In this document: one piece after another, positions 1-52,557 of the stretch
Numbering within the stretch: position 1 is the stretch's first letter
How the letters are laid out: each line of letters starts with the position of its first letter
Source: Bacteroidota bacterium
GTDB lineage: Bacteria; Bacteroidota; Bacteroidia; Chitinophagales; Chitinophagaceae
Direction: 5' to 3'
DNA: 52,557 nucleotides
Assembly: GCA_013288945.1 (NCBI GenBank)
Contig: JABDAZ010000021.1
Location: 1 to 52,557 of the forward strand
Program-made: the position numbers and the translations under genes
The notes under the pieces: model-generated
The model's input: only the letters and a program-made list of their open reading frames with translations
What the model was told of the DNA's origin: nothing
Databases searched by the model: none

Positions 1-2066
1 TCGGGCATGTAAATGCAGGTAAAAAAAACGGCCCTGCGCCACCAGAAGGTACGGGTTGGGAATGTGATAAACTTTCTCAGAAAGGCGCTGACGCCCATTT
101 TGCGGGATACATTGGCCATCTTTCAAATAGTAATGGTGTTTTAAAAGGCGGCCTATTAACGGGCATGATGATGGATAGTTGGGAATGCGGATCGCAAACC
201 TGGACAAGTGATATGGAAAATGAATTTCAACAAAGAGAAAAATATTCGCTTAGAAAATGGATGCCCGCTTTGTTTGGCTACGTAATAAAAAATCAGGAAA
301 CTACATTTCGTTTTTTGCACGATTGGAAGTATGTGATTAATGATTTGTTTACCAATAATTTTTACGGCCGGATGACATCGCTTGCAAAAGGAAATAGTTT
401 ATCCGTTACATATGAAACATCAGCAGGAGATGTGTTTCCCGGAGATATTATGGAGTATTATAAGTTTGCCGATGTGCCCATGTGCGAATTCTGGCAACCT
501 ATGTCAGATAATTTTGTAGGTTCTCTTAATTTCAAACCTATAAAACCATGCGTATCTGCAGCACGCCTTTATGGCAAACCGCGCGTTGCAGCTGAATCAT
601 TTACTTCTTTCGATTTAACATGGGATGAGCAATGGCAAATGTTGAAAGAAACAGCCAACGTAAATATGATTGAAGGCGTTACGCACTTGGTTTACCACAC
701 TTACATGCACAACCCGCAAATTAATTTTCTGCCACCGGGCACTTCATTTGGCGCAGGCATTGGAACACCATTTTTAAGAGGTGAAACCTGGTGGAAACAT
801 ATGCCCTTCTTAAACACATATTTTGCAAGGTGCAGTTATTTGCTGGAGCGCGGTAAGCCGGTAAGTGATGTGCTCTGGTACCTGGGCGATGAAATAGATC
901 ACAAACCAAATCAGAATGCACCTTTTCCCGAAGGGTTTAAATATGATTATTGTAACCCCGATGCTTTATTAAATAAAATTTCTGTTATTAATGGATTGCT
1001 CACCACAACTGAGGGAATAACGTATAAAATTTTGTGGCTGCCATCAACCACACATATGTTGCCACAAACACTGGAGAAAATATATAGCTTGGTACGTGAA
1101 GGTGCAACCGTTGTGGGCGACGCGCCAAAGCAATTAGCAACATTATCCGAAGGTAACAATGCAACGCTGCGCTTTAATGCAATGGTAAAAAGCATATGGG
1201 GCAACAGCCAATTAAAAGGCAAACGTAAAGTTGGAAAGGGAACTGTAATCTCCGGTTTATCATTGCAGGCAGCAATCATTACGTTGGATATAAAACCTGA
1301 TGTAATAGGCGATACCGCACGTTGGTTGCATAGAAAAACACAGGGAGCTGACTGGTACTTCGTTTGTTCTCCCAAAGGAAACGCATTCAATGGTAAACTT
1401 GGTTTTCGATCAATGGGAAGTGCAGAAATATGGGATCCGGTTAATGGTGATATTAAACGCGTTGTTACAAATGAAAAAGATGGAAGATCATGGATTTCAT
1501 TTGATTTGCCAGAGGCTGGTTCTTGCTTTGTAGTTTTCCGTCACAACGGAGATATTTCAACTCCATTAAGAATAAAGATTATTTCCGAAACTGCGATTGG
1601 AAAAAATTGGATGCTCGATTTCCCCGGTGGTTGGGGAACACCAGCATCTATTAATATAAATGAATTAAAACCATGGAAAGATCTGGAAATATCATATGAA
1701 GGAAAAGCTTTCTCCGGAACTGCGACGTACACCACAACTTTCTATGCAGAAGCTTTATCAGCAAATAAATATATACTCAACCTTGGCAAAGTTGCGATGA
1801 TAGCAAAAGTTTACATTAATGGAAAAGATATGGGCACCGTTTGGGCAAATCCATATAAACTCGATATAACTGGCGCGCTTATCGCAGGCAATAACATTTT
1901 AAAAGTTGAAGTAACCAGCACGTGGTTTAATCGTTTGGTGTATGATGCCGCGCAGCCAGAAGATAAGCGCAAAACCTGGACGATTAATGGCCCTGCAAGT
2001 AATAATGTATTAAGGGCAAGCGGTTTGCTTGGCCCTGTTACGCTTGTTGTGCAAAAAGATTATTAA
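1..2066 (+). CDS. GH106-type alpha-L-rhamnosidase, 5' end missing
   Basis: The reading frame is open from the first bases of the window (first full codon at position 3) to the stop at 2066, so about 687 residues are visible and the N-terminus lies outside. The segment GTGWECDKLS followed by MDSWECGSQTW and the DFRFLHDW-like run around codons 80-125 is typical of the large GH106 (Glyco_hydro_106) rhamnosidases, which release L-rhamnose from plant or bacterial polysaccharides. The last 150 residues form a beta-sandwich region with NILKVEVTSTWFNRL and RASGLLGPV, as in the C-terminal galactose-binding-like domain of these enzymes. Family members are usually 900-1200 residues, so a third or more is probably missing. 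Export cannot be judged without the N-terminus. It has no operator like those of the glycan locus at 26-52 kb, so it probably belongs to another unit extending to the left. Confidence 0.8.
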   Translation, partial: GHVNAGKKNGPAPPEGTGWECDKLSQKGADAHFAGYIGHLSNSNGVLKGGLLTGMMMDSWECGSQTWTSDMENEFQQREKYSLRKWMPALFGYVIKNQETTFRFLHDWKYVINDLFTNNFYGRMTSLAKGNSLSVTYETSAGDVFPGDIMEYYKFADVPMCEFWQPMSDNFVGSLNFKPIKPCVSAARLYGKPRVAAESFTSFDLTWDEQWQMLKETANVNMIEGVTHLVYHTYMHNPQINFLPPGTSFGAGIGTPFLRGETWWKHMPFLNTYFARCSYLLERGKPVSDVLWYLGDEIDHKPNQNAPFPEGFKYDYCNPDALLNKISVINGLLTTTEGITYKILWLPSTTHMLPQTLEKIYSLVREGATVVGDAPKQLATLSEGNNATLRFNAMVKSIWGNSQLKGKRKVGKGTVISGLSLQAAIITLDIKPDVIGDTARWLHRKTQGADWYFVCSPKGNAFNGKLGFRSMGSAEIWDPVNGDIKRVVTNEKDGRSWISFDLPEAGSCFVVFRHNGDISTPLRIKIISETAIGKNWMLDFPGGWGTPASININELKPWKDLEISYEGKAFSGTATYTTTFYAEALSANKYILNLGKVAMIAKVYINGKDMGTVWANPYKLDITGALIAGNNILKVEVTSTWFNRLVYDAAQPEDKRKTWTINGPASNNVLRASGLLGPVTLVVQKDY

Positions 2067-2126
2067 TAAAATGCTGTTGATAATATTTTGTGCAAATAGT
2101 GAAGCTGTTTTTTTTGCGAGAAAAGT

Positions 2127-2141
2127 TTATAATGATTATAA
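2127..2141. promoter_or_regulatory. Perfect small palindrome upstream of the moa operon
   Basis: TTATAAT-G-ATTATAA is a perfect 7+7 inverted repeat in the 121-bp gap before moaE. Its position upstream of the first gene of the cofactor operon would suit an operator, but it is very AT-rich and could arise by chance. Confidence 0.25.
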
Positions 2142-2187
2142 TTTCTTTTCATCATTTTGATAACTTATGAAGTAGTTGAAGATTAAT

Positions 2188-2631
2188 ATGAAGCACAACA
2201 ACATGAAAAATATTTTTTATCAAGGTTCAATACCGGCTGCATTAATAGCGGAAAGTATTGAACATCATCACACGCAAAAAAATATCGGCGGGCACAGTAT
2301 TTTTTTAGGACAAATACGCGCGGATGAAAAAGATGGAAAAAAAATTGCCGCCATTGAATACATGGCATATGAACAAATGGCGCTTGAAAAAATGCATAAA
2401 ATCCGCGAAGCTATTTTTGAAAATTATCCAATCATTTGCATGCATGTGCATCATAGTCTTGGTAAAATTAATGCTGGCGAAATTTGTTTTTTTGTATTCA
2501 CATCTGCGGCTCATCGCAAAGCCGCCATTGATGCATGCACAGAAATTGTTGAACGAATAAAAACCGAATTACCAATTTGGGGCAAAGAATTTTTTGAAGA
2601 CGAAACTTATCAATGGAAAGAAAATAAATAA
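2188..2631 (+). CDS. moaE: Molybdopterin synthase catalytic subunit MoaE
   Basis: MoaE is the large subunit of molybdopterin synthase. It transfers sulfur from the thiocarboxylated tail of MoaD to cyclic pyranopterin monophosphate, in the cytoplasm. The family signature is clear: FLGQIR near residue 35-40, the YMAYEQMA stretch, HHSLGKINAGE, and the lysine-containing active-site stretch RIKTELPIWGKEFF near the C-terminus. The length (about 147 residues) is normal. A longer frame opens with TTG at 2176, but ATG codons at 2188 and 2203 are more credible starts and 2188 is used here. It is the first gene of a tight plus-strand operon; moeA begins 2 bases after its stop. Its partner MoaD is encoded in the opposing operon at 6516. 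Confidence 0.93.
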   Translation: MKHNNMKNIFYQGSIPAALIAESIEHHHTQKNIGGHSIFLGQIRADEKDGKKIAAIEYMAYEQMALEKMHKIREAIFENYPIICMHVHHSLGKINAGEICFFVFTSAAHRKAAIDACTEIVERIKTELPIWGKEFFEDETYQWKENK

Positions 2632-2633
2632 CA

Positions 2634-3836
2634 ATGATTACTGTTGATGCAGCTGAAAAAATTATATTGGATCAATGCAAAGATTTCGGAACAGAAATTA
2701 TTTCATTTGATAAATGTTTGGGAAGAGTGCTTGCAGAAAATATTTTTGCAGATCGCGATTTTCCGCCGTTCGATCGTGTTACGATGGATGGGATTGCGAT
2801 TGATTTTGATGCCTATAAAAATGGCAACCGTTCATTTAAAATAAAAGCCACGCAAGCCGCTGGCGAAAATCCCATTAACATTAGCAACAAAAATGAATGC
2901 ATTGAAATAATGACTGGCGCCGCATTGCCTGCAACAACAAACACAATTGTTCCTTATGAAGAAGTTGAAATAAAAAATGGAATTGCAACTATTAATGCTG
3001 ACACTGTATTAATAAATCAAAACATACACACAAAAGGAAAAGATAAAAAACAAAATGAAATTTTAGCTGAAGCAAATCAATTTATTAATGCTTCAATTGT
3101 AACCATCGCAGCAACAATTGGCAAAACAAATTTGTTGGTGAAAAAAAATCCATCAATAATAATTATTTCTACAGGCGATGAACTCGTTGACATACACGAA
3201 ACACCAACTGATTTTGAAATACGGCGTTCAAATAATTATACGTTGCAGGCAATTTTAAAAGAATATTTTTTGCATGTAGATTTGCTTCATTTGCCTGATG
3301 AACAAAAAATTATTAATAAGCAACTTGAAGATTGTATTAATAAATATGATGTGATAATATTAAGTGGCGGAGTTTCTATGGGCAAGTTTGATTACGTACC
3401 GGAAGCATTAGAAAAATTAAATGTCAAAAAATTATTTCATAAAGTGCAGCAACGGCCGGGAAAACCATTTTGGTTTGGTGCACATGCAAAAGGCACGCTG
3501 GTCTTTGCTTTCCCGGGAAACCCGGTTTCTACTTTCATGTGTTTTCATCGTTACTTTTTACCTTGGTTAAAAACTTCATTTCAAATAACAACAAATAAAA
3601 TGTACGCGATATTGAATGAAGATTTTATTTTCAAACCATCACTTCAATATTTTTTGCAGGTAAAATTGCATATTAATAAAAGTGGCGAGTTACTTGCAAC
3701 ACCAGTTGCGGGAAATGGCTCCGGGGATTTTATTAACTTGCTTTATACAGATGCGTTTATGGAATTGCCGATGGATAAAAGTGAATTTAAAAAGGGTGAA
3801 ATTTTTCCGATATGGCCATTCAAACAAATGCTTTAA
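2634..3836 (+). CDS. moeA: Molybdopterin molybdenumtransferase MoeA
   Basis: MoeA inserts molybdate into adenylated molybdopterin. The N-terminal motif DFPPFDRVTMDGIAI (about residues 42-56), the central ISTGDELVD, SGGVSMGKFDYV and FAFPGNPVSTFMCF identify the three-domain MoeA fold with its MoCF_biosynth core. At 400 residues it is full length. It starts 2 bases after moaE and ends 15 bases before moaC, so the three are almost certainly co-transcribed. No MogA/MoaB adenylyltransferase, which normally acts just before MoeA, is encoded in the window. Confidence 0.95.
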   Translation: MITVDAAEKIILDQCKDFGTEIISFDKCLGRVLAENIFADRDFPPFDRVTMDGIAIDFDAYKNGNRSFKIKATQAAGENPINISNKNECIEIMTGAALPATTNTIVPYEEVEIKNGIATINADTVLINQNIHTKGKDKKQNEILAEANQFINASIVTIAATIGKTNLLVKKNPSIIIISTGDELVDIHETPTDFEIRRSNNYTLQAILKEYFLHVDLLHLPDEQKIINKQLEDCINKYDVIILSGGVSMGKFDYVPEALEKLNVKKLFHKVQQRPGKPFWFGAHAKGTLVFAFPGNPVSTFMCFHRYFLPWLKTSFQITTNKMYAILNEDFIFKPSLQYFLQVKLHINKSGELLATPVAGNGSGDFINLLYTDAFMELPMDKSEFKKGEIFPIWPFKQML

Positions 3837-3851
3837 ATAAATGTATTAACG

Positions 3852-4328
3852 ATGAATGATTTTACGCACGTAGATAAAAATGGCAAAGCGACAATGGTTG
3901 ATGTTGGCAGTAAAAAAATTTCGAAACGTACAGCTACAGCAAGAAGCATTGTAATATTACCGGAAGAAGTATTAATAAAATTTATTAACGGAGATATACA
4001 AACAAAAAAAGGTGCAGTATTTCAAACAGCAATAATTGCAGGCATTATGGCTGCAAAAAAAACAGGTAATCTTATTCCTTTGTGCCATCCTTTGGGATTG
4101 GATAATTGCGATATTAATATCACCCTAAATAAAAAAAATGAATTAATAATTGACTGCACAGTAAGTATTGAAGCAAAAACGGGTGTTGAAATGGAGGCAT
4201 TAGTTGGCGCATCAATTGCAGCATTAACGGTGTATGATATGTGCAAGGCTTTGAGCCATGATATTGTTATTAAAGAAACAATGCTGCTTAAGAAAACGGG
4301 TGGCAAAAAAGATTTTGAAAGAAAATGA
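3852..4328 (+). CDS. moaC: Cyclic pyranopterin monophosphate synthase MoaC
   Basis: MoaC converts the MoaA product into cyclic pyranopterin monophosphate, the first stable intermediate of molybdopterin synthesis. Diagnostic segments are FTHVDKNGKATMVDV at the start, LIPLCHPL near residue 75, VEMEALVGAS, and YDMCKALSHDI, which carries the conserved Asp-x-x-Lys pair. The length of 158 residues is normal. The stop codon overlaps the start of mobA as ATGA (4325-4328), suggesting translational coupling. MoaA lies 9 kb away in the same island. Confidence 0.96.
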   Translation: MNDFTHVDKNGKATMVDVGSKKISKRTATARSIVILPEEVLIKFINGDIQTKKGAVFQTAIIAGIMAAKKTGNLIPLCHPLGLDNCDINITLNKKNELIIDCTVSIEAKTGVEMEALVGASIAALTVYDMCKALSHDIVIKETMLLKKTGGKKDFERK

Positions 4329-4942
4329 GTAATAAAGAAAACAATATAAACGGGTTGGTTTTGGCCGGCGGCAAAAGCACGAGAATGGGGCGTGATAAGG
4401 GTTCTATCGAATGGCATGGAAAAGAACAGCAATATTATATTGCGGATTTATTAATGACATTATGCAATGAAGTTTTTATCTCAAAACGAATAGCGGAAGA
4501 ACAAACAAATAATAATTATGAAATTCTAACAGATACTTATACGGGTATTGGGCCATATGGCGCGATACTTTCTGCATTTAAATTTAATCCAACTATTGCG
4601 TGGCTTGTTGTTGCGTGCGATCTTCCATTGCTTGATAAAAAAACATTGGAGTACCTTATTAAAAACAGGAATCTCAATTCGATTGCAACAACATTTCATA
4701 GCCCGCACGATAATCTTCCCGAACCGTTGATTACTATATGGGAACCGAAAAGTTTTTCCGTATTGCTTTCTTATTTGGATAATGGTTTTACCTGCCCAAG
4801 AAAAGTATTAATCAAGAATGATAATGTTCATATAATCCAACCGCAAAATGCTGATGCATTAATGAATGTGAACACACCTGAAGATTTTACACAAGCTGAA
4901 AATATAATTAATAAAGAAAAACAATTGCATAATGCAAGATGA
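4325..4942 (+). CDS. mobA: Molybdenum cofactor guanylyltransferase MobA
   Basis: MobA adds GMP to Mo-molybdopterin, forming the guanine dinucleotide used by enzymes of the DMSO-reductase family such as the FdhF-like protein at 14826. The nucleotide-binding loop LAGGKSTRMGRDKG is at residues 13-26, VACDLPLL lies near residue 98, and the length of 205 residues is usual. It overlaps moaC by 4 bases and moeB by 11 bases, placing it firmly inside the operon. A related but distinct nucleotidyltransferase (MocA) is encoded at 7539, so the GTP- and CTP-using branches are both present. Confidence 0.93.
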   Translation: MSNKENNINGLVLAGGKSTRMGRDKGSIEWHGKEQQYYIADLLMTLCNEVFISKRIAEEQTNNNYEILTDTYTGIGPYGAILSAFKFNPTIAWLVVACDLPLLDKKTLEYLIKNRNLNSIATTFHSPHDNLPEPLITIWEPKSFSVLLSYLDNGFTCPRKVLIKNDNVHIIQPQNADALMNVNTPEDFTQAENIINKEKQLHNAR

Positions 4943-5996
4943 ATGGTTACGATATAGTTGCCAGATGTCGTTGCCTGGTTTTGGAAAAGAAAGCCAGCAA
5001 AAATTGCAGCATGCAAAAGTATTAATAGTTGGCGCCGGTGGCCTGGGATGCCCGGCTGCACAGTATTTGGCGGCTTCGGGAGTTGGCACAATTGCTATTG
5101 CAGACTTCGATAAAATTTCAATCAGCAACCTTCACCGCCAAATTTTATATACAACAGAAGAAGTTGGTTTATTAAAAGCAGACGTTGCCTGCAAAAAATT
5201 AAAACAACAAAACCCGCAAATAAATTTGATTTCAATTACTGAAAAAATTACTTCAAAAAATGTGATGGGCATTATTAATGAATATGATATTGTAGTTGAT
5301 GGAACGGATAATTTCGAAACAAAATATTTATTAAATGATGCTTGCGTGCTTACAAAAAAACCATTTGTGTACGGCGCAATTTATCAGTATGAAGGACAAA
5401 TTTCTGTGTTGAATGTGCTGAATAATGATGGAACATTTTCGCCAAATTACAGGGATTTATTTCCCGATGTTAATGCGGCACAAATTCCAAATTGTGCGGA
5501 TGGTGGCGTGATGCCAACCATTGCAGGAATTATTGGTTGCATGCAGGCAAATGAAGTTATAAAATACATAACAAAAACGGGTGATTTACTTTCAGGAAAA
5601 ATATTAATGATTGATGCTTCAACTTTACAAAGCCGCATTATAAAAACAGGAACAGTTACAAAAACGATTATTAATAAACTGGTTGAAACTAATACTGCAC
5701 AACTTATTTCAATAGAGGAATTAAATAATAGTTTAGATAAAAATGTTTTCGAATTGATTGATGTAAGAACTATTGAAGAAAGAAATATTTTTAATATCGG
5801 CGGCAAACATATTCCGCTTAATGAAATTGAAAATTATTTTTGGGCTATTAATAAACCAACAATTTTTTATTGCGAATCTGGCAAACGCAGTGCAGCAGCG
5901 GTTAATACGGCAAAGCAAAAATTTCCTTCGCATGAATTTTATTCGCTCGATGGTGGAATGAAAGCATGGAAAGCCTCTGAAAAAATATTAAACTAA
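4932..5996 (+). CDS. moeB: MoeB/HesA/ThiF-type adenylyltransferase with C-terminal rhodanese domain
   Basis: The N-terminal 240 residues are an E1-like adenylyltransferase that activates the C-terminal glycine of MoaD. GAGGLG is at 34-39, followed by DFDKISISNLHRQILY and VDGTDNFETKYLLNDAC. The C-terminal 90 residues are a rhodanese domain with an intact persulfide loop CESGKRS (Cys 314), which would supply sulfur for the thiocarboxylate. The two CxxC pairs that bind zinc in E. coli MoeB are absent: the first is replaced by NYRDLFP and the second is missing after IDASTL. The fusion resembles eukaryotic MOCS3/Uba4 in layout. It could also serve ThiS, but its place in the moa operon argues for MoaD. 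Confidence 0.9.
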   Translation: MQDEWLRYSCQMSLPGFGKESQQKLQHAKVLIVGAGGLGCPAAQYLAASGVGTIAIADFDKISISNLHRQILYTTEEVGLLKADVACKKLKQQNPQINLISITEKITSKNVMGIINEYDIVVDGTDNFETKYLLNDACVLTKKPFVYGAIYQYEGQISVLNVLNNDGTFSPNYRDLFPDVNAAQIPNCADGGVMPTIAGIIGCMQANEVIKYITKTGDLLSGKILMIDASTLQSRIIKTGTVTKTIINKLVETNTAQLISIEELNNSLDKNVFELIDVRTIEERNIFNIGGKHIPLNEIENYFWAINKPTIFYCESGKRSAAAVNTAKQKFPSHEFYSLDGGMKAWKASEKILN

Positions 5997-6002
5997 AAAA
6001 AT

Positions 6003-6515
6003 ATGAAATCAATTATTGTATTATTTTTTGTAATTATTTCCTGCACAACATTTGCGCAAAACAATGCCACACCAACTGAAAAATTTTCTGTTGAAGGAAG
6101 GGTAAAACAAAAATTTACTTTTTCAATTGCCGACCTTGATACTTTCAAAATAAAAGCTTTGCCTGATATTACCATTACCAATCATCTTGGCGAAAAAAAA
6201 CATACCATTACTGGTTTGAAAGGAATTTTATTAAAAGATGTTTTGAGTAAGATTGAATTTGATGCAGAAAATCCTAAAGTATTAAGCGAATATTATTTTG
6301 AATTTGTTGCGACAGATAATTACAAAATTGTTTTTTCCTGGAATGAAATTTATAATACAGAAACCGGCAATAATATTTACATCGTAATGGAAGAAGATGG
6401 CAAAAAAATTAAAGATATTCCTGGCAGGATTTCTATTGTTACATTAACAGATTTTAAAACCGGCCGCAGGCACATGAGCAGTATTGATAAAATAATTGTG
6501 CAGCGTGTTCCGTAA
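6003..6515 (+). CDS. Small secreted protein with oxidoreductase molybdopterin-binding-like domain
   Basis: The protein is 170 residues with a clear signal peptide (hydrophobic residues 3-13, cleavage after TFAQ). The mature part, with ITNHLGEKKHTITGLKGILLKDVL and an ending GRRHMSSIDKIIVQRV, resembles the compact SUOX-fold domain of the sulfite-oxidase and nitrate-reductase family. The cysteine that binds molybdenum in true members is missing: the only cysteine lies in the signal peptide. It therefore may not be a catalyst, and no other function is visible. It starts 6 bases after moeB and is the last gene of the operon; its stop abuts the stop of the convergent moaD. It may assist a periplasmic molybdoenzyme, but that is guesswork. 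Confidence 0.6.
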   Translation: MKSIIVLFFVIISCTTFAQNNATPTEKFSVEGRVKQKFTFSIADLDTFKIKALPDITITNHLGEKKHTITGLKGILLKDVLSKIEFDAENPKVLSEYYFEFVATDNYKIVFSWNEIYNTETGNNIYIVMEEDGKKIKDIPGRISIVTLTDFKTGRRHMSSIDKIIVQRVP

Positions 6516-6758
6516 TTATCCGCCGCTCACCGGGGGTATTAATGCAACTTCATCTTTATCATTAATAATGATTTCATCACCTGCATATTCATTGTTTACG
6601 GCAATCATATACGATCCCAATTTTTTTAATGCAGGATATTTTTCTTCCAGCATTGATTTTAAAATGTGAACCGAAGTTTCATCTTTTAACTCAATATCTG
6701 CAAAAGCATTTTCAATTATTTCTTTTGCAATACCAAAAGCAAAAACAGTAATCTTCAT
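6516..6758 (-). CDS. moaD: Molybdopterin synthase sulfur-carrier subunit MoaD
   Basis: This 80-residue ubiquitin-like protein ends in PPVSGG, the double-glycine tail that MoeB adenylates and that is then thiocarboxylated to carry sulfur to MoaE. The internal EVALIPPV segment and the size match MoaD. ThiS is the main alternative, but the neighbours favour MoaD. It is the last gene of a three-gene minus-strand operon with the TauE-like transporter and mocA, and its stop codon directly abuts the stop of the plus-strand operon at 6515. That leaves no room for a terminator between the two transcripts. Confidence 0.88.
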   Translation of the reverse strand: MKITVFAFGIAKEIIENAFADIELKDETSVHILKSMLEEKYPALKKLGSYMIAVNNEYAGDEIIINDKDEVALIPPVSGG

Positions 6759-6768
6759 TATTAATAAA

Positions 6769-7527
6769 TTAAAAATGCAAATGTTTACTCAATACTTCCA
6801 CGCCTGCAAAAAATACAAGCAATGCTGTAACGCGTTTAATAATAAGCGGGTTAAATTTTGATGCGCCCATTCTTGAACCCAATTGCCCGCCAACAAAAAC
6901 AGCCACACATAGCAAAACAATTCTTGTATAATTTATGTTTGATGGCAGCGATGAAAGTTGGCCTGCAATTCCTGAAATAGAATTTGCCAAAATAAAAACA
7001 CTTGCTGTTGCTGCAATTTTTTTAGCAGTATCCCATTTTAATAAGTTTAATAATGGCGATAAAAAAATGCCACCGCCAATGCCAACCATTCCTGATAAAA
7101 ATCCGATTGCGCCTCCCAAAAATCCATCTTGTATGTAATGATATTTTCCTTCCGGCTGAATTGTTTCTGCTGTTGTTGGTTTTGTTTTTATCCATAATAA
7201 AATTGCAGCGATTAATAAACTGCAACCAAGAATTATAAAAAAAGTATCCTGGCTTATTTTCATTGTGGCGCCTAAAAATGCAAGCGGCACACTTATTAAT
7301 ACAACAGGAATAATTTTTTTCCAGTCTGTTTGTTTGTTGCGGATAAAAATAATTGTGCCCCCCGTCACCACGATTATATTACACAACAATGCAATCAACC
7401 TGATTTCTTTAAAAGGCAATGCATACACAGCAAGTATGGCGAGATAACTTGAGCCACCACCAAAACCGACAGACGCATACACGAATGCAATAATTAAAAA
7501 GAAAATAATAATCTCGTAATGTTCCAT
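6769..7527 (-). CDS. TauE/SafE family membrane transporter
   Basis: The protein has 252 residues and about eight hydrophobic segments. The two internal repeats each carry the family glycine signature: VGFGGGSSYL near residue 22 and MVGIGGGIFL near residue 148. TauE/SafE proteins export or import small sulfur-containing anions such as sulfite or sulfoacetate, and many members have unknown substrates. It lies between mocA (11 bases upstream) and moaD (10 bases downstream) in one operon. No ModABC or other molybdate importer is present in the island, so an oxyanion role connected with molybdenum or sulfur supply is plausible but unproven. Confidence 0.85.
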   Translation of the reverse strand: MEHYEIIIFFLIIAFVYASVGFGGGSSYLAILAVYALPFKEIRLIALLCNIIVVTGGTIIFIRNKQTDWKKIIPVVLISVPLAFLGATMKISQDTFFIILGCSLLIAAILLWIKTKPTTAETIQPEGKYHYIQDGFLGGAIGFLSGMVGIGGGIFLSPLLNLLKWDTAKKIAATASVFILANSISGIAGQLSSLPSNINYTRIVLLCVAVFVGGQLGSRMGASKFNPLIIKRVTALLVFFAGVEVLSKHLHF

Positions 7528-7538
7528 ATAGTCAGCGG

Positions 7539-8126
7539 TTAATTTTTTTGCAAATTGTTGTAGTCTTCTTTTGTATCAATATCGATTTCGCCCGAGGGAA
7601 AAGTTATTGTTGTTGTTGAATCCATATGTTGTGAAATAATTTTTTTTGCGCCATGTTTGCCTTGCAATGCAAGTAATTCATTAAAAAAAATTTTATCAAA
7701 AAGAACAGGCGTTCCAGTTGTGTTGTTGTAAGCACTTGCAACAATTGGTTTGTTGGTTTCTTCGTACGCAACCATAAATTTTTTTATTAATGATGAAGTT
7801 ACGAATGGCTGATCGCAAACCATAAAAATTACTGCATCATTCGAAGCGTTTTCTTTTATTAAAAAAGATAATCCGCAACGAATCGAAGATGCCATTCCTT
7901 CTTCCCAATCTTTATTAAATAAAATTTTAACTGTTTTATTTTCTATTTCTTTTTTTACGCTGTTTTCATTTGCGCCAAGTACAACAATGATATTTTTATT
8001 AACAGCCAAAGCGGCTGACAGTGCATTATTAATAAGGCTTTTTCCATTAAATTTTATAAGTTGTTTTGGTTCACCAAACCTTGAGGAAGAACCTGCTGCC
8101 AATAATATAATTGCAATATTTTTCAT
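7539..8126 (-). CDS. mocA: Molybdenum cofactor cytidylyltransferase MocA-like
   Basis: This 195-residue nucleotidyltransferase begins with LLAAGSSSRFGEPKQL (residues 8-23), the NTP-binding signature of the MocA/MobA-like group. The Gly-Glu-Pro-Lys-Gln-Leu continuation is the MocA form rather than the MobA form. The catalytic-region segment FMVCDQPFV and the later NTTGTPVLFDK also fit. It would join CMP to Mo-molybdopterin for xanthine-oxidase-family enzymes. The divergent paoABC genes at 8303 encode exactly such an enzyme. It is the first gene of the mocA-tauE-moaD operon. Confidence 0.88.
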   Translation of the reverse strand: MKNIAIILLAAGSSSRFGEPKQLIKFNGKSLINNALSAALAVNKNIIVVLGANENSVKKEIENKTVKILFNKDWEEGMASSIRCGLSFLIKENASNDAVIFMVCDQPFVTSSLIKKFMVAYEETNKPIVASAYNNTTGTPVLFDKIFFNELLALQGKHGAKKIISQHMDSTTTITFPSGEIDIDTKEDYNNLQKN

Positions 8127-8178
8127 TTAATAAAATAAGCCATTGATGTTACCGGAAATATTTTCCACACTGGTGTTT

Positions 8179-8204
8179 CAAATGTAAAAATCATTCCACA
8201 TTTG
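8179..8204. promoter_or_regulatory. Divergent promoter region between mocA and paoA
   Basis: On the minus strand, TACATTTG (8186-8179) matches the Bacteroidota -7 element TAnnTTTG for the mocA operon. CACATTTG at 8197-8204 is a one-mismatch -7 candidate for paoA on the plus strand. Together they form a CAAATGT/ACATTTG inverted repeat with a 12-base spacer. No convincing -33 TTG was found at the right distance for either, so this is tentative. Confidence 0.35.
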
Positions 8205-8302
8205 CAGGTGTGATACTTGCAATTATCCGGTTATTTTAAATGGATTGGTTTGTGTTGTCCTATAATATCAATATACATTCCTGATTAATCAAAAAATATA
8301 TA

Positions 8303-8923
8303 GTGGAAAAAAAATCTGAGTCATCCACGGATGAAATAAAAACAGGCTCTACGCGACGCGAGTTTCTCGAACAGGTTTCTGTTATTACTGCTGGTACAGC
8401 TTTGTCGGTTTCATTAAAAGCTGCAAAATTACCGACCAACCGAAAATTTTACCAGGAAGAAGGAACCGTTGAAGTCAGCTTTTTTATTAATGATAAAAAG
8501 ATGACGCTTGAACTTGATCCGCGAACAAGCCTGCTCGATGCGCTGCGCGAAAAATTACATTTAACCGGAACAAAAAAAGGATGCGATCGCGGGCAATGCG
8601 GCGCATGCACGGTGTTGGTTGATGGCAAAAGAATTAATTCTTGCCTGAAACTTGCCGGCATGTGTGAAGGCGCGCATATAACAACTATTGAAGGCCTTGC
8701 AAAAGGGGATCAATTGCATCCGTTGCAAACGGCGTTTTTAAAGCATGATGCATTTCAATGTGGTTATTGTACGCCGGGACAAATTTGTTCTGCAGTTGGA
8801 TTAATAAAAGAAGGCCACGCAAAAACAGATGATGAAATACGCGAATTAATGAGTGGAAATATTTGCCGTTGTGGTGCTTACCAAAATATTTTGGAAGCGA
8901 TTAAAGAAGTTCAGAAATCTTAA
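8303..8923 (+). CDS. paoA: Aldehyde oxidase PaoA-type 2Fe-2S subunit, Tat-exported
   Basis: This is the small iron-sulfur subunit of a periplasmic xanthine-oxidase-family aldehyde oxidoreductase. Residues 18-40 (TRREFLEQVSVITAGTALSV) form a twin-arginine signal. The plant-type ferredoxin cluster is bound by Cys 94, 99, 102 and 114, and the second 2Fe-2S cluster by Cys 153, 156, 188 and 190 (FQCGYCTPGQ and NICRCGAY). The start is GTG at 8303: there is an upstream in-frame stop at 8282-8284 and no ATG before the signal peptide. The subunit passes electrons from the molybdenum site in PaoC to the FAD subunit. paoB follows 15 bases later. Confidence 0.92.
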   Translation: MEKKSESSTDEIKTGSTRREFLEQVSVITAGTALSVSLKAAKLPTNRKFYQEEGTVEVSFFINDKKMTLELDPRTSLLDALREKLHLTGTKKGCDRGQCGACTVLVDGKRINSCLKLAGMCEGAHITTIEGLAKGDQLHPLQTAFLKHDAFQCGYCTPGQICSAVGLIKEGHAKTDDEIRELMSGNICRCGAYQNILEAIKEVQKS

Positions 8924-8938
8924 AAAATTATTTCATCT

Positions 8939-9925
8939 ATGCATCCTTTTACATTTATAAAAGCGGGCGATAATAATACAGCAATAAAAGCTGCCACTGA
9001 AAATGCTGCTTCAAAATTTATTGGCGGCGGAACAAATCTTGTTGATTTGATGAAGATGAATATTGAAAAGCCGGATAAAATTATTGACATTAATATTCTT
9101 CCTTTAAAAGAAATAAAAAAATTATCGAACGGAAATATTTTAATCGGCGCATTAGTCACTAATAGTGATTTGGCGTATAATGAAATGATTCGAAATAAAT
9201 TTCCTGTTCTCTCAGAAGCTATACTGGCCGGCGCTTCCGCGCAGTTGAGAAATATTGCAACGACTGGTGGAAACCTTTTACAACGAACTCGTTGTTATTA
9301 TTTTTATGATACAGCAACGCCTTGCAACAAACGCGAGCCGGGTTCTGGGTGTTCTGCAATTAATGGTTACAACCGCATTCATGCGGTACTTGGAACAAGT
9401 GATAAATGTATTGCAACGCATCCTTCGGATATGTGTGTGGCAATGGCCGCGCTGGATGCAATCATTCATGTGCAGGGCATTAATGGAGAAAGAAAAATTA
9501 TGTTTTCAGATTTTCATACGCTGCCCGGCGATCATCCCGAAATAGAAAATATTTTACAAAAAGGCGATCTGATAACTGCTGTTGAAATTCCTGCATTATC
9601 ATTCGCAAAAAATTCTGCTTATGTAAAAGTGCGCGACAGGGCTTCTTATGATTTTGCATTGGCATCTGCAGCTGTTGCACTTGATATTAATAATGGAATT
9701 ATTAAAAATGCAAGAATTGCACTTGGTGGCGTTGCCACAAAACCATGGCGCGCAACAGAAGCAGAACAAGCATTAATAGGAAAACAAGTATCGGCAAATA
9801 GTTTTAAAGACGCTGCTGATATTGCTTTGAAAAATTCAAAAGAATTAAAATTTAATTCTTATAAAACAGAATTGGCAAAACGCACATTAATAAGTGCGCT
9901 AAATAAAATCGGAGGTATAGCATGA
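8939..9925 (+). CDS. paoB: Aldehyde oxidase PaoB-type FAD and 4Fe-4S subunit
   Basis: This is the FAD-binding subunit (328 residues) of the PaoABC enzyme. FIGGGTNLVDLM (28-39) and IATTGGNLLQRTRC (106-119) are the FAD-binding loops of the CO dehydrogenase flavoprotein family. An inserted cysteine-rich loop, with Cys 119, 129, 138, 157 and 166 in the pattern YFYDTATPCNKREPGSGC...CIATHPSDMC, is the extra 4Fe-4S site that marks PaoB/YagS-like subunits and is absent from ordinary xanthine dehydrogenase. It has no signal of its own and would be carried through Tat together with PaoA. It ends in an ATGA overlap with paoC. Confidence 0.93.
   Translation: MHPFTFIKAGDNNTAIKAATENAASKFIGGGTNLVDLMKMNIEKPDKIIDINILPLKEIKKLSNGNILIGALVTNSDLAYNEMIRNKFPVLSEAILAGASAQLRNIATTGGNLLQRTRCYYFYDTATPCNKREPGSGCSAINGYNRIHAVLGTSDKCIATHPSDMCVAMAALDAIIHVQGINGERKIMFSDFHTLPGDHPEIENILQKGDLITAVEIPALSFAKNSAYVKVRDRASYDFALASAAVALDINNGIIKNARIALGGVATKPWRATEAEQALIGKQVSANSFKDAADIALKNSKELKFNSYKTELAKRTLISALNKIGGIA
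9911..9916 (+). promoter_or_regulatory. Shine-Dalgarno sequence for paoC
   Basis: GGAGGT lies 5 bases before the ATG of paoC, inside the end of paoB. Such a strong Shine-Dalgarno match is unusual in this window, where most starts have only AT-rich leaders. It supports the ATG at 9922. Confidence 0.7.
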
Positions 9926-12228
9926 GTATGATAGTTGGTCAGCCACTCGATAGAAAAGATGGTAAATTAAAAGTAACAGGCGCTGCGCCATACGCCGGCG
10001 AATTTGTTGTTCCCGGGCTTGTATATGGCGTAACAATACAAAGCACAATTACGAAAGGGCACATTAATAATATTGATACAACAGTTGCGCAAAAATTAAA
10101 AGGTGTGCTCGGCGTGATGACTTACAAAAATGCAATGAGTTTGCATCAACCAACAGGAAGCGATCCAAGTTCAGGAAAGTTTGCAGAAAAAGATTTATTG
10201 CCTTTACAAAGCGAACGTATTTTTTATAATGGCCAGCACATTGCCGTGGTGATTGCAGAAACATTTGAAATTGCAGAATACGCAGCATCATTAATAAAGG
10301 TTGATTATAATGAAGAAAAATCTGTTTCGGATATTCATGACCCTGAAGCAAAACCATACCAGCCGCAACAAGGTTTAGGCGGCACAAGCCCGCAGGCAAA
10401 ACGCGGAAATACTGATGAGGTTTTAAATAATGCTGCTGTTAAATTAGAACAAACATATACAACACCGGTATATCATCATAACCCGATGGAACCACATACA
10501 ACTACTGCATTTTGGGAAGATGATGAACTGACAGTTTATGATTCTACACAAGGTGTTTTTGGTGTGCAAAATTTATTATCAAATGTTCTCGGCATCCCGA
10601 AAAATAAAGTGCGTGTGATATCGCCTTTCATCGGCGGCGGGTTTGGATCAAAAGGTTTTACATGGGCAAATGCATTTCTTGCACCGATGGCTGCAAAATT
10701 TATTAACCGCCCTGTAAAAATTACACTTGCAAGATCCTTTCAAATGTTTACCTGTGCAGGAAGAAGGACTACTACAATTCAAAAAATAAATTTAGGTGCA
10801 GACAGCAATGGAAAAATTTCTGCAGGAAAACATGAAACAACTTCTGAAACATCTTTTGTTGATGAGTTTGTTGAAAATGCAGGAGTAGCAACAAAAATTT
10901 TATACGATATTCCAAACCTTGATATCGTGCAAAATTTGGTAAGATTAAATCGCGGCACGCCATGCCCGACACGCGCACCAGGCGAAGCTCCCGGAACATA
11001 TGCATTTGAAGTAGCAATGGATGAACTTGCAGAAAAATTAAATATAGATCCGCTGCAATTGCGATTAATAAATTATGCAGAAAAAAACCCGGTTGACGGA
11101 AAAGAATTTTCTGGAAAAAATTTAAAAGAGTGTTATGAAAAAGGCGCTGCTGCTATCGGTTGGAAAGATCGCAGCGATAAACCATCAGCAAATAAACAAG
11201 GCAGATATCTTACCGGTTATGGAATGGCAACAGCAACGTATCCTGCAAACCGAAGCAAGGCAAGTGTGCGTTTAAAATTATACCAGGAAGGAAACGCAGT
11301 AGCAGCGTGCTGTACACAGGATATCGGAACAGGAACGTATACTGTAATGGCGCAATTAATGGCTGATGCATTAGGATTGCCTTTTGAAAAAGTAGAATTT
11401 AAATTAGGCGATTCAACTTTTCCGCAAGGGCCAAATTCTGGTGGCTCGCAAACAATGGCAACCACTGGCCCCGCCGTTCGTGCAGCTGCGTTGGAAGCAA
11501 AAAGCAAAGCAATACAACTTGCCATCGCTGATAAAAAATCTCCATTATATAACGTGGAAGAAAGTGCAATAGGAGTTGAAAATGGAAGATTGTATGTTAT
11601 TAATAACAATGCAAAAGGTGAAACGTACACGCAACTTTTATCAAGAAATAAAATGCCATTAATAGATGTAAACGCAACAACAGACGTAACATTAAAAGAT
11701 GGTGAAAAAAGTGCTGCTGCAAATGCAAACGCAAAAAAAGAACCTGACAATCCTTTTGCAAAACAGGATGAAAAAATGGATCGTGAAAAATATGTTTTTC
11801 ATTCCTTCGGTGCACACTTTGTAAAAGTAAAAGTTGATTCACTTACAGGAATGGTGAAGGTTGAAAAAATTGCCAGTGCAATGGACATTGGTAAAATATT
11901 AAATGAAAAAACTGCCAAGAGCCAGATAATGGGCGCAGCCATTTTTGGAATTGGAATGGCATTAATGGAAGGCAGTGTGTACGATCCGAATACAGGAAGA
12001 ATTGTTACAAAAGATTTAGCTGATTATCATGTTCCCGTGCATGCAGATATGCCTGAGTTTGATGTGCAGTTTACAGACAAACCGGATTATAATATCAGCC
12101 TGGTTGGCGCGCGCGGCGCAGGTGAAATTGGTATTACAGGCATCACTGCTGCCATTGCAAATGCGGTGTATAATGCAACTGGAAAACGTGTGCGTGAATT
12201 GCCGATTACTCCCGATAAACTTATTTGA
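9922..12228 (+). CDS. paoC: Aldehyde oxidase PaoC-type molybdenum subunit
   Basis: This 768-residue subunit binds the molybdopterin-cytosine dinucleotide and oxidizes the aldehyde. Recognizable segments include GQPLDRKDGKLKVTGAAPYAGE at the start, PFIGGGFGSKG (about 234-244), TRAPGEAPGTYAFE, and SGGSQTMATTG. The C-terminal GARGAGEIG contains the catalytic glutamate (Glu 735) of the xanthine-oxidase family. A lysine-rich insertion near residues 590-620 (SAAANANAKKEPDNPFAKQDEK) looks like a surface loop. It overlaps paoB by 4 bases and is followed by its maturation factor XdhC. PaoABC enzymes detoxify aromatic and aliphatic aldehydes in the periplasm. Confidence 0.93.
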   Translation: MSMIVGQPLDRKDGKLKVTGAAPYAGEFVVPGLVYGVTIQSTITKGHINNIDTTVAQKLKGVLGVMTYKNAMSLHQPTGSDPSSGKFAEKDLLPLQSERIFYNGQHIAVVIAETFEIAEYAASLIKVDYNEEKSVSDIHDPEAKPYQPQQGLGGTSPQAKRGNTDEVLNNAAVKLEQTYTTPVYHHNPMEPHTTTAFWEDDELTVYDSTQGVFGVQNLLSNVLGIPKNKVRVISPFIGGGFGSKGFTWANAFLAPMAAKFINRPVKITLARSFQMFTCAGRRTTTIQKINLGADSNGKISAGKHETTSETSFVDEFVENAGVATKILYDIPNLDIVQNLVRLNRGTPCPTRAPGEAPGTYAFEVAMDELAEKLNIDPLQLRLINYAEKNPVDGKEFSGKNLKECYEKGAAAIGWKDRSDKPSANKQGRYLTGYGMATATYPANRSKASVRLKLYQEGNAVAACCTQDIGTGTYTVMAQLMADALGLPFEKVEFKLGDSTFPQGPNSGGSQTMATTGPAVRAAALEAKSKAIQLAIADKKSPLYNVEESAIGVENGRLYVINNNAKGETYTQLLSRNKMPLIDVNATTDVTLKDGEKSAAANANAKKEPDNPFAKQDEKMDREKYVFHSFGAHFVKVKVDSLTGMVKVEKIASAMDIGKILNEKTAKSQIMGAAIFGIGMALMEGSVYDPNTGRIVTKDLADYHVPVHADMPEFDVQFTDKPDYNISLVGARGAGEIGITGITAAIANAVYNATGKRVRELPITPDKLI

Positions 12229-12262
12229 TCATTTCATAACCCGTGCATAATTTTTATTTAAG

Positions 12263-13384
12263 TTGAAAGAGATAAAAGCAATCATTAATGCATACAATAA
12301 AATTAAGGACACATCAATTCATGCTGCACTTGCAACAGTGGTGAAGGTTGAAGGATCTTCCTATCGCCGCGCTGGTGCAAGAATGCTCGTGATGGACGAT
12401 GGCAATTGGATTGGCGGAATAAGCGGTGGTTGTTTGGAAGGCGATGCATTAAAAAGAGCAAGGCTTGCCATCACAAAATCGGAACCTTCATTAATAACGT
12501 ATGATACAACAGAAGATGATGGGCACCAGATTGGCGTTGGTTTAGGTTGTAATGGAATCATTGATGTATTATTTACGCCACTTGATTTTGAAAATAAAAA
12601 TAATCCTGTTGAAATTTTAATAGCATGTGTTGATGAAAATCGTGAAACACATGTATTAATAACCGTTACATCATTACAAGGAAAATGGAATGCTATAAAA
12701 ACGGGAGATGTAATTCTTTATAAAGACTCAAAAAATTTAAAAGTGTTTGAAGATATTTTTCTAGAAAGAAAATTATCCGAAAAAATAAAATGCCAGGTTG
12801 AAAATGGTAAATCAGCTTTTCAAAATTTTGAAACTGCAGATGGAAAAATTGTATCAGTTTTTATAGAAATATTGCTTCCTGAAATACATATGGTATTAAT
12901 GGGAAATCAATATGATATTTACCCGCTTGTTCGGCTTATTAAGGAAATGGGTTGGCGTGCAACAATCATTTCAAACCCATTAAAAATAAATGCCAAAATA
13001 ATAAGTATGGCAGATAAAGTTTGCAGCATTGATCAATTTGATAATATTATAATTGATAAATACACAGCCATTGTTTTAATGTCGCACGATTATAAAACAG
13101 ATAAAATAAATTTGTCAAAAACATTAATGACTGATACAATTTATATCGGCATGCTCGGGCCAAAAGTTCGTGCGGAAAAAATTTTTAATGAATTGGATCT
13201 CGAAGGAAAATCTGTTTCTGAAGATAATAAAGAAAGAATTTACGCGCCTGCAGGTTTGGATATTGGCGCATTATCACCTGAAGAAATAGCATTATCATTG
13301 ATTGCTGAAATACGCGCGGTTTTTTCCAACAGGCAGGGAAATTTTTTAAGATTAAGACAGTCGACAATTCATGAAAGAAATTAG
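12263..13384 (+). CDS. XdhC/CoxI-family molybdoenzyme maturation factor
   Basis: Members of this family (XdhC, PaoD) bind the finished cofactor, protect its sulfurated form and insert it into xanthine-oxidase-type enzymes. The N-terminal XdhC_CoxI domain (about 12-85) reads ATVVKVEGSSYRRAGARM and GGISGGCLEGD. The C-terminal Rossmann domain (about 205-365) ends with YIGMLGPKVRAEKI and YAPAGLDIGALSPEEIALSLIAEI. The start appears to be TTG at 12263: an in-frame stop lies at 12248-12250 and there is no ATG before the conserved domain. The gene follows paoC by 34 bases and precedes moaA by 15. Confidence 0.9.
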   Translation: MKEIKAIINAYNKIKDTSIHAALATVVKVEGSSYRRAGARMLVMDDGNWIGGISGGCLEGDALKRARLAITKSEPSLITYDTTEDDGHQIGVGLGCNGIIDVLFTPLDFENKNNPVEILIACVDENRETHVLITVTSLQGKWNAIKTGDVILYKDSKNLKVFEDIFLERKLSEKIKCQVENGKSAFQNFETADGKIVSVFIEILLPEIHMVLMGNQYDIYPLVRLIKEMGWRATIISNPLKINAKIISMADKVCSIDQFDNIIIDKYTAIVLMSHDYKTDKINLSKTLMTDTIYIGMLGPKVRAEKIFNELDLEGKSVSEDNKERIYAPAGLDIGALSPEEIALSLIAEIRAVFSNRQGNFLRLRQSTIHERN

Positions 13385-13399
13385 ATTTCAAAATTATTA

Positions 13400-14380
13400 A
13401 TGATTACAGATACATACAACCGCGTTCATAATTATCTCCGCATTTCATTAACAGACAATTGCAATCTCCGTTGCTTTTATTGTATGCCCGAAGAAGATTA
13501 TGAATTCACGCCTTCTGCCAAACTCATGCAGGTTGATGAGATAGAAGCCATCGCAAAAATATTTGTTGCGCAAGGCGTTAATAAAATAAGGCTCACAGGT
13601 GGCGAGCCGTTGGTTAGAAAAGGCGCTGATGAAATTATTCTTCGCTTGTCAAAATTGCCCGTTAACCTTACACTTACAACCAACGCAACAAGGCTTCATG
13701 AATTTGTAGATGTGCTTGAACAAGCGAATGTGCGTTCGTTAAATATTAGTTTGGATACATTGCAACCAGAAAAATTTCAATTAATAACACGGCGGAATTT
13801 GTTTGATAAAGTATTTGAAAATATTCATTTGCTTATTAATAAAAACTTTCACGTAAAAGTGAATGTGGTTGTAATGAAAGGCTTAAATGATAATGAGATT
13901 AATGATTTTATTGAATGGACAAAAGATACAAATGTGCATGTGCGTTTTATAGAATTTATGCCTTTTGAAAGCAACCGGTGGACAAGCAATAAAGTTTTTA
14001 CCTTAAAAGAAATGCTTGAAACGATTGCAAAAAAATATAAAATTATAACGCTGCAAAATGATGTACACGATACTGCAAAAAATTATAAGATAGAAAACCA
14101 TACAGGAACATTTGCAGTAATCAGTACAATGAGTGCACCGTTTTGCAGCGGTTGCAACAGGATGCGGTTAACTGCAGATGGTAAAATGAAAAATTGTTTG
14201 TTCTCGAAAAAAGAAACAGATTTATTAACCGCTTTCAGAAACGGCGAAGATATTTTGCCATTGATTTATAAAAGTATTTTATCAAAAGAAAAAGAACTTG
14301 GCGGGCAGTTTACCACAGACTTTAAAAATATTCATACAGAAAATTTACACAACAGAAGTATGATTTCTATAGGCGGATAA
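13400..14380 (+). CDS. moaA: GTP 3',8-cyclase MoaA
   Basis: MoaA is the radical-SAM enzyme that rearranges GTP in the first step of molybdopterin synthesis. The SAM cluster is bound by CNLRCFYC (Cys 21, 25, 28), and LTGGEPLVRK follows near residue 65. The second, substrate-binding 4Fe-4S cluster is bound by Cys 249, 252 and 266 (PFCSGCNRMRLTADGKMKNC). The protein ends in the Gly-Gly tail typical of MoaA. At 326 residues it is complete. The ATG at 13400 sits inside an ATTAATG sequence. It belongs to the paoABC-xdhC transcript. Confidence 0.96.
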   Translation: MITDTYNRVHNYLRISLTDNCNLRCFYCMPEEDYEFTPSAKLMQVDEIEAIAKIFVAQGVNKIRLTGGEPLVRKGADEIILRLSKLPVNLTLTTNATRLHEFVDVLEQANVRSLNISLDTLQPEKFQLITRRNLFDKVFENIHLLINKNFHVKVNVVVMKGLNDNEINDFIEWTKDTNVHVRFIEFMPFESNRWTSNKVFTLKEMLETIAKKYKIITLQNDVHDTAKNYKIENHTGTFAVISTMSAPFCSGCNRMRLTADGKMKNCLFSKKETDLLTAFRNGEDILPLIYKSILSKEKELGGQFTTDFKNIHTENLHNRSMISIGG

Positions 14381-14407
14381 AATTATAATTAGCATAACCA
14401 AAACAAA

Positions 14408-14821
14408 ATGAAAAACGTATTAGTGCTGTGCACACGCAATAGTTGCAGAAGCCAGATTGCTGAAGGTTATCTCCAAAATTTTGCAGGTGAAAAGGCAAAA
14501 ATTTATAGTGCAGGTATTGAAACCCATGGCGTAAATCCGCGTGCTATTGCAACGATGAAAGAAGACGGCATTGACATTTCTTCGCACACATCAAACAATG
14601 TTGGTGAATATAAAAACATCAATTTCGATTTTGTAATAACTGTTTGCGATAATGCAAATGAACGTTGCCCGGTTTTTCCAACAAGCGCAAAAAAATTTCA
14701 TTGCAACTTTCCGGATCCTGCAAAAGCAGCAGGAACAGAACAACAAATTGTAGAAGAATTTAGAAGTGTAAGAAATCTTATAAAAGATTATTGCAAACAA
14801 TTTGTAGAAAATAATTTATAG
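14408..14821 (+). CDS. arsC: ArsC-type arsenate reductase (low-molecular-weight phosphatase fold)
   Basis: This 137-residue protein has the P-loop LCTRNSCRSQIAEG (Cys 8 to Arg 14) of the low-molecular-weight tyrosine phosphatase fold. Cys 80 and Cys 87 in ITVCDNANERCPVFP have the same 7-residue spacing as the redox pair of thioredoxin-coupled arsenate reductases, so reduction of arsenate to arsenite is the best call. No arsenite exporter or ArsR is nearby. It follows moaA by 27 bases and converges on the FdhF-like gene, whose stop is only 4 bases away. A phosphatase role cannot be excluded, but the three-cysteine set favours ArsC. Confidence 0.82.
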   Translation: MKNVLVLCTRNSCRSQIAEGYLQNFAGEKAKIYSAGIETHGVNPRAIATMKEDGIDISSHTSNNVGEYKNINFDFVITVCDNANERCPVFPTSAKKFHCNFPDPAKAAGTEQQIVEEFRSVRNLIKDYCKQFVENNL

Positions 14822-14825
14822 ATTA

Positions 14826-17159
14826 TTAATGCGCCAGTTCATGTTTTTTTATTTTAATAAAAATCATTTTTGAAGTTGGCGTATTGCTTTTTTCTGCAAC
14901 GCTGCTTATTGGCACCAGCACATTTGTTTCAGGATAATAAGTAATTGTACATCGCTTTGGAATATTATATTCAACGATAATAAACATTCTTGCAACTCTT
15001 TCAATGCCGTCAGCATTATTAAATAAATCTACTTTATCACCATTTTTAAAACCACCTTTTTCTATATCTTCTTTGTTCATAAAAATTACGCGGCGCTCAT
15101 TATGAATTCCGCGGTATCGATCTTCCAAACCATAAATCGTTGTATTAAATTGATCGTGGCTGCGAACAGATGACATCATGTATTCATCATCTGCCAGTTT
15201 ATTTTCTGGCAATTGCGTAATGGAAAAAGGCATTTTATTTCCAAACAATTCTGTCATAAATTTTCCATCACGCGCATTATTAGGTAAATAAAAACCGCCG
15301 GGTATGCGAACGCGTTCATTGTACTTTTCAAAGCCAGGAATAAATTCTTCAACCAGGTTTCTGATATTATCATAACTGTTTGCATAATGATCCCAATCCA
15401 CTTTTGATTTTTTTCCCAGTGTCGCTTTTGCAATGCCACATAATATTTGCGTTTCATTACGCAGGTTATCCGAAACAGGCGTAAGCATTCCTTTCGACAT
15501 TTGAATAACACACATTGAATTTTCGCAACTTACAAATTGCTCTTCACCATTCACAATATCTTTATCGCTTCTTGCAAGTGTTGGAAAAATAATTGCTTCT
15601 TCGCCATGTACCAAATGCGTGCGGTTTAATTTCGTTGAAACGCTTACTGTAAGTTTCAATTTGCGCATGGCTTCGGCAGTATAGTTTGTATCGGGCGTTG
15701 CCGATAAAAAATTTCCGCCCATTGCAAAAAATATTTTAATTTTTTCTGCATGTATTTTTTTTATGCAGTTAACTACGTCAACGCCGTGCTCGCGCGGTGG
15801 TTCAAAACCAAACTTCATTTTTATTTTATCAAGAAACCAATCCGGTGCTTTTTCCCAAATCATCATCGTCCTGTTTCCCTGCACATTACTATGCCCGCGA
15901 ACAGGGCAAACGCCGGCTCCGCGTTTGCCAATACTTCCTTTTAATAATGCGAGGTTAACTATTTCTTTAATCGTATCAACACCATTTTTTTGTTGGGTAA
16001 CGCCCATTGCCCAGCAGATAATAATCCGCTTTTTATCGCGCAGCATTGCTGCTGCATTTTTTAAATCGTCTGTTGATATTCCTGAAGATTCAGATAATTC
16101 ATCCAAATTATATTGGTCGATATGTTTTATTAATCCATCATAACCAACTGTATTTTCTTTAATAAATTTTTGATCAAAAACTTCTCCCGGATTTTCTTTT
16201 TCTGCATCAAGCAATATTTTTTCGATGGCTTTAATAACAGCGATGTCGCCATTTATTTTTACCTGCAAATACAAATCAGTCAATTTTGTTGCACCAATAT
16301 TAAAAACACTTTTAAACATTCCGCCAACTTGTTGCGGGTTATCGAAAGCAACCAAACCTGCTTCACGCAAAGGGTTTATGGAAATTATTTTTGCGCCATT
16401 TTGTTTTGCTTTTTGTAAGGAGTCAAGCATCCTCGGCATGTTGGTGCCGGGATTAATGCCCATCATAATGATCACATCTGTATCTGTAAAATCATCAAGT
16501 ATTACAGTGCCTTTGCCAATTCCAATTGTTTCTGTAAGCGCCACACTGCTGGATTCATGGCACATGTTGGAGCAATCAGGTAAATTATTTGTACCAAATT
16601 CGCGAACAAATAACTGATAAATAAATGATGCTTCGTTACTCAATCTTCCCGATGTATAAAATGCAGCTTCGTCGGGCGAATCAAGATCATTAAGCCTGTC
16701 TGCAACTATTTTAAATGCTTCATCCCAACTTAAAGGCTGATAATGCGTAGCATTTTTTGGAAGATAAACAGGCAAAGTCAGCCGGCCTTTTTTACCAATT
16801 TCCAGGTCCGTTAATTTTGCAAGATCGTTTACAGAATTGCGTGCAAAAAATTCGGCTGTTAATACTTTTTTTGTTGCTTCTTCAGCAAGTGCTTTCGCAC
16901 CATTTTCACAATAAGCAGCAATGGGAGAGCGGTCGCCATCTTCATCCGGCCACGCACAGCTCGAACAATCAAAGCCGCCTTTCTGATTCATTTTTAGTAA
17001 AGCCTTCATTCCTCTTGTTGCGCCAGTCTCTTCAAAAATATCACTGAATGCGGCCATTACGCCATGCATTCCTGCGGCCCAGGTTTTTGGTTCTGTAACT
17101 TTTAAATCAGTAAGCGTTTCCGGGTTTATTGCTGATGGTTCCTGTTCTTTATCGCTCAT
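14826..17159 (-). CDS. FdhF/YdeP-family molybdopterin oxidoreductase
   Basis: This is a 777-residue member of the DMSO-reductase superfamily, in the FdhF/YdeP subgroup of formate-dehydrogenase-like proteins. Numbering from the ATG at 17159, FDCSSCAWPD (Cys 65, 68) and Cys 84 mark the iron-sulfur region. NMCHESSS carries Cys 200, the likely molybdenum ligand in place of selenocysteine. GINPGTNMPRML and the C-terminal SVRSHDQFNTTIYG belong to the cofactor-binding fold. There is no signal peptide, so it is cytoplasmic. The real substrate of YdeP-type proteins is poorly known; formate is only a suggestion from homology. Another ATG at 17165 is possible; both overlap the preceding gene. FdhD upstream would sulfurate its cofactor. 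Confidence 0.88.
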   Translation of the reverse strand: MSDKEQEPSAINPETLTDLKVTEPKTWAAGMHGVMAAFSDIFEETGATRGMKALLKMNQKGGFDCSSCAWPDEDGDRSPIAAYCENGAKALAEEATKKVLTAEFFARNSVNDLAKLTDLEIGKKGRLTLPVYLPKNATHYQPLSWDEAFKIVADRLNDLDSPDEAAFYTSGRLSNEASFIYQLFVREFGTNNLPDCSNMCHESSSVALTETIGIGKGTVILDDFTDTDVIIMMGINPGTNMPRMLDSLQKAKQNGAKIISINPLREAGLVAFDNPQQVGGMFKSVFNIGATKLTDLYLQVKINGDIAVIKAIEKILLDAEKENPGEVFDQKFIKENTVGYDGLIKHIDQYNLDELSESSGISTDDLKNAAAMLRDKKRIIICWAMGVTQQKNGVDTIKEIVNLALLKGSIGKRGAGVCPVRGHSNVQGNRTMMIWEKAPDWFLDKIKMKFGFEPPREHGVDVVNCIKKIHAEKIKIFFAMGGNFLSATPDTNYTAEAMRKLKLTVSVSTKLNRTHLVHGEEAIIFPTLARSDKDIVNGEEQFVSCENSMCVIQMSKGMLTPVSDNLRNETQILCGIAKATLGKKSKVDWDHYANSYDNIRNLVEEFIPGFEKYNERVRIPGGFYLPNNARDGKFMTELFGNKMPFSITQLPENKLADDEYMMSSVRSHDQFNTTIYGLEDRYRGIHNERRVIFMNKEDIEKGGFKNGDKVDLFNNADGIERVARMFIIVEYNIPKRCTITYYPETNVLVPISSVAEKSNTPTSKMIFIKIKKHELAH

Positions 17160-17529
17160 ATACATTCGTTAATAACGGGTTTGGAAAATTGTCACTTTGA
17201 TCTTCATTAGTTTTATCAAGACAAGTAAAATCTTTTTCAACAAGAAGATAAAGTGGTTTATCTGATCCTTCAACTTCCATATAAAACTCAAAACCAACCT
17301 GCGCTGGATCCGTCCATTTATTAATAAAAGAAGAAGGAAAATTTAAAGTGATTTTATTATTATTGAATGAAGCGGATAAATGATCGCTGTCTGTTTTTTT
17401 TAATAGATAATATAAGTTGCTGTTGCCGAAATTTATTTTTTCTTCAACATATCCTGTTGCAATAAATTGATCCACTTCCGACTTTGTGAGCCTGTAACGC
17501 AAAGAGTTTCCTTTAATACGAATTTTCAT
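17149..17529 (-). CDS. Conserved small protein between fdhD and the FdhF-like gene
   Basis: This is a 126-residue soluble protein beginning MKIRIKGNSLRYRLTKSEVDQF, with a mostly beta-strand pattern and a run EFYMEVEGSDKPLYLLVEKDFTCLD near the end. I recognise it as the kind of uncharacterized protein (DUF7009-like, from memory) that accompanies formate-dehydrogenase-type genes in Bacteroidota. No catalytic motif is visible. It overlaps fdhD by 17 bases at its start and the FdhF-like gene by 11 bases at its end, so the three are translationally coupled. That suggests a small accessory or chaperone for the molybdoenzyme. Confidence 0.7.
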   Translation of the reverse strand: MKIRIKGNSLRYRLTKSEVDQFIATGYVEEKINFGNSNLYYLLKKTDSDHLSASFNNNKITLNFPSSFINKWTDPAQVGFEFYMEVEGSDKPLYLLVEKDFTCLDKTNEDQSDNFPNPLLTNVYER

Positions 17530-18376
17530 ACACCGGAATTTTAATTCTTTCTGCTGATGAATAAATGTTGAACCGGTTTTCCCTGAGAAAACCGATTAAT
17601 GTAATGCCAAATTCTTGTGCAAGCGATACTGCCAAACTGGAAGGCGCGCCAACTGCAGCAATCAATGGAATGCCCGCCATTGCTGCTTTTTGAACCAATT
17701 CAAAACTTGCCCTTCCACTTAAAAAAAGTATAGAATCAGATAAAGGCATTTTATTATTTATTAATGAAGCGCCAATTAATTTATCCAACGCATTGTGCCT
17801 TCCAACATCTTCTCTTACCATTAATATTTTTCCATTATTGTCAAATAATGCAGCCGCGTGCAAGCCGCCTGTTTCTGCAAAAACTTTTTGATGCGCAGAT
17901 AATTTTTCCGGTAATGAATAAATTATTTCTTTAGGAATAATCATATTAATAACAGTTTTTTCAGAAGATGGAATAACTGTTCGTATCGCATTAATAGAAG
18001 CTTTGCCGCATACGCCGCAACTTGAAGTGGTATAAAAATTCCTCTCTGCCTGCGACAGGTGTGGAACAATTTCCTCTTGCAATTTTACTTCAAAAATATT
18101 TTCCTTATTTTCTGAACAGGCTATAAAAATATGCCCCGCTTTTTTTACTGAATTATAGTTATTAATAATTCCTTCTGTAAATAAAAAACCAATGGCGAGT
18201 TCATCATCATTGCCGGGCGTGCGCATGGTTACTGCAAGGCTTTTTGTTTTTGCCTCCAGGCCAGAACCAAATGCCAGCCTTATTTCCAGCGGTTCTTCAA
18301 CAGCAAGTGTATCTGCGGATGATTTGTAAGAATCATTATTTATTTTGACAACCTGCAATTTTACAGAAGCACTCAT
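17513..18376 (-). CDS. fdhD: Formate dehydrogenase sulfurtransferase FdhD
   Basis: FdhD moves sulfur from a cysteine desulfurase to the bis-guanine-dinucleotide cofactor, which is required for activity of formate-dehydrogenase-type enzymes. The 287-residue protein carries the sulfur-relay motif CGVCG (Cys 120 and 123) on its flexible loop. It also has the family segments EEPLEIRLAFG, GNDDELAIGFLFTEGI, GGLHAAALFD, REDVGRHNALDKLIG and FLSGRASFELVQKAA. It is the first gene of a minus-strand operon with the small conserved protein and the FdhF-like oxidoreductase, its obvious client. Confidence 0.96.
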   Translation of the reverse strand: MSASVKLQVVKINNDSYKSSADTLAVEEPLEIRLAFGSGLEAKTKSLAVTMRTPGNDDELAIGFLFTEGIINNYNSVKKAGHIFIACSENKENIFEVKLQEEIVPHLSQAERNFYTTSSCGVCGKASINAIRTVIPSSEKTVINMIIPKEIIYSLPEKLSAHQKVFAETGGLHAAALFDNNGKILMVREDVGRHNALDKLIGASLINNKMPLSDSILFLSGRASFELVQKAAMAGIPLIAAVGAPSSLAVSLAQEFGITLIGFLRENRFNIYSSAERIKIPVYENSY

Positions 18377-18469
18377 TGTATAATTTTTAATGAAATTATT
18401 CTATACAATTTCGGTATAATTTGATCAATTGCAAAGAACGTTTAGCTAAGAAAAACAAATCTGCATAAT

Positions 18470-18487
18470 GCATTAAACAGCATTAAA
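18470..18487 (+). repeat. Direct repeat GCATTAAA, one helical turn apart
   Basis: GCATTAAA occurs at 18470-18477 and again at 18480-18487, spaced 10 bp, in the 236-bp gap between the divergent fdhD and the 18613 gene. Same-face spacing would suit a regulator site, but the repeat is short and AT-rich. Confidence 0.3.
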
Positions 18488-18612
18488 GAATTAATGTTCA
18501 TCGCGTAAAAAAAATCACTTATTAAAAACCCTTTTTAGAAATGAATGGTGCGGAATTTGAAATGATGTTTGCCATTGTCTAAACTACTCACTTTAAAAAC
18601 CAACAACGCATT

Positions 18613-19140
18613 ATGAATGTTAAGAAATTAGCTGTCCCCCTGATTTTTATTTTTCAGGCAACGTATTCTTTTTGCCAGTCGCAACCCGATCAAACAGTGT
18701 ATCCAAAAACTGTAGGCTATCTCAGTTTTATTCTTCCAATGGTTACGATAAATAAAAGTACGACCACAAATGATTTTGGCGGAGGCATTAATAAATTTGC
18801 CATCGGATTTCCGGTAGGGGTAAATGTTTTATACAGCCAGCATTTCGGATTTAGTTATGAAATTACGCCAACAATTCAGGCGTCGCCGGGCAGCACAAAA
18901 ACAAGTAAAATTTTAATTGATCCAGGCCCGATGTTTCGTTTCAGTCATGGCTTTACTTTCATACCGCGCCTCGCATTTGAAACTACTGGGCGTTACGGAT
19001 TTACTCCAGTATTTAACCAAATTTATGCGCGCACAAAAGTGGCAAATTATTTTGTTGCCGTATCGCTGCCCGCAAGATTTGGAAATAATGAGCTTCCATC
19101 TATCGGCGCTAATTTACAATTGGGATTAATTTTTAATTGA
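18613..19140 (+). CDS. Small outer-membrane beta-barrel protein, unknown function
   Basis: This is a 175-residue protein with a signal peptide (hydrophobic residues 6-20, cleavage near SFCQ). The rest alternates polar and aromatic or aliphatic residues in short strands (VGYLSFILPMV, FAIGFPVGVNVLYSQHFGFSYEITPTI, FTFIPRLAFETTGRYGF), and the chain ends LQLGLIFN with a terminal hydrophobic strand. This is the look of an eight-stranded outer-membrane barrel. I do not recognise a specific family. It is divergent from fdhD and stands alone. Confidence 0.6.
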   Translation: MNVKKLAVPLIFIFQATYSFCQSQPDQTVYPKTVGYLSFILPMVTINKSTTTNDFGGGINKFAIGFPVGVNVLYSQHFGFSYEITPTIQASPGSTKTSKILIDPGPMFRFSHGFTFIPRLAFETTGRYGFTPVFNQIYARTKVANYFVAVSLPARFGNNELPSIGANLQLGLIFN

Positions 19141-19224
19141 TATCATACACGATAGGTTTTATTATATAGAGAAGAATATTTCGATCACATTCGCTGGTAT
19201 TAATCAACATTAATAATTGATTAA

Positions 19225-21828
19225 TTACTGCAAGCTTTGCCCAGCATCGCCCATTCCCTGTGAGTTCATATTTTTTCTTTTAAATAAATTCAAATCCATT
19301 TTGCCGAAGCGGTATGCAAATACTACGCGCAGCAATTGCGGATCTTTCAACCTGTCATATTCCTGAGAAAAATATGCGCTTTGGCTGTATTGGTCTGACC
19401 ATCTTGTCCTGAAAATATCAGTCATGCTTACCGTTAATGAAGCTGCATTATTTTTAAGAAAAGTTTTCTTAACAGCTATATCAACTCCGTAAAAAGATTT
19501 GATATATCCCTGTGATGAACTTTGCGTATTTGATCCCGGCGGGCCAAACTGGTTATTGTTTTGGTTTACCGGCAGGTTGGTTTTTGATTGATAGATTGTT
19601 GTTAATTGTATAGAAAAATTTGCAGGCAATTTAAAATTGCTATTGAACTTTCCAAACCAGCTCCACAACGCTGGTTGTGATGGTTGTTTTAAATTATCGG
19701 TGTTAATGTGCGAATTATAAACGTTCACATTTAAAGTGATGTCCCACCATTTGGTAATGTTATCTGTTGATGTGAGTTCGCCACCAACGGTGTATGCATT
19801 GTTTGCATTTTCGTAAGTATTAATAAGCACGCGTTCGCCAACAGGATTTGAACCGCTGTCTTGATAACGCGTAATCAAATTTGAAGTGTATTTATAATAA
19901 GCCGACAATAACAATGTATTGCTGTGCGGAAATGTTTTCATGTAAGAAAATTCAAACGAACTCGTGAACTGCGGCACCAGCGCGGGATTGCCACGGGTAA
20001 TATTTAATGTGTCAGAATAATCTGTGTATGGTATCAATTGAAAAAATCCCGGCCTGCTTACTTTACGCGTTGCACTTATTTGCAATTCCTGATCATGTTT
20101 TAATTTCTGGCTAAGAAAAATAGATGGGAACAAACTAACCGGGTAAGTATTGCTAAAATGCTGGCCGGTGTTTAATAAATCGCCTGAATAATTGGAGCTT
20201 TCTGCCCTCAATCCAAGTGAGTATCCAAAGTTTCCAATGGTGCTTGAAAAATTAAGGTAAGCAGCGTAAACGCGTGCTGTACTTTTATAATTGCTTGTGC
20301 CGAGCGGTTCCAATGTTGTATCGCCTTTTGCATCTAAATCGTAGGTATTATTATAGTTGCTTAACTTTTGTATACTCGTTCGCAAACCTGCTTCTAGTTT
20401 TGATTTATGATTTTTTCCAAGTGGATCTGTATAATCAGTTTGCACAGTAAAAAATGCTGGCGAAGCTGTTCCTAAAACTTCCTGCATCGTTGTAGAACCG
20501 ATTGCAGAACCGGGAAGGCCGGTATAATAATCTGTTGTATAAAATGCATCGCTGTGAGATGTTACACCAAAGTATGATGCATCCGCAGTTAGTTGTTCGC
20601 CTTCTTTGGCAAACAAATGTTTTAATCCAGCTTGTGCGCCATTTACATCAAACTCTCTTTTTGAGTTTGAATTGCGCAACGAATAACTCGTTAATGTATT
20701 AACAGAACCAACTGTATCAGTTTGAATATTTGAAACTTCAGTAGGAGTAAAAGAGCCATGTACTTTTATATATGATGCAGACAAAGTTGTTTTATTACTT
20801 ACAAAATAATCAACACCAATTTGCCCGAACATAAAATGCCCTTTGTTGCGGCTGAGATCTTGTTGCAGCAAATGCGTTGTATCGTTTAGGTAAGTAAAAC
20901 GATCTGTGTTGCCGGTAGTTTTTCCATTCATTCCATTATACATTCCATTGGCGCTGATATTAATTTTTCCTTGGCGCGCATTTAAACCAACAAGTGCATT
21001 TGGTGCGCCATGAGAATCCATGCCGACAGAGATGCTTCCGTTATAACCTTGCTTCCTGTTCTTTTTTAAAATGATATTAAGAATGCCCGCGCCGCCGCCT
21101 GAAGCATCATATTTTGCCGAAGGGTTCGTCATCACTTCCACGCTTTCAATCGCATCCGCCGGAATTTGATCAAGCGATAAAGTTGTTGGCCGGCCATCAA
21201 CAAAAATAGTTGGCGTTGCGCCGCGAAGCATTACGTTGCCATCAATATCAACATTAACGGAAGGCACGTTGCGCATCACATCCAGGCCGGTTCCGCCGGC
21301 GCTTACAATGTTGTTGGCCACGTTAAAAACTTTCTTATCCATTTCCAGTTTCATCGTTGGCGTTTTTGCTGTAACCACAACGGTTCCCATTGTTTTTACA
21401 TCGGCTTCCAATTTTACTGCGCCCATATCTTTACTGAATGAAGGAATATTTCCATAAGGCGAACTGGTGGAACCTGCAGCCGGTTTATCTGCTGCAGGAA
21501 TGATCATAAAATTTTCATCATGCGGTTTATAACCTGTTGCAGAAACGCGCAAAACCAGTTGAGATGCGATTGGCAAATCTTCGAAATTAAATTCGCCACT
21601 GGTTTTTGTTTCCATGCCTTTTATAAGAACGAGTTTCTTTTTCTTTGTTGATGTATCAGTAACCGATTTTAAAATTAACGCTGATGCCTGGCCAATAGCC
21701 AAGCCCGAAGAATCTGTTACTTTACCATATGCGCGGCCAATTGCAGGCGGCGCGCCTTGTTTTCCTTGTTGCGCAAAACTTATTAATGTGCAGGTTAGCA
21801 GCAGAAATATTGTGGTTATTTTTCTCAT
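19225..21828 (-). CDS. TonB-dependent receptor-type outer-membrane protein
   Basis: This 867-residue outer-membrane protein has a signal peptide (IFLLLTCTLISFAQQ), a carboxypeptidase-regulatory-like domain at about 35-130 (GRAYGKVTDSSGLAIGQA, FEDLPIASQLVLRVSATGYK), and a plug domain at about 160-265 (GGTGLDVMRNVPSVNVDIDG, FVDGRPTTLSLDQIPADAIESVEVMTNPSAKYDASGG written across the 220s). A long C-terminal barrel follows, of the OMP_b-brl_3 type. Substrate is unknown; the family imports peptides, metals or small molecules. The ATG at 21828 (MRKITTIF) is preferred over an in-frame TTG at 21849, because it begins directly at the signal peptide and the promoter lies just upstream. No SusD partner is adjacent. 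Confidence 0.88.
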   Translation of the reverse strand: MRKITTIFLLLTCTLISFAQQGKQGAPPAIGRAYGKVTDSSGLAIGQASALILKSVTDTSTKKKKLVLIKGMETKTSGEFNFEDLPIASQLVLRVSATGYKPHDENFMIIPAADKPAAGSTSSPYGNIPSFSKDMGAVKLEADVKTMGTVVVTAKTPTMKLEMDKKVFNVANNIVSAGGTGLDVMRNVPSVNVDIDGNVMLRGATPTIFVDGRPTTLSLDQIPADAIESVEVMTNPSAKYDASGGGAGILNIILKKNRKQGYNGSISVGMDSHGAPNALVGLNARQGKINISANGMYNGMNGKTTGNTDRFTYLNDTTHLLQQDLSRNKGHFMFGQIGVDYFVSNKTTLSASYIKVHGSFTPTEVSNIQTDTVGSVNTLTSYSLRNSNSKREFDVNGAQAGLKHLFAKEGEQLTADASYFGVTSHSDAFYTTDYYTGLPGSAIGSTTMQEVLGTASPAFFTVQTDYTDPLGKNHKSKLEAGLRTSIQKLSNYNNTYDLDAKGDTTLEPLGTSNYKSTARVYAAYLNFSSTIGNFGYSLGLRAESSNYSGDLLNTGQHFSNTYPVSLFPSIFLSQKLKHDQELQISATRKVSRPGFFQLIPYTDYSDTLNITRGNPALVPQFTSSFEFSYMKTFPHSNTLLLSAYYKYTSNLITRYQDSGSNPVGERVLINTYENANNAYTVGGELTSTDNITKWWDITLNVNVYNSHINTDNLKQPSQPALWSWFGKFNSNFKLPANFSIQLTTIYQSKTNLPVNQNNNQFGPPGSNTQSSSQGYIKSFYGVDIAVKKTFLKNNAASLTVSMTDIFRTRWSDQYSQSAYFSQEYDRLKDPQLLRVVFAYRFGKMDLNLFKRKNMNSQGMGDAGQSLQ

Positions 21829-21846
21829 AATAGTTGTTTGATGCTG

Positions 21847-21877
21847 CAAATCTATTTTTATAAATGCTCGCAGGCAA
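21847..21877 (-). promoter_or_regulatory. Bacteroidota-type promoter of the TonB-dependent receptor gene
   Basis: Read on the minus strand, TTG (21877-21875) is followed by 20 bases and then TAGATTTG (21854-21847), a perfect match to the TTG-N19-21-TAnnTTTG consensus. The -7 element ends 18 bases before the ATG at 21828, giving a short leader. Confidence 0.7.
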
Positions 21878-21883
21878 GCAGTT

Positions 21884-21897
21884 TTCCGTAAACGGAA
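21884..21897. promoter_or_regulatory. Palindrome TTCCGT-AA-ACGGAA upstream of the TonB-receptor promoter
   Basis: This perfect 6+6 inverted repeat with a 2-base centre lies immediately upstream of the -33 element of the receptor promoter. Position and symmetry suggest a dimeric regulator site. The regulator is not identified, and the motif was not noticed elsewhere in the window. Confidence 0.4.
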
Positions 21898-22011
21898 TAA
21901 AAAGCACGGTAAAGCCCACTAAATTGAAGGTGAAAGAATTTTTAATATTCGCTGGCGAAAAATTTTACCGCATTTTTTTAATAAGAATTTATTAATAAGA
22001 AAAAATATAGA

Positions 22012-22040
22012 ATCGTTTTTTATTATTAATAAAAAACGAT
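22012..22040 (-). terminator. AT-rich hairpin downstream of xthA
   Basis: ATCGTTTTTTATT (22012-22024) and its exact complement (22028-22040) form a 13-bp stem with a 3-base loop, about 110 bases past the xthA stop. The stem has flanking A/T runs like a bidirectional terminator, but only two G-C pairs per arm, so its strength is doubtful. Confidence 0.4.
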
Positions 22041-22150
22041 GGAAACATTTCATTGCAATTGTTATCAGGAGGTCGAAAATATTTTTTGGTAAAATTTTAT
22101 AATGATAACATTATTAATAAACGAATTTCAATTGAAAGCAAATGGAAATT

Positions 22151-22924
22151 TTATTCATCAATAGTTATCCAAACCGGCGCATGATCGCTTGTTTTTTCCC
22201 ATCCTCTTACCTTTTTGTCAACGCCGGCATTAATCAATCGCTTTGCAAGTGTTGGGTTAAGTAAAAAATGATCAATCCGCAAGCCAGCATCGCGGCCATA
22301 AGCATTGCGAAAATAATCCCAGAAAGTATAAATTTTTTCTTCGGGATATAATTTCCGGATTGCATCCGTCCAACCCTGGCTAACTAATTTTTTAAAAGCA
22401 GCGCGGGTTTCCGGGCGAAACAATGCATCGTCAACCCAACGTTCGGGTTTATATACATCGATGTTTTCCGGCATCACATTAAAATCTCCCGTAAGCAGAA
22501 CGGGAGATTTTTTATTTATTAATGTTTGCGCATGTGTGTTCAATCTTTCAAACCAGCGAAGTTTATAATCATACTTTGGCCCCGGCGCAGGATTTCCATT
22601 TGGCAAATAAAGGCAGCCAATTATTATATCATTAATAACGGCTTGAATATACCTGCTGTGCGTATCATCCGGATTTCCGGGCAAACCCAAAACAACATTT
22701 TCAATTTTTGCTTTGCGCGAAAGTATTGCAACGCCATTCCAGCTTTTTTGTCCGTGCCACGCAGCCTGGTAACCTGCATCATTAATAGCAGTTGCCGGAA
22801 ATTTTTCATCCGGTGCTTTCAATTCCTGCAGGCAAACTACATCAGGTTTTTCTTCTTCCAACCAACGAAGCAAAACTGGCAAGCGGCCATTAACACCATT
22901 CACATTATAAGTTGCAATTTTCAT
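22151..22924 (-). CDS. xthA: Exodeoxyribonuclease III
   Basis: This is a 257-residue AP endonuclease and 3'-exonuclease of the EEP superfamily, acting in base-excision repair. All motifs are present: TYNVNGV at the start, CLQELKAPDEKF with the metal-binding Glu 34, YLPNGNP, LLTGDFNVMP with the Asp-Asn pair, RIDHFLL, and the terminal SDHAPVW with the catalytic His. The length is normal. It stands in a minus-strand group with msrA (30 bases upstream) but has no functional link to the flanking loci beyond general stress repair. Confidence 0.95.
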   Translation of the reverse strand: MKIATYNVNGVNGRLPVLLRWLEEEKPDVVCLQELKAPDEKFPATAINDAGYQAAWHGQKSWNGVAILSRKAKIENVVLGLPGNPDDTHSRYIQAVINDIIIGCLYLPNGNPAPGPKYDYKLRWFERLNTHAQTLINKKSPVLLTGDFNVMPENIDVYKPERWVDDALFRPETRAAFKKLVSQGWTDAIRKLYPEEKIYTFWDYFRNAYGRDAGLRIDHFLLNPTLAKRLINAGVDKKVRGWEKTSDHAPVWITIDE

Positions 22925-22954
22925 ATTCGCTTAAATTATTAATGGCTCGTTATT

Positions 22955-23449
22955 TTATTTACTCAATTTCCAATCCGGCCTTTCAAAATGGCAAGTATAA
23001 CCGAATGGATGTTTTTTTAAATAATCCTGGTGCTCTTCTTCCGCATTCCAAAAATCTGTTGCCGGCACCACTTCCGTAACAATTTTTCCCGGCCATTTTC
23101 CTGATGCTTCCATTTCTGCAATTAATTTGTTTGCAGTTTCTTTTTGTTTTTCATCCAAATAAAAAATGGCAGAACGATAAGATGTTCCCCTGTCATTTCC
23201 CTGCCTGTTTTTTGTTGTGGGATCATGTATCTGAAAAAAATATTCAAGTAACCCGCGATAAGATAAAACTGCAGGATCAAAAACAATTTCAATGCCTTCT
23301 GCATGCGTGCCGTGATTGCGGTAGGTTGCATTGCGCACATCGCCGCCGGTATATCCAACAACGGTAGAAACAACGCCGGCGCGGTGCCTAAACAATTCTT
23401 CAACTCCCCAAAAACAACCGCCTGCTAAAATGGCTTTTTCATTACTCAT
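22955..23449 (-). CDS. msrA: Peptide methionine sulfoxide reductase MsrA
   Basis: This 164-residue enzyme reduces methionine-S-sulfoxide in proteins. The active-site motif GCFWG (Cys 12) follows the start, and the family segments [36 protein letters not shown] and [14 protein letters not shown] are all there. A second cysteine in YTCHFERP (Cys 153) is the only other one and may resolve the disulfide. There is no signal peptide, so it is cytoplasmic. Together with exonuclease III downstream it could form a small oxidative-damage repair unit. Confidence 0.95.
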
Positions 23450-23583
23450 ATCATTCGATTTTTAATTGAAATAAAATTAAATTATTAATGCTTTATGGCA
23501 ACGTAATTTTTGTTGCACATTAATAACATCCGGTTGGTTTTATTGTTTGATTAATGTATAAAACAATTTCATTTTCACAACAT

Positions 23584-24438
23584 TTATTCAACAATAAGTT
23601 TATAACCTTTGCCATGCACATTAATAATTTTTATCGATTCATCTTCACTAAGTTTCTTGCGTAATTTTGAAACTAGCACATCTACATTTCTGCTGATAAC
23701 AAAAACGCCATCATCTTCCCAAATTTCTTTCATTAATCTTTCCCTTTCAACAATTTGGTTTCGATTGCCTGCAAAAATTTGTAATGATTTTGTTTCTTTT
23801 TCTGAAAGCTTGGTTATTTCATTTTCAAAAATGAGTACATTTTTATCTGCGGAAAATTGATATTTCCCAAGGTGAATAAAATTATTGTTGTCAGCAATTG
23901 GTTCAATGTTTTCTTTTTTCCAAAATGTTTTTTTCAAATAAAATCCTGCAACAATTAATGGGATTGACAACATTAATAATAAAGAGAAATCAAACTTATC
24001 TGTTTTTAAAAATTCAATTTCAATTACGTAACAACCAGCTTCCTGTTTGCGGCCTGTGCATGGAATTAAGTTTCCGGTCCTGTCACTAATTTCATAAGCA
24101 AAAACGGTTCCCTGCTGCGCGCAATCTTTTACATTCACAATATATTCATTCGGCAAATGATATTTTTCTAATTCGCGATGAACAAGGTTTACCAATGTAT
24201 CGGGAATAAAAACAAAGTTATTTTGAAAAGAAATCTGGTAAGTATTTTCATCAGTTTTTTTTACCGGAAGCACGCGTGAAGTAGAATCTTTTGCATGCAG
24301 CAAAAGTTGATGGCCAATATTGCGAAATACAATTTCAAGATTTTTTTCAGGCAATTTATTTTTCTGATTAATAAATGCAACGGCAGAAATTAACCAGGCA
24401 AAAGTTAGCAAAACAAAAAAAATAGCGGAACGCTTCAT
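23584..24438 (-). CDS. Membrane-anchored transcription regulator with C-terminal OmpR-type winged helix
   Basis: This is a 284-residue protein with an unusual order. A transmembrane segment at about 5-22 is followed by a periplasmic domain (about 25-148) with three cysteines (106, 127, 136). A second transmembrane segment at about 150-167 leads to a cytoplasmic OmpR/PhoB-type winged helix at about 187-284, containing ITKLSEKETKSLQIF, ERERLMKEIW, SRNVDVLVSKLRKKL and NVHGKGYKL. In ToxR and CadC the winged helix is N-terminal, so this is the reverse topology. The periplasmic part probably senses a signal and transmits it directly to DNA without phosphorylation. Four direct repeats at 24478-24516, just upstream of its own start, are the likely binding site. 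The divergent serine hydrolase may be a target. Confidence 0.8.
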   Translation of the reverse strand: MKRSAIFFVLLTFAWLISAVAFINQKNKLPEKNLEIVFRNIGHQLLLHAKDSTSRVLPVKKTDENTYQISFQNNFVFIPDTLVNLVHRELEKYHLPNEYIVNVKDCAQQGTVFAYEISDRTGNLIPCTGRKQEAGCYVIEIEFLKTDKFDFSLLLMLSIPLIVAGFYLKKTFWKKENIEPIADNNNFIHLGKYQFSADKNVLIFENEITKLSEKETKSLQIFAGNRNQIVERERLMKEIWEDDGVFVISRNVDVLVSKLRKKLSEDESIKIINVHGKGYKLIVE

Positions 24439-24477
24439 GTGCGCAAAAATAACTTATCAAAACATGTATTAAGCAAT

Positions 24478-24516
24478 TTTACAAACGTTTTACACTTATT
24501 TACACTTTATTTACGC
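24478..24516. promoter_or_regulatory. Four heptamer direct repeats with helical spacing
   Basis: TTTACAA (24478-24484), TTTACAC (24489-24495), TTTACAC (24499-24505) and TTTACGC (24510-24516) are spaced 11, 10 and 11 bp, one turn of DNA each. Seven-base half-sites with 3-4-base spacers are the known layout for OmpR/PhoB-family binding. The array starts 40 bp upstream of the winged-helix regulator gene and about 200 bp upstream of the divergent hydrolase gene. Confidence 0.65.
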
Positions 24517-24716
24517 GTTTCAAAAAGCTTTATTTTAGCTTCACTTCATTCTTTTTGTTTTAAAGTTTGCTGCAACTTTTTATTATAGTAATAAATAAAT
24601 ATTTCATCTCTATTCGATTAATCAAATTCATTAACAACAAACTTTCTGCAACATATTTTATCATTAATAAAAAATTAATCCGACCATTTTATTTCAAAAA
24701 ACAAATCATCTTTTAA

Positions 24717-26504
24717 ATGAAAAAATTATTATTAACTGCTATTTTATTCAGCGCTTTGTTGAAATCAAAAAGTCAAACTGTTTATTCAAACGAAATAAAA
24801 GAACAAATAAAAAAGGTAGAAAATAATCTTGCCGGCCGAATAATTATTGATGGAAAACCATACAATATTTTGGATAGAATGGCACATTATAATGTGAAAG
24901 GATTAAGCATTGCAATCATTCAAAATCACAAAATGATTTGGGCAAAAGGCTATGGCTTTGCAGATGAAAAACAAAAACGCGCCGTAACAACAGCAACTTT
25001 GTTTAAGCCAGGTTCAATCAGCAAATCATTAAACGCAGTTGGCGTTTTAAAGTTGGCGCAGGATAATAAAGTGGATCTTTATAAAGACATTAATACGTAT
25101 TTAAAATCGTGGCAGTTTCCTTATGATAGTTTATCAAAAGGAAAAAAAATTACGCTCGCAAATTTGCTGAGCCATACTGCTGGATTGTCCGTCTATGGCG
25201 GTTTTCCGGGTTATGACAGTAAAGGGAAAATTCCATCCGTACCACAAATTTTGGATGGCAAAGAACCTGCAAATACGCCGCCGGTAAGATCTTTATTTGA
25301 ACCAGGTTTGCAGTATCAATATTCTGGTGGTGGCATAATAATTTCTCAATTAATTATTACAGATATAACGCATCAACCGTATGAAAAATTTATGTACGAC
25401 AGCGTACTTAAGCCATTTGGAATGATGAATAGTTTTTTTTCTACCGCGCCGCCGGCAAAAGAAAAATTAAATAAAATTGCAACAGGCTATACAAAAGATG
25501 GCACCGAAGTTAAAGCAACATTCAATGTTTATCCTGAACAGGCGCCACTTGGTTTATGGACAAATCCTACTGAACTTTCCAAATACGTTATCGAAACACA
25601 ACTTGCTTATGAAGGTAAATCTTCGAAAGTCTTAAATCAAAAAATGGCGCAATTGCACTTAACGCCATACATTGATAATTCTGCTACAATGGGCGTTTTT
25701 ATTGGTGACAGAAATGGTGAAAAATATTTTTTTCACGATGCTGGCAATGAAGGTTTCCGTGGATTATTTTATGGAAGTGTTGAAGGTGGAAATGGTATTG
25801 TGGTGTTTGTAAATTCGGATGATGGAAATATTATTTTAGAATTATTAAGCAGCGTTGCATCTGTATACAACTGGAAAGGTTTTGATAAACCAGCAACAGT
25901 AAATACAAAACAAATCGATGATACATTAATGCAAAAATATGTTGGCATTTATAATTATGATGGCACCATTGCGGAAGTAACTAAAAAATCGGATGGATTA
26001 TACTATTGGATAGATGGACAGGACGTAAAAATGTATTTTACTTCGGATAAAGATTTTGTAAACATAGAATTTCTTGCAGAAAAATCTTTTATTAATGACA
26101 GTTTGGGAAATGTAATTGGTTATTCGAGAAAAGTAAATGGAAAACAATTTTCACCAGCATTGAAGATTAATAATGTGGATACGATTAATGCAAAAGAAGG
26201 TCAGCTTACTGCATTTGGCTGGCATTTGCTGGAAACAAAAAGATTTGATGCTGCCGTAAAATATTTAACTCGCGCAATTGAACTGCAGCCAAATGATATT
26301 GCTGCAAAATTAAACCTTGCACATGGTTATCTTTTTAAGAACGATTTTGATAAAGCGATACAATTATACAAGGAATATTTGTCTACAAATCCTGCAAACG
26401 AAACGTCATTGAAAGGTTCCATAAAACAGGATTTTGATTTTTTTATAAAGAATGGTTTTGATAAAACACTAATAGATAAAGCCACTGAAATTTTAAAATT
26501 GTAA
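24717..26504 (+). CDS. Secreted serine hydrolase (beta-lactamase/PBP-like) with TPR tail
   Basis: This is a 595-residue exported protein with a signal peptide at 1-20 (cleavage near SKSQ). The class C beta-lactamase-like domain (about 45-400) has the catalytic SISK (Ser 100 to Lys 103), LLSHTAGL at 150-157, YSG at 202-204 and HDAG at 340-343 in place of the third K/HxG motif. A middle segment, KYVGIYNYDGTIAEVTKKSDGLYYW, is the small beta-barrel domain common after such hydrolases. Two or three TPR repeats follow (about 490-565, FDAAVKYLTRAIELQPND and DKAIQLYKEYLSTNP). It may act as an esterase, D-amino-acid peptidase or cell-wall carboxypeptidase; the substrate cannot be read from sequence. 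It is divergent from the membrane regulator. Confidence 0.85.
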   Translation: MKKLLLTAILFSALLKSKSQTVYSNEIKEQIKKVENNLAGRIIIDGKPYNILDRMAHYNVKGLSIAIIQNHKMIWAKGYGFADEKQKRAVTTATLFKPGSISKSLNAVGVLKLAQDNKVDLYKDINTYLKSWQFPYDSLSKGKKITLANLLSHTAGLSVYGGFPGYDSKGKIPSVPQILDGKEPANTPPVRSLFEPGLQYQYSGGGIIISQLIITDITHQPYEKFMYDSVLKPFGMMNSFFSTAPPAKEKLNKIATGYTKDGTEVKATFNVYPEQAPLGLWTNPTELSKYVIETQLAYEGKSSKVLNQKMAQLHLTPYIDNSATMGVFIGDRNGEKYFFHDAGNEGFRGLFYGSVEGGNGIVVFVNSDDGNIILELLSSVASVYNWKGFDKPATVNTKQIDDTLMQKYVGIYNYDGTIAEVTKKSDGLYYWIDGQDVKMYFTSDKDFVNIEFLAEKSFINDSLGNVIGYSRKVNGKQFSPALKINNVDTINAKEGQLTAFGWHLLETKRFDAAVKYLTRAIELQPNDIAAKLNLAHGYLFKNDFDKAIQLYKEYLSTNPANETSLKGSIKQDFDFFIKNGFDKTLIDKATEILKL

Positions 26505-26573
26505 TGTATTAATACGGATTTATTAAGTTATTCCACGAAAATTTCTAAAAAAAGAAAGAATAAAAATCAATTT

Positions 26574-26603
26574 TTGAAACTTTACAATTAAACCTCATAT
26601 TTG
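26574..26603 (+). promoter_or_regulatory. Promoter of the M81 peptidase gene
   Basis: TTG at 26574-26576 is followed by 19 bases and CATATTTG (26596-26603), one mismatch from TAnnTTTG. The 18-bp operator begins 2 bases later, the same arrangement as at susC. Confidence 0.55.
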
Positions 26604-26605
26604 TG

Positions 26606-26623
26606 TACCAGTATGAACTGGTA
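26606..26623. promoter_or_regulatory. Operator site 1 of the glycan locus, upstream of the M81 gene
   Basis: TACCAGTATGAACTGGTA is a 7+7 perfect inverted repeat with a 4-base centre, two changes from the ideal palindrome TACCAGTATATACTGGTA. Related copies lie at 28485, 50666 and 51858. It would cover the transcription start and so repress when bound. The likely ligand is the GntR protein encoded at 50774. Confidence 0.8.
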
Positions 26624-26661
26624 TAAAACCGGTTCGGTTTATCACGAATAATATTTTCAGG

Positions 26662-28218
26662 ATGAGGTTTATTATTTTTTTTGCAGGTTTATTATGCATG
26701 AATTTTATTGGCGTAAAACCGCTTATTAATAAAAATAATAAACAACTTCCGCGTATTGCAATCGCTGGCATTGCAATAGAATCAAGCATATTTTCTCCTG
26801 CAAGAACGAATGAAGAAGCTTTTCACGCAAAATATGGAGTTCAGGCTTTTTCTTCTTATCCATTTCTATCGATTGATTCTCCTTTGTATAATCGTGCAAC
26901 GTGGTTTCCAACTGTTGTCGCGCGTTCATTGCCTGGTGGGATTGTAACAAAAGAAGCTTATGAATCGCTTGTTGGAAAAACGCTGGATTCATTAAAACAA
27001 CACCTTCCCTATGATGGTGTTTACCTGGATATTCATGGCGCAATGAGCGTTGAAGGAATGGAAGATCCGGAAGCGGATTATATTGAACGCATAAGGAAAG
27101 TTGTTGGAAAAAATACGCTGATTTCTACTTCAATGGATTTGCATGGAAATGTTTCATTGCGCCTTGCAAAAAATTGCGATCTCATTACATGCTACCGCAA
27201 AGCGCCACATGAAGATGCGCTGGAAACAAAACAGCGTGCCATAACAGAATTATTGTCGCGCCTTGAAACTGGCAAAGGCAAGCCGCCTTATAAAGCTTAT
27301 ATTAATATACCCATTTTATTGCCTGGTGAAAAAACGAGCACACGCCTTGAACCTGCAAAAAGTGTATACGCTGCAGTTGCGCCCGCCGCAATGCAGGATG
27401 GTATTGTTGATGCATCTATTTGGGTTGGTTACGCATGGGCAGATGAAGCGCGGAACCACGCTGCAGTAATGGTTACCGGCGATGATAAAAATAAAGTTAT
27501 TAATACAGCAGAGCAATTGGCAAAACGCTTTTGGGATGCGCGTTTTGGGTTTTCATTTGTTGCGCCCGCGGCGAGTTTGGATGTTTGCCTCGATAGCGCG
27601 CTTGCAAGTAATAAGCGTCCTTATTTCATAAGTGATTGCGGTGATAATCCAACGGCTGGCGCGTCTGGCGACGTAACTTGGACATTAACACAATTATCAA
27701 AAAGAAAAGAATTTTCTGAAAATGGCCCGTCATTAATATACGCTTCTATTCCCGGTCCGGAATTGGTTGAACAGGCTATTGCTGCCGGAGTAAATGGACA
27801 TGTTGATGGATATGCTGGCGCAAAAGTCGATCACCGTTTTGCGGGGCCGGTACATATTTCCGGAACGGTTCAATCTATTTTGAAAGGCGATAAAGAAGCC
27901 GTAGCAGAAGTAGTTATAAAAATGGGTTCTATACAAATTATTGTAACAAAAAAACGCAAAGCTTACCGAACCGAAGGCGATTTTACCAAGCTTGGCTTAA
28001 ACCCGCGCAAGGCTGATATTGTAATTGTAAAATTGGGATACCTCGATCCTGAATTGTATGCCATGCGTGCAGAATGGATGCTTGCATTAACGCCTGGCGG
28101 CGCAGATCAGGATTTGGAAAAACTGACCTTTAAAAAAATAAACCGCCCAATGTTTCCTTTTGATAAAAATATGAAAGCGCCTGATTTGTCTGCAAAGCTG
28201 GTTCCTTTATCTGATTAA
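26662..28218 (+). CDS. M81-family metallopeptidase (microcystinase C/MlrC-like), secreted
   Basis: This 518-residue protein starts with a hydrophobic segment (FIIFFAGLLCMNFIGV) that should act as a signal or anchor. The body matches the M81 (MlrC) family: IAGIAIESSIFSPART at the start of the catalytic half, LPYDGVYLDIHGAMSVEGMEDPEAD with the Asp-x-His metal ligands, STSMDLHGNVS, and CYRKAPHEDALETKQRA. The C-terminal half includes SDCGDNPTAGASGDVTWTL and LGYLDPELYAMRAEWMLALTPGGADQDLE. MlrC cleaves linearized microcystin, but most homologues have other, unknown amide substrates. The promoter carries the same operator as susC, so it belongs to the glycan locus. It may trim peptide from a glycopeptide; that is inference. 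Confidence 0.87.
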   Translation: MRFIIFFAGLLCMNFIGVKPLINKNNKQLPRIAIAGIAIESSIFSPARTNEEAFHAKYGVQAFSSYPFLSIDSPLYNRATWFPTVVARSLPGGIVTKEAYESLVGKTLDSLKQHLPYDGVYLDIHGAMSVEGMEDPEADYIERIRKVVGKNTLISTSMDLHGNVSLRLAKNCDLITCYRKAPHEDALETKQRAITELLSRLETGKGKPPYKAYINIPILLPGEKTSTRLEPAKSVYAAVAPAAMQDGIVDASIWVGYAWADEARNHAAVMVTGDDKNKVINTAEQLAKRFWDARFGFSFVAPAASLDVCLDSALASNKRPYFISDCGDNPTAGASGDVTWTLTQLSKRKEFSENGPSLIYASIPGPELVEQAIAAGVNGHVDGYAGAKVDHRFAGPVHISGTVQSILKGDKEAVAEVVIKMGSIQIIVTKKRKAYRTEGDFTKLGLNPRKADIVIVKLGYLDPELYAMRAEWMLALTPGGADQDLEKLTFKKINRPMFPFDKNMKAPDLSAKLVPLSD

Positions 28219-28325
28219 TGTCATTAATAATTTTTTAAAAGGCATTATTAATAACTGATTTTTAAAACAACGCACGCAGGCAACTGCACTTTGTAAATGA
28301 TTTATAGTTTGAGCAATTAAAAACG

Positions 28326-28351
28326 GGGGCAATTTCTATTGCCCCTTCACT
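28326..28351 (+). terminator. Intrinsic terminator of the M81 gene
   Basis: GGGGCAAT, loop TTCT and ATTGCCCC form a perfect 8-bp GC-rich stem (28326-28345), followed shortly by a run of six T. It separates the M81 transcript from susC, so the two are independently transcribed under the same kind of operator. Confidence 0.8.
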
Positions 28352-28451
28352 TTTTTATGGCGCGGCAAAAATGATTTCAATCATTAATTCACGCAAAAAA
28401 TCACCAGTTTATTTTAATAAAAAACATCGTTTGCCTATTAATAAAAAATTT

Positions 28452-28482
28452 TTGCGGAAATAAAAAAATGTAATTAATATTG
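28452..28482 (+). promoter_or_regulatory. Promoter of susC
   Basis: TTG (28452-28454), 20 bases, then TAATATTG (28475-28482), one mismatch from TAnnTTTG. The operator begins 2 bases downstream. Confidence 0.55.
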
Positions 28483-28484
28483 TG

Positions 28485-28502
28485 TACCAGTTTATACCGG
28501 TA
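28485..28502. promoter_or_regulatory. Operator site 2 of the glycan locus, upstream of susC
   Basis: TACCAGTTTATACCGGTA matches the ideal palindrome at 16 of 18 positions. Both this site and site 1 are preceded by TTGTG and followed by TAA. It overlaps the expected transcription start of susC. Confidence 0.8.
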
Positions 28503-28566
28503 TAAATATCATCTTATTTTATTATTGCTTAAAGTAACCATTCAGTAAATTCCAAAACGATTAATT

Positions 28567-31551
28567 ATGCCAATGGAAAAATTGATTAAAAGAAGTTGTC
28601 TGCTATTTCTTCTTTCTTTTTTAACCTGTGCCGTTTTTTCTCAGAGCACAACAATTACGGGTAAAGTAACCGACGACAAAGGAACGCCGTTGCAAGGCGC
28701 AACCGTTACAGCAAAAGGCGGAGCCGCAAGGGGAACCACAACTGCTGCCGACGGAACTTACAAACTTGCAGTAGGCCCGAAAGTAAAAAGTATAACCATC
28801 AGTTCTGTTGGTTATGCAGAACAGGAAATAGCGCTGAAAGGCCAGACTGCCATCGACGTTTCATTAGTTATCGATTCCAGATCACTCAATGATGTTGTGG
28901 TTATTGGTTATGGTACTGCAAGAAAAAAAGATGTTACGGGCGCAGTGGCAAATGTTACTTCCAAAGATTTTAATATTGGTGTTATTAATAACCCGCTTCA
29001 GCAAATCCAGGGCAAGGTTGCCGGTTTGGTAATTACACAACCAGGCGGCGATCCAAATGCAAACCTGATCATTCGTTTGCGTGGGCAAACTTCTTTAAGC
29101 GGTGGCCAGTCGCCACTTATTGTGCTTGATGGAATTCCTTTGGATGATATTACTCAACTAAGCAGCATCCCACCGGGAGATATTTCTTCTTATGATGTTT
29201 TGAAAGACGTTTCTGCAACGGCCATTTATGGTTCACGCGGTGCAAATGGCGTTATTATTATTAATACAAAACATGGAAGTGCCGGCAAAGCAAAAGTTGA
29301 ATACAGTGGTTATGTTGCTACAGATAAACTTTCAAAAGAATTTGATTTATTATCAGCCAGCGAATGGCGCACTGCAGTAAAAAATATTCCTGGAATTACA
29401 CAATCAACGATTGATGGTTTAGATAAAGGCGCAAATACAGATTGGTTGAAAGCCATTACCCGCCGGGCTTACACGCAAACACACGATATCGCAGTTTCTG
29501 GTGGAACGGGAAGTTTTAATTACCGCGCTTCGTTGAATTATTCAAATCAACAAGGCATTGTAATCAATTCTGGTAAAGAACAAATCGGGCTTCGTTTTAA
29601 TGCACAACAAAAAGCATTAAACGATAAACTGGTTATCCAGGTTTCATTAAGTTCTACAGAAAATAACAGGAAATATACCGACTACAATATTTTCGATTAT
29701 GTAAATACAACGCCGCCAACTTACCCGGTTTATAATCCGGATGGAACTTACTATGGCTATTATGATTTTGATCAGCAAAATCCTGTTGCCCAACAAATGC
29801 TCGAAACAAATACGGGTAAAGAAACGCTTACATTAATGTATGCAAAAGTGGATTATGAAATTGTTCCCGGATTAAAATTGGGAACAACTGGATCGATTTC
29901 AAACTATAATTTACATTCAGAATATTTTCAGCCAACATTACCTGGCGTTGGAAACCTTAATAATGCAAGCCAGACAAGCGCTGATAAAGATTCAAAAAAA
30001 GGCGACATCCATATTAATTACACGCACGATTTTGGAAAAAGCAATATCAGCGCAACAGGCGTTTATGAGTATAATAATTTTATTACTGATAACTTTAATG
30101 CCAATGGCCAGAATTATTTGCTTGCATCTGAAACCGATAATAATTTAGGCGGAGGCAATCCGGCTTTAAACAGTATCAGTTCTTACAAAGACAATTATAA
30201 AATCATTTCTTTTCTTGCAAGGGTGGCTTATAATTATGATACAAAATATTATGTAACGCTTTCTGCAAGGCGTGATGGTTCTTCAAAATTTGGTACTGAT
30301 AACAGGTGGGCAAACTTTCCTTCTGCTTCAGTTGCCTGGCGCCTCACAAGAGAAAAATTTCTTAGCCATGTTTCATGGTTAAATGAATTGAAACTGAACG
30401 CAGGTATTGGCGTTGTGGGAAACCAGGATGCAATTACTCCTTATAATACATTATTAACGCTTGGTGGTTCGGGCCGTTATTTTGACCCGACAAGTTCAAC
30501 TTATATGTATCCGCAATCATATACTCCAAATCAAAATGCCAATCCTAATTTGAAATGGGAAGAAAGGCATGGTGAAAATATCGGGGTAAATTTTGCCATG
30601 TTCAACAGCAGGTTCTCTGGAAACATTAATGTGTTTAATGATAAAACAACAAACTTATTGTTTAACTATAATGTTCCGGTGCCTCCGTTTTTCTACGGAA
30701 CAATTCTTGCCAACGTGGGCAGCTTAACCAACAAAGGCGTAGAGTTACAATTGAATGCTGATGTAGTTAAGAAAGAAAATTTCTCATGGTCAATTGGTGG
30801 ACAGCTTACAACAGTGCATACGAGGATAACAAGCCTTGCAGGTTCTTATGATGGCTATAGCATTTCAACAGATCAGGTGCCTGTTGGTATTGCAGAAGGC
30901 CGCGGTTATGCAAGCAACAATATTACTTTCCTTAAAGTTGGTTATTCTCCTTATGTATTTTATTTACCAAGATTTGCAGGCTTGAGCAAAACAGTTGATC
31001 CGGGCACAAACAGCAACCAGCTTTATTATGCAGCTGACGGATCTAAAGTGGCTGATATTACTGCTGCAAAAAGTTATTATACTGATCCAACGCCTAAATT
31101 TACTTACGGTTTTTATAATACGTTCACTTATAAAAATTGGGGATTGAATGTTTTTTTCCGCGGAGTTTACGGACAAAAAATATTTAATGATTTCCGTTCT
31201 ATCGTTGATAATATTTCAAGGCTTCCGGGAAACAACGTAACTAAAGAAGCATTAACAAACGGAATTATCGGTTCACAAACACCATCTGATTTGTGGCTTG
31301 AAAAAGCATCTTACTTACGACTTGATAATGCAACTTTATCTTACAATTTCAAACATATAAAAGGAATTGAAAGCCTGCGTGTGTATGCAACCGGCAGCAA
31401 CTTGTTTGTGATAACGCCTTATAAAGGAATTGATCCTGAAATAAGAAATGGCGACAGCAACCAGGCATATATTGATACCAATGTTTATGGCGATGCTTTT
31501 TATCCAAGAAGCAGAACGTATACCGTTGGTGTAAACCTGACTTTCAATTAA
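28567..31551 (+). CDS. susC: SusC/RagA-family TonB-linked outer-membrane transporter
   Basis: This is a 994-residue outer-membrane oligosaccharide importer. A signal peptide (LLFLLSFLTCAVFSQ) is followed by a carboxypeptidase-regulatory-like domain (about 28-105, TITGKVTDDKGTPLQGATV), and then the conserved VVVIGYGTARKKDVTGAV linker. The plug domain contains GKVAGLVITQPGG, LIVLDGIPLDDI and SATAIYGSRGANGVIIINTK (residues 215-234). A 22-stranded barrel occupies the remainder, ending VGVNLTFN. ATG codons at 28567 and 28573 are both possible. With SusD 34 bases downstream it forms the canonical glycan-uptake pair. Its promoter carries operator site 2. Confidence 0.96.
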   Translation: MPMEKLIKRSCLLFLLSFLTCAVFSQSTTITGKVTDDKGTPLQGATVTAKGGAARGTTTAADGTYKLAVGPKVKSITISSVGYAEQEIALKGQTAIDVSLVIDSRSLNDVVVIGYGTARKKDVTGAVANVTSKDFNIGVINNPLQQIQGKVAGLVITQPGGDPNANLIIRLRGQTSLSGGQSPLIVLDGIPLDDITQLSSIPPGDISSYDVLKDVSATAIYGSRGANGVIIINTKHGSAGKAKVEYSGYVATDKLSKEFDLLSASEWRTAVKNIPGITQSTIDGLDKGANTDWLKAITRRAYTQTHDIAVSGGTGSFNYRASLNYSNQQGIVINSGKEQIGLRFNAQQKALNDKLVIQVSLSSTENNRKYTDYNIFDYVNTTPPTYPVYNPDGTYYGYYDFDQQNPVAQQMLETNTGKETLTLMYAKVDYEIVPGLKLGTTGSISNYNLHSEYFQPTLPGVGNLNNASQTSADKDSKKGDIHINYTHDFGKSNISATGVYEYNNFITDNFNANGQNYLLASETDNNLGGGNPALNSISSYKDNYKIISFLARVAYNYDTKYYVTLSARRDGSSKFGTDNRWANFPSASVAWRLTREKFLSHVSWLNELKLNAGIGVVGNQDAITPYNTLLTLGGSGRYFDPTSSTYMYPQSYTPNQNANPNLKWEERHGENIGVNFAMFNSRFSGNINVFNDKTTNLLFNYNVPVPPFFYGTILANVGSLTNKGVELQLNADVVKKENFSWSIGGQLTTVHTRITSLAGSYDGYSISTDQVPVGIAEGRGYASNNITFLKVGYSPYVFYLPRFAGLSKTVDPGTNSNQLYYAADGSKVADITAAKSYYTDPTPKFTYGFYNTFTYKNWGLNVFFRGVYGQKIFNDFRSIVDNISRLPGNNVTKEALTNGIIGSQTPSDLWLEKASYLRLDNATLSYNFKHIKGIESLRVYATGSNLFVITPYKGIDPEIRNGDSNQAYIDTNVYGDAFYPRSRTYTVGVNLTFN

Positions 31552-31585
31552 CAGCCCTTCTTTTAATTAATAAAATTCTATCGAT

Positions 31586-33217
31586 ATGTTACCATCAAAA
31601 TATAAAATTACAAAACTGGCTTTGCTGTTTGTTCTTGGCCTTTTTTCCTGTACCAAACTTGATACAAAAGTGTACAGTGTAGTTACAAATGAAAATTTCT
31701 GGCAAACGCCTGATCAAATTGCAGCAGGTATTGCGCCTGCATATGCACAGCTTACCGGCATTCCGGATGGCAATGTGTTTAGCCTTAATGAAGGATCTTC
31801 TGATGAAATGGTGGTGCCTGCAAGAGGTGCCGACTGGCTTGGAACCGGCGACTGGATTCAATTGTGGGAACATACCTACACTTCTGAAACACCGGAAGTT
31901 GTTGGTGCGTGGACAGATTTGTATGGCGGCATTGGTAAAATTAATTTCATATTAAGCATCGTTGATAACATCAGCCCGGCGCCAACCAACATTCAAAATA
32001 TAGATGCAGAATTAAAAACATTGCGTGCATTATATTATTATTGGGCGATGGATTTGTACGGAAATGTTCCGTTGGTTACTGATTTTAAAACCAATCCAAA
32101 TACAGTTACAAACAGTACAACACAACAGGTTTTTACTTTTATTGAATCTGAATTAAAAGCAAATATTGATTTGGTTTCGTCTGATGTAAGTGGTGCAACT
32201 TATGGCCGCGTTACAAAATGGATGGCTTTCAGTTTGATGGCTAAATTATATTTGAATGCAGAAACATACACTGGTACTGCACGCTGGAGCGATGCAATGG
32301 CTGCATGTGATTCTGTTATTAATTCTGGTAAATACAGTTTGCAAACAAATTATTTCGACAACTTTTCTCAGACAAATGATAACTCTGTAGAAAATATTTT
32401 TGTTGTGCCTTATGATAATATTAATATCGGCGGCAACAACAGGCAAACACAAACTCTGCATTATCAAAGCAATTTAAATTTTCAGTTAACCAGTTCTCCG
32501 TGGAATGGTTATTGCACCAATGCAGAATTTTATAGTCATTATGATACAACATCTGTTTACACTGTAAAAGGACAAAATACATACAGAAGTTTTCTTGATG
32601 CGCGCACAGGGCAGTTCTTAATCGGACAGCAATACAATGTTCCTTACACGTATCCGCCAAGCACAAACGTATTGTATTCAAGTACTGATCCTTCTTTAAA
32701 AATTTTAGATGCGCAAACTGGTAAGCCTTTAAATTTTTATCCAAACGTTACAGAAATCAGTAACCCGACAGATACATTTCGCACGGCTGGTTTAAGAAAT
32801 ATTAAATACTTTCCAAACCCCGGCACTTTTACAAACATGAATAATGATATCGCTATTTTTCGGTTGGCTGATATTTTCTTAATGCGCGCAGAATGTGCAT
32901 TGCGTCTTGGTTCTGCAGGTGCAATGGATCTTGCGTACGTTAATCAAATCCGCGAGCGCGCTTATGGTGGCGATGCATCGCATGATTGGACAATGGGCGA
33001 TCTTACATTAACGAATGTTTTTAATGAAAGAGCAAGGGAACTTGCATGGGAAAATTTCCGCAGGCAGGATTGCATCCGCTTTGGAACTTTTGGCAATGCA
33101 AGAACGCCAAATAAAGGCGTTGATCCAGATACACATTTACAAATATTTCCAATTCCATTGGCGCAATACCAGGCAAATTCTAATTTGAAACAGAACCCTG
33201 GTTATCCTTCTTTTTAA
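31586..33217 (+). CDS. susD: SusD/RagB-family surface glycan-binding lipoprotein
   Basis: This 543-residue lipoprotein has a signal peptide ending in LFSC (Cys 22). The SusD fold is shown by NFWQTPDQIAAGIAPAYAQL, the TPR-like segment IDAELKTLRALYYYWAMDLYGNVPLV, YGRVTKWMAFSLMAKLYLNAE, and the C-terminal DIFLMRAECALRLG and NERARELAWENFRRQDCIRFG. It caps the SusC barrel and delivers bound oligosaccharide. The spacing to susC and the family pairing leave little doubt; ligand specificity cannot be read from sequence. Confidence 0.96.
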   Translation: MLPSKYKITKLALLFVLGLFSCTKLDTKVYSVVTNENFWQTPDQIAAGIAPAYAQLTGIPDGNVFSLNEGSSDEMVVPARGADWLGTGDWIQLWEHTYTSETPEVVGAWTDLYGGIGKINFILSIVDNISPAPTNIQNIDAELKTLRALYYYWAMDLYGNVPLVTDFKTNPNTVTNSTTQQVFTFIESELKANIDLVSSDVSGATYGRVTKWMAFSLMAKLYLNAETYTGTARWSDAMAACDSVINSGKYSLQTNYFDNFSQTNDNSVENIFVVPYDNINIGGNNRQTQTLHYQSNLNFQLTSSPWNGYCTNAEFYSHYDTTSVYTVKGQNTYRSFLDARTGQFLIGQQYNVPYTYPPSTNVLYSSTDPSLKILDAQTGKPLNFYPNVTEISNPTDTFRTAGLRNIKYFPNPGTFTNMNNDIAIFRLADIFLMRAECALRLGSAGAMDLAYVNQIRERAYGGDASHDWTMGDLTLTNVFNERARELAWENFRRQDCIRFGTFGNARTPNKGVDPDTHLQIFPIPLAQYQANSNLKQNPGYPSF

Positions 33218-33235
33218 TTTTTATAAGTTTTTATA

Positions 33236-33274
33236 AAATATGCATTATCATACATTGTGTGATAATGCATATTT
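33236..33274 (+). terminator. Long perfect hairpin between susD and the next gene
   Basis: Bases 33236-33250 and 33260-33274 are exact reverse complements (15-bp stem, 9-base loop, core TGCATTATCA/TGATAATGCA). The left arm begins with A and the right arm ends in T, like a weak intrinsic terminator. It probably attenuates or stabilises the susCD message and reduces expression of the downstream genes. It spans an ATG at 33240, which argues against that codon as the next gene's start. Confidence 0.6.
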
Positions 33275-33284
33275 ATTTTATAAG

Positions 33285-36200
33285 ATGAAAATTTTCAGCC
33301 ACACATATTATTCGATTGCTCTTGCTTTGCTGATTTGTTTATTAATATGTTCATGCAGAAATAATAATGAAGATGTCATTAATAAAAATGCGTTGTTTAA
33401 AAAACTGGATGCGCATGAAACAGGAATCAGTTTTATTAATAAAGTTGTTGATAGCAAAGACCTAAATATTTTTAATTTCAGAAGTTTTTATAATGGTGGC
33501 GGCGTTGCGATTGGTGATATTAATAATGATGGCAAGCCCGATATTTTTTTTACATCCAACCAGGGCGATAATAAATTATACATTAATAAAGGCAACTGGA
33601 AATTTGAAGATGTAACGGATAAAGCCGGTGTAAAAGGCGTTAATAAATGGCACACCGGTGTAACGATGGCTGATGTAAATGGCGATGGCTGGCTAGATAT
33701 TTATATATGCAATGTTGGCAATAAAGATGGATCGCAAAGTGGAAATGAATTGTACATTAATCAGCAAGATGGAACGTTTAAAGAAGAGGCGCATCAATAT
33801 GGATTGGATGATAAAGGCATTGGAACGCAAGCTGTTTTTTTCGATTATGATCACGATGGTGACTTGGATTGTTTTGTTTTGAACAATAGTTTCTTGCCAA
33901 TAGAAAGTTTTGATTATAAAAAAAATTTGCGCGCCAACAGAAGCTCAACTGGTGGAAGCCATTTATACAGAAATGATAACGGACATTTTACAGATGTAAG
34001 TGCAAGCGCAGGAATTTATGGAAGTGAAATTGGATTCGGGCTTGGCGTAACTGTTGGCGATTTGAACAATGATGGCTGGCCTGATATTTATATCTCTAAC
34101 GATTTTTTTGAAAAAGATTATTTATACATTAACCAACGCAACGGAACTTTTAAAGAAAGTATAGACAGTGCAATGGGCCACATCAGCCAATCATCAATGG
34201 GTTCTGATATGGCAGATATTAACAACGATGGATTGCTTGATATTTTTACAACCGATATGTTGCCCGAAGATGACTATCGTTTGAAGTCTGTTACAAAATT
34301 TGATGACTACGATGTATTTAATGCAAAACTTAGAAATGATTTTCATCACCAGTTTGTTTCAAATTGTTTGCAGTTAAATAATGGCGATGGAACGTATAGT
34401 GAAATTGCTTGTCTCGCGGGCGTGGAAGCAACAGACTGGAGTTGGGGCGCACTGAGTTTTGATTTTAATAATGATGGATGGAAAGATATTTTTGTTTGCA
34501 ATGGCATTAATAAAGATTTAACCAACCAGGATTTTCTGGAATTTTTCAGCGCTTCCGAAACAAAGAAAAAAGTAATTAAAGGCGGCTTTAATTATAAATC
34601 ATTTTTGGATAAAATGAAATCGACGCCATTATCAAATTATGCTTTTGTAAATCAAAAAAATCTCACGTTTAAAAATGAAAGCCAGCAATTAGGGCTTGCA
34701 ACGCCAAGCTTTAGCAATGGCGCGGCTTATGGAGATTTAGATGGCGATGGCGATTTGGATTTGGTTATCAATAATGAAAACATGGAAGCTTTTGTTTACC
34801 GCAACATGGCTTCTGAAACTTTGCATAAACATTTTTTAAAAATAAAACTCGAAGGCAATGCGATGAATAATTTTGGCGTTGGCGCAAGGGTTTCGTTATA
34901 TGCAAATGGAATGCATCAAGTGCTTGAGCAAATGCCTGTGCGCGGCTTCCAGAGCAGTGTTGAGCCAGTATTAAATTTTGGCCTTGATAATAATATAAAA
35001 GCCGACAGCCTTGTTGTTTGTTGGCCGGATATGAAGATGCAAATCTTATATAACATTCATGCGGACACAACAATTATTCTGCAACAAAAAAATGCAAACA
35101 TGCCCATTGCATTTCCATCAAAAAATAAAAAAACTTTGTTTGAAAATATTACACATTCAGTTATTAAAGGAAATATAAAACACAACGAAAATGCATTTAT
35201 AGATTTTAATGCAGAGCCGCTTATTCCAAAAATGATTTCTACCGAAGGCCCGAAACTCGCTGTTGGAGATATTAATGGCGATGGCAAACAGGATTTTTTT
35301 ATAGGCAGCGCAGCAAACGATACTGCAAAAATTTTTATACAACAAGCTAATGGAACGTTTTTGGAAAAACCACAATTCGCATTTGCGCAAGACAAAGAAT
35401 ATGAAAACATCGGCGCAGAATTTTTTGATGCAGATGGCGATGGCGATTTGGATTTGGTTGTTGTTTCCGGTGGCAATGAATTAAAAGAAGGTTCATTGAA
35501 TTTGCTTGCGCGATTATATATTAATGATGGCAAAGGAAATTTTACAAGAAGTTTTCAAGGCTGGCCGATGGTTTCCATTAATGCATCATGCGTGCGCGTT
35601 GGCGATTTTGATGGCGATGGAAAGCCCGATATTTTTATTGGTGCGCGGAGTGTTCCCGGCAGTTATGGAAAATCGCCCGCAAGTGTTTTATTAAAAAATA
35701 ATGGCAAAGGAATTTTTACAAACGTTACAAAAAATATTGCGCCTGCTTTGCAAAATGCAGGCATGGTTACAGATGCGCAATGGGCAGATATTGATGGCGA
35801 CGGAAAAAAAGAATTGGTTGTTGTTGGCGATTGGATGCCGATAACTTTTTATCAATACACCAATGGATCTTTTAATAAAATAAATGAAATAAAAAATTCT
35901 TCCGGCTGGTGGAATTGCCTGACAGTCGCGGATATTAATGGCGATGGAAAACCAGATTTAATCGCTGGCAATAATGGATTGAATTCAAAAATACGCGCGG
36001 ATAAAGATCATCCTGCACAATTATTTACTGACGATTTTGATAATAACGGGCAAACAGAATGCATCGCTGCTTATTATAAAAATGATGGAAAACCGTACAC
36101 ATTTAATTTGCGAAGTGATTTGGTAAACCAGGTTCCAATTTTTAAAAAGAAATTTTTACACTACGGAGATTATGCAGGAAAAACGATTGATGATGTACTT

Positions 36201-36617
36201 ACATCTGCGCAAATAAAACATGCTACAACATTAAAAGTGGAACAAACGCAAAGCTGCATTTTTTATAATAAAGGCAGCAATGATTTTGAAATGAAACCAC
36301 TTCCGATGCAGGCACAAATTTCTCCGGTGTTTGGAATTTTATTAACCGATTTAAATGGCGATGGCATTAATGATATTTTTTTAGGCGGAAATTTTTATGG
36401 ATTAAAACCTGAAACCGGGCGCTATGATGCAAGCTATGGCGTTACATTAATCGGAGATAAAAATGGAAACTTCACTTATATAAAACCTGCAGAAAGTGGT
36501 TTGTTTATTACCGGCGAAGTAAGAGACATAAAAATGATCCAGTCATCAATCAATCCGTTTATTATTGTTGCAAGAAATAATGAAGATTTGCAGATATTCT
36601 CAAAACCTAAGCAATGA
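33285..36617 (+). CDS. Giant calcium-loop lipoprotein (FG-GAP/VCBS and ASPIC/UnbV), copy 1
   Basis: This is a 1110-residue lipoprotein. The start at 33285 (MKIFSHTYYSIALALLICLLICSC) gives a proper signal with a lipobox cysteine at 24; an earlier ATG at 33240 lies in a hairpin. About 14 copies of a DxNxDGxxD-type calcium loop are spread through it, for example DINNDGKPDIF, DVNGDGWLDIY, DYDHDGDLDCF and DLNGDGINDIF, marking FG-GAP/VCBS blades of beta-propellers. A segment around residues 530-600 (GVGARVSLYANGMHQVLEQMPVRGFQSS) is the ASPIC/UnbV domain of CRTAC1-like proteins. Such proteins often follow susCD pairs in this phylum; a surface glycan-binding or adhesion role is suspected but unproven. 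It overlaps copy 2 as ATGA. Confidence 0.85.
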   Translation: MKIFSHTYYSIALALLICLLICSCRNNNEDVINKNALFKKLDAHETGISFINKVVDSKDLNIFNFRSFYNGGGVAIGDINNDGKPDIFFTSNQGDNKLYINKGNWKFEDVTDKAGVKGVNKWHTGVTMADVNGDGWLDIYICNVGNKDGSQSGNELYINQQDGTFKEEAHQYGLDDKGIGTQAVFFDYDHDGDLDCFVLNNSFLPIESFDYKKNLRANRSSTGGSHLYRNDNGHFTDVSASAGIYGSEIGFGLGVTVGDLNNDGWPDIYISNDFFEKDYLYINQRNGTFKESIDSAMGHISQSSMGSDMADINNDGLLDIFTTDMLPEDDYRLKSVTKFDDYDVFNAKLRNDFHHQFVSNCLQLNNGDGTYSEIACLAGVEATDWSWGALSFDFNNDGWKDIFVCNGINKDLTNQDFLEFFSASETKKKVIKGGFNYKSFLDKMKSTPLSNYAFVNQKNLTFKNESQQLGLATPSFSNGAAYGDLDGDGDLDLVINNENMEAFVYRNMASETLHKHFLKIKLEGNAMNNFGVGARVSLYANGMHQVLEQMPVRGFQSSVEPVLNFGLDNNIKADSLVVCWPDMKMQILYNIHADTTIILQQKNANMPIAFPSKNKKTLFENITHSVIKGNIKHNENAFIDFNAEPLIPKMISTEGPKLAVGDINGDGKQDFFIGSAANDTAKIFIQQANGTFLEKPQFAFAQDKEYENIGAEFFDADGDGDLDLVVVSGGNELKEGSLNLLARLYINDGKGNFTRSFQGWPMVSINASCVRVGDFDGDGKPDIFIGARSVPGSYGKSPASVLLKNNGKGIFTNVTKNIAPALQNAGMVTDAQWADIDGDGKKELVVVGDWMPITFYQYTNGSFNKINEIKNSSGWWNCLTVADINGDGKPDLIAGNNGLNSKIRADKDHPAQLFTDDFDNNGQTECIAAYYKNDGKPYTFNLRSDLVNQVPIFKKKFLHYGDYAGKTIDDVLTSAQIKHATTLKVEQTQSCIFYNKGSNDFEMKPLPMQAQISPVFGILLTDLNGDGINDIFLGGNFYGLKPETGRYDASYGVTLIGDKNGNFTYIKPAESGLFITGEVRDIKMIQSSINPFIIVARNNEDLQIFSKPKQ

Positions 36618-39600
36618 TATTTTTCAATGAAAAAAAATTTTGTTGTTTTATAATAATATTCATTGCATGCTTCGCATGTTCTTCGCCAACGCATCCATTA
36701 TTTACACAATTAAATGCATCACAAACCGGCATTCATTTTAATAATAAATTGGTTGATCATGATTCTTTAAATATTTTGGATTATCTCTATTATTATAATG
36801 GCGGCGGCGTTGCTGTTGGCGATATTAATAATGATGGATTGCCTGATATTTATTTTACTGCAAACAGTTTGGGCGGCAACAAACTCTATTTAAACAAAGG
36901 CAATTTTAAATTTGAAGACATCACGCAAAATGCAGGCGTGGCGGGCAATGCAGACTGGTGCACGGGTGCTACAATGGTTGATATTAATGGCGATGGTTTC
37001 CTGGATATTTATGTTTGTGCAGTCAGTCAAAAACTTGGATTGAAAGGGCACAACGAATTATTTATTAATAACAAAAATGGAACGTTTACAGAAAGTTCTG
37101 CCGCGTATGGATTGGATTTTTCCGGCTATTCAACACAGGCAGTTTTTTTCGATTATGATCATGATGGAGATATGGATTGTTTTCTTTTAAACCAATCTTC
37201 TCACTCTGTAGAAACTTATGGCGACACTTCTCTTCGTAAAATAAATAGCCCGCTTGCAGGAGATAAATTGTTTAGAAATGATTGCAATGCGCAGCAAAAA
37301 AAATTTACTGATGTAACAAAAGCATCCGGAATTTACAGCAGCGCGCTCGGTTATGGATTAGGCGTTTCCGTTGCAGATATTAATAATGATGGTTGGGAAG
37401 ATATTTATGTAGGAAATGATTTTCAGGAAAATGATTATTACTATGTAAACAATCATGATGGAACATTTACTGAAAGCGGTACAAAACATTTTAATCATTA
37501 TTCGCGCTATAGTATGGGCAATGATATTGCCGATTATAATAATGACGGGCAACCAGATATCATCACCGTTGATATGTTGCCGGAAGAAGAAAAATATTTA
37601 AAAACATACAGCGGCGGCGATCAGCTTGATATTTATAATTATACTGTTTTGCAAAATGGTTTTCAAAATCAGTATTCAAAAAATTCATTGCAAAAAAATT
37701 TGGGAAATGGAGAAGCCTTCAGTGAACAAGGTTTGCTCGCTGGTATTTCTGCCACGGATTGGAGCTGGAGCCCGTTGATGGCTGATTATGATAATGATGG
37801 AGTCAAAGATTTGTTTATCAGCAATGGAATTGTGAAACGCCCGCTGGACCTGGATTACATAAGATTTGTTTCTTCTGGTGGCATCAGGCATCAAATGCGT
37901 ACATCAAACAGGTTGGATAGTAATGCCATTGCTGCTATGCCCAATGGCAAAACGCATAATTATATTTTTAAAGGAACGAGTGAAGGAAAATTTATTAATA
38001 AAAGCAATGATTGGGGAATGACAATTCCTTCCTACTCCAACGGCGCTGCTTATGCAGATTTGGATAATGATGGCAACCTCGATTTGATTGTAAACAACAT
38101 TAATGATGATGCAGGAATCTATAAAAACAACAATGGCAAATCAAAAAATTACCTGGCAATTTCTTTTAAAGGAAACGATAAAAATACATTTGGAATTGGT
38201 GCGAAAGCATACGTTTTTAATAATGGCAACATTCAATTTCAGCAATTGATGTTAACGCGCGGGTTTGAATCTTCCACCGAACCTCGGATTCATTTCGGCT
38301 TGGGAAGCATTAATGTTTCCGACAGTATTTTAATTGTGTGGCCAAACCAGCAAATGCAAATTTTAAAAAATGTGGCATCCAATAAAGAAATTATTATTGA
38401 TGAAAAAAATGCATCAAAAAAATTTGAGTACAATATTTTTTTTCCAAAACAAAAACCATTTTTTAAAAATGTAACCGACAGCGTTGGAATGAAATGGGTT
38501 CATAAAGAAAATAAATTTAATGACTTCAACCAGCAATATTTTATACCGCATGAATTGTCAACTGCAGGTCCGAAACTCGCTGTGGGCGACATTAATGGCG
38601 ATGGGCTTGATGATATATATGTATGTGGCGCGCGCTTCCAGGGTGGTGCATTATTTATTCAAACAAAAGATGGGCATTTTATTCAAACAGATACTGCATT
38701 GTTTAAAGCTGATGCAAACTGCGAAGATGCAAGCGCCATTTTTTTTGATGCAGATGGCGATGGAGATTTGGATTTGTATGTTGCCAGCGGCGGCAGTGAA
38801 TTCAGTGGAAAAAATATTGAGTTGCTTGATCGGTTATATATTAATGACGGCAAAGGGAATTTTACACAATCGATTAATGCCATTCCAAATTTGTATGCAA
38901 ATAAATCTGTTGTTTGCGCGGCAGATATTGATCACGATGGCGACATTGATTTGTTTATTGGAAGCCTCGCAAATCCGCTTGCTTATGGTGCGCCGCAAAC
39001 TTCATGGATATTATTGAATGATGGCAAAGGGCATTTTTCAATTGCGAACGATGCTGTTATTGATTTAAAAAATATCGGCATGATAACAAGCGCATTCTTT
39101 GCCGACTTGCATAAAAACAATTATCCTGATTTAATAATTGCTGGTGAATGGATGCCTGTTGGGATTTTTAATAATGATAAAGGAAAATTCTCAAAGCCTT
39201 TATGGCAAGGCGTTTCAGGGCTTTGGCAATCTTTGTATGTTGCGGATATTAATAATGATGGCAACCTTGATATTTTGGCAGGCAATTTTGGATTGAATTC
39301 AAAATTGCATGCAAGTAATGATGCGCCATTAAAATTATACATAAAAGATTTTGATAAAAATGGAATGCCCGATCAATTACTCACTTATACGATCAATAAT
39401 AACGAATATTCTTTTTTAGGAAAAGATGAATTGGAAAAGCAATTGCCGGGAATTAAAAAGAAATTTTTGCGCTATGATGATTTTGCAGGAAAAACAATAC
39501 AGGAAATTTTTGGCGATGAATTGAATGATGCATACGTTATCGATGCAAAAAATTTAGCAAGCGGAATTTTTATTAATGATGGAAAAGCGAATTTTAATTT

Positions 39601-39919
39601 TAAGCCTTTCCCTTTCCAGGCGCAGGTTTCACCGGTTTTTGCATTTGGCATTGGTGATATTAATAATGATAATATCAATGACATTTTAATGGGTGGAAAT
39701 CTTTTTGGCGTAACACCTTATGAAGGCCGTTATGATGCAAGCTGGGGCGATTTATTAATAGGAAAAAAAGATAACAACCAAGAATGGGTTTCGCCCATTG
39801 CAAGTGGTTTTTTTGTTCGCGGAGAAATGCGCGATATAAAAAAAATTAAAACCAGCAACGGTTTTCTTTGGGTTGTTGCGCGAAATAATGAACCATTACT
39901 ATTTTTCAAATCTCAATAA
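36614..39919 (+). CDS. Giant calcium-loop lipoprotein (FG-GAP/VCBS and ASPIC/UnbV), copy 2
   Basis: This 1101-residue protein is a paralogue of the preceding gene along its whole length. It shares GGGVAVGDINNDGLPDIYFTAN, QAVFFDYDHDGD, GLGVSVADINNDGWEDIY, the TEPRIHFGLG region of the ASPIC/UnbV domain and the PVFAFGIGDINNDNINDILMGGNLFG ending (each in separate places). The N-terminus carries a lipoprotein signal with cysteines at 19 and 22. About 14 calcium loops are present; one (DLHKNNYPDLI) is degenerate. It begins inside the stop of copy 1 (36614-36617), so the two are translationally coupled. It converges on the minus-strand operon with only 18 bases between stops. The ligand is unknown. 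Confidence 0.85.
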   Translation: MIFFNEKKFCCFIIIFIACFACSSPTHPLFTQLNASQTGIHFNNKLVDHDSLNILDYLYYYNGGGVAVGDINNDGLPDIYFTANSLGGNKLYLNKGNFKFEDITQNAGVAGNADWCTGATMVDINGDGFLDIYVCAVSQKLGLKGHNELFINNKNGTFTESSAAYGLDFSGYSTQAVFFDYDHDGDMDCFLLNQSSHSVETYGDTSLRKINSPLAGDKLFRNDCNAQQKKFTDVTKASGIYSSALGYGLGVSVADINNDGWEDIYVGNDFQENDYYYVNNHDGTFTESGTKHFNHYSRYSMGNDIADYNNDGQPDIITVDMLPEEEKYLKTYSGGDQLDIYNYTVLQNGFQNQYSKNSLQKNLGNGEAFSEQGLLAGISATDWSWSPLMADYDNDGVKDLFISNGIVKRPLDLDYIRFVSSGGIRHQMRTSNRLDSNAIAAMPNGKTHNYIFKGTSEGKFINKSNDWGMTIPSYSNGAAYADLDNDGNLDLIVNNINDDAGIYKNNNGKSKNYLAISFKGNDKNTFGIGAKAYVFNNGNIQFQQLMLTRGFESSTEPRIHFGLGSINVSDSILIVWPNQQMQILKNVASNKEIIIDEKNASKKFEYNIFFPKQKPFFKNVTDSVGMKWVHKENKFNDFNQQYFIPHELSTAGPKLAVGDINGDGLDDIYVCGARFQGGALFIQTKDGHFIQTDTALFKADANCEDASAIFFDADGDGDLDLYVASGGSEFSGKNIELLDRLYINDGKGNFTQSINAIPNLYANKSVVCAADIDHDGDIDLFIGSLANPLAYGAPQTSWILLNDGKGHFSIANDAVIDLKNIGMITSAFFADLHKNNYPDLIIAGEWMPVGIFNNDKGKFSKPLWQGVSGLWQSLYVADINNDGNLDILAGNFGLNSKLHASNDAPLKLYIKDFDKNGMPDQLLTYTINNNEYSFLGKDELEKQLPGIKKKFLRYDDFAGKTIQEIFGDELNDAYVIDAKNLASGIFINDGKANFNFKPFPFQAQVSPVFAFGIGDINNDNINDILMGGNLFGVTPYEGRYDASWGDLLIGKKDNNQEWVSPIASGFFVRGEMRDIKKIKTSNGFLWVVARNNEPLLFFKSQ

Positions 39920-39937
39920 CAGGCAAGAAAAATTTTA

Positions 39938-40888
39938 TTAATAAACAGGAAAATAAACTTCTGTTTTTATAAAGCTTGTATCTGTAAGTGGCGATGAAGT
40001 ATTTTGATATTTTTCTAACGGATCAGCAACGCGTTGCAAGTTGTTATCATGAATATACCGTTGCATCGCTTCATATAAATTATTAATGTGCGAATACTGT
40101 CCTTCATATTTTCCGACAAGTAACCTTCCTTGCGCTGGCAATTCAAGAAATGAATAATCATTAATGTTGTTTATTCTTTTGCTTACAGGAATGCCAACAG
40201 CAAGTTGTATTTGTGTACTGTTTAATTTTTTATAAGAAATATATCCATAATCGCGCGCAGCAAGCTGATGGATTTGTATGTATGATTTTAATTCATTAAA
40301 AATTTGTTGTGCATTTTTATTAATGCCTGCTACAGGAATTATAATTTTTTTTGTAATGAATAATGTATCCTGAACATTTTTTAATTGTATGTCAAATCCA
40401 TAAAATTTTATAGGATCTTCCAAACTTTGTTTTAATGAAATCAACTCTGTATTTATATTAGTATTAATAAATTTTTCTTTGATCCAATCTAACGGAGTAA
40501 GATATTTTTTCCAGAAAATATGTGTTGACTTTCCCATTGAATCTGGCTCAGCCAATATGGATTGATAATTTATTTTGTTTGCATTTTCTTCTTTAAAAAC
40601 GATGCCTGCGGGATTTGTTGCGGTTAATGTAAAACGATGATTATTGCTTGTATGAATAAATGAATTTACCTGCGTAGTGTTTGATGAAAAATATAATGTT
40701 GAATCTTTTTTATTAATAAAATCTGGTTGCCAGTTTTGCCAGTTGTGCAAATCTGTAAATTGATTTACTACATCATAAATTGGCCTGGAAATAATTATAT
40801 CTTTTGTAAGGGTGAAACGAAATGGAGCGGCAAATAATATTATTATTAATAACACCAACGCTGCAAAAATCCATATTTTCTTTTTCAT
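39938..40888 (-). CDS. Membrane-anchored SRPBCC and GyrI-like effector-binding protein
   Basis: This is a 316-residue protein with one N-terminal transmembrane helix (WIFAALVLLIIILFAAPF). An SRPBCC/polyketide-cyclase-like domain follows (about 28-150, ISRPIYDVVNQFTDLHNWQNWQP). The C-terminal GyrI-like effector-binding domain lies at about 185-316, with LPAQGRLLVGKYEGQYSHI and the ending KTEVYFPV. Both domains bind small hydrophobic or sugar-like ligands, but no enzyme activity is apparent. It is the last gene of the nine-gene operon, 3 bases after cutC. A role in sensing or shielding a ligand at the membrane is a guess. Confidence 0.7.
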   Translation of the reverse strand: MKKKIWIFAALVLLIIILFAAPFRFTLTKDIIISRPIYDVVNQFTDLHNWQNWQPDFINKKDSTLYFSSNTTQVNSFIHTSNNHRFTLTATNPAGIVFKEENANKINYQSILAEPDSMGKSTHIFWKKYLTPLDWIKEKFINTNINTELISLKQSLEDPIKFYGFDIQLKNVQDTLFITKKIIIPVAGINKNAQQIFNELKSYIQIHQLAARDYGYISYKKLNSTQIQLAVGIPVSKRINNINDYSFLELPAQGRLLVGKYEGQYSHINNLYEAMQRYIHDNNLQRVADPLEKYQNTSSPLTDTSFIKTEVYFPVY

Positions 40889-40891
40889 GAT

Positions 40892-41617
40892 TTACTGATG
40901 CAAAACTGCAAGCATTGATTTCAATTCGTTTTCATCTGCAATGTAAACATTTCCAAAATCGGATATTAATGGGTTTGCAAAACTCATCGGGTTTGGAAAA
41001 ATTTTTCTTGCAGAACTGTGGTATTCTGTTGCGCCAGATTCTTCAATTAATTTTTTAAGATTGGAAGAGCGCACACCAGCGCCGGGCATAATAATAATTC
41101 TTCCATTTGCCTGCGTTACCAATTTACCCAACAACACACCAGCATCTGGCGCACCAATTGCTTGTCCTGATGTAAGCACGCGCTCGCATCCACATTCAAT
41201 AATATCTTCAAGCGCTTTAAAAGGATCGGGCGCTGCATCGAAAGCGCGGTTGCAAGTAACGCCCATCGGGTAAGCCAACTCAATAATTTTTTTAAATCTT
41301 TCTTTATCAATTTCGCCATCTATCAATTGCACGCCAATGGAAATTCCATCGCAGCCCAACTCTTTACAAATTTTTATATCATCTTTTAATATTTCAAATT
41401 CATAATCATCATAAGAATAATTGCCTGCACGCGGACGAATGATCGGATATAATTTAATGGAAATTTTGTCTCTTGTTTGTTTAATAGCGCCATAGCTCGG
41501 TGTGGTGCCGCCTTCAACAGGATTATCACATAATTCAACTCTATACGCACCCGCCTTTTCTGCAATAATAGAAGATTGAATATTAAAAGCGCAAACTTCA
41601 AGAATACGTTCAGCCAT
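40892..41617 (-). CDS. cutC: CutC-family TIM-barrel protein
   Basis: This is a 241-residue protein with all CutC hallmarks: LEVCAFNIQSSIIAEKAGAYRVELC at the start, EGGTTPSYGAIK, PIIRPRAGNYSYDDYE, GCDGISIGVQ, VTCNRAFDAAPDP, RVLTSGQ and IMPGAGVRSSN. CutC was named for copper homeostasis, but biochemical support for that is weak and the TIM-barrel active site looks like that of an enzyme. Its position inside a sugar-catabolic operon, between glycosylasparaginase and an SRPBCC protein, suggests a carbohydrate-related reaction instead. Family assignment is firm; function is not. Confidence 0.88.
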   Translation of the reverse strand: MAERILEVCAFNIQSSIIAEKAGAYRVELCDNPVEGGTTPSYGAIKQTRDKISIKLYPIIRPRAGNYSYDDYEFEILKDDIKICKELGCDGISIGVQLIDGEIDKERFKKIIELAYPMGVTCNRAFDAAPDPFKALEDIIECGCERVLTSGQAIGAPDAGVLLGKLVTQANGRIIIMPGAGVRSSNLKKLIEESGATEYHSSARKIFPNPMSFANPLISDFGNVYIADENELKSMLAVLHQ

Positions 41618-41642
41618 ATTTATTTTTTGAAAATTTATAATG

Positions 41643-41670
41643 TATTAGCCAATAGCTATTAGCTTTTAGC
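41643..41670. repeat. Four tandem heptamers ending in TAGC or ATAGC
   Basis: TATTAGC (41643-41649), CAATAGC (41650-41656), TATTAGC (41657-41663) and TTTTAGC (41664-41670) follow each other without gaps, sharing AGC every 7 bp. They lie in the 115-bp gap between the glycosylasparaginase and cutC genes, the widest gap in the operon. Confidence 0.6.
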
Positions 41671-41732
41671 ACCAAGTTTTATTAATAAAGATTTTTTACT
41701 TTTTGTTTTTTCCTTTTTACTTAAAAAAAATT

Positions 41733-42758
41733 TCAATAAAAACTTTTAGCAGTGTACATGGTTTCTTCTTTGTCATTTTTTACAGCATAGGTAAAACCTT
41801 TTTGCAAACAGTATGCACCAAATTCTCCTTTTTTATTGATTGCCAAAAAACCAACCTGAATGTTTTTTGATTTCTCTGGAGAGATTTTAATAATGCGCTG
41901 AACGCCTGCTTTGCATGCATCTTCCGGGCTTAATCCCTGGCGCATTAACTCAACAATTAAATGCGAACCAACAATACGAATTACTTCTTCACCAACGCCG
42001 GTTGCAGTAGCAGCGCCGATTTCATTATCAACATACAAGCCCGCACCGATAACGGGCGAGTCGCCAACGCGCCCATGCATTTTATATGCGAGGCCGCTTG
42101 TGGTGCATGCTCCGCTGAGGTTTCCCAAACTGTCAATCGCAAGCATTCCAATGGTATCATGATTTTTTATACCGCCGGGCATTGGATCGTTTTTACTAAT
42201 CGCTTTTTTATTTTCAACATTTACTTCTGGTTGATAGTGCGAAGTCTTCAACCATTCTTGCCAATCTTTTTTACTTTCTTCTGTTAATAAATTTTCCTTT
42301 TTAAAACCATTTGCAAGTGCAAATTCAAGTGCGCCTTGCCCGGTTAAAATAACATGCGGCGTTTTTTCCATCACCATTCTTGCAACAGAAATCGGGTGCA
42401 TAATATTTTCGAGGCACATTACAGATCCACAATTGTATTGATGATCCATAATGCATGCATCAAGCGTTACAAATCCATCTCTGTCTGGCAAGCCGCCATA
42501 GCCAACGCTTTGGTTGGAATGGCCTTTCTCCGGAATGCGCACGCCGGCTTCCACTGCATTCAATGCTTTGCCACCATTTTTTAAAACTTCCCATGCAGCA
42601 GCGTTGGCAGGTTTTCCAAAATCCCATGTTGAAATCACAATTGGATTATTCAATTCGGGCTTGATTATTTTTTTTGGCAATGCAAATATTTTGCTTCCGG
42701 TTACGGCCGCTGCTCCTGTGATAACAGATGCTTTTAAAAATTTTCTGCGTGATGACAT
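41733..42758 (-). CDS. Glycosylasparaginase (N4-(beta-N-acetylglucosaminyl)-L-asparaginase), Tat-exported
   Basis: This enzyme splits the GlcNAc-asparagine bond, the last step in dismantling N-glycans from protein. It is 341 residues long with a twin-arginine signal (SSRRKFLKASVITGAAAVTG). The NTN-hydrolase autocleavage site is Asp 201-Thr 202 in NHDTIGMLA, giving Thr 202 as nucleophile, as in the Elizabethkingia (Flavobacterium) enzyme. CTTSGLAYKMHGRVGDSPVIGAGLY and ATATGVGEEVIRIVGSHL, in that order, line the active site of the family. The gap to the glycosidase gene upstream is 27 bases. It is the strongest pointer to glycoprotein or glycopeptide as substrate of this locus. Confidence 0.92.
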   Translation of the reverse strand: MSSRRKFLKASVITGAAAVTGSKIFALPKKIIKPELNNPIVISTWDFGKPANAAAWEVLKNGGKALNAVEAGVRIPEKGHSNQSVGYGGLPDRDGFVTLDACIMDHQYNCGSVMCLENIMHPISVARMVMEKTPHVILTGQGALEFALANGFKKENLLTEESKKDWQEWLKTSHYQPEVNVENKKAISKNDPMPGGIKNHDTIGMLAIDSLGNLSGACTTSGLAYKMHGRVGDSPVIGAGLYVDNEIGAATATGVGEEVIRIVGSHLIVELMRQGLSPEDACKAGVQRIIKISPEKSKNIQVGFLAINKKGEFGAYCLQKGFTYAVKNDKEETMYTAKSFY

Positions 42759-42785
42759 GGTTATCTTTTTATTAATAGTTGCAAT

Positions 42786-45377
42786 TTATTGTAATGGAAT
42801 ATCCATTGAAATTTGCTGTGTTGTTTTTATTTCTTCACTGCCGCCTTTTGCTGTCCAGCTTTCTTTATGTAAAACTATTTTTTCAGGAAGATTATTAACG
42901 TCATCAAATGCAAGGTTTAATTTTGCCGATGTTCCTTGCGCATTTACTTCAAGCGATAAATTTATTAATCCGAATGGTGTGCGTATTCCATTCAATTGCG
43001 TTTTTGCGCCAGCCTTTGCCCATTGTTTTGGTATTGCCTGAAACAAATGCAATTCTTTGCCACGATCAAATTCAATCATGTGAACCGTCATTCTTATAAA
43101 CTCTGCGCTCGCCCAGTTGTGCGGCATATCGCCTACTTCATCATTTCCTTTTCCAACTGGTTTTTGTTCTTCGCGCCAAACCATTGTTGGTGATGAGTGA
43201 TTGGCAAAATCATATAACAATTGCGGAATGCCCTGCGTTTTTCCAAGCCATAATAATGCATGCGCATAAAATGAAGTGAAGTAAGACCAGATGCCATCTT
43301 TCATCCAACCAGTATTAATGACCAAACCTTCAGCGCGGTGGTCTGTAAGCATATCAACTGTTTCAGCTGCCCACTGGTGTGCTTCTGTATTATCATCATA
43401 AATTTTTCCGGGATAAACAGATTGGCAAAATGCCCACTGTCCTCTTTGCGCGGCATAATTTCCTTCGTTATTAATCATCACAGGCAGATACGTATTTCCT
43501 TTTTCATCTTTGCGAATATCTTTTCTTGCCTTATTCATAAAGTTTAAAAAGAATTGATCATAATCTTTTTGCCATGTTGCTGCCTGATCATTTTTTCCCA
43601 ACCATGTTGCTGCTGATATTGCCCATTTCATTCCACTTAAACACCATTCTGTATTTGAATAATCATTGCCATCCTGAATGCCGCCATCAACATTTCCATT
43701 GGGTATTAATCCATAATATGGTTTTGTTGAATCCTTCATTGCAAGGCCGCGCAAATAATTTATTCTTTTTATACAACCTTCAATCACGCTCCAGTTTTCA
43801 TTCATCCATTTTTTATCTTGCGTTAACATGGCGTGGCGAACCAGCATAAAAGGAACGAGTCCATTCTCTTTATGAAAGGTTGTAATCATTTCAAACCCGC
43901 CATCTTTTAATTGTAAACGTGTAAGATAATCTATGCAACTGCGCACATCTTTTACATAATTAAGCATCGTTCCAACTTCCAATAAAAAACTTCCATCTGC
44001 AAGCCAGAGGCCGCGATAAATAGTTGGCCCAACATGAAAAGCTTTGTTGCCTTCACGAATATCTCTTGATTGAAAAATATTTCGCAAGCTTGAAACAACC
44101 ATATCCTGAATGCCTGAGTCAGGAACGCTGATTGCTTTTGCTGAAGGGCAATTTTTTTGCCACCAGTTTTCAGCAATTTGTTTTTGCTCTGCAGAAATTG
44201 TTGCTGATGGTTGATAAGAAGAATTTGAATTAAAAAAACGGCTGATGGTTACCACTGCTTGTTTTTGTTCGCCAGCTTTTAAATTAACAGGCATTAATGC
44301 AATGGTATAATGATCCGCTGAATCAAGCGCTGGCGCTTGTTCTGCAAGCGATGAAGAAAGCCGAGTGTATTCATCCAACTGAATATAGTTTGCAGATTTT
44401 TGCAGTTTATCAATGCCTGCATATTTAATAACAGGAGAAAAAACTTTATTAACAGCAGTATTGTTTTTTAAATTTATTAATAAATGATAACGCCTTTCAG
44501 GCATGCCAACATTTGCGCATTGTACATATAAAACAGCATTTTTATTTTGGCTGCCACTAATAATTTCTGTCGCAGACGGCGCTTGATCATTAAACATCCA
44601 TAAACCATTTACGATCGCATTTCTGTCTTTTGCGCCGGGCATATTTGTTACCACAACAATCAATTCACCATCCTGGTCAGCATCTTTAGAATCGAAAAAA
44701 TAAACGCCGGGAGTTTTTGCACCAAAGTCTTTTACAGGATCAATATCTTTTTGTTCAGCACCTTCAACATGCACGCGCATTACGCGTTGGCCTGCTTCTT
44801 CCCATTTGCCTTCGCAAAAACCCAATGCAATTTTATGTGATGATCCGGGCGTAACTTTTATATGAAATTCAATCAAGCCTTCACCAGACAAACCTTTCTG
44901 TCCTTCTGCAATATCATTAAATGCTGCATCACATTTTATTTTTGGTTTCGACCAATTTCTTTGTGCAAGCCTGCTATCAAACCGTACGATACTATTTAAT
45001 TTTTCCGGCGCAGGAATTTCTAAAAAAGCATCTTCAGTAATTGTTATACCATCGCTTTCTTTAATCGTATGCGTCATTGGGTTTGATGCTGAACCCAGAT
45101 GCTGGCTTTTCCAAACAGATGGCGTTTTGCTATCGAACATTACAGAAAAAGAAAAATCGCGCGGGCCTTTTTTATAACCATAATCACCAAAAATTTCTCC
45201 TTCACGACCAACCAATGTTTTTACAGGATCATCCGGCAAACACAAAAGCGATTGCCACCACGGAACACTGTATCGGTGATCAACAGCAAGATTTTCACTT
45301 TGCGAAAAAGCAATTGAACGTGAAAAAAAGATCGCTGCAGTAAACAATACGAGCTTCGAAAATTTTTGTAAAACCAT
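42786..45377 (-). CDS. Secreted six-hairpin glycosidase-like protein, family not recognised
   Basis: This 863-residue protein has a signal peptide (LVLFTAAIFFSRSIAFSQ). Residues about 30-430 form beta-rich domains. Residues about 440-790 look like an (alpha/alpha)6 barrel: FHVGPTIYRGLWLADGSFLLEVG, RSCIDYLTRLQLKDGGFEMI, GGIQDGNDYSNTEWCLSG, DDNTEAHQWAAETVDML and PHNWASAEFIRMTVHMI mark its helices. A C-terminal beta domain ends the chain. The fold resembles clan members such as GH78, GH63 or GH15. Acidic residues in LADGS, NDYSNTEW and PHNWASAEF are candidates for catalysis. I cannot assign a CAZy family. It lies between the sugar porter and glycosylasparaginase genes, so it likely trims the imported glycan in the periplasm. 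Confidence 0.7.
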   Translation of the reverse strand: MVLQKFSKLVLFTAAIFFSRSIAFSQSENLAVDHRYSVPWWQSLLCLPDDPVKTLVGREGEIFGDYGYKKGPRDFSFSVMFDSKTPSVWKSQHLGSASNPMTHTIKESDGITITEDAFLEIPAPEKLNSIVRFDSRLAQRNWSKPKIKCDAAFNDIAEGQKGLSGEGLIEFHIKVTPGSSHKIALGFCEGKWEEAGQRVMRVHVEGAEQKDIDPVKDFGAKTPGVYFFDSKDADQDGELIVVVTNMPGAKDRNAIVNGLWMFNDQAPSATEIISGSQNKNAVLYVQCANVGMPERRYHLLINLKNNTAVNKVFSPVIKYAGIDKLQKSANYIQLDEYTRLSSSLAEQAPALDSADHYTIALMPVNLKAGEQKQAVVTISRFFNSNSSYQPSATISAEQKQIAENWWQKNCPSAKAISVPDSGIQDMVVSSLRNIFQSRDIREGNKAFHVGPTIYRGLWLADGSFLLEVGTMLNYVKDVRSCIDYLTRLQLKDGGFEMITTFHKENGLVPFMLVRHAMLTQDKKWMNENWSVIEGCIKRINYLRGLAMKDSTKPYYGLIPNGNVDGGIQDGNDYSNTEWCLSGMKWAISAATWLGKNDQAATWQKDYDQFFLNFMNKARKDIRKDEKGNTYLPVMINNEGNYAAQRGQWAFCQSVYPGKIYDDNTEAHQWAAETVDMLTDHRAEGLVINTGWMKDGIWSYFTSFYAHALLWLGKTQGIPQLLYDFANHSSPTMVWREEQKPVGKGNDEVGDMPHNWASAEFIRMTVHMIEFDRGKELHLFQAIPKQWAKAGAKTQLNGIRTPFGLINLSLEVNAQGTSAKLNLAFDDVNNLPEKIVLHKESWTAKGGSEEIKTTQQISMDIPLQ

Positions 45378-45418
45378 AAAAATTTATTTAAAAAAATTAA
45401 TACAACTGATTTATATTA

Positions 45419-46801
45419 TTAATGTCCCGTTACAAATATTTGTTCCATTTCTTCCAGTGTTTTTCCTGTTGTTTCTTTCACCACTTTCCAGCAGAAAAAG
45501 AAATTTATAATACTAAAAAAAGCAAACATCCAGAATGTAAATGCTGCCCCCGTTTTTGCAAGCAGCCACGGAAAAAATTGTCCGACCATCCAAACTGCAA
45601 TCCATAATGCAAGCACACAAACAGACACAGCTTTCACTCTTAATTCAGTTGGAAACATTTCATTAATAATGATCCATGTAATTGGCCCGAGTGAAAATGC
45701 AAAACATGCAATAAAAAGAAGCATTAATATCAGCAACGTTATTCCCTGCGTGTTGCCGGTGTAAAATAAAAACCCGCAACCTGCGAGAGAAAGTACAATG
45801 CCTGTTAATCCAACTTTTAATAAAAGTTTGCGGCCATATTTATCAGCCCATTTTATAGCAACGATGGTGAATAATAAATTAACCGCGCCAATAATCACTT
45901 GAAAAACCAATGCATTGCTGCTGTTGATTCCTGCACTTTCAAAAATGCCAGGGCCATAATAAATGATGGCATTAATGCCACAAAATTGCTGAAGAACAGC
46001 CAGCACAATTCCTATTACTAATGGAAGGCGGATAGATGGATCCAATAAAGAACTTTTTTTAATTTCTGCTTTTTTTGCTGCTGATGTAATGTCTTCAAAC
46101 TCTTTCTCAGCAAGCAATTGCGGCCTTACTGTTAATAATATTTTTTTTGCTTTTTCATTTTTGTTAATAGATACCAACCATCGCGGGCTTTCAGGAACCC
46201 ATGCAAGCATCAATACAAAAACCAATGATGGAGCAGACATGACTAAAAACATCGGCCTCCATGTTTCGGTATTAAAAAACCATATAGCAGCGCTACTGTT
46301 AAAATGATGTTTCGCAACAAATAATAATAATGCATTTGAAAAATAGGCAAGCAAAATTCCAATGGTAATGGCAAGTTGATACCATGCAATCATTCTTCCT
46401 CTTTTATCTGCTGGCGCAAATTCTGCAATGTACATGGGAGAAATTACCGACGCCATGCCAACACCAATTCCACCCAATAATCTTGCGATTATTAATAATT
46501 GTATGGAAGAAGAAAATGCACATCCAATCGAAGAAAATAAAAACATGCAACCGGAAAGTATGATTGTTTTTTTTCGCCCAACACGATCGCTCAAAATGCC
46601 CGTTGCAAAAACGCCGAGAATGCAACCAAGCAAACCGCAACTAACCAACCAACCTTGCATATTAACATTGAGAGAAAATTGTGCAGTGATTAAATTAATC
46701 GCGCCGGAAATTACAGCTGTATCGAAACCAAATAATAATCCCCCGATGGCAACAGCCATGCAGATATAATTCGTTTTAAATGATGTTCCGGAAGCGTTCA
46801 T
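45419..46801 (-). CDS. MFS sugar porter (XylE/GLUT-like)
   Basis: This is a 460-residue inner-membrane sugar transporter with 12 predicted helices. Sugar-porter signatures are present: GGLLFGFDTAVISGAI in helix 1, GILSDRVGRKKTI between helices 2 and 3, RLLGGIGVGMASVISPMYIAEFAPADKRG in helix 4, VPESPRWL after helix 6, QQFCGINAIIYYGPGIFE in helix 7, and GPITWIIINEMFPTELR in helix 10. It would move a monosaccharide released by the periplasmic enzymes, plausibly mannose or glucose, into the cytoplasm by proton symport. It is fifth in the nine-gene operon. Confidence 0.94.
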   Translation of the reverse strand: MNASGTSFKTNYICMAVAIGGLLFGFDTAVISGAINLITAQFSLNVNMQGWLVSCGLLGCILGVFATGILSDRVGRKKTIILSGCMFLFSSIGCAFSSSIQLLIIARLLGGIGVGMASVISPMYIAEFAPADKRGRMIAWYQLAITIGILLAYFSNALLLFVAKHHFNSSAAIWFFNTETWRPMFLVMSAPSLVFVLMLAWVPESPRWLVSINKNEKAKKILLTVRPQLLAEKEFEDITSAAKKAEIKKSSLLDPSIRLPLVIGIVLAVLQQFCGINAIIYYGPGIFESAGINSSNALVFQVIIGAVNLLFTIVAIKWADKYGRKLLLKVGLTGIVLSLAGCGFLFYTGNTQGITLLILMLLFIACFAFSLGPITWIIINEMFPTELRVKAVSVCVLALWIAVWMVGQFFPWLLAKTGAAFTFWMFAFFSIINFFFCWKVVKETTGKTLEEMEQIFVTGH

Positions 46802-46839
46802 ATAACAAGCAATTTTTTAGTAATCATTAATAAAATTTA

Positions 46840-47220
46840 TTAACGCTTATAATCATCATCATACCGTTTAATATCTTCTTGTTGCCAGTTTCCAAACGCA
46901 ACTTCGAGTACGCGTATTGGAGTTTCACTTTCATTGGTTAATCGATGCCGTTCATTTGCAGGAATCCAAATTTGATCGCCAGCTTTGTATTCACTAATAT
47001 CATCACCCACTTGCACGATTGCTCCATTATCTATCACTATCCACAATTCTGCACGGCCAGTATGTGATTGTAAACTCAATCGCTGGCCGGGCAAAACAGT
47101 CATTAAGCTTACGGTGCAATCTTCATTATTTGCATATTGAAAAAAAGTGCCCCATGGCCTTGAAACAAAGGATGGCTCTGGCTTTTCCGCGGGAATAGGT
47201 TTTGTATTATATTCTGACAT
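46840..47220 (-). CDS. Cupin of the type II mannose-6-phosphate isomerase kind
   Basis: This is a 126-residue single-domain cupin. SRPWGTFFQYANNEDCTVSLMTVLPGQRLSLQSHTGRAELWIVI (in two parts around residues 19-62) and DQIWIPANERHRLTNESETPIRVLEVAFG match the C-terminal mannose-6-phosphate isomerase domain of ManC/AlgA-type proteins, standing here without a guanylyltransferase part. It would interconvert mannose-6-phosphate and fructose-6-phosphate. It lies directly downstream of a full class I isomerase, so the two appear redundant or act on different sugar phosphates. The first metal ligand pair is reduced to one His (QSH), which may affect activity. Confidence 0.8.
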   Translation of the reverse strand: MSEYNTKPIPAEKPEPSFVSRPWGTFFQYANNEDCTVSLMTVLPGQRLSLQSHTGRAELWIVIDNGAIVQVGDDISEYKAGDQIWIPANERHRLTNESETPIRVLEVAFGNWQQEDIKRYDDDYKR

Positions 47221-47241
47221 GAAAATAATTTTATTAATAAT

Positions 47242-48996
47242 TTATGGTTTGATTCTTACAAATGCTTTAATCGTTGCACATTGTTTTCCTGCACTTTCGC
47301 CGTGCGTATTAATGGTGTATTCTTTTACACTTGCAGGCACAACAAAAGTTTCTGCATAGTGAATAACAAATGGTTCAAACAAATTTTCAGGGCTTTCAAC
47401 AATTGCTTCGCGGCCTTCAATCAGGTTGAGTACGTTCACACTTCCGTTTGTATGATGCAAAACTTTTTTTGTGAACCAATGCCTGCGTGTTTCAATAAAT
47501 TCCCTTTCATGCAATCCCGTTTTTTCTTCATTCCATCCATCGCCGGATGCGATTGGTTCAATTATATCTTTTAATTCTTTTGCAGTTTTTTCAGGGGTAA
47601 AACTCCAGTCAATTACTTTTTCGCCATGCGCGATATTAATAGGCCGCGGTTTTCCATCAAGCCCCATGCGGCCCCAATCCCAAAGTTTGAAAGTAAAAAT
47701 GTATGGCGTTGCGCTAATCTCTAAAACCATGCTATCCTTGCCGGAACAATGAACCGTTCCCGCAGGTATTAATATGTGATCATGTTTTTTTATGTCCCAT
47801 TTTTTTACAAATTTTTCTGCTTCAAAATGGGTTCCATTTGTATTTGCATTTTTCAACTCATTAATCATTTCTACAGGAGAAGTATCATTTTGCAATCCTA
47901 AATAAACATGTGCGCCTTCTTTGGCATCAAGTATATAATAACTTTCATCTTGTGTGTAATGAATGCCAAATTTTTCCTGCGCATATTCAGTTGTTGGATG
48001 CACCTGCAAACTCAAATTGCCACCTTCAATAGTATCCAAAAAATCAAACCGGATTGGAAATTCATCACCAAATCTTGCCTGCACTGCATCGCCTAATAAT
48101 TTTCTTGACTCTGCAAAAACAAGATTAATAGAAGGCGTTTCAAAAATGATTTCATCCATTTGTAATAACAAACTATTTTCTTCCGGCACACAATCAAAAC
48201 CCCATGCAAAATTTTTTTCTGACATATCAAGCCCGACATATGTTTTCATCCATTGTCCGCCCCACGGGCCAGGATCAAAAAATGGCACCAGCCTGAAAGG
48301 CTGTGTGGTGGCTTGTTTCAGTGCGCTCATTAATGTTTCGCCGGAAATTATTTTAGGATTGTTTTGCTTCGTTGTATCAATAATCAAATCCCATTTATGC
48401 ATTAATGTTTTTTTGTGGCGATCGCAAACGCGCCAGTCAACAAAGAATGCTTGTTTATATTGAAGTGAAGCTTTTGCATTTTTATTATCAACACCAAGAT
48501 TGCTGGTTTCATTTCTGCGGAAACGAAGTTGTGCTTCCCAACGCGGCATATCAAAATAGATAATCAAACTTGCATTTGGGTTTATTAATGAAGCACCAGT
48601 TCCGAAAATATAAATCGTATCAGCATCTTCTTTATCAATATTTTCCTGTGTAGTTTTTATTTTTGATTGATCAAAAAACTGGATCAAATTAAGCCGCGTT
48701 AAATAACCGAAAACTTCATCATCAGTTACGTCAGGATAAACCATTTGTTTGATGTAATCTTCTTCGTGCAAACAATCTTTTGAAAAATAAAATTTACCCT
48801 TTATATATTTTTGAAGTTGTTGTATTGTTTCATTTTCAAATACGCCAGGATAACATTCTATCACCACAACTTTTTTTGTAGATGATATTTTATCGATGCG
48901 ATTATTAATCACCGCGCATACTTGTTCCCAGCCTTCACCGAAATCAGTAAATTCTTTTATTTTAATGGAAGGAAATTTATCGTAGTTAGAAATCAT
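47242..48996 (-). CDS. manA: Class I mannose-6-phosphate isomerase with N-terminal kinase-like domain
   Basis: This is a 584-residue protein in two parts. Residues about 1-205 resemble a uridine-kinase or cytidylate-kinase-like P-loop fold (KKVVVIECYPGVF, IYIFGTGASLI, SLIIYFDMPRWEAQLRFRR), but the Walker A sequence GxxGxGK[ST] is missing, so it is probably not an active kinase. Residues about 215-584 form the isomerase: FFDPGPWGGQWM, LSLQVHP, DESYYILDAKEGAHVYLGL, LIPAGTVHCSG and VLEISATPYIFTFKLWDWGR. QVHP, the Glu of DESYY and the His of GTVH would bind the metal. Ordinary class I enzymes are 300-400 residues, so the N-terminal domain is an addition. It sits between the ROK kinase and the cupin genes. 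Confidence 0.85.
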   Translation of the reverse strand: MISNYDKFPSIKIKEFTDFGEGWEQVCAVINNRIDKISSTKKVVVIECYPGVFENETIQQLQKYIKGKFYFSKDCLHEEDYIKQMVYPDVTDDEVFGYLTRLNLIQFFDQSKIKTTQENIDKEDADTIYIFGTGASLINPNASLIIYFDMPRWEAQLRFRRNETSNLGVDNKNAKASLQYKQAFFVDWRVCDRHKKTLMHKWDLIIDTTKQNNPKIISGETLMSALKQATTQPFRLVPFFDPGPWGGQWMKTYVGLDMSEKNFAWGFDCVPEENSLLLQMDEIIFETPSINLVFAESRKLLGDAVQARFGDEFPIRFDFLDTIEGGNLSLQVHPTTEYAQEKFGIHYTQDESYYILDAKEGAHVYLGLQNDTSPVEMINELKNANTNGTHFEAEKFVKKWDIKKHDHILIPAGTVHCSGKDSMVLEISATPYIFTFKLWDWGRMGLDGKPRPINIAHGEKVIDWSFTPEKTAKELKDIIEPIASGDGWNEEKTGLHEREFIETRRHWFTKKVLHHTNGSVNVLNLIEGREAIVESPENLFEPFVIHYAETFVVPASVKEYTINTHGESAGKQCATIKAFVRIKP

Positions 48997-49017
48997 CTTT
49001 TGTTTCTTTTATTAATA

Positions 49018-49968
49018 TTAATCCTGCATTTTATTTTCCAAACAATACACAACGCCGAGAATGCCGGCGTCATTTAAAAGTTTGCTTGCTTTAATTTTTA
49101 CATTTCCCCATGGCGTCCATGCATGCGCTTTTACTTTTGAAGAAATATATGGAATGATATCTTCACCACTATTCATCACGCCGCCACCGAGCACAACAAT
49201 TTCCGGATCATATGCATGAATGAGATTGATAATTGTTGCAGACCAAACATCCAGATATTCCTGCCGCAAACGAAATGCGAGTATGTCATTATTTTTTGCT
49301 GCAAAAAAAAGATTTGCAAAATCATGTACATCATTTTTTGCAAGTACGCTTTCTTCCAGTTCTTTTGATCCCATTAATCTTTCTTTCAAACTCCATGAAG
49401 ATCCATAAGCTTCTGCGCAACCAATATTGCCGCAATTGCATGTGCGGCCGTTATATTTGACGGACATGTGCCCACCGAGAACGCCGGCCTGAAAATGTTT
49501 GCCTCTTAATAATTTTCCTTCGATGATTGCAGATGTTCCGATGCCAGTTCCAATCGTCATTACAACAAGATTGTCGGTATCTTTTCCTTCACCAAATTTC
49601 CATTCGCCAACAGCAGCCATTCTTGCATCATTATCCATGTAAAAATTGGTATGCCAATTTTGTTTTACCCATGCATGCATATCAACCGAAATGGCATCAT
49701 CATATTTTTGATTGGTTGATAAAATTTTATTTGAAACAGGATCAACAAGCCCTGGAAATGCAAGCGCAATTCCATTAAGATTTGATTCATTAATATTATT
49801 ACTGAACAATAAATTATTTATTTCTTTTTGAAGCGTTGGCAAATTAATATGAAGTCCGTTTGCAGAATTTGCAGGAATAATTTTTTGTGAAATAATATTG
49901 CCTTCGGCAACTAGTCCAAGTTTTACACGCGTGCCCCCCAGGTCAATGCCAACCGAGTATTTTTTCAT
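49018..49968 (-). CDS. ROK-family sugar kinase
   Basis: This is a 316-residue cytoplasmic kinase of the ROK family. It has the ATP-binding loop GIDLGGTRVKLGLV (residues 7-20), the catalytic-region MDNDARMAAVGEW (Asp 114), IGTGIGTSAI, and the structural zinc site His 167 with CNCGNIGC (Cys 177, 179, 184). There is no helix-turn-helix, so it is an enzyme and not a repressor. Glucose, mannose, fructose and N-acetylhexosamines are the usual substrates. Next to two isomerases, it would phosphorylate the sugar entering through the MFS porter. The start lies 20 bases after the glucose-6-phosphate isomerase stop. Confidence 0.92.
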   Translation of the reverse strand: MKKYSVGIDLGGTRVKLGLVAEGNIISQKIIPANSANGLHINLPTLQKEINNLLFSNNINESNLNGIALAFPGLVDPVSNKILSTNQKYDDAISVDMHAWVKQNWHTNFYMDNDARMAAVGEWKFGEGKDTDNLVVMTIGTGIGTSAIIEGKLLRGKHFQAGVLGGHMSVKYNGRTCNCGNIGCAEAYGSSWSLKERLMGSKELEESVLAKNDVHDFANLFFAAKNNDILAFRLRQEYLDVWSATIINLIHAYDPEIVVLGGGVMNSGEDIIPYISSKVKAHAWTPWGNVKIKASKLLNDAGILGVVYCLENKMQD

Positions 49969-49988
49969 ACAACAGCAATATAATTTTA

Positions 49989-50555
49989 TTAATCCTTCAC
50001 CCGATCAATTAATACCGGCGTACCATTTTCTTCAACCAATATTTTTGAAAAACCATGCTGGCTTATAATATCATAATCGTGCCCTGCATCCGAAGGCCAG
50101 CAAGCGCCAAAAGAAAAAATTCCGCTTCCGGTATTTGCTGTGCGGTGCGCAATGTATCCATCAATATAATGAAGGCTGCCCGGGTACATTTTTTCAGCCC
50201 ATGTTTTGCGGTTTTTATCCATTAATATCAGCATGCCTTCGCCTTCAATTCCCCAATAAAATTCTCCTCTGTCGGCAAGTTTATGAAAGTGGCCTTTGGT
50301 CATAAAATATTCGTTGCCAACCATGCCTGGATGAAGGTGCGTGATGCCAAAAAACAAACCACCGGTTGTGCCATCTTTTACAGGAAGATAAGATTCAACT
50401 TCATAAACAATTTTATCAGGAGGTGCTGCAGCAAAGGCGGCTTCATCATTAAAAATAGAAGACAAATCGCTGATTTTTCTAACTGCTTTATCAATTTTTT
50501 CACCGGTAAGGTGTTTGCCTGTAAAGCCCGTTTGCGGTACCAAAATGTTGTTCAT
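49989..50555 (-). CDS. Cupin-type glucose-6-phosphate isomerase
   Basis: This is a 188-residue cupin isomerase of the archaeal type (PF06560), unrelated to the ordinary Pgi fold. The core THLHPGMVGNEYFMTKGHFH leads into the metal site, with His 89, His 91, Glu 98 and His 137. This is one residue offset from the numbers I recall for the Pyrococcus enzyme. It interconverts fructose-6-phosphate and glucose-6-phosphate. It is the first gene of the nine-gene minus-strand operon and follows a perfect TATATTTG -7 element and operator site 3. Two cupin isomerases in one operon is unusual. Confidence 0.92.
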   Translation of the reverse strand: MNNILVPQTGFTGKHLTGEKIDKAVRKISDLSSIFNDEAAFAAAPPDKIVYEVESYLPVKDGTTGGLFFGITHLHPGMVGNEYFMTKGHFHKLADRGEFYWGIEGEGMLILMDKNRKTWAEKMYPGSLHYIDGYIAHRTANTGSGIFSFGACWPSDAGHDYDIISQHGFSKILVEENGTPVLIDRVKD

Positions 50556-50637
50556 TCTTGTGAAATTCTGGTTTTGGTTATTTGCATAAAGTGGCTGAAA
50601 GAGTAGCAGTAAAAGTTTTCAGCAACCGTTTCTTTTA

Positions 50638-50645
50638 CAAATATA
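50638..50645 (-). promoter_or_regulatory. -7 element of the nine-gene operon promoter
   Basis: Read on the minus strand this is TATATTTG, a perfect TAnnTTTG, 82 bases before the start of the glucose-6-phosphate isomerase gene. No clear TTG was found 19-21 bases upstream; operator site 3 begins there. Confidence 0.5.
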
Positions 50646-50665
50646 ATAGAATTATTTAAAAAACG

Positions 50666-50683
50666 TACCAGTATATACCAGTA
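50666..50683. promoter_or_regulatory. Operator site 3 of the glycan locus, upstream of the nine-gene operon
   Basis: TACCAGTATATACCAGTA matches the ideal palindrome at 16 of 18 positions and contains GTATATAC, the GntR-family core (GTMTAKAC). Unlike sites 1 and 2 it lies upstream of the -7 element, about where the -33 region should be. Confidence 0.8.
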
Positions 50684-50773
50684 TATTATTAAAATATTTT
50701 TCCGATTTTTTGGAAAGAAAATGAGCGAACGTTTATTATTAATAAATCTTATTAATAACTGTTGCGAAGTATT

Positions 50774-51793
50774 TTAAAAAGAATTTCTGTCGATCATTAT
50801 AAAAGGGTTTTCCCTAATTTCCCGCTTGCCGGAAACAGCCAGTTCTGCAATAGATTTTCCCATGGCTGCAAAGTCTGTGGTAATAGTTGTAATGCCATCT
50901 GCAATCACGCTTTTTAAATTGGTTTCATTGTAAGATATGACGCCAATATCTTGCCCAAGCTTCCAGTTTTTTGATTTTGCAGTATTAATAATATCAACAA
51001 GATGGTTGTCATCAATAACTATAAAGGCATCTTTTTTCTGGATATCATCTGTATCGATAGCATTTTTTACACCGGTAAAAATGATATTCTTTTTCGAAAA
51101 TTTATTAAAGCCTGAAATAATATCTTTCGTTTGCAACGTATCAGGAAACAGCAAAAACAATCGTTTATATTTTGCCACCAAATGTTCCGAAGCGGTTAAT
51201 ATAGAATAAATATCTTTTTCAAAATTCTGGTAAATTCCGGAATATGTTTTTTTGTATTCTTTGTATCCAACGTCTAATAAAAAAGTATTTTTTGGATCAA
51301 GCTTTGATAAAATGCGTGAAGTTTGCTCATGCACTTCGGGCATAATAATAAAGGTATTATAATATGCTGCTTGCTCATTAATAAGCGTTTCAAACATCTT
51401 AATACTGTGGTGGTGAAAATAAATATCGAGCGTAGAAGTTTTTGGCAAATGGTTTCTCAGCGCATTAAAAAGTGTTTCTTTATAAGGAGTAAATGTGCTG
51501 AACAATAAAAAAATATTTTGTTTTTGGCGGGTTTGCGTACCGGTTACATAATATCCTTTTCCCGGGATAGAATCAATAATTCCGGAGGCACGGAGTTCAT
51601 TATAGGCTGCAAAAACCGAACCTCTTGCCAATGAAAACTGAGCGGCGATATGATTAACAGAAGGCAATTTATCATCCCTGTTTAAAATACCATTTTCAAT
51701 ATTTTTATAAACGGATTGAACTATTTGTTTATAAACAGGAAGTGCGAGTGAAGCATCCAGTTCAATAAGAGAATCGATTTGTTTTTTGCTCAT
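50774..51793 (-). CDS. GntR-family regulator with LacI/periplasmic-binding-protein-like sensor domain
   Basis: This is a 339-residue transcription factor. Residues about 15-85 are a GntR winged helix (LPVYKQIVQSVYKNIENGIL, LPSVNHIAAQFSLARGSVFAAYNELRASGII with the KGYYV wing). Residues about 92-335 form a sugar-binding domain like that of LacI and AraR proteins (FIIMPEVHEQ, FLLFPDTLQTKDIISGFNKF, DIGVISYNETNLKSVI, AAMGKSIAEL). This is the AraR-type combination, in which an incoming sugar releases the regulator from DNA. It is the likely ligand for the four 18-bp sites at 26606, 28485, 50666 and 51858, the last being upstream of its own gene. It is separated from the nine-gene operon by 218 bases. 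Confidence 0.92.
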   Translation of the reverse strand: MSKKQIDSLIELDASLALPVYKQIVQSVYKNIENGILNRDDKLPSVNHIAAQFSLARGSVFAAYNELRASGIIDSIPGKGYYVTGTQTRQKQNIFLLFSTFTPYKETLFNALRNHLPKTSTLDIYFHHHSIKMFETLINEQAAYYNTFIIMPEVHEQTSRILSKLDPKNTFLLDVGYKEYKKTYSGIYQNFEKDIYSILTASEHLVAKYKRLFLLFPDTLQTKDIISGFNKFSKKNIIFTGVKNAIDTDDIQKKDAFIVIDDNHLVDIINTAKSKNWKLGQDIGVISYNETNLKSVIADGITTITTDFAAMGKSIAELAVSGKREIRENPFIMIDRNSF

Positions 51794-52011
51794 GCCGGAT
51801 AATATCCCTTACTGAGATAAAGTTTTCGTAAAAATAAGGATAAAGTTTGTTATTTAAAACGGGTATATACTGGTATAGGTTGCGGCTTGTATAATTTTTA
51901 TTAATGTCAATTCTATTTTATTAAAATGACAGTGCGTTAAAAGCGAACCAAATTATAAATTAGAGCAGCAACTTGTAATGCACTATCTAATGATTCGGTA
52001 ACATGGAATAA
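51794..52011. other. Leader and intergenic region upstream of the GntR gene
   Basis: It holds operator site 4 at 51858-51875 and AT-rich sequence. No TAnnTTTG element was found for the regulator gene, and no open reading frame of interest is present. With the pseudogene that follows, this fills the right end of the window. Confidence 0.6.
51858..51875. promoter_or_regulatory. Operator site 4, upstream of the GntR gene
   Basis: Read on the minus strand this is TACCAGTATATACCCGTT, matching the ideal palindrome at 15 of 18 positions with the GTATATAC core intact. It lies 65 bases before the regulator's start and suggests autoregulation. Confidence 0.7.
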
Positions 52012-52557
52012 ATATCTAAGAATTGGTACGTTAAAACTGAAGATGGATCGGGTGAGTTTGAGAAAAAATTTCTTGCTGATTTTAGCGCCTTTTCAAAAGA
52101 CGTTTTTGGAAACATACAGGTTATAAAACCAGTTTTTATTTTCTTGAAAATTTGCGGTGATATATTATGTTGCGATGAGCATAAAAATTATTTGGCAACA
52201 AACTCCATACAACTTATGGCACAGTGGATACTTGGTATAAAACGACGCATTATGGATGATGTTGAGCATGCTGAGTTTTGAAATTCCCGCGCTGCCGCCG
52301 GCAATTAAAGTATATGCAAAAATCCTGAAACAATATGTAGGATTATAAGTTGAATGATAAAGATTCTGCTACTGTAACGATAGAGAATGATACGTTGTAG
52401 TTTCAAAAAAATAATCGTGTGAAAGAAATTTTATTTGCTGAAACCAATATTATTTTTTTCGCAAACAGGATGCACACAGGCGAAAATTATTTGTAAAAAA
52501 TGAATCAGGTATAATGCTGATGCGTGAAAGAAAAAACGGATAGGATATAGTAGGGGT
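52012..52557 (+). pseudogene. Decayed serine-hydrolase-type gene remnant, running off the window
   Basis: Coding traces continue through several frames. KNWYVKTEDGSGEFEKKFLADF starts near 52018 and ends at a TGA (52279-52281). FEIPALPPAIKVYAKILKQYVG resumes at 52277 in the next frame, then stops at 52346. KLNDKDSATVTIENDTL continues in a third frame to an internal TAG (52398-52400), followed by FQKNNRVKEILFAETNIIFF. VKNESGIMLMRERKNG resumes after another shift and meets a further TAG. The latter half resembles the C-terminal barrel domain (KYVGxYxL...) found after beta-lactamase-like hydrolases, as in the intact protein at 24717. No start codon in frame is seen (ATG-GAA-TAA at 52003). At least three frameshifts and two stops make this non-functional unless sequencing errors are at play. 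Confidence 0.65.

Follow-up and report, generated by a model that had tools for sequence, protein, structure and literature searches.

A putative 15-gene glycan-utilization regulon with four 18-bp operator-like sites and a GntR-type regulator in a Chitinophagaceae genome

The GntR-type protein encoded in the analysed stretch of DNA (hereafter the window, a contig of 52,557 nucleotides from a Chitinophagaceae draft genome) is very probably a local repressor relieved by sugar, which would control a 15-gene glycan-utilization regulon through 18-bp operators. An earlier note, made from the letters of the window, had proposed one regulator for about 14 genes over 25 kb; the regulon is supported by the sequence comparisons presented here, while the gene count is 15 rather than about 14.

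The four 18-bp sites, namely operator 1 (26606-26623, plus strand), operator 2 (28485-28502, plus strand), operator 3 (50666-50683, minus strand), and operator 4 (51858-51875, minus strand), differ from the palindrome TACCAGTATATACTGGTA at 2, 2, 2, and 3 positions, respectively. They stand upstream of the M81-family gene (starting at 26662), susC (28567), the nine-gene operon led by a cupin-type glucose-6-phosphate isomerase (GPI) gene (50555), and the regulator gene gntR itself (51793). These coordinates, mismatches, and downstream genes agree with the earlier note. The sites had also been described as palindromes, but they are not perfect ones; the asymmetric consensus TACCAGTATRTACCNGTW fits better, with no mismatch in operators 3 and 4, one in operator 2, and two in operator 1. 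As claimed, there is no fifth site in the window at up to 3 mismatches to TACCAGTATATACTGGTA, and the number expected by chance is 0.00 (100 shuffles). The note had named many equally good matches across the genome as a reason to abandon the regulon; in the draft genome (3,031,694 bases, i.e., 3.03 Mb, in 116 contigs, 72.9% complete), the same four sites were the only ones at up to 3 mismatches, and a reversed control pattern gave 0 matches. When a matrix was built from 21 sites of relatives with the window sites excluded, the four sites ranked 1-4 in the window with 19.9-26.5 bits, about 15 bits ahead of the rest, the next position reaching 4.8 bits. A search with TACCAGTATRTACCNGTW at up to 2 mismatches returned six places in the genome, which were the four sites, a match within an ORF on contig C4 (12.6 bits), and an intergenic match on contig C33 located 5' of a DUF1543 gene (17.8 bits). 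This weaker intergenic site could be a further target of the GntR protein and is treated as no more than a candidate, since it is not conserved in the three of seven relatives searched that carry the orthologous gene (best 5, 6, and 7 mismatches).

The regulator gene gntR (50774-51793, minus strand) encodes an N-terminal GntR winged helix-turn-helix (HTH) domain (PF00392, residues 21-83, E 3.7e-11) and a C-terminal GalR/LacI-type ligand domain (PF13377, Peripla_BP_3, residues 253-323, E 4.5e-8). Both are traits of the AraR subfamily, and judged from these domain matches the architecture of the regulator is that of this subfamily, although the solved AraR HTH matched it at E 2.1e-5 only. The operator sequence of AraR differs from the operator of the window. 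Regulators of the HutC subfamily carry a UTRA effector domain behind the HTH; no UTRA domain was found in the regulator, whose sole Pfam matches were GntR and Peripla_BP_3. The Pfam search likewise gave no aminotransferase-like C-terminal domain of the MocR type, and MocR-type models matched the regulator only within about residues 4-102. Among nine aligned regulators, the recognition helix reads ARGSVF in eight and its R57 is invariant; the GT and AC positions of the operator are highly conserved in the site matrix. In AraR-type regulators, an arginine of this helix contacts G of the operator, and a sugar relieves the binding to DNA. The earlier note had assigned the operator core GTATATAC to GTMTAKAC as a consensus of the GntR family. 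The core does fit, but the family-wide label needs correction, as the consensus is printed for the HutC subfamily in the cited account (PMC4494728).

The 15 genes have the arrangement of a polysaccharide utilization locus, in which susC and susD adjoin glycan-degrading genes (glycosylasparaginase). On the plus strand, the M81/MlrC-like gene (26662-28218; DUF1485 and MlrC_C in Pfam) is followed by susC, which encodes a SusC/RagA TonB-dependent receptor (28567-31551; TIGR04056, 720 bits), susD (31586-33217; SusD_RagB and SusD-like_3), and two genes encoding FG-GAP/ASPIC-UnbV proteins according to Pfam (33240-36617 and 36614-39919). The nine-gene operon on the minus strand starts with the cupin-type GPI gene (49989-50555; PF06560) and continues with a ROK-family sugar kinase (49018-49968; PF00480), a protein with a mannose-6-phosphate isomerase domain (about residues 230-457; 1qwr, E 6.7e-15) after an unassigned N-terminal part (47242-48996), a cupin resembling the C-terminal domain of mannose-6-phosphate isomerase (46840-47220; PF01050), a sugar-porter MFS transporter (45419-46801; PF00083, TIGR00879), an 863-aa protein for which profile searches found no Pfam or NCBIfam family (42786-45377), a glycosylasparaginase (41733-42758), a CutC-family protein (40892-41617; PF03932), and finally a GyrI-like domain protein (39938-40888; weak match to GyrI-like/Cass2). 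The glycosylasparaginase reached 429 bits to solved glycosylasparaginases versus at most 132.5 bits to isoaspartyl peptidases, and a twin-arginine-like N-terminus can be read off its translation.

Relatives from other genera carry the same operator at the corresponding genes. Of 25 loci encoding a regulator with the ARGS(V/I)F recognition helix, 23 have a site no more than 300 bp 5' of gntR, versus 0 of 54 paralogue loci in the same test, and this co-occurrence supports the link between site and regulator. The two exceptions are L162, which lacks a site at gntR (the best match has 5 mismatches), and L141, whose site is weak (3 mismatches). Another regulator (genome G149, 39-42% identity, helix SRDT) showed no gntR site at up to 4 mismatches and was not counted among the orthologues. 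A site also precedes susC in all five genomes found by the SusD search, where some of the susC genes are located off the gntR contig, as well as in two Mucilaginibacter genomes. M81 is preceded by a site in three of the five genomes where an orthologue was seen, two Mucilaginibacter loci being among those with a site; the orthologues of genomes G095 and G170 lack it. Because sites recur at these genes in relatives (footprinting), susC and M81 are supported as targets. Between gntR and the GPI gene, no second site was found at any of the 17 named loci showing both (best 6 mismatches), so operator 3, for which these relatives show no counterpart, is an addition of this genome.

It is hardly credible that the repeats arose by chance or represent a repeated element that plays no part in regulation, given the expectation of 0.00, the empty control, and the sites that other genera, as well as Mucilaginibacter, retain at these promoters. 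Somewhat less far-fetched, and still very improbable, is that the sites belong to another factor (a global regulator or a paralogue of GntR), with gntR as just one of its targets. Paralogues of about 27-37% identity are indeed common in the family, and most genomes without the regulator hold a few matches at up to 3 mismatches, which would leave room for such a factor. Matches at this level number 3-10 per genome with the regulator versus 0-27 in the others; as they are no more numerous in regulator-bearing genomes, a match alone proves little. The distribution of the site according to helix type argues against another factor, as do the finding of a single regulator of this family in the incomplete own genome and the position of off-locus matches, which lie within ORFs in 13 of 13 cases examined and in 21 of 23 cases in the matrix scan. 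Genomes G051 and G137 share one off-locus match, which differs from the palindrome at 2 positions; it was rejected as a target, because it is inside a 1064-aa ORF in both.

How the operators are placed in their promoters bears on the sign of the regulation. Operator 1 begins 2 nt past a CATATTTG box, which has TTTG another 19 nt upstream, and operator 2 begins 2 nt past the -7-like box TAATATTG; this 2-nt spacing is found in all 11 susC promoters seen (the window's own included, and three of them reached via the motif itself). At gntR or GPI promoters, a TAnnTTTG/A box lies 3' of the operator in 20 of 20 cases versus 14% of shuffles, and the -7-like box lies at a distance of 23-39 nt from where the operator starts. 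Operator 3 follows this placement, its TATATTTG box starting 38 nt from the operator start, while operator 4 is situated in the promoter of gntR, from which autoregulation is predicted. At loci L150, L155, and L157, the distance is 23-27 nt, putting the operator between -33 and -7, and L157 has a second box at 45; five further loci (L158-L161 and L163) show no -7-like box of the TAnnTTTG/A form 3' of the operator. The existence of two distinct placements, both recurring in relatives, might point to a regulator of two signs, repressing where the operator covers the start (susC and M81) and activating where it is upstream of -33 (gntR and the catabolic operon). We regard this as unlikely, since a variable distance suits a blocker better than an activator that has to make contact, and the shortest distances at the three loci fit blocking.

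For the preferred reading, a sugar-relieved repressor, we propose that a dimer of the GntR protein binds to the 18-bp operators. The operators of susC and M81 would span the transcription start and thereby block initiation, while those of gntR and the catabolic operon, which coincide with the -33 element or lie immediately 5' of it, would keep polymerase from binding. A sugar that arises in the pathway would then bind to the LacI-type domain and release the protein from DNA, leading to joint induction of uptake, breakdown, and the regulator.

By analogy, the nearest known system is the ManR regulon of Bacteroides, and the regulatory logic is of a known kind. The GntR-family regulator ManR (BT2103) of Bacteroides thetaiotaomicron was predicted to control a SusC/SusD operon, as well as cytoplasmic mannose uptake and conversion to fructose 6-phosphate (Ravcheev et al. 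2013, PMC3878776). SusC/D, a sugar porter, a ROK kinase, and isomerase-type domains stand behind the sites of the window, where sugar specificity and control are predicted. Unlike the ManR regulon with its alpha-mannosidases (PMC3878776), the window regulon has no known mannosidase family, its 863-aa protein being unassigned, and compared with the published description of ManR it has glycosylasparaginase, CutC, M81, and FG-GAP proteins in addition. The regulator resembles AraR of Bacillus subtilis in the fusion of a GntR HTH to a GalR/LacI-type C-terminal domain and in the arginine of the recognition helix, but AraR is described as governing genes for arabinose and related sugars in Firmicutes (PMC4494728). 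FucR of Bacteroides (BT1272) is likewise a local GntR-family sugar regulator in Bacteroidota, but is described as governing a single operon of transporter and cytoplasmic enzymes (PMC3878776). Among the open-access matches listed, the starts of the abstracts mention no paper on the GntR regulon of the window, and by title none of the papers containing 12-base words of the motif deals with this regulon.

The substrate is probably a glyco-asparagine of the N-glycan type, because the locus encodes a glycosylasparaginase, a ROK kinase, and three proteins of the phosphosugar isomerase type. The glycosylasparaginase would cleave GlcNAc-Asn, and the kinase together with the isomerase-type proteins would channel the sugars to fructose 6-phosphate. 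However, none of the 15 genes matched a known family of mannosidases or endoglycosidases in Pfam, which makes the substrate uncertain. In Sphingobacteriaceae, the same regulator type is found beside alpha-N-acetylglucosaminidase, fucosidase, and SIS-domain genes, suggesting that the effector may be other than a mannose-type sugar. The 863-aa protein is possibly an (alpha/alpha)6 glycosidase. Its model, predicted from an alignment of five orthologues, was poor (mean pLDDT 52), and Foldseek with this model returned GH94, GH116, GH65, and GH78 proteins at TM-scores near 0.2, which is a lead only; neither solved structures nor Pfam families yielded a convincing match.

In environmental Bacteroidota, an entire glycan locus now has a proposed regulator, operator, and set of member genes that can be put to the test. 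The association of the ARGS helix with the site, versus other helices without it, offers a clean case for the specificity of AraR-type regulators. The predicted co-regulation links CutC, M81, the FG-GAP/ASPIC proteins, and the enzyme-like 863-aa protein to one glycan pathway and thus suggests functions for them. Much more tentatively, the locus might represent a dedicated, undescribed pathway of environmental Bacteroidota for glyco-asparagine (N-glycan core), in which the rare 863-aa protein would represent a novel family of glycoside hydrolases or phosphorylases, with CutC, M81, and the FG-GAP/ASPIC pair as functional components of glycan salvage.

The pattern TACCAGTATATACTGGTA, allowing up to three mismatches, is found at four places in the window, namely sites 1 (26606-26623), 2 (28485-28502), 3 (50666-50683) and 4 (51858-51875), with 2, 2, 2 and 3 mismatches, respectively (0.00 in shuffles), which reproduces the positions and mismatch counts of an earlier note on this DNA. 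The draft genome to which the window belongs as contig C21 comprises 3,031,694 bases on 116 contigs, at 72.9% completeness; searched as a whole, it yielded only these four sites, with 0 for the reversed control. The earlier statement that no copy lies beyond the four control regions therefore holds for this draft, and the many equal matches elsewhere for which the genome was checked did not appear in it, with about a quarter of the genome possibly missing. With a scoring matrix built from 21 sites of relatives, the window sites scored 26.5, 22.6, 22.2 and 19.9 bits, and the next window position 4.8. A weaker operator-like site (17.8 bits) is located on contig C33 of the same genome (L222:1501-1518), between divergent DUF1543 and PSCyt1/PSCyt2 genes, and showed no conservation in three relatives.

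Site 1 precedes an M81/MlrC-like gene, site 2 precedes susC, susD and two FG-GAP/ASPIC-UnbV protein genes, site 3 precedes nine minus-strand genes, and site 4 precedes gntR. The proposal of one regulator for about 14 genes is supported by comparison as to the sites and the genes behind them, with the count becoming 15, gntR included. The nine-gene operon encodes, in order, a cupin-type glucose-6-phosphate isomerase (GPI), a ROK kinase, a 584-aa protein that contains a mannose-6-phosphate isomerase domain (ManA), a mannose-6-phosphate isomerase-type (PMI-type) cupin, a sugar porter, an unassigned 863-aa protein, an asparaginase-2 protein, CutC and a GyrI-like protein. In the 584-aa protein (47242-48996, minus strand), a stretch of about 220 residues without family assignment comes before the ManA domain, and most orthologues match across nearly the full length. 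The 863-aa protein (42786-45377, minus strand) is secreted-looking by its N-terminus, matched no Pfam or NCBIfam family, and weakly resembles (alpha/alpha)6 glycosidases or phosphorylases; among 298 sampled genomes of the order it was found only in its own genome and as one weak match (21%), the carriers found before evidently lying outside that sample. The asparaginase-2 protein, whose N-terminus SSRRKFLKAS we take to be twin-arginine-like, matches solved glycosylasparaginases (AGA) at 429 bits, far above isoaspartyl peptidases (at most 132.5), so that GlcNAc-Asn hydrolysis is its likely activity. Directly before the M81 gene, we also identified a gene for a serine beta-lactamase-family hydrolase with TPR repeats (24717-26504, plus strand), which has no operator of its own within three mismatches.

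The 339-aa regulator combines a GntR helix-turn-helix with a LacI-type ligand domain, the architecture described for the AraR subfamily in a published account (PMC4494728). GTMTAKAC, previously invoked as the GntR consensus, does match the core at sites 3 and 4, but that account gives it for the HutC subfamily. All four sites fit the 18-bp palindrome within three mismatches, but its perfect symmetry is an idealisation, because most sites combine TACCAGTA on one side with TACCNGTW on the opposite side. The asymmetric pattern TACCAGTATRTACCNGTW is matched without mismatch by 10 of 15 aligned sites; for 14 of them mismatches come from a pattern listing with a limit of 2, and the susC site of family genome G178, at 3, exceeds it and was counted by eye. 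Relative to its gene, site 3 is oriented opposite to the sites at gntR.

A survey of 195 family genomes, the own one among them, listed seven other regulators at 57-72% identity and one at 41%, with most of the remaining ones listed at 27-37%. The order gntR-GPI-ROK-ManA-PMI-porter-863-AGA-CutC-GyrI is kept around the orthologues as far as contigs reach, with losses of the 863-aa gene in G007, of AGA in G178 and of ROK at loci L151, L153, L154 and L157; in G064, only gntR and cutC are near each other. The palindrome scan detected a site before gntR at 6/7 orthologues, once with 4 mismatches, and the asymmetric pattern detected the seventh, in G064, with 2. SusD orthologues (62-70%) occur in five of eight genomes searched by protein, all five with a site before susC, which in G095 and G170 lies on a contig other than that of gntR. 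The M81 orthologues of these two genomes (68-69%) lack a site, their best places having 5 and 6 mismatches, and an M81 match is absent from the other six genomes.

The named-genome search returned 80 loci of 115 relatives found (7 being genomes already in the family set), including Parafilimonas terrae, Flavihumibacter petaseus, Mucilaginibacter, Chitinophaga barathri, Pedobacter, Parapedobacter and Niabella, and each was scored by the closest match in the 300 bp preceding its regulator gene. The asymmetric motif at two mismatches or fewer was found at 23 of 25 loci whose regulator carries the recognition helix ARGS(V/I)F, which are not independent, some being close relatives (e.g., L149 and L152); the exceptions are L141 (3 mismatches) and L162 (5). 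In contrast, none of the 54 paralogue loci (L167-L220) has the motif at that threshold in the 300 bp upstream, the best showing 4 mismatches, so helix and motif are sharply paired. L165 (42%, helix SRDT) has 3 mismatches. In Mucilaginibacter L151 and L154, M81 is the gene immediately preceding gntR and has a site of its own, a third site precedes a SusC of 64% identity, and these three are the only places within one mismatch in the two whole genomes. By sequence comparison, the earlier observation is right and the predicted GntR regulon well supported.

All 13 palindrome matches examined outside the locus fall inside ORFs (all off-locus ones of G007, G095, G170 and G178, 2/7 of G051 and 1/8 of G137), and one further match, common to G051 and G137, is likewise located within an ORF of 1064 aa in each genome. 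Another 23 matches to the asymmetric pattern, from G000, G007, G051, G095, G170 and G178, comprise 18 that fall in ORFs of 150 codons or more, 3 that fall in short ones (82-110 codons) and 2 that coincide with no ORF of 60 codons. Carriers of the regulator, own genome included, have 3-10 matches per genome and non-carriers just as many (0-27), and a match alone is therefore no proof of a target. G006 (8.0 Mb) has 27 palindrome matches over many contigs (reversed control 3), and its closest regulator reaches only 35% identity; here a paralogue may use a similar site more widely.

Bacteroidota promoters carry TTTG at -33 and TAnnTTTG at -7. In 11/11 susC promoters, exactly 2 nt separate the operator from the end of an upstream box reading TAATATTG, TATTATTG or TATAATTG (one mismatch to TAnnTTTG); three of these promoters (L251, L260, L278) were reached via the motif itself and confirm the layout, not the incidence. 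TTTG lies 17-21 nt further upstream in 7/8 susC promoters measured. The window M81 gene has CATATTTG at the same position, 2 nt before the operator, and the two Mucilaginibacter M81 sites are without this layout. Downstream of the operator at gntR and the GPI operon, 20/20 promoters scanned have a TAnnTTTG/A box, the first one being 23-39 nt from the operator start (14% of shuffled downstream stretches; 3/20 in the 60 nt upstream); five further loci (L158-L161, L163), with operators mostly between divergent genes, have no such box after the operator. The regulator would thus occupy an operator fixed over the transcription start site at susC and one at a variable position around -33 at gntR, both of which would suit a repressor. 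An activator at gntR is argued against by the varying operator-to-box distance. In 17/17 named loci where both genes are visible, the matches to gntR and GPI are 6-30 nt apart, with no site in the interval (best 6 mismatches). The window has these genes in the same order but 218 nt apart, and the gap contains an additional operator and a box reading TATATTTG; a single unit of the relatives thus seems to be split into two here.

A glyco-asparagine of N-glycan type, broken down to fructose 6-phosphate, is the likely substrate, to judge by the glycosylasparaginase, the ROK kinase, the sugar porter and the three proteins of phosphosugar isomerase type. Pedobacter, Parapedobacter and Niabella loci (L158-L163) have the same regulator type beside SIS-domain, MFS, alpha-N-acetylglucosaminidase (NAGLU) or alpha-L-fucosidase genes; the regulator may be reused for other glycan loci, and the SIS-domain, NAGLU and fucosidase neighbours suggest an amino sugar as a possible effector. 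Among the matches listed in the open-access literature searched, none was a paper on this regulon. Of the systems already described, the closest one found is Bacteroides ManR (BT2103), which belongs to the GntR family and is predicted to control SusC/SusD, mannosidases and mannose conversion (PMC3878776), and the present regulon would work alike. With mannosidases absent here, membership in the ManR group is at most tentative. With binding, direction of control, effector and substrate as predictions, the regulon would be a further example of an already known kind of system.
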